Source: Trebonia sp.
Lineage (GTDB): Bacteria; Actinomycetota; Actinomycetes; Streptosporangiales; Streptosporangiaceae
DNA: 17,331 nt
Assembly (NCBI GenBank): GCA_030038035.1
Contig: JASHPP010000266.1
Span: 1 to 17,331 of the forward strand
Direction of reading: 5' to 3'
The notes under the pieces: generated by a model
Database searches by the model: none
The model's input: only the letters and a program-made list of their open reading frames with translations
What the model was told of the DNA's origin: nothing
Shown here: piece after piece, positions 1-17,331 of the stretch
How the letters are laid out: each line of letters begins with the position of its first letter
Numbering within the stretch: position 1 is the stretch's first letter
Made by a program: the position numbers and the translations under genes

Positions 1-536
1 CCTTCTCGCGAAGGCGGCGCCAGCCAGCTGTCGTTTGGCGGGCGGCCGGTTTCCCGTGTGCTGCTGGCGCGGCGGGCAGCGCAGGGCGGTGCAAGGTGGT
101 GCCGGCGTCGACTGCTGCGGCATCTCATGCAGCCAGCCCGGCTCTCTTGATGCCCGCGAGGAGATGAGCCGGTCGCCGTGTCCAGGCGCGAATGCCGCTT
201 AGCCAAAGATGACAGTGATGCGGTGGCGGGGACGGAGTTGCTATAGCGCCACAGCCCGGACCCTGGTCGTGCCGATTATTGCGAAGACTTCTTTATCGAG
301 CAGAGATTTTGCACCCGCAGGTACGAAAAGTCTTCGCGATCATGGCCGGACCCCCGGAAGTCTCAAGCGCAGGTTGCGACAAATCATTCAAAACGCCCCT
401 ACCGAAGCGTCGGCGGGGCCGCGTCCGGCGTGCGCCTTCGACCATGGGCGGCCGGAAGCTTTTTAAGTGCCCGGACAGTGTGCAGGGTCGCGGACAGGCA
501 GAATCCACTCGAATCTATCTCGGTGCGTTTATCACG
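1..536. other. No supported gene; intergenic or gene-edge sequence
   Basis: No open frame here has a credible start, ribosome binding site and recognisable product. The plus frame beginning at base 1 stays open to a TGA near 148-150 (about 49 codons) and could be the 3' end of a gene lying to the left, but the translated residues are Arg-rich and match nothing I know. Part of the region, about 270-320, is clearly less GC-rich than its surroundings. It contains a 10-bp inverted repeat, listed separately. Overlapping small frames on both strands between 209 and 587 look like chance. Confidence 0.5.
281..337. repeat. 10-bp inverted repeat in AT-richer intergenic DNA
   Basis: GCGAAGACTT at 281-290 is exactly complementary to AAGTCTTCGC at 328-337, with 37 bases between. 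The arms lie in the only relatively AT-rich stretch of the first 500 bases. The spacing is long for a terminator hairpin. It could be a protein binding site pair or chance; no neighbouring gene start supports a specific role. Confidence 0.3.
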
Positions 537-572
537 CTGAATCCGGCGGCCACCATTGGCCGCCGGATTCAG
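537..572 (-). terminator. Strong hairpin terminator downstream of the Ig-like gene
   Basis: A perfect 16-bp inverted repeat with arms 537-552 and 557-572 and a 4-base loop (CCAT) starts 11 bases past the stop codon of the minus-strand Ig-like gene. Neither side is followed by a T run, which is common for intrinsic terminators of high-GC actinomycetes. The position immediately after the stop makes a terminator for the 584-2020 gene the natural reading. It would also block transcription entering from the left. Confidence 0.75.
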
Positions 573-583
573 CCCCGGATTGT

Positions 584-2020
584 TTAAGAAGTCACGGAAA
601 GAGAACCGGTGCCCGATGACGGGTCGTTCAGGTCGTCGCCGGAGTATGCGGCGGTCACCGTGACCGACCCTGATGCCCCGGGCGTGTAGTCGCACGTCGC
701 CGTGTTGCCGGTCGCGTCGGAATAGCTCAGCGAAACATCGATGCACCCGGAGATGTCGGTGCCGCCGATCGAGAACGTCACGGTTCCGGTACCGCCGGCC
801 GACGGGGAGATGTTGTCGCCTGCCTCGTTCACCACGGTGGCCGTTATCACGTCCGTCATGTGGACGGTGCCTGCCGCCGGGCTGAACGCAACAGTCGTTG
901 TCGTGGTGTCCGGCACGAGGAGCTCGTGCGTCCCCGTGGAGACCGAGCTGCCATGCGCGCTGTCGCCGCCATACGTGGCCTCGTAATCGATTATCCCGTA
1001 GGACGGGTTAGGAGGCGTGACCTCGCAAGAGCCCGTCCCGTCCGACGTGGCCGTGAGTTTGACAGTGCAGATATAGCCCGCCGCTACGGGCGGCGCGACG
1101 TCGGTCGGCGCGATTGTCACGGTCCCGGTCGGTGCCGGGGTACCCGCTGGCGTAGTCACGGTCACCGTGACGGTCGACGGAGTTCCGGGGGCGACGCTGC
1201 CAGGGCTGATGCTGGTGATGTCCGTGGCCGTCGCGAGCTTTGCCACCGTGATGGCGCCGGACGTCCGTGAGGACGCGGCATGCGCGCCGTCGCCCGCGTA
1301 CCTGGCGGTCACGGTGTAGTGCCCTGTCGCCTTCCAGGCGTGGGTGCAGTGCGCCTTCCCGCCGCTGAGCGTCCCGGTGCACAAGGTGCCGGCCGCGTCG
1401 GAGAACTTCACCGTGCCGGTCGGGGCCAGCGGGCTGTGCGAGGAAACGGCCGCGGTCAGCGTCACCGCCTCGCCGGGGTAGGGGCTGGACGTGCTCACCG
1501 ACACGACCGTGCCGGTGGCGGCCAGGGTGGCCTTGACCCTGGTCGTGCCCGAGGCGGCGGCGTGCGCGCTGTTCCCCGAGTACTTGCCGGTCACCGTGTA
1601 GGTGCCGGCCGTGCGGAACACCGCCGTGCAGTGCCCGGCCGCGCGGGCCAGCGCCGCCGCGCACAGCTTGACCGAGCCCGAATAGAAGCTGACCGTCCCG
1701 GTCGGCGTGGCGCCCGCCGACTTGACGGTCGCCGACAGTGTCACCTTGGTGCCGGCCACCGCCGTGCCGGGCGCGGCGGACACCGTCACCTTCGACGGCT
1801 GCTTCGCCGCCGGATGCGCCACTGCCGCGCTCGCCGCGGGGGCGAAGGCCGACACCGCGGCCAGCGCCGGAATGACCAGCAGCGCGCTGGCCGCCGCCAC
1901 CTTGGCCGGGCTCCCGGCCAGCTTCCCGCCGCCAGCCCTGCGGTGGCGACCGCCAGAGCCCGCGGTCTCCGCGCCCAGGCCAGGCTCCCTTGCCGTACCC
2001 GACGTTCGGTTCAGTCCCAT
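584..2020 (-). CDS. Secreted protein with four bacterial Ig-like repeats
   Basis: This encodes a 478-residue exported protein made of tandem Ig-like domains. The start at 2020 is chosen because GGGAAGGAG lies about 8 bases upstream; the frame stays open to 2317 but without such a site. Residues about 40-65 form a hydrophobic signal segment ending in a likely signal peptidase site (ASA-AV, after residue 65), behind an unusually long basic N-region. Four domains follow at roughly 76-164, 165-258, 259-365 and 366-478. Each has a PTGTV-like strand and a closing Y-(S/A/G)-G-(N/D) motif typical of Big_3-type folds, and each carries one pair of cysteines (for example C120/C131). No LPXTG motif, C-terminal membrane segment or enzyme domain is visible, so it is probably a surface or matrix protein with an adhesive or structural role. 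It is divergent from the exopolysaccharide operon, which suggests but does not prove a shared role in the cell envelope. Confidence 0.85.
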   Translation of the reverse strand: MGLNRTSGTAREPGLGAETAGSGGRHRRAGGGKLAGSPAKVAAASALLVIPALAAVSAFAPAASAAVAHPAAKQPSKVTVSAAPGTAVAGTKVTLSATVKSAGATPTGTVSFYSGSVKLCAAALARAAGHCTAVFRTAGTYTVTGKYSGNSAHAAASGTTRVKATLAATGTVVSVSTSSPYPGEAVTLTAAVSSHSPLAPTGTVKFSDAAGTLCTGTLSGGKAHCTHAWKATGHYTVTARYAGDGAHAASSRTSGAITVAKLATATDITSISPGSVAPGTPSTVTVTVTTPAGTPAPTGTVTIAPTDVAPPVAAGYICTVKLTATSDGTGSCEVTPPNPSYGIIDYEATYGGDSAHGSSVSTGTHELLVPDTTTTTVAFSPAAGTVHMTDVITATVVNEAGDNISPSAGGTGTVTFSIGGTDISGCIDVSLSYSDATGNTATCDYTPGASGSVTVTAAYSGDDLNDPSSGTGSLSVTS

Positions 2021-2507
2021 GCGTAACTCCTTCCCGATGTCAGCCTGCATTGAGCTGTTCTGTGCGAACGATGTCGCATGACAGCCAAAAGCCCCAATCT
2101 CACGCAGCATTGACGCCCGCGCTGGGCATCTGGTTGACACAGAACTAAACACGCGCCGGGTGCCGGTAAGTCGGCTACCGGGGGTGCCGTCGGCTGGCCG
2201 CTGCGTCGGGCTGAACCCCCACGGGAACTCCCGGGGCCGCGATCGGGCGGTTATCTGAAGGTCGCCACCGCCAAAGTGCTGGGCGGGCTCCCGGCCAAAG
2301 TTGCAGACAACCCGCACTGGCCTGTGTCTTCAGCCTGAAACGCTCCCTAGAGCTTGATCAACTGCGGAACCCCGGAAAGCCAGATAAGAGAAAAAAAGCT
2401 TCCTTCGCGTAAACAATACCGGTAGCTGGCGCGTCGTCCTATAGGAGCCAGACTGAACCGGACTGCAGATGTGAACAGTGGGTCGTCTTGGGAGGGGCCG
2501 CACCGCC
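2021..2507. promoter_or_regulatory. Divergent intergenic region with promoters for both flanking units
   Basis: This 487-base spacer must hold the promoter of the minus-strand Ig-like gene and that of the eleven-gene plus-strand operon. I see no clean -35/-10 pair. TTGACA at 2134-2139 has no matching -10. A TATAGG at 2440-2445, within the palindrome TCCTATAGGA (2437-2446), lacks a good -35. The stretch 2382-2416 is AT-rich, with a run of seven A, unlike the rest of the window, and lies about 90-125 bases before the operon start. A short dyad (TGCGA 2064-2068 / TCGCA 2075-2079) lies just upstream of the Ig-like gene. No riboswitch consensus known to me was recognised. Confidence 0.5.
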
Positions 2508-3881
2508 ATGAGGGACACGATCCACTCGGTGGATACCAGCACACCAGCCGTTGTGCTGAAGTTCGATCCGAACGTTATGCACCATGGCGGGCTTGGCGTG
2601 ATCAGGAGCCTGGGCCGCATCGGCGTCCCGGTCTACGGGGTGCACGAGGACCCGCTGGCTCCAGCCGCCGGCTCGAGGTACCTGCAGGGCCGCTTCTTCT
2701 GGCGTCCCAGTCCCGACGATGTCGACCGGGTGCTTGACGGGCTGACGCGCCTCGCGGCGATCATCGGCCGCCAGGCCGTCCTGATCACCACGGACGACGC
2801 GGGCGCGCTCTTCCTCGCCGAGCACGGTGGCGCCCTGCGGGAGCGGTTCCTGTTCCCGGATCCCCCGCCAGACCTGCCGCGGCGGCTGGCCGGCAAGTAC
2901 TCGCTGCACGAGATCTGCGACGAACTCGGCGTCGCCTCGCCGCGCACTGCCCTGCCCGGGTCGCGCGCCGAGGCGCGGGACTTCGCCCAAGCGGCCGGGT
3001 ACCCGGTAATCGCCAAGCTGACCGCGCCCTGGAACGCATCCAAGGGCCTGCGCAGCACCCAGGTGGTCGCGGACGAAGACGAACTCGGCCGGGTCTACGA
3101 GAACTGCGCGCACGCCGACGCAGGCCTCATGCTGCAGGAGTTCATCCCCGGCGGCCAGGGCCATGACTGGTTCTTCCACGGCTACTGCGACGCCGCCGCC
3201 GACTGCCGGCCCGCTTTCACCGGCGTTAAGGAGCGGTCCTACCCGGTCGGCGCCGGCCTGACAAGCCGCGGCAGGGCGATCGCGAACGACGCCCTCCGGG
3301 GCGAGGTTACCTCGCTGCTCGCCCGGCTTGGCTACCGCGGGCTGCTCGACCTGGACATCCGGCTGGACGACCGGGACGGCCGCTACCATCTGCTGGACTT
3401 CAACCCGCGGCTGGGCGCGCAGTTCCGGCTGTTCCGCGACACCGCGGGCACCGACGTGGCGCTGGCTGCCTATCTCGACCTGACCGGCCAGCCGATCCCC
3501 GAAGCCACCCAGGTGGACGGCCGCTGCTTCGTGGTCGAGAACTACGACCCGATCAGCGCGCTCGCGCAGTGGCGGGCCGGCGAACTTGGCCTGCGGCCCT
3601 GGCTGGCCTCGCTGCGCACCGCCGATGAGTGGGCATGGTTCGCGCGGGATGACCTGCGGCCGTTCGGGCTCATGTGCGTGCGCATGGGCTGGCGCTCGGT
3701 CACCCGCCGGTTCACCGGCCACCGGGTGCACTCCGCTCGCGACGGCTTCCGTTACCGGCCGGGCCGCCTTGCCGCCCACGGGGGAAACTCCGCGCCCGCG
3801 ACTGCGGGGCGAGCCGCCCCGCGCCTGGACAGCGCGTCCCCATGTCCCCAGACCCAGACCCAGACCACTGCACAGCCTTGA
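2508..3881 (+). CDS. ATP-grasp family carboxylate-amine/thiol ligase
   Basis: The product (457 residues) is an ATP-grasp protein, a family that joins a carboxylate to an amine or thiol through an acyl-phosphate. An N-terminal pre-grasp region (residues about 15-120) is followed by the ATP-binding fold: YPVIAKLT with Lys170, MLQEFIPGG, and the metal-binding DLDIRLD...DFNPRLG segment around Asp297-Arg301. ATG at 2508 is preferred over GTG at 2478 because GGAGGGG ends 10 bases before it. The last ~50 residues are low-complexity and include three CAG-ACC hexamers (3849-3866) giving QTQTQT. It is the first gene of the exopolysaccharide operon, 61 bases before the flavoprotein gene. Substrate is unknown; attaching an amino acid or other acyl group to an amino sugar or precursor is possible but is inference. 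Confidence 0.82.
   Translation: MRDTIHSVDTSTPAVVLKFDPNVMHHGGLGVIRSLGRIGVPVYGVHEDPLAPAAGSRYLQGRFFWRPSPDDVDRVLDGLTRLAAIIGRQAVLITTDDAGALFLAEHGGALRERFLFPDPPPDLPRRLAGKYSLHEICDELGVASPRTALPGSRAEARDFAQAAGYPVIAKLTAPWNASKGLRSTQVVADEDELGRVYENCAHADAGLMLQEFIPGGQGHDWFFHGYCDAAADCRPAFTGVKERSYPVGAGLTSRGRAIANDALRGEVTSLLARLGYRGLLDLDIRLDDRDGRYHLLDFNPRLGAQFRLFRDTAGTDVALAAYLDLTGQPIPEATQVDGRCFVVENYDPISALAQWRAGELGLRPWLASLRTADEWAWFARDDLRPFGLMCVRMGWRSVTRRFTGHRVHSARDGFRYRPGRLAAHGGNSAPATAGRAAPRLDSASPCPQTQTQTTAQP
3849..3866 (+). repeat. CAGACC hexanucleotide repeat, three copies
   Basis: Three perfect tandem CAGACC units lie inside the 3' end of the ATP-grasp gene and encode Gln-Thr dipeptides. The same CAG-plus-three pattern recurs, much longer and in another reading frame, at 14443-14511 in the second spherulin-4 gene. 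Confidence 0.75.
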
Positions 3882-3942
3882 CCGGCACGGCAGACTAGCG
3901 CCCCGCTGAACCAATGCAACTTCACCAAGGAGGAACCCGATC

Positions 3943-5169
3943 ATGACCGATGCCGTCGACGTGGCCGTTATCGGAGCAGGCCCGTACGGCCTCTCACTGG
4001 CCGCACACCTGAGCGCGGCCGGCGTCGGCTACCGTCAGTTTGGCATGCCGATGCGACTGTGGCGCGACGCCATGCCGAAGGGCATGTACCTCAAGTCACA
4101 GGGCTTCGCTTCCAATCTGTCAGATCCCGGTGCGGCCCGCACGCTCGAGGCCTTCTGCGCGGCGACGGGGCGCTCCTACGCCAGCTACGGCCTGCCGGTC
4201 CCGCTGGACACGTTCGTGGCCTACGGCCAGTGGTTCCGGTCCGAGCTCGGCCTTGCGGTAGAGGAAGCGCTGGTCACCAATGTCGCCAGGGAAGACGGCG
4301 GCTTCCGGCTGACCGTCGACGGCAGCGCCGACGTCTCCGCCCGCGCGGTCGTGGTCGCGGTCGGCGTCGAGCACTTCGCTTACGTGCCGGAGTTCCTCTC
4401 CGGGCTGCCCGAGGGGCTGTGCACGCACAGCTCCGCGCACACGGACCTCTCGGCCTTCCGCGGCCAGCAGGTCATCGTCATCGGCGCCGGCCAGTCGGCG
4501 CTGGAATCGGCGGCGCTGCTGCACGAAAGCGGCGCCGACGTAACGGTGCTGGCGCGGGAGCCGCGGCTGGCCTGGAACGGGAATCCGCTGCCGCCGGACC
4601 GCCCGCTGCCGCAACGGATACGGGAGCCGGAATCCGGGCTCGGTTCTGGCTGGAGCAGCTGGTTCTACTCCAACCACCCCCAGGCGTTCAGGCACCTGCC
4701 GCGGAACACCCGGGTGTACCGGGCGCGGACGGCCCTTGGACCGGCCGGTGCCTGCTGGCTCCGCAGCCGGGTGGAGGGGCAGTTCACCGTGCTGACCGGA
4801 CATGCCGTCACCTCGGTGGAACCGCAGGGCAGCCGGGTCCGGCTAGAGGTCACGTCCGGAGGAACCAGCAAGGAGCTGACCGCCGACCACATCATCGCCG
4901 GCACCGGCTACCGGGCCAACCTGAGCAGGATGCGCTTCCTGAGCGCAGAGATCCAGTCCGCGCTGCGCGGCGTCGCCGGGACCCCGGTCGTCGGACCGGG
5001 CTATGAGTCCTCCGTGCACGGGCTCTACTTCATCGGCCCGCTGGTGGCGCCCACCATGGGGCCCGTCATGCGGTTCGTCTACGGTTCGCGCCACGCCGCG
5101 ACGACGGTGGGCCGGCAGCTGGCTGGTGCAGGGTATCGCGTGAAGCCCCCCGTTCCGGCGGGACGATGA
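3943..5169 (+). CDS. FAD/NAD(P)-dependent oxidoreductase (flavin monooxygenase-like)
   Basis: The 408-residue product has an N-terminal FAD-binding Rossmann motif (VIGAGPYG, residues about 9-16) and a second dinucleotide motif in mid-protein (VIVIGAGQSALE, about residues 177-188) for NAD(P)H. It also has a late ATG-like motif (AGTGYRANL) before the closing FAD-contact segment. This arrangement fits the class B flavin monooxygenase / N-hydroxylase superfamily rather than a simple reductase. An excellent ribosome binding site, AAGGAGGAA at 3927-3935, sits 7 bases before the ATG. The stop overlaps the next ATG (ATGA). Its place between the ATP-grasp gene and the sugar transferase suggests it oxidises a building block of the polymer or of a decoration on it. 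Substrate cannot be assigned from sequence. Confidence 0.82.
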   Translation: MTDAVDVAVIGAGPYGLSLAAHLSAAGVGYRQFGMPMRLWRDAMPKGMYLKSQGFASNLSDPGAARTLEAFCAATGRSYASYGLPVPLDTFVAYGQWFRSELGLAVEEALVTNVAREDGGFRLTVDGSADVSARAVVVAVGVEHFAYVPEFLSGLPEGLCTHSSAHTDLSAFRGQQVIVIGAGQSALESAALLHESGADVTVLAREPRLAWNGNPLPPDRPLPQRIREPESGLGSGWSSWFYSNHPQAFRHLPRNTRVYRARTALGPAGACWLRSRVEGQFTVLTGHAVTSVEPQGSRVRLEVTSGGTSKELTADHIIAGTGYRANLSRMRFLSAEIQSALRGVAGTPVVGPGYESSVHGLYFIGPLVAPTMGPVMRFVYGSRHAATTVGRQLAGAGYRVKPPVPAGR

Positions 5170-6644
5170 TGGCAGACCACCTGATCTCGGGCCGCCGGGC
5201 GCTCGATACCCGGCGGCCGGGGAGCCAGGGGGCCGGGGGCCCGGCCGTGGCGCGCGGCGGGCGGCTGGCCCGGCTGGCCGCGCTGCCTGCCGCCGACGCT
5301 ACCGGTCTGGTAGCGGCATGCGTGGTCAGCGGTGCGGTCGGCAAGCCGCTTGCCTGTACGGTCTACGCCACGGCCGTGATCTCCATCCTCGCCGCGGGCG
5401 GGCAGCACCGGCTGCGCATCTGCCTGCGGGCCTCGGACCAGGCTGGCCAGATCCTGGCGGCGGCGGCACTGCCGCTGCCAGTGCTGCTGGCCTGGCTGCC
5501 GGAACGGAGGCTGCTGGTACTCGGGATCTGCTCGGCGGGGCTCGTGCTCGGCTGCCGGGTCGCGGCCACTGCCGCGCTGCGCGCGGTGCACCGCCGTGGC
5601 CTGCTGGCAGAGCCGGCGGTCGTCGTCGGTGCCGGAACCTTCGGCGCTTACGTCGCCGAGCTCATGGAAACGCACCAGGAACTCGGCCTGTGGCCCGCCG
5701 GGTTCGTCGACGACGGGCCGCCGCGCCGCGACCTGCCTGTGCCAACGCTCGGCACTTTGTCCGAGCTTGCCGAGGTGGTGCAGGCGCACGGCATCGGCCG
5801 GGTCATCGTGTGCTTCTCAAGCAACTGCCGCGACGAAGACATGGTGGCGCTGCTGCGGGCCAGCTCGCCGCTCGGAGCCGACGTGTGCGTGGCGCCTAGG
5901 CTCTACGAGCTGGGCATGGCGGTGCCGCGCGGCTCCCTGGACGAGATCTGGGGTGTGCCTCTCATCCCCCTGCGGCGGCGGCCGCGGGTCCGGCTGGCGG
6001 CCAAGCGCGCGTTCGATCTCTTCGTCGGACTCGTGCTCGGCATTGCCGTCACGCCCGTGGTCCTCGCCCTGGCGGTCGCCGTCCGGCTGCGCTCCGGTCC
6101 CCCGGTCCTGTTCCGGCAGGACCGGGTGACCGGCGAGGGCCGGGTAGCACAGGTCGTGAAGCTCCGGACGCTTGAGGTGCACGGCGACCCGGACACCCGC
6201 TGGGAGGTGCCAGGGGAGCTGTGCAGACCGCTCGGCCGGTGGCTGCGGGCCACTCACCTCGATGAGCTGCCACAGCTGGCGAACGTGGTGCGCGGCGACA
6301 TGTCGCTGGTCGGTCCGCGGCCCGAGCGGCCGTACTTCGCGCAGCGCTTCCGGCACGAGGTTCCGCGGTACGCCGACCGGACCCGGATGCCCGCCGGGCT
6401 TACCGGCTGGGCGCAGGTGCACGGCCTCACCGGCGACACGTCGCTCGCGGAGCGGGTGCGGTTCGACAACTACTACATCGAGTACTGGTCACCGTGGCTG
6501 GACGCGGTGATCCTGGCGCGGACCGCGGCCGGAGTCGTGCGCGCCGCCCTCCCCTCCCGGCCGGCGCGGGCCCGGGCGCCCCGGGCGCCCCGGCGGTCCA
6601 GGGGGCGGACGGCGCCCACGGTAACCGTGAGAGCGTGGCCATGA
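5166..6644 (+). CDS. Polyprenyl-phosphate sugar-1-phosphate transferase (WcaJ/WbaP-type)
   Basis: This membrane enzyme (492 residues) should transfer a sugar-1-phosphate from a nucleotide sugar to undecaprenyl- or decaprenyl-phosphate, starting repeat-unit assembly on the inner face of the membrane. N-terminal hydrophobic segments occupy about residues 35-140, fewer and weaker than the usual four helices. A CoA-binding/Rossmann-like region follows (about 155-260). The catalytic bacterial sugar transferase domain begins at KRAFD (Lys280), with a membrane hairpin at about 285-307. It contains the catalytic THLDELPQL (Asp366-Glu367), GDMSLVGPRP and GLTGWAQVHG motifs. A basic Arg/Pro-rich tail ends the protein. 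The gene overlaps both neighbours by four bases (ATGA at 5166 and at 6641), so it is co-translated with the flavoprotein and the deacetylase. Confidence 0.9.
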   Translation: MMADHLISGRRALDTRRPGSQGAGGPAVARGGRLARLAALPAADATGLVAACVVSGAVGKPLACTVYATAVISILAAGGQHRLRICLRASDQAGQILAAAALPLPVLLAWLPERRLLVLGICSAGLVLGCRVAATAALRAVHRRGLLAEPAVVVGAGTFGAYVAELMETHQELGLWPAGFVDDGPPRRDLPVPTLGTLSELAEVVQAHGIGRVIVCFSSNCRDEDMVALLRASSPLGADVCVAPRLYELGMAVPRGSLDEIWGVPLIPLRRRPRVRLAAKRAFDLFVGLVLGIAVTPVVLALAVAVRLRSGPPVLFRQDRVTGEGRVAQVVKLRTLEVHGDPDTRWEVPGELCRPLGRWLRATHLDELPQLANVVRGDMSLVGPRPERPYFAQRFRHEVPRYADRTRMPAGLTGWAQVHGLTGDTSLAERVRFDNYYIEYWSPWLDAVILARTAAGVVRAALPSRPARARAPRAPRRSRGRTAPTVTVRAWP

Positions 6645-7408
6645 GAGCCGCACCGAACGGCCAGGGGCGTATTCCCCTAAGCTCCGTGCCACTGATCCTG
6701 ATGTACCACGCCGTGGACCGGGTGAGCCACGATCCGAACATGCTGTGCGTCTCACCGGAGCGGTTCGCCGCGCAGATGTCCTGGCTGCGGCGGCACAAAC
6801 TGCGCGGCGTGGCGGTGGGGACGCTGGTGACCGCCATGCGCGCGGGCCGGGCCCGCGGGCTTGTCGGCATCACGTTCGACGACGGCTACGCGAGCGTGCT
6901 AGAGCATGCTGCCCCCGTGCTGCTCCGCCACGGCTTCACCGCGACCGTCTTCGTCATCTCGGACAAGGCCGGGGGAAACAACGACTGGGACGACGGCACG
7001 CTCTGGCCGCTCCTGACCTGGTCTCAGGTCGGCGAACTGGCCGCCGCGGGTATGGAGATCGGTTCGCACAGCGCCACTCACATGCGGCTGGCGGGCGCGG
7101 ACCATGGGCGGCTGGCAGCCGAGGTCGGCGGCAGCCGGGACAGCCTGCACAAGCAGACCGAGGCCGAAGTCCGCGGCTTCGCATACCCCTTCGGGTCCAT
7201 GGATGCCGCGGCCAGGCAGGCTGTGCGCGACGCGGGCTACGAGTACGCGTGCGCCGTCGAGGCGCCGCGGCTGACCGACCTCGGCATGCTGGCGCTGCCG
7301 CGCATCTACGTCGGCGAGCGCGACACGTCCAGCCGGATGACGGCCAAGCGACTGCTCTACCGGGGCTACGTCGCGATGCAGGGCAGGCGCCGGGATTCAT
7401 GGCAATGA
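6641..7408 (+). CDS. NodB-type polysaccharide deacetylase (CE4)
   Basis: The 255-residue product should remove N-acetyl (or O-acetyl) groups from a sugar chain. The CE4 signature is complete. Motif 1 is ITFDDGY with Asp80 (base) and Asp81 (metal), and motif 2 is GSHSATH with His143 and His147 (metal ligands). Motif 3 is RGFAYPFG at about 178-185. ATG at 6641 is chosen because it overlaps the sugar transferase stop as ATGA; the frame is open further upstream but that stretch lies inside the previous gene. No signal peptide or membrane segment is visible, so it would act in the cytoplasm on a nucleotide- or lipid-linked intermediate, unlike PelA or PgaB, which act outside. The stop overlaps the start of a 14-codon mini-ORF. 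Confidence 0.9.
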   Translation: MRAAPNGQGRIPLSSVPLILMYHAVDRVSHDPNMLCVSPERFAAQMSWLRRHKLRGVAVGTLVTAMRAGRARGLVGITFDDGYASVLEHAAPVLLRHGFTATVFVISDKAGGNNDWDDGTLWPLLTWSQVGELAAAGMEIGSHSATHMRLAGADHGRLAAEVGGSRDSLHKQTEAEVRGFAYPFGSMDAAARQAVRDAGYEYACAVEAPRLTDLGMLALPRIYVGERDTSSRMTAKRLLYRGYVAMQGRRRDSWQ

Positions 7409-7449
7409 AGGGGGACACAGCAATGAAAGTGAGGGCAAGGCAGTCATGA
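7405..7449 (+). CDS. 14-codon mini-ORF bridging deacetylase and glycosyltransferase
   Basis: ATG at 7405 overlaps the deacetylase TGA (7406-7408) and its own TGA (7447-7449) overlaps the ATG of the next glycosyltransferase (7446). Both junctions are therefore ATGA. The peptide would be MKGDTAMKVRARQS. It exactly spans the only gap between two otherwise tightly packed genes, which suggests a translational bridge that lets ribosomes pass from one gene to the next. A functional peptide is not indicated, and chance has not been excluded. Confidence 0.35.
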   Translation: MKGDTAMKVRARQS

Positions 7450-8552
7450 AGGTGCTGCACGTGATAACCGGGCTGGACGCCGGGGGCGCCGAGACTCAGC
7501 TGGCCATGCTGCTGCGGCACACCAGGCACGACTCCGACGTCGTCACGCTCTATAACCCGGGCCCGATCGCCGAGCAGATCCGGGCGCAGGGCACTTCAGT
7601 GCGCGACATCGGGATGCGGCGCAACACCGACCTGACGGCCCTGCCGAGGCTGAGCTCGCTGATCAGGGCCGGGCGGTACGACGTGGTGCACGCCCACCTC
7701 TACCGGTCGCAGATCTACGCCCGCCCGGCCGCGCGGCTGGCCCGGACGCCGGTGGTGGTCACGACCGAGCATTCGATCGGCGAAACGCACATCGAGCGGA
7801 GGAAGATGACCTCCGGGGTACGGGGGCTCTACCTCGCCTCGGAGTTTTTCTCCGACGGCACGATCGCTGTGTCCGACGTCGTCCGGGATCGCCTCGTCAA
7901 GTGGGGTGTCCCGGCGCGGAAGATCACGGTGATCCCGAACGGGGTGGACACCGCCGCGTTCGCCTTCGACCCGGAGGCGCGCACCCGCGCCCGTGAGCAG
8001 TTCGGCATCCGGCCGGACACGTACGTGATCGGGACGCTGGGCCGGCTGGACTCGAACAAGCGCGTCGACATGCTGATCGAGGCCGTGAAGCCGCTGCTCG
8101 GCGAGCGGTGCGTGCTGCTTGTGGTCGGCCGTGGCGGGGAGATGGACAACCTGAAGGAACACGCGGCGAGGGCCGGGGCCGGCGACCGGGTCATCTTCGC
8201 GGGGTTCCAGGCCGACACCGTCGCGATGCTGTCCGCCTTCGACCTGTACGTCATGGCATCCCGCCAGGAGACGTTCGGGCTCGCGGCGATCGAGGCCATG
8301 GCCAGCGGGCTGCCCGTGCTGTACACCACGTGCCCGGCGTTGGACGGGATCGAGACCGAGCAGGCACGACAGGTGGAGGGGACCCCCGAGGCGCTGCGCG
8401 CGGCTCTTAGCGCAGCGGTGGCCGCCGGGCCGCGGGTGCGCAAGGCCGACAGCGCGGTGACTGACCGCTATAGCATCAGCGCTACCGCACAGCGCGTCGA
8501 CGATCTCTACGAGCGGCTGCGGAAGCCCTCGGGACGGGGTGCCGTGGCTTGA
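7446..8552 (+). CDS. GT4 family glycosyltransferase
   Basis: The 368-residue product is a GT-B fold retaining glycosyltransferase of family GT4. The N-terminal acceptor half opens with the typical HVITGLDAGGAETQL loop (residues about 5-19) and includes DVVHAHLYRS. The C-terminal donor half has VIPNGVD, GTLGRLDSNKRVDMLIEA and the EX7E donor motif in RQETFGLAAIEAM (Glu275 and Glu283). Donor and acceptor sugars cannot be read from sequence. There are only weak purine-rich bases before the ATG, so translation probably depends on coupling through the 7405-7449 mini-ORF. The next gene begins one base after the stop. Confidence 0.9.
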   Translation: MKVLHVITGLDAGGAETQLAMLLRHTRHDSDVVTLYNPGPIAEQIRAQGTSVRDIGMRRNTDLTALPRLSSLIRAGRYDVVHAHLYRSQIYARPAARLARTPVVVTTEHSIGETHIERRKMTSGVRGLYLASEFFSDGTIAVSDVVRDRLVKWGVPARKITVIPNGVDTAAFAFDPEARTRAREQFGIRPDTYVIGTLGRLDSNKRVDMLIEAVKPLLGERCVLLVVGRGGEMDNLKEHAARAGAGDRVIFAGFQADTVAMLSAFDLYVMASRQETFGLAAIEAMASGLPVLYTTCPALDGIETEQARQVEGTPEALRAALSAAVAAGPRVRKADSAVTDRYSISATAQRVDDLYERLRKPSGRGAVA

Positions 8553-8553
8553 C

Positions 8554-10377
8554 ATGAAGGTGGCGCTCACTGCGGAGGGCACCTACCCACACCAGTTCGG
8601 CGGCGTCAGCGTGTGGTTCGACCAGCTCATCAGGGGGCTCCCCGGCTACGAGTTCACAGTCGTGGCGCTGGTCGCCACGGGAGCAGAGCCGGTGCAGTGG
8701 GAGCTGCCTGCTAACGTCTCACGGCTGGTGACGATCCCGCTGTGGGGTTCCCCCCCGCCATTGCGGCCGCGGGCCCGCCTTCGGGGCGCGTGGCCTGCCA
8801 GGCATCCGCCGCTTCCGGTACGCGACCTGATCGACGTGCTGCTGGCGCCGCAGGCTGTGGCGCGGATCCGGTTCACCGCCGTGATGCGGGAACTGTTCGG
8901 CTACGCGCAGGCCGAGAGCCTGTTCGCTGCGCTGTCCAGCGAGGCGGCGGCGCGGCTGCTGTGCGACCAGTGGCGGGAGCGATGGCCGCAGCTGGCGGTG
9001 AACCACGGGGTGCAGTCGCCTTCCGTGCTGCCGTCCCTGGGTGACGCGGTCACCCTGCTCCAGCTGATCGAGCACGCGCTGCGGCCGCTGTCCCACCCGC
9101 CTGTGCAGGCGGACCTGGTGCACGCGGTGACCAACGGCCTGGGCGTGCTGCCGGCCGTGGCTGCCAAGTGGCGGTACGGGACGCCACTGGTCGTCACAGA
9201 GCACGGCGTCTATATGCGCGAGCAGTACCTGCACCTGCGCCGCCCGCCGTTCGGGTGGCCGGTCAAGGACCTGCTGCTGCGCTTCCTTGGCCAGGTCTGC
9301 GCGCTGGGCTACCGGGAGGCCGAAGTGATCACCCCGGGCAACATCTACAACAAGCGCTGGGAAGAACGCCTCGGCGCGGACGGCACACGGATCCGCACGG
9401 TCTACAACGGCGTGAACCCGCAGGTCTTCCCCGCGCTGACCACCGAGCCTGAGGTGCCCACGATCTCCTGGCTCGGCCGGATAGACCCGATCAAGGACCT
9501 GGAGACCCTGCTGCGCGCGTTCGCCCTGGTCGTTGAGGAGATGCCGGAGGCCAGGCTGCGGATATTCGGGTCACCGCCGCGCGGCCGCGACGCGTACCTT
9601 GAGCGCTGCCGGGCGCTGGCCGCCGACCTCGGGATCGACGACCGGGCCACATTCGAAGGCAGGGTGGCACAGGTCCGGGAGGCCTACGCGGCCGGGCAGG
9701 TCGTGGCGCTCTGCAGCATCAGCGAGGGCTTTCCTTACTCGCTCATCGAGGCGATGGCCTGCGGGCGGGCGTGCGTGGCCACCGACGTCGGCGGCGTGGG
9801 CGAGGCGCTCGGCGACTCCGCCGGCCTCATCGTCCCGCCGCGTAACCCGAAGGCGCTCGCGGACGCGTGCCTGCGGCTGCTCCGCGACGCCGAGCTGCGC
9901 AAGAAGCTCGGCAGCGCCGCCCGGCAGCGCGCGCTCGAGCACTTCACCGTGGACCGGGCGGTCGCCAGGTTCAACGAGATCTACAGCTACTTCGGCACCG
10001 GGCGCCAGGTCGTCACTGCGAACGCCGATACGGTGCCGTTCCCCAAGGTCGGCCACGTGGCCAAGGCCGTGGAGGCCGTCGCCGCCGCGGAGACGGTGCC
10101 GTTCCCCAAGATCGGCCACACGCCCATCGATGCGGGCCTGAGCGTGACTAAGGAGAACCCGGTGGCGGAGGCGCACCCCGCCAGGAACGCGGGCCTGAGC
10201 GTGACCAAGGAGAACCCGGTGGCGGAGGCGCACCCCGCCAGGAACGCGGGCCTGAGCGTGACCAAGGAGAACCCGGTGGCAGAGCCGCACCCCGCCAGGA
10301 ACGCGGGCCTGAGCGTGACCAAGGAGAACCCGGTCGTGGAGGCGCACGCCGCCGAGCCCTCGGAAGTCTCGTCATGA
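8554..10377 (+). CDS. pelF: PelF-type GT4 glycosyltransferase with C-terminal repeat tail
   Basis: The 607-residue product begins with the DUF3492-type N-terminal region typical of PelF (MKVALTAEGTYPHQFGGVS) and continues with a GT4 donor domain. This includes TVYNGVNP, SWLGRIDPIKDLETLL and the EX7E motif in SEGFPYSLIEAM (Glu391, Glu399). In Pseudomonas, PelF is the cytosolic UDP-GlcNAc/GalNAc-using synthase of the Pel polysaccharide and is about 507 residues long. Here the catalytic part ends near residue 485 and about 120 extra residues follow: two copies of a TVPFPK(V/I)GH motif and four copies of a 19-residue repeat. ATG at 8554 is preferred over GTG at 8539 because family members begin exactly there. 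The stop overlaps the next ATG by four bases. Family assignment is strong; the sugar used is inferred. Confidence 0.9.
   Translation: MKVALTAEGTYPHQFGGVSVWFDQLIRGLPGYEFTVVALVATGAEPVQWELPANVSRLVTIPLWGSPPPLRPRARLRGAWPARHPPLPVRDLIDVLLAPQAVARIRFTAVMRELFGYAQAESLFAALSSEAAARLLCDQWRERWPQLAVNHGVQSPSVLPSLGDAVTLLQLIEHALRPLSHPPVQADLVHAVTNGLGVLPAVAAKWRYGTPLVVTEHGVYMREQYLHLRRPPFGWPVKDLLLRFLGQVCALGYREAEVITPGNIYNKRWEERLGADGTRIRTVYNGVNPQVFPALTTEPEVPTISWLGRIDPIKDLETLLRAFALVVEEMPEARLRIFGSPPRGRDAYLERCRALAADLGIDDRATFEGRVAQVREAYAAGQVVALCSISEGFPYSLIEAMACGRACVATDVGGVGEALGDSAGLIVPPRNPKALADACLRLLRDAELRKKLGSAARQRALEHFTVDRAVARFNEIYSYFGTGRQVVTANADTVPFPKVGHVAKAVEAVAAAETVPFPKIGHTPIDAGLSVTKENPVAEAHPARNAGLSVTKENPVAEAHPARNAGLSVTKENPVAEPHPARNAGLSVTKENPVVEAHAAEPSEVSS
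10030..10119 (+). repeat. Two copies of a 27-base unit encoding TVPFPK(V/I)GH
   Basis: Copies at 10030-10056 and 10093-10119 differ at a single base (GTC/ATC) and are 63 bases apart, in the same reading frame. They lie at the start of the PelF tail, immediately after the catalytic domain. The near-identity at DNA level suggests a recent duplication. Confidence 0.75.
10132..10353 (+). repeat. 57-bp tandem repeat, 3.9 copies, coding a 19-residue unit
   Basis: Units begin at 10132, 10189, 10246 and 10303. The first three are complete and differ by only a few bases; the fourth diverges in its last five codons. Each unit encodes AGLSVTKENPVAEAHPARN or a close variant and keeps the reading frame, forming most of the C-terminal tail of the PelF-type protein. 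Such near-identical units are prone to gain or loss by slippage or recombination, so copy number probably varies between strains. Confidence 0.92.
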
Positions 10378-11753
10378 CCCAGCTAGCCGGAATCAGCGCG
10401 GCGGAGTGGGACGAGCTCTGCGCGCGGTTCGCCACGGTCTGCGAGTCCGCCGTGGATCCGTTCGAGGTCGCAAGCGCGCTGGAATTTGAGGGAGTCAGCG
10501 ACCGGACCGCAACCGCCGAGTACGGCCTGGAGGACGTGTTCGCGCTGGCACGCGTGCTGTACGAGGAGATACCGCGGCAGCCTGCCGTGCCTGAGCCTGT
10601 GCCGGATCCGTGGCCGCACGGTCCGCTCCGGCTGATGCTGCACGGCCTGCTCTACGCCCTGCCGGCGGTCTGCTTTCCCGCGGCAGGAGGGCTGCTCGCC
10701 GGGCCAGGCGTGCTGCCTACCCTGGTGGTGGCGCTGCTGACCGGCTGGGGGCTGAGCCAGGGACTGGCCGCCATCGGCTACCACCGGCTGGGCACGGCCG
10801 GGCGGGGCCAGGCCCAGCGCGTGCTGCGCGCGGGCCTTGTGACGGGGCTGGCCACCGTGGGACTCGTGATGGCGGTGACCGGGCACATCACCGGCGGGCA
10901 CCCGGCCGTCCTCTGCTTCGGCGCCGGGGAAGGAGCCTACATGCTCGGCGCGTGCGTGCTCCTGGTGACCGGGACGGAGTTGTGGCTGCTGGTGGCGCTG
11001 GCTCCCGGGGTGGCAGGTGCCGCGGTGTTCCTGCTTTCCGGCAGGCCGCCGGGCCTTGAGCACCTGACCTGGGCGGCGCTGGCCGCCACGCCGGTGCTCG
11101 CGTGCGTGATCGCGCTGTCCGGCCGCACCGGGCCCGGGCCCGTGGCCGGGCGGCTGCTGGTGGCGGCCGAACTCGGCGGTGCCGTGCCCGCGTTCCTGCT
11201 TGGCGTGGTCGCGGCCGGGCTGCTCACGTTCCCTGTCGTGGCGGGCCCGGCCGGGCACGGCGGAGTCAACCTCGGTGCGCTGGTCGCGTCGATCCCGCTC
11301 GCGCTGAGCATGGGCGTGGCGGAGTGGAGCCTGCTGTGGTACCGGCGGCGTACCCGGTACCTGCTCGGGGTGACCAACAACCCGCGCTGGTTCCGCAGGC
11401 AGGCCCACCTGTCGCTGCTCGGTGCCCTGCTGCAGTACCTGTCGGGCACGGTGGTGCTAGTCTGCCTGGCGATCGGCGTCGCGATCGAGACGGGCCTGCT
11501 GCGGCCGCGGCATGAGATGATGCCGGAGATCGCCGCGTACCTGGTGCTCGGTGCCGCGATGTTCCTCGTGCTGCTGCTGCAGGCGGTGCGGGTCCGCGCC
11601 GTGCCGCTCGCCGCGGCGGCCGCGGCGCTGGGCGCGGAGGTAGCGCTGCGCCAGCACGGGCTGGCCGTGCAGCTCGCGGTGCCCGTGGCACTGCTTTTCG
11701 TGGTGGGCAGCTACGGCCTGGCCTGCCTCGGGGCGGCCGTGCGGCATGCCTAG
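10374..11753 (+). CDS. Polytopic membrane protein, candidate PelG-like exporter
   Basis: The 459-residue product has a soluble, acidic N-terminal domain of about 75 residues. It contains a DPFEVASALEFEGVSDRTA segment and YGLEDVFALARVLYEEIP. About twelve hydrophobic segments follow from residue ~82 to the end, with a basic loop WYRRRTRYLLG...NNPRWFRRQ before the last four. No family motif allows a firm name. Its length, segment number and position immediately after pelF (ATGA overlap at 10374) match PelG, the MOP-superfamily membrane partner of PelF, but PelG has no such N-terminal domain and I cannot show homology by eye. A flippase or polymer translocation role is inference. There are 42 bases before the next gene. 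Confidence 0.7.
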   Translation: MTQLAGISAAEWDELCARFATVCESAVDPFEVASALEFEGVSDRTATAEYGLEDVFALARVLYEEIPRQPAVPEPVPDPWPHGPLRLMLHGLLYALPAVCFPAAGGLLAGPGVLPTLVVALLTGWGLSQGLAAIGYHRLGTAGRGQAQRVLRAGLVTGLATVGLVMAVTGHITGGHPAVLCFGAGEGAYMLGACVLLVTGTELWLLVALAPGVAGAAVFLLSGRPPGLEHLTWAALAATPVLACVIALSGRTGPGPVAGRLLVAAELGGAVPAFLLGVVAAGLLTFPVVAGPAGHGGVNLGALVASIPLALSMGVAEWSLLWYRRRTRYLLGVTNNPRWFRRQAHLSLLGALLQYLSGTVVLVCLAIGVAIETGLLRPRHEMMPEIAAYLVLGAAMFLVLLLQAVRVRAVPLAAAAAALGAEVALRQHGLAVQLAVPVALLFVVGSYGLACLGAAVRHA

Positions 11754-11795
11754 CTGCTTCCGTTTGAAACCTCGTCCGAAGTTATAGGAGGAAGA

Positions 11796-12794
11796 ATGAC
11801 GCAAACCACCGTCGCGGTCACCGGGGCCGAGGGGTTCATCGGCTCGCACCTGACCGAGGAGCTGGTGCGGCGCGGATTCCGGGTCAAGGCCATGGCGCTT
11901 TACAACATGTGGAGCTCGGCCGGCTGGCTTGAGACGCTGGCGCCCGACGTCCGGGAGTCGGTCGAGGTGGTGTTCGGCGACGTGCGGGACCCGGCGTCGG
12001 CCCGCGAACTGGTCGACGGCGCGGAGGTCGTCTACCACCTTGCCGCCATCGGTTCTGTGCCCTACTCGTACCGGGCGCCGCGCACCTTCGTTGACAACAA
12101 CTCGATCGGCACCCTGCACGTGCTCGAGGCGGTGCGCGCCTGCCGCACCCCGCGGCTGGTGCACACGTCGACCAGCGAGACCTACGGGACCGCCCGCACC
12201 GTGCCGATCAGCGAGGAGCACCCGCTGCAGGCGCAGTCGCCGTACGCCGCATCGAAGATTGCCGCCGACAAGCTGGTGGAGTCCTACTACCTGAGCTTCG
12301 GCCTGCCCGCGGTGACGCTGCGCCCCTTCAACACGTTCGGCCCGCGCCAGTCCACCCGGGCCGTCATCCCGCAGATCATCACCCAGCTGGCGGCCCGCCC
12401 CGCGCAGATCAAGCTGGGCGCGCTGGCACCGACCAGGGACTTCAGCTATGTCACCGACACCGCGGCGGCGTTCGTGTCCGTGGGCACGGCGCCGGCTTCG
12501 GCGGTGCTTGGCGAGGTGTTCAACTGCGGGCCAGGGGAGGACGTCTCGATCGGGGACCTCGCGGCGGAGATCGCGGCGCTCATGGACGTCCAGGCCGACA
12601 TCGTCGAGGACGCGCAGCGGATGCGCCCCAAGGAGTCCGAGGTGATGCGGCTGGTCTGCGACGCCGCCAAGCTCAGCGCCCGGACCGGCTGGAAGCCCCA
12701 GGTATCGAGGGAGGAGGGGCTGCGCCAGACGATCGACTGGTTCCTCGACCCGGCGAACCTGGAGCGGTACACGCTCAACGAATACCACGTGTGA
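11796..12794 (+). CDS. NAD-dependent sugar-nucleotide 4,6-dehydratase, LegB-like SDR
   Basis: The 332-residue product is an extended short-chain dehydrogenase/reductase. It has the NAD motif TGAEGFIGSH (residues about 9-18), HTSTSETYG and the catalytic YAASK (Tyr150, Lys154). The overall pattern closely follows LegB-type NDP-GlcNAc 4,6-dehydratases of legionaminic acid pathways. Examples are the LYN...S.GWLE segment after the first strand, PYSYRAP, RPFNTFGPRQS.RAVIP, LG.L.PTRDF.YVTDT and the ending TIDWFLDPANLERY. Such enzymes make 6-deoxy-4-keto amino-sugar nucleotides. No NeuB- or aminotransferase-like gene is present, so the product probably feeds a deoxyamino sugar of this polymer rather than a sialic-acid-like sugar. 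A strong AGGAGGAAG at 11786-11794 precedes the start. Confidence 0.88.
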   Translation: MTQTTVAVTGAEGFIGSHLTEELVRRGFRVKAMALYNMWSSAGWLETLAPDVRESVEVVFGDVRDPASARELVDGAEVVYHLAAIGSVPYSYRAPRTFVDNNSIGTLHVLEAVRACRTPRLVHTSTSETYGTARTVPISEEHPLQAQSPYAASKIAADKLVESYYLSFGLPAVTLRPFNTFGPRQSTRAVIPQIITQLAARPAQIKLGALAPTRDFSYVTDTAAAFVSVGTAPASAVLGEVFNCGPGEDVSIGDLAAEIAALMDVQADIVEDAQRMRPKESEVMRLVCDAAKLSARTGWKPQVSREEGLRQTIDWFLDPANLERYTLNEYHV

Positions 12795-12798
12795 ACCG

Positions 12799-13704
12799 AT
12801 GCGGATCCTGATCATCGGTGCGAGCAGTTTCCTCGGCGGCCACGTAAGACGCGAGGCCGCGAGCGCGGGCCACACGGTGCTGACCGCGGGTCGCTCGGCG
12901 CTCCCCGGGCAGCACCTGCGGCTGGACCTCGTGGCGGATCCCGTCGCGCAGGTCGCTTCGCTGGTGGCGTCCGCCGCGCCCGAGGTGGTCGTCAACTGTG
13001 CCGGGGCGACCAGCGGCAGCGCGGACGCACTCGCGGCCGCGAACATCACCGCGGTGCACACGCTGGTCACGGCCTTGCTCCAGAGCCGCGCCCGCGTTCC
13101 GGCCCGGCTTGTGCACGTCGGATCGGCCGCCGAGTACGGGGCGGCCGAGGATGGCGTGCCGGTGGCCGAGACGGCCGTCCCCCGGCCGGCCGGCCTGTAC
13201 GGTGTCACCAAGCTCGGCGGCACCCGGCTGGTCGAACTGGCCCGTACGGCAGGGCTGGACGCCGTGGTGCTGCGGGTGTTCAACGTGGTCGGGGCCGGGG
13301 CGCCGGAAGACAGCCTGCCCGGACACGCCGCCGCGCAACTGCGGCGGCTGCTGGCAGCGGCCAACGGCACGAGCCTGCGGCTGGGCCCGCTGCACTCGGT
13401 TCGCGACTTCGTGGACGCCCGCGATGTCGCCGACGCGGCGCTTGCCGCGGCGGCGGCGCCGTCCCTGCCGCACGCGGTCGTCAACGTCGGCAGCGGCACC
13501 GGCGTCCCGGCCCGGGTCCTGGTCCAGGAGCTGCTCGCGGCCAGCGGATGCGATGTCCAGGTGCGCGAGGACGCCCCCGGATCAGCGCGCACGGCCGGCC
13601 TCGACTGGCAGCAGGCCGACATCACGAGGGCGGCCGAAGACCTGGGCTGGCGGCCGCGCCGGGACCTGGCCGCGGCTGTCCGGGATCTGTGGAATGGAGC
13701 CTGA
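12799..13704 (+). CDS. NAD-dependent epimerase/dehydratase family protein (SDR)
   Basis: This 301-residue extended SDR has an N-terminal GASSFLGGH dinucleotide motif (residues about 7-15), VGSAAEYG in the catalytic strand region and YGVTK (Tyr134, Lys138). A C-terminal substrate domain contains VRDFVDARDVADA and LGWRPRRDL. It would act on a nucleotide sugar. Its place four bases after the LegB-like gene suggests it reduces or epimerises the 4-keto product of that enzyme, but specificity (4-epimerase, 4-reductase or other) cannot be told. The stop TGA shares one base with the ATG of the first spherulin-4 gene. Confidence 0.86.
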   Translation: MRILIIGASSFLGGHVRREAASAGHTVLTAGRSALPGQHLRLDLVADPVAQVASLVASAAPEVVVNCAGATSGSADALAAANITAVHTLVTALLQSRARVPARLVHVGSAAEYGAAEDGVPVAETAVPRPAGLYGVTKLGGTRLVELARTAGLDAVVLRVFNVVGAGAPEDSLPGHAAAQLRRLLAAANGTSLRLGPLHSVRDFVDARDVADAALAAAAAPSLPHAVVNVGSGTGVPARVLVQELLAASGCDVQVREDAPGSARTAGLDWQQADITRAAEDLGWRPRRDLAAAVRDLWNGA

Positions 13705-14432
13705 TGTCTGCCCCGGACGGCCAGGCGGTTCCCGTCCGGCCTCGCCTGGTCGTCCCGGCATACTTTCATCCTGGCCTGCAGCCCCAGCAGTGGCAGTGGC
13801 TGGCCGAGCACCCGTCGCGGGTGTGGCTGGTCATCCTCAACGTCGCGAGCGGGCCGGGAACCAGGCCGCAGCGGGCGTTCCGGGAGGCAGCGGACCTGCT
13901 GCGCCGCGCGGGCGTGGGCGTGATCGGGTACATCGACACCGACTACGGGCATGTTCCCATGCCCCAGGCGATGGCTGAGGCCGGCCGCTACCAGGACTGG
14001 TACGGCGTGCGCGGAATGTGCCTCGACCGGGTCGCCGCCGGTCCGGAGCAGGTCAGGTACTACGCGGAGCTGGCGGCCCGGATCCGGGCGGAGGACCTGG
14101 ACGTCGTGTTCTTCAACCACGGCACGCACCCGGCCGAGGCCTATGCCCGGCACGCGGACCTGCTCGGCACCTTCGAGGGGCCGTGGCCCGCCTACCAGCG
14201 GCTGCACATGCCGCGCTGGACGCAGCGGTGGGCGCCGGAGAAGTTCTACCACGTGGTGCACTCCGTCCCGGTGGACAAGCTCGCCGACGCCCGGCAGCTG
14301 GCGGTGAGCCGCCGCGCGGCGTCCGTGTACATCACAGAACGAAGCGGGCCGAACCCGTACGATGCCCTGCCGGCCGACTACGGCGTCGGCGACGGCAGGC
14401 CAGGGGGTCGGCACCGGAAGGAGCTGACATGA
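13704..14432 (+). CDS. Spherulin-4 family protein, soluble form
   Basis: The 242-residue product belongs to the spherulation-specific family 4 group, related to GH135 (fungal Sph3) and the GH114-like domain of PelA, which cleave galactosamine-containing polymers. Visible family features are LVVPAYFHPG at the N-terminal first strand, GVGVIGYIDTDYG, RGMCLDRVAAGP with Asp108, FFNHGTHP, and LGTFEGPW with Glu158. At the position where fungal enzymes have an Asp-Glu pair, this protein has Asp108-Arg109. ATG at 13704 overlaps the upstream stop; the longer open frame from 13548 runs inside the SDR gene. No signal peptide is visible, so it appears cytoplasmic, unless export is non-classical. The stop overlaps the start of its paralogue (ATGA). 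Confidence 0.85.
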   Translation: MSAPDGQAVPVRPRLVVPAYFHPGLQPQQWQWLAEHPSRVWLVILNVASGPGTRPQRAFREAADLLRRAGVGVIGYIDTDYGHVPMPQAMAEAGRYQDWYGVRGMCLDRVAAGPEQVRYYAELAARIRAEDLDVVFFNHGTHPAEAYARHADLLGTFEGPWPAYQRLHMPRWTQRWAPEKFYHVVHSVPVDKLADARQLAVSRRAASVYITERSGPNPYDALPADYGVGDGRPGGRHRKELT

Positions 14433-15355
14433 GCGCGCCTGCCAGACGCAGACACAGATCCAGGCACAGGTACAGGTACAGGTACAACAGGTACAGATAC
14501 AGGTACAGATACCGGCGCGGCCTGGGCGCTGGCCCCGTCCGGACCACGACGCTGGCGGTCACCGCGCTGGCCGGAGTGCTGGCGGTGGCGGGAGTGGTGA
14601 TCGGCGTCACCGTTACCGGGGGGAGCGGGCCGGTGGCCACCACCACGCCGGCCACCGGCACGGACGGCCTCTGCGAGCACCTCAACGTGCCGGCCTACTT
14701 CGCACCGGGATACTGGACCGAGGCGACCCGCAGCACGCCGCCGCCCGCGGACATGATCCTTGACATTACGGGCGCGGGCGCCGGGACCGCGCCCAACCCT
14801 GAGTTCCAGGCCCTGGTCAGCCAGGCGAAGGCCGCGGGGATCACGATCCTCGGCTACTCCTCCACCGAGGACGGGCAGCGCCCGATCGCGCAGGTCGAAG
14901 CCGACGTGCGCGACTACGCGGCCTGGTACGGGGTGACCAGCATCTTCCTGGACCGTGTCTCGGGACAGCCGCAGCAGATCTCCTACTACAAGCAGCTCGC
15001 GGACTACATCCACCGGACCAATCCCGGCTCGCAGGTCTGGCTCAACCCCGGCGACTATCCCGACCAGGCGTACATGTCAATCGGTAACGTGGTGATGGTG
15101 TTCGAGGGCACGTACGCCCAGTACCTCACGGCCGACGTGCCCGGCTGGGCACGGGACTATCCCGCCTCGAAGTTCGCGCACACAATCTTCGCCACGCCAG
15201 GAGCGGACCTGGCGAACGCCCTCAGGCTCGCCCACAGCAGGGATGCCGGGTACGTGTACGTGACCGACGGCACCGGCTCGAACCCTTACCAGGCGCTGCC
15301 CAGCTACTGGTCGGCCGAGGACACGTCGGCGACAGCGGCCTGCCAGCCGGGATGA
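14429..15355 (+). CDS. Spherulin-4 family protein, membrane-anchored form with RY-repeat N-terminus
   Basis: The 308-residue product has three parts. A highly basic cytoplasmic head (residues 1-38) includes Arg-Tyr dipeptides at about 14-29. A transmembrane segment at about 41-63 probably acts as a signal anchor or signal peptide. The outer part is a spherulin-4 domain from about residue 78. Family marks are LNVPAYFAPGYW, GITILGYSST, IFLDRVSGQP with Asp175-Arg176, WLNPGDYP and VMVFEGTY with Glu226. It is a paralogue of the preceding gene and shares the Arg in place of the second acid. GGAAGGAG at 14416-14423, 5 bases before the ATG, fixes the start; the frame open from 14018 lies within the upstream gene. 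Eleven of the first 27 codons are AGG or AGA arginine codons, rare in such GC-rich genomes. Likely acts at the outer membrane face on the polymer. Confidence 0.85.
   Translation: MSAPARRRHRSRHRYRYRYNRYRYRYRYRRGLGAGPVRTTTLAVTALAGVLAVAGVVIGVTVTGGSGPVATTTPATGTDGLCEHLNVPAYFAPGYWTEATRSTPPPADMILDITGAGAGTAPNPEFQALVSQAKAAGITILGYSSTEDGQRPIAQVEADVRDYAAWYGVTSIFLDRVSGQPQQISYYKQLADYIHRTNPGSQVWLNPGDYPDQAYMSIGNVVMVFEGTYAQYLTADVPGWARDYPASKFAHTIFATPGADLANALRLAHSRDAGYVYVTDGTGSNPYQALPSYWSAEDTSATAACQPG
14443..14512 (+). repeat. CAG-based hexanucleotide repeat encoding Arg-Tyr
   Basis: Eleven hexamers of the form CAG followed by three bases run from 14443 to 14511, interrupted once by CAA at 14485-14487. The first four vary (CAGACG, CAGACA, CAGATC, CAGGCA); the rest alternate CAGGTA and CAGATA. 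Read in the gene frame they give basic dipeptides, then Arg-Tyr repeats. This is a microsatellite-like tract within the start of the anchored spherulin-4 gene. Confidence 0.9.
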
Positions 15356-16503
15356 GCCGCCGCCAACCGGTGCGCGTGGCAACCGTCATCACCCGGCTGG
15401 AGGGTGGTGCCGGGATCCTCGCGCTGCGCGGCGCTCGCGCGCTCGACCGCGGCGAGTTCGCTGCGACGATCGTGACCGGCAGCGGAGACCGCCTGCTTGA
15501 CGAGGCCGCGGCGGCAGGCCTTGAGGTTCGCATCGAGCCGGTCTTGCGGCGGCCAATCGACCCGCGCGGCGACCTGCGGGCGTTCCGCGCGCTGTCCGCG
15601 CTGTTCGCGCAGCAGAACTTCGACGTGGTGCACACGCACACGTCGAAGGCGGGCGTGCTCGGGCGGATCGCCGCCCGGCGCGCGGGAGTACCGCGGATCG
15701 TGCACACCTACCACGGCTTCCCCTTCCATGAGTTCCAGTCACGCGCGCAGCGAGGCGCGTATGTCGCGATCGAGCGGCGGCTCGGCCGCATCACCGACGT
15801 GGTGCTCTGCGTCGGGACCGGTGTGGCGGTCGAGGCGGTCCGCCGCGGGCTAGCCGCCCCCCAGCGGATCCGGACGATCGGCGTGGCCGTGGACGGCGGG
15901 CAACCCCGCACCACGGAAGCCCGCGACAAGGCACGGCAGGCGCTGGGCATCCCGGCCGGCGCCGCCGTGGTCGGCGCGGTCGGACGGCTCACTTACCAGA
16001 AGGCGCCCGAGGACTTCATCGCCGCGCTGCGCCAGCTCGGCCGGCCGGACGTGGTCGGCGTCTGGGTCGGCGGCGGCGAGCTCGCCGGGCGGATCGGCCA
16101 GCTGGCAGCACGGGCCGGGCGGCCAGGCTCGCCGCCCGCTCCGCGGGTCGTGCTGGCAGGCGAGCGGACAGACATCCCTGACATCCTGCCCGCCTTCGAC
16201 GTCTTCGCGCTGCCCAGCCGCTACGAGGGCCTGCCCACTTCTGTGGTCGAGGCCATGAGGTGCGAGGTCCCCGTGGTGGCCACCGCGGTGAACGCCGTCG
16301 GCGACGTGGTCATACCCGGGGAAACCGGCTTGCTGGTACCCCCGCGGCGTCCCGACCTGCTGGCCGCGGCGATCGGGTACCTGCTGGACCGGCCGGCCGT
16401 CGCGGCGCGGATGGCCGCCACCGCCCGCGCCGGGATCGACGGCCGGTTCAGCACGGCGGAGCTGCTGGCAACGCTGACCGAGGCCTACACGGGCGGCCGG
16501 TGA
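15352..16503 (+). CDS. GT4 family glycosyltransferase
   Basis: The 383-residue product is a GT-B glycosyltransferase of family GT4. N-terminal half: VATVITRLEGGAG (residues about 9-21), DVVHTHTSKAGVLGRIAARRAGVP and VHTYHGFPFHEF, a pattern common in exopolysaccharide and capsule enzymes. C-terminal half: GAVGRLTYQKAPEDFIAAL and the EX7E donor motif in SRYEGLPTSVVEAM (Glu292, Glu300), then VIPGETGLLVPP. The start overlaps the spherulin-4 stop as ATGA, so it is the last gene of the operon. Sugar specificity is not readable. Confidence 0.9.
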   Translation: MSRRQPVRVATVITRLEGGAGILALRGARALDRGEFAATIVTGSGDRLLDEAAAAGLEVRIEPVLRRPIDPRGDLRAFRALSALFAQQNFDVVHTHTSKAGVLGRIAARRAGVPRIVHTYHGFPFHEFQSRAQRGAYVAIERRLGRITDVVLCVGTGVAVEAVRRGLAAPQRIRTIGVAVDGGQPRTTEARDKARQALGIPAGAAVVGAVGRLTYQKAPEDFIAALRQLGRPDVVGVWVGGGELAGRIGQLAARAGRPGSPPAPRVVLAGERTDIPDILPAFDVFALPSRYEGLPTSVVEAMRCEVPVVATAVNAVGDVVIPGETGLLVPPRRPDLLAAAIGYLLDRPAVAARMAATARAGIDGRFSTAELLATLTEAYTGGR

Positions 16504-16512
16504 TCACGAAAC

Positions 16513-16538
16513 CGCGGGCAACCGCGCGCCCGCCCGCG
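16513..16538 (+). terminator. Possible hairpin at the end of the operon
   Basis: CGCGGGC at 16513-16519 pairs with GCCCGCG at 16532-16538 around a 12-base loop, starting 10 bases after the last stop of the operon. The stem is short and there is no T run, so this is a weak candidate. In DNA this GC-rich such hairpins arise by chance. Confidence 0.25.
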
Positions 16539-16596
16539 AGCATCAGGCGGGTATGGAACAGCTGACAGCCGGACGCCGCGCCGTGGCGAGCGGCCG

Positions 16597-16879
16597 GTGA
16601 AATCCGCGCGGGATGCCGAATTCACCGACTATGTCAAGGCGCGCCTGCCCTGGCTGCGCCGCGTGGCGTACCTGCTGTGCCAGGACTGGCAGGGCGCTGA
16701 CGACCTCGCGCAGGCGGCGATCACCCGGCTACACGCACTGGGGCCGGGCCAGGAACGCCGTCAGCGTCGACGCGCCGCTGCCGGGCAGCGCGGAACTGGG
16801 CGGGGTGCTCGGAGTGCTCGCGCGGACCCAATTCCTCGGCACGAATCCGGCCGCGTGGACGACCGCGCCGCTGGGCTAG
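16597..16879 (+). pseudogene. Frameshifted, truncated SigE-family sigma factor remnant
   Basis: From GTG at 16597 the frame encodes a good sigma-70 region 2 of the actinobacterial SigE ECF-like group: DAEFTDYVKARLPWLRRVAYLLC followed by ADDLAQAAITRL. Near 16725-16735 homology leaves this frame. The expected continuation (YTHWGRARNAVSVDA, compare the usual YVHWHRAR..NVDAYVR) is found in the next plus frame and ends at TAG 16877-16879. A two-base deletion or one-base insertion would explain it. After NAVSVDA nothing resembles regions 3 or 4, so the DNA-recognition domain is lost as well. The original frame continues to 16893 with Arg-rich nonsense. It is most likely a decayed gene; a sequencing error alone would not restore region 4. 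Confidence 0.7.
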
Positions 16880-17331
16880 TGAGCCGGCCGTGAGTGCTGC
16901 GGTCACCACGTGAGCCGTCTTCGGTCACAGAAGGTGCCGGCCGTGGCCGCTGGCCCCTTTGCGGCGCAGGGCAGGTCACGGGTCAACCCCGCCAGCGGCG
17001 GGCACATAGCCGACATTTCCCCCGTCCAGCGATGAACCACCTCCCGGAAACCGCCCATGGACCATGATCATGAGGCGCATCCCCCGGGCGGGCACGCCAG
17101 CGGCACGGGCGGCAGGGGATGGCGGGGGTCACGGCCGGGCACAGATCCGGCTCATCCGCGGGTACCCGTGCCGGGCAGCGGCGATCGCCGCGCGCAGATG
17201 CCTGAGTCAAGCGTCATGCGTCATCCCCTGGGCAGTTAATTCAGGCATCCCGCCGGGCGCGCGGCGCAGGGTGGCGCAGGGTGCACGCGGGGCGCGGCGG
17301 CGGGGGACACCGCGGCGCGGCCGGGGCGCCC
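16880..17331. other. No supported gene; non-coding with short repeats
   Basis: No frame on either strand has both a credible start signal and a recognisable product. The stretch contains a 9-bp inverted repeat at 17197-17249, a doubled GCGTCAT at 17211-17224 and a doubled ten-base unit GGCGCAGGGT at 17263-17282. The last 80 bases are almost entirely G and C. It may be the upstream region of a gene beyond the window. Confidence 0.45.
17197..17249. repeat. 9-bp inverted repeat enclosing a doubled heptamer
   Basis: GATGCCTGA at 17197-17205 is complementary to TCAGGCATC at 17241-17249. Between them GCGTCAT occurs twice in tandem (17211-17224). The arrangement could be a regulatory binding region for a gene to the right, or chance; no start codon with a ribosome binding site follows in the window. 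Confidence 0.35.

Follow-up and report, generated by a model that had tools for sequence, protein, structure and literature searches.

Is the polysaccharide locus of Trebonia sp. a Pel- or galactosaminogalactan (GAG)-like system, as a first-pass annotation proposed, or were its genes brought together from different pathways? The window analyzed here is the whole 17,331-nucleotide stretch of contig JASHPP010000266.1. Compared with other actinobacterial loci, the operon of this soil actinobacterium seems to merge two sugar-polymer pathways that many relatives keep apart, one akin to the slime polymers of biofilm-forming bacteria and molds and the other lipid-primed.

Organization of the Trebonia operon

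Positions 2508-16503 of the window contain 12 genes on one strand, each running from an ATG to a stop codon (Table 1). Six of the 11 junctions are overlaps of 1–4 bp (e.g., the ATG of Sph4a overlaps the stop codon of SDR2) and five are gaps of 1, 4, 37, 42 and 61 bp, consistent with the apparently continuous operon described earlier. The parts named by the first-pass annotation (PelF, CE4, two spherulin-4 proteins, two SDRs, a WcaJ-type enzyme and two further GT4 enzymes) were all backed by profile searches, and the operon additionally encodes an ATP-grasp protein, a FAD oxidoreductase and a membrane protein, designated MemX. The same searches, run with general profile libraries, agreed with the annotation in finding no PelA fusion and no domain suggestive of PelD or PelE among the 12 products. 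Because the gene order of the window was found again in L002-L004, with proteins 51–84% identical, chance is not a credible explanation of this gene set.

A promoter scan of the region detected none, and an Rfam search gave no match. Six terminator-like sites were present versus 3.5 (SD 2.0) expected by chance. Three such hits, two of them overlapping, fall at the end of memX and count against a single joined operon, with the total for the region being near chance.

Table 1. Genes of the Trebonia operon, with coordinates in the window.
Predicted product	Position	Strand	Profile evidence
ATP-grasp (carbamoyl-phosphate-synthase-like) protein, module 1	2508..3881	+	PF02786 E 2.5e-4, 21.1 bits (cut-off 19.8)
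FAD/NAD(P)-dependent oxidoreductase, module 1	3943..5169	+	PF13738 E 1.5e-22
WcaJ-type polyprenyl-phosphate glycosylphosphotransferase, module 1	5166..6644	+	PF02397 E 2.4e-50; TIGR03025 299.2 bits (cut-off 295.55)
CE4 polysaccharide deacetylase, no predicted export segment, module 1	6641..7408	+	PF01522 E 3.1e-26
GT4a, GT4 glycosyltransferase, module 1	7446..8552	+	PF13439 E 5.2e-28; PF00534 E 3.6e-27
PelF-family GT4 (DUF3492), module 2 core	8554..10377	+	PF11997 E 1.7e-44; NF038011 164 bits (cut-off 100)
MemX, candidate exporter and PelF partner	10374..11753	+	no Pfam/NCBIfam hit
SDR1, LegB-like, probable NDP-sugar 4,6-dehydratase	11796..12794	+	TIGR04180 419 bits (under cut-off 475)
SDR2, probable NDP-4-keto-6-deoxysugar reductase or epimerase	12799..13704	+	best solved relatives in text
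Sph4a, spherulin-4/GH135-like, no export signal	13704..14432	+	PF12138 E 3.4e-33
Sph4b, spherulin-4/GH135-like, Arg/Tyr-rich N-terminus, one hydrophobic anchor (residues 42-60)	14429..15355	+	PF12138 E 2.3e-32
GT4b, GT4 glycosyltransferase	15352..16503	+	PF00534 E 1.4e-28

Two modules in actinobacteria

Neighborhood comparison resolved two gene sets. Module 2 comprises an Agd3/CE18-like deacetylase, PelF, MemX, SDR1, an NTP-transferase, SDR2 and spherulin-4, and by its predicted gene content represents a GAG-type operon that recurs in actinobacteria, of a kind already reported in Bamford et al. 2020 (PMC7229062). It occurred without module 1, in the stretch examined, in all 30 newly retrieved loci and also in L007-L009 and L045-L058. 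Module 1 (CE4, GT4, ATP-grasp and usually the FAD oxidoreductase) formed a separate Wzx/Wzy-type cluster in 8 sampled genomes (loci L144-L146 and L148-L152), all of which carry PelF-MemX at another place. Wzx was found in 8/8 and Wzy in 7/8 of these separate loci (Pfam check on L150 only), and three of the eight stretches have a WcaJ-type gene at their border. The ATP-grasp proteins of the eight loci are 41–44% identical to that of the window, and further relatives occur in L003-L006 and L011. The FAD oxidoreductase gene adjoins the ATP-grasp gene in these same five loci and was found in 6/8 module-1 loci.

Defined as an ATP-grasp gene with CE4 and GT4a nearby, module 1 was detected in G004 and eight further genomes, all PelF-MemX carriers. 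In five other genomes whose ATP-grasp hit was strong (E < 1e-55), no GT4a lay in the stretch examined, and four of the 13 MemX genomes (G116, G137, G213 and G303) had no ATP-grasp hit. ATP-grasp matches were present in 132 of 396 genomes overall, and the co-occurrence count covers the strong hits among them. The eight module-1 genomes (7–10 Mb) may be closely related, which means that common descent confounds the association between module 1 and PelF-MemX.

Eight loci combine the two modules: the window and its relatives L001-L006 and L011. They belong to Streptosporangiales and Pseudonocardiales. The PelFs of these eight loci form one clade, on one side of a branch with support of 96/99. In L005, L006 and L011 the modules are neighbors in the same orientation, separated by an Agd3-like gene. 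On the window's branch, all five loci possess the membrane-anchored second spherulin-4, and no Agd3-like gene, NTP-transferase or module-1 Wzx/Wzy was found in the stretch examined. GT4a adjoins PelF in the window and L001-L004, and GT4b also closes the operon in L002, L003 and L004; an upstream GT4b-like match in L005, L006 and L011 is 35–36% identical and may be a different gene. EX7E is taken here as the GT4 motif. One arrangement counts against a joint operon: in L001, from another Trebonia, Sph4b directly follows MemX, and SDR1, SDR2 and Sph4a are absent from the stretch examined.

The first-pass annotation had suggested looking for conserved sets of PelF, spherulin-4 and CE4. PelF and spherulin-4 did recur together, in module 2, whereas CE4 lay in a separate module 1 in eight genomes, and all are joined in the eight loci described above. 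The hybrid character of the operon is supported and looks like the joining of two modules, judged from gene content and order.

The WcaJ-type protein passes the TIGR03025 cut-off, and its score with the narrower TIGR03023 (WcaJ) is under that model's own cut-off. Module-1 Wzx/Wzy gave no tblastn hit in the window (best E 0.15) or in L001-L006 and L011. Of seven joined genomes searched, five (G003, G004, G005, G006 and G009) have Wzy_C-family genes at other places, so unlinked Wzx/Wzy could serve module 1. Searches of these seven genomes for module-1 Wzy and Wzx (0/7 each) had no positive control and missed even MurJ, and are given no weight.

PelF and MemX

PelF ends in a tail of 19-residue repeats (tandem repeat at 10132-10353). 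MemX has a conserved N-terminal region of ~85 residues followed by ~10 predicted transmembrane segments (10 hydrophobic segments). It accompanies PelF in half (13/26) of the PelF-bearing genomes of the phylum sample; conversely, PelF was present in the MemX flank in 20 of the 21 loci L022-L042 and in 29/30 new loci. A MemX profile had no match in PDB. HHalign comparison with PelG, Wzx and Wzy profiles also gave nothing. PelG and Wzx are expected to share the MOP fold, but this control pair was blank as well, so the result is no evidence against kinship. The PelG model (PF16933) had no hits among window proteins, and PelG exceeded the cut-off in none of the 14 cluster-bearing genomes, two of which had weak partial matches.

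Deacetylases and spherulin-4 proteins

Sph4a matched the fungal Sph3 structures 5d6t and 5c5g (E about 1e-5). The aligned Asp and Glu are kept, and the Glu that follows the Asp in Sph3 is replaced by Arg. No GH114 (Ega3) domain was reported among the 12 products in profile searches. An Agd3/CE18-like gene lies directly upstream of pelF in related loci, adjoining it in L005-L009, L011 and 29/30 new loci. A profile of 26 such proteins matched the Agd3 crystal structure 6nwz (E 6.6e-9); a single Agd3-like protein searched against PDB had no match. In the window, tblastn with the L005 protein detected nothing better than E 2.

CE4 carries the TFDDG and HSATH motifs. It had been regarded as the equivalent of PelA or Agd3; this assignment was not borne out. 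Because a simple hydropathy scan revealed no hydrophobic export segment, CE4 is a poor stand-in for these enzymes; moreover, its relatives belong to module 1. The idea that CE4 replaced the Agd3-like enzyme is also weakened, since Amycolatopsis and Lentzea loci carry both.

SDR1 and SDR2

SDR1 contains the signature TSTSETYG...YAASK, whose T-S-E we take to be dehydratase-type, as in Gmd. Of the 20 loci scanned, 18 had the signature and the two without it were module-1 loci; the SDR2 pattern was likewise found in 18. This motif scan was strict and uneven (CE4 pattern in 2 loci, PelF in 1, the window, and Agd3 in 4), and only its SDR1/SDR2 parts were used across loci. The top two solved relatives of SDR2, 6x3b (GDP-6-deoxy-D-mannose reductase, E 1.1e-18) and 2pk3 (E 6.2e-15), are both GDP-6-deoxyhexose reductases, and by this measure SDR2 resembles a reductase. 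It also matches GalE at E 7.3e-20, far under that model's cut-off, and epimerases appear among the SDR hits. By these signatures, the pair look more like a 4,6-dehydratase and a 4-ketoreductase than a GalNAc epimerase. Their earlier reading as GalNAc-type enzymes is disfavored, and a role as UDP-GalNAc suppliers was rejected as first choice.

Proposed function and alternatives

We think it somewhat probable that the operon serves a polysaccharide located outside the cell or on its surface, that it arose by the joining of two ancestral modules and that it works as follows. WcaJ would load a sugar phosphate onto a polyprenyl carrier, and GT4a and GT4b would extend the lipid-linked sugar. CE4, presumably cytoplasmic, may free an amine on a precursor or lipid-linked sugar, which the ATP-grasp and FAD enzymes may modify, and SDR1 and SDR2 would make a 6-deoxy(-amino) nucleotide sugar. 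PelF would polymerize, MemX would pass the chain across the membrane and anchored Sph4b would trim it after export. The data here are protein families, synteny, the PelF clade and sequence signatures; from them we infer the joining, the order of steps, the substrates and the polymer chemistry.

One operon does not prove one product. Two independent products on one transcript, a WcaJ-primed glycan served by unlinked Wzx/Wzy and a PelF/MemX polymer, are possible, if rather doubtful: the separate modules in eight genomes and the Wzy_C genes elsewhere in five joined genomes fit this reading. However, the joined arrangement is kept in both Streptosporangiales and Pseudonocardiales, and in the window and L002-L004 module 2 lies between glycosyltransferase genes, with GT4b after it; both features suggest, at the level of gene order, that the modules may share their work. 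We regard as unlikely the first-pass reading, a Pel/GAG-like cationic polymer in which PelF makes poly-GalNAc, CE4 deacetylates it and the spherulin-4 proteins trim it. The PelF family, the GH135 match and the Agd3/CE18-like gene beside pelF in relatives support the GAG/Pel-type kinship on which it drew, but the window lacks an Agd3-like gene, CE4 shows no export segment and has its relatives in module 1, and SDR1/SDR2 look closer to a dehydratase and a reductase than to a Uge3-type epimerase. Still less probable is a product other than a free matrix polysaccharide, such as a glycolipid, a secondary cell-wall polymer or the glycan of a glycoprotein. WcaJ priming, the ATP-grasp and FAD enzymes and the lack of linked Wzx/Wzy would suit such a product, whereas the relationship to PelF-MemX-spherulin-4-Agd3 loci speaks for export of the polymer, and the fungal GAG cluster and the Bacillus pel operon produce matrix polymers (PMC4817252, PMC7112168).

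A more specific version of the joined-module reading is speculative and, in our view, improbable: a lipid-primed EPS pathway in this clade would have shed the Wzx/Wzy it once had and been rewired to PelF-MemX, with the synthase-type PelF machine elongating and exporting a polyprenyl-begun chain and MemX representing a new exporter family. If true, this would add another way in which polysaccharides can be assembled. The PelF-MemX core occurs both joined to the lipid-primed module and apart from it, and with or without an Agd3-like gene, which offers a natural comparison that addresses start, export and modification of PelF-type polymers in actinobacteria lacking a recognizable PelG. The unnamed membrane protein MemX is a concrete target.

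Relationship to known systems

The Aspergillus GAG cluster consists of gtb3, agd3, ega3, sph3 and uge3. The window shares with it a glycosyltransferase, a GH135-type protein and an SDR, and sister loci have an Agd3-like gene; in contrast to this cluster, the window lacks Agd3-like and Ega3-like products and its SDR1 has the dehydratase signature. The putative agd3-containing operons of Bamford et al. 2020, predicted to yield a GAG/Pel-like product (PMC7229062), have in common with the window a cytoplasmic glycosyltransferase, a multi-spanning membrane protein and a spherulin-4 gene. The window products include neither an agd3-like nor a GH114 protein, and add WcaJ, CE4, two GT4 enzymes, ATP-grasp, the FAD oxidoreductase and a second spherulin-4. 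Putative actinobacterial GAG-type operons are already known, and what seems different here, by gene content, is the joining with lipid-primed module 1.

The Gram-positive pel operon of Bacillus cereus is pelDEADAFG (PMC7112168). In both loci the gene for a PelF-family glycosyltransferase precedes one for a multi-spanning membrane protein, and both have a deacetylase; unlike B. cereus, the window has no PelG hit and no sign of PelD/PelE in the profile searches, MemX takes the place of PelG, CE4 has no export segment and a lipid-priming enzyme is present. This polyprenyl-phosphate primer (PF02397, TIGR03025) is of the kind used in Wzx/Wzy-dependent EPS synthesis. The separate module-1 EPS clusters share relatives of CE4, GT4a and ATP-grasp with the window, as well as the FAD oxidoreductase in six of the eight, whereas the joined operon lacks their Wzx/Wzy, and PelF and MemX follow GT4a instead.

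A hybrid operon of two joined modules

The first-pass annotation had proposed an operon of hybrid design in the window, and this design proved real: its parts were identified by profile searches, and two modules are joined at one locus. The operon is a variant of predicted actinobacterial galactosaminogalactan (GAG)-type operons joined to a lipid-primed exopolysaccharide module. Its twelve co-directional genes overlap by 1–4 bp at six of the 11 junctions and are separated by 1–61 bp at the other five. Module 1 codes for an ATP-grasp protein, an FAD oxidoreductase, a WcaJ-type transferase, a CE4 protein and the glycosyltransferase GT4a. Module 2 codes for PelF, MemX (a membrane protein with approximately 10 predicted transmembrane segments and no family), SDR1, SDR2 and the spherulin-4 proteins Sph4a and Sph4b; the last operon gene codes for GT4b. 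MemX is 100% identical to a database entry assigned to Trebonia sp., of the order Streptosporangiales. A literature search that mostly excluded subscription papers found no published account of this joined arrangement.

Features in and around the operon of the window
Feature	Position	Strand	E-value
Divergent gene; product secreted-looking, four stretches of Big_3_5 (bacterial Ig-like) type	587-2020	-	1.9e-42
Operon, twelve co-directional genes	2508-16503		
pelF 3' end; 57-bp unit x 3.9, 95% matching, encoding a 19-residue repeat tail	10132-10353		
Sph4b N-terminus; short repeats encoding Arg/Tyr-rich residues	14461-14512		
Short ORF downstream of the operon	16597-16893		

The short downstream ORF presumably resembles a truncated sigma-factor start. 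A stop was present in a stretch near this ORF.

Origin of the joined arrangement

A PelF scan of genome contigs yielded 11 loci, 10 of them actinobacterial with PelF 56–73% identical, and one from Saccharibacteria (L010) with a partial match (32%). In seven of the 10 actinobacterial loci (L001–L006 and L011), module-1 genes preceded pelF and had the same orientation; the ATP-grasp and FAD oxidoreductase genes were not visible in L001 and L002 because both begin inside the WcaJ gene at a contig end. L007, L008 and L009 contained module 2 without module 1 within the stretch examined. Within the phylum sample, eight genomes had the genes for CE4, GT4a and ATP-grasp in a cluster apart from their PelF-MemX loci. 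All eight clusters contained Wzx (assigned to the MurJ family by Pfam in L150), seven had a Wzy_C gene, the eighth stretch beginning inside Wzx, and six had the FAD oxidoreductase.

A 31-row PelF tree placed the eight joined rows together on one side of a branch supported at 96/99. These rows represented Treboniaceae and Streptosporangiaceae (Streptosporangiales), Pseudonocardiaceae (Pseudonocardiales) and one unplaced actinomycete. One long row, L057, was flagged and left the joined clade untouched. The simplest reading is a single joining event, after which, in the window's branch, the Agd3-like and NTP-transferase genes found in module 2 of relatives were lost from the operon and Sph4b was gained, a direction that we infer. 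A second PelF-like match (28%) was observed beside pelF in L057 (11599-12906).

Distribution of PelF, MemX and PelG

DUF3492 was matched in 28 of 396 genomes of the phylum, 26 of them above the cut-off. Among these 26 PelF genomes, 13 had MemX, five had PelG adjoining PelF and eight, including G378, had neither by these searches. PelG exceeded the cut-off in seven of the 396 genomes: the five with adjoining PelF, G376 (PelG at a contig edge, no PelF match) and G378 (partial, 30.9 bits vs a cut-off of 29, on a different contig from PelF). It did so in none of the 13 MemX genomes. G378 is a possible exception to this separation, as a closer look gave a weak MemX match beside its PelF. PelF was present within the fetched MemX flank at 20 of 21 loci and missing only from that of G193. 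The G193 match, the 14th for MemX, contains a stop, comes from a genome with no PelF match and was dropped. L049, L053, L054 and L058 represented a further PelF-MemX type, in which MemX was shorter (272–385 residues as called).

Spherulin-4 proteins and nucleotide-sugar enzymes

When Sph4a was aligned to Sph3, one Asp and one Glu were kept, and the Glu that follows the aligned Asp in Sph3 was Arg in the window protein. The kept residues may correspond to the Asp nucleophile and Glu acid/base described for this group of families in PMC12054363. The aligned Glu was lost in four of 20 Sph4a rows (L049, L053, L054 and L058), and the Asp also in L049. A strongly hydrophobic segment near the start was absent from all 20 Sph4a rows (highest mean 1.54, L003) and present in Sph4b of the window and L001–L004. 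In L001, from another Trebonia contig, Sph4b immediately followed MemX, and SDR1, SDR2 and Sph4a were missing from the stretch examined.

Of 20 loci scanned, 18 showed the SDR1 signature TSTSETYG...YxxxK; the remaining two were module-1 loci that lack an SDR1 gene. SDR1 was nearest to LegB 4,6-dehydratases, scoring below the LegB model cut-off. The best two solved relatives of SDR2 were GDP-6-deoxyhexose reductases, followed by mixed epimerases. The NTP-transferase of relatives was nearest to mannose-1-phosphate guanylyltransferase by NCBIfam (none above cut-off), and among solved structures to UTP-glucose-1-phosphate uridylyltransferase and mannose-1-phosphate guanylyltransferases. These likenesses point to a 6-deoxy sugar; housekeeping enzymes may nevertheless supply GalNAc.

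Relation to Agd3 operons

Directly before pelF, the loci of Amycolatopsis, Lentzea, Kutzneria and Crossiella had a gene for a secreted-looking protein of approximately 680 residues. Single sequences gave weak matches to the Agd3 domains of Pfam that did not reach the cut-off (Agd3_CE, E 5.8e-5 in L005; CBM87, E 2.5e-5 in L008), and the L006 protein matched neither of these two. A 26-row profile of the Agd3-like proteins matched the Agd3 structure 6nwz (E 6.6e-9), with most of the match falling in the N-terminal 240 residues. PF25115 or PF25116 was present in several of the 120 homologues listed from the database. Agd3 is the Aspergillus GAG deacetylase and the founder of CE18; Bamford et al. 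2020 (PMC7229062) reported putative bacterial operons in which agd3-like genes accompany a glycosyltransferase and a multi-spanning membrane protein. A GH114 gene is often part of them, and spherulin-4 is found in those of some Actinobacteria. The general kind of operon is therefore already known, as a prediction. No Agd3-like gene was found in the window by tblastn. Agd3-like matches were detected in six of nine genomes searched, the metagenome bins G001–G003 having none; the single copy in G004 had no pelF within 18 kb. Another type (L178–L183, L194–L203, L056 and L157) combined a distant Agd3-like protein (22–27%), PelF, MemX, NTP-transferase and SDR2, with no Sph4a behind SDR2 and a weak Sph4b-like match near some.

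Occurrence of the joined arrangement

The order of G004 had matches in 19 of 180 genomes; eight weak, partial matches were left out, and among the 11 genomes examined only G004 had the joined arrangement. The family of G006 gave 27 matches in 23 of 170 genomes. Of these, 24 were examined (20 newly fetched and four earlier) and three left out, and the joined arrangement occurred at the G006 main locus only. Among 30 new loci, an Agd3-like gene and PelF preceded MemX in 29, the exception (L190) beginning at a contig end. WcaJ, GT4a and ATP-grasp were found in none of the 30 within the stretches examined, some of which stopped at contig ends. With one joined genome in each group and none among the new loci, the joined arrangement looks rare.
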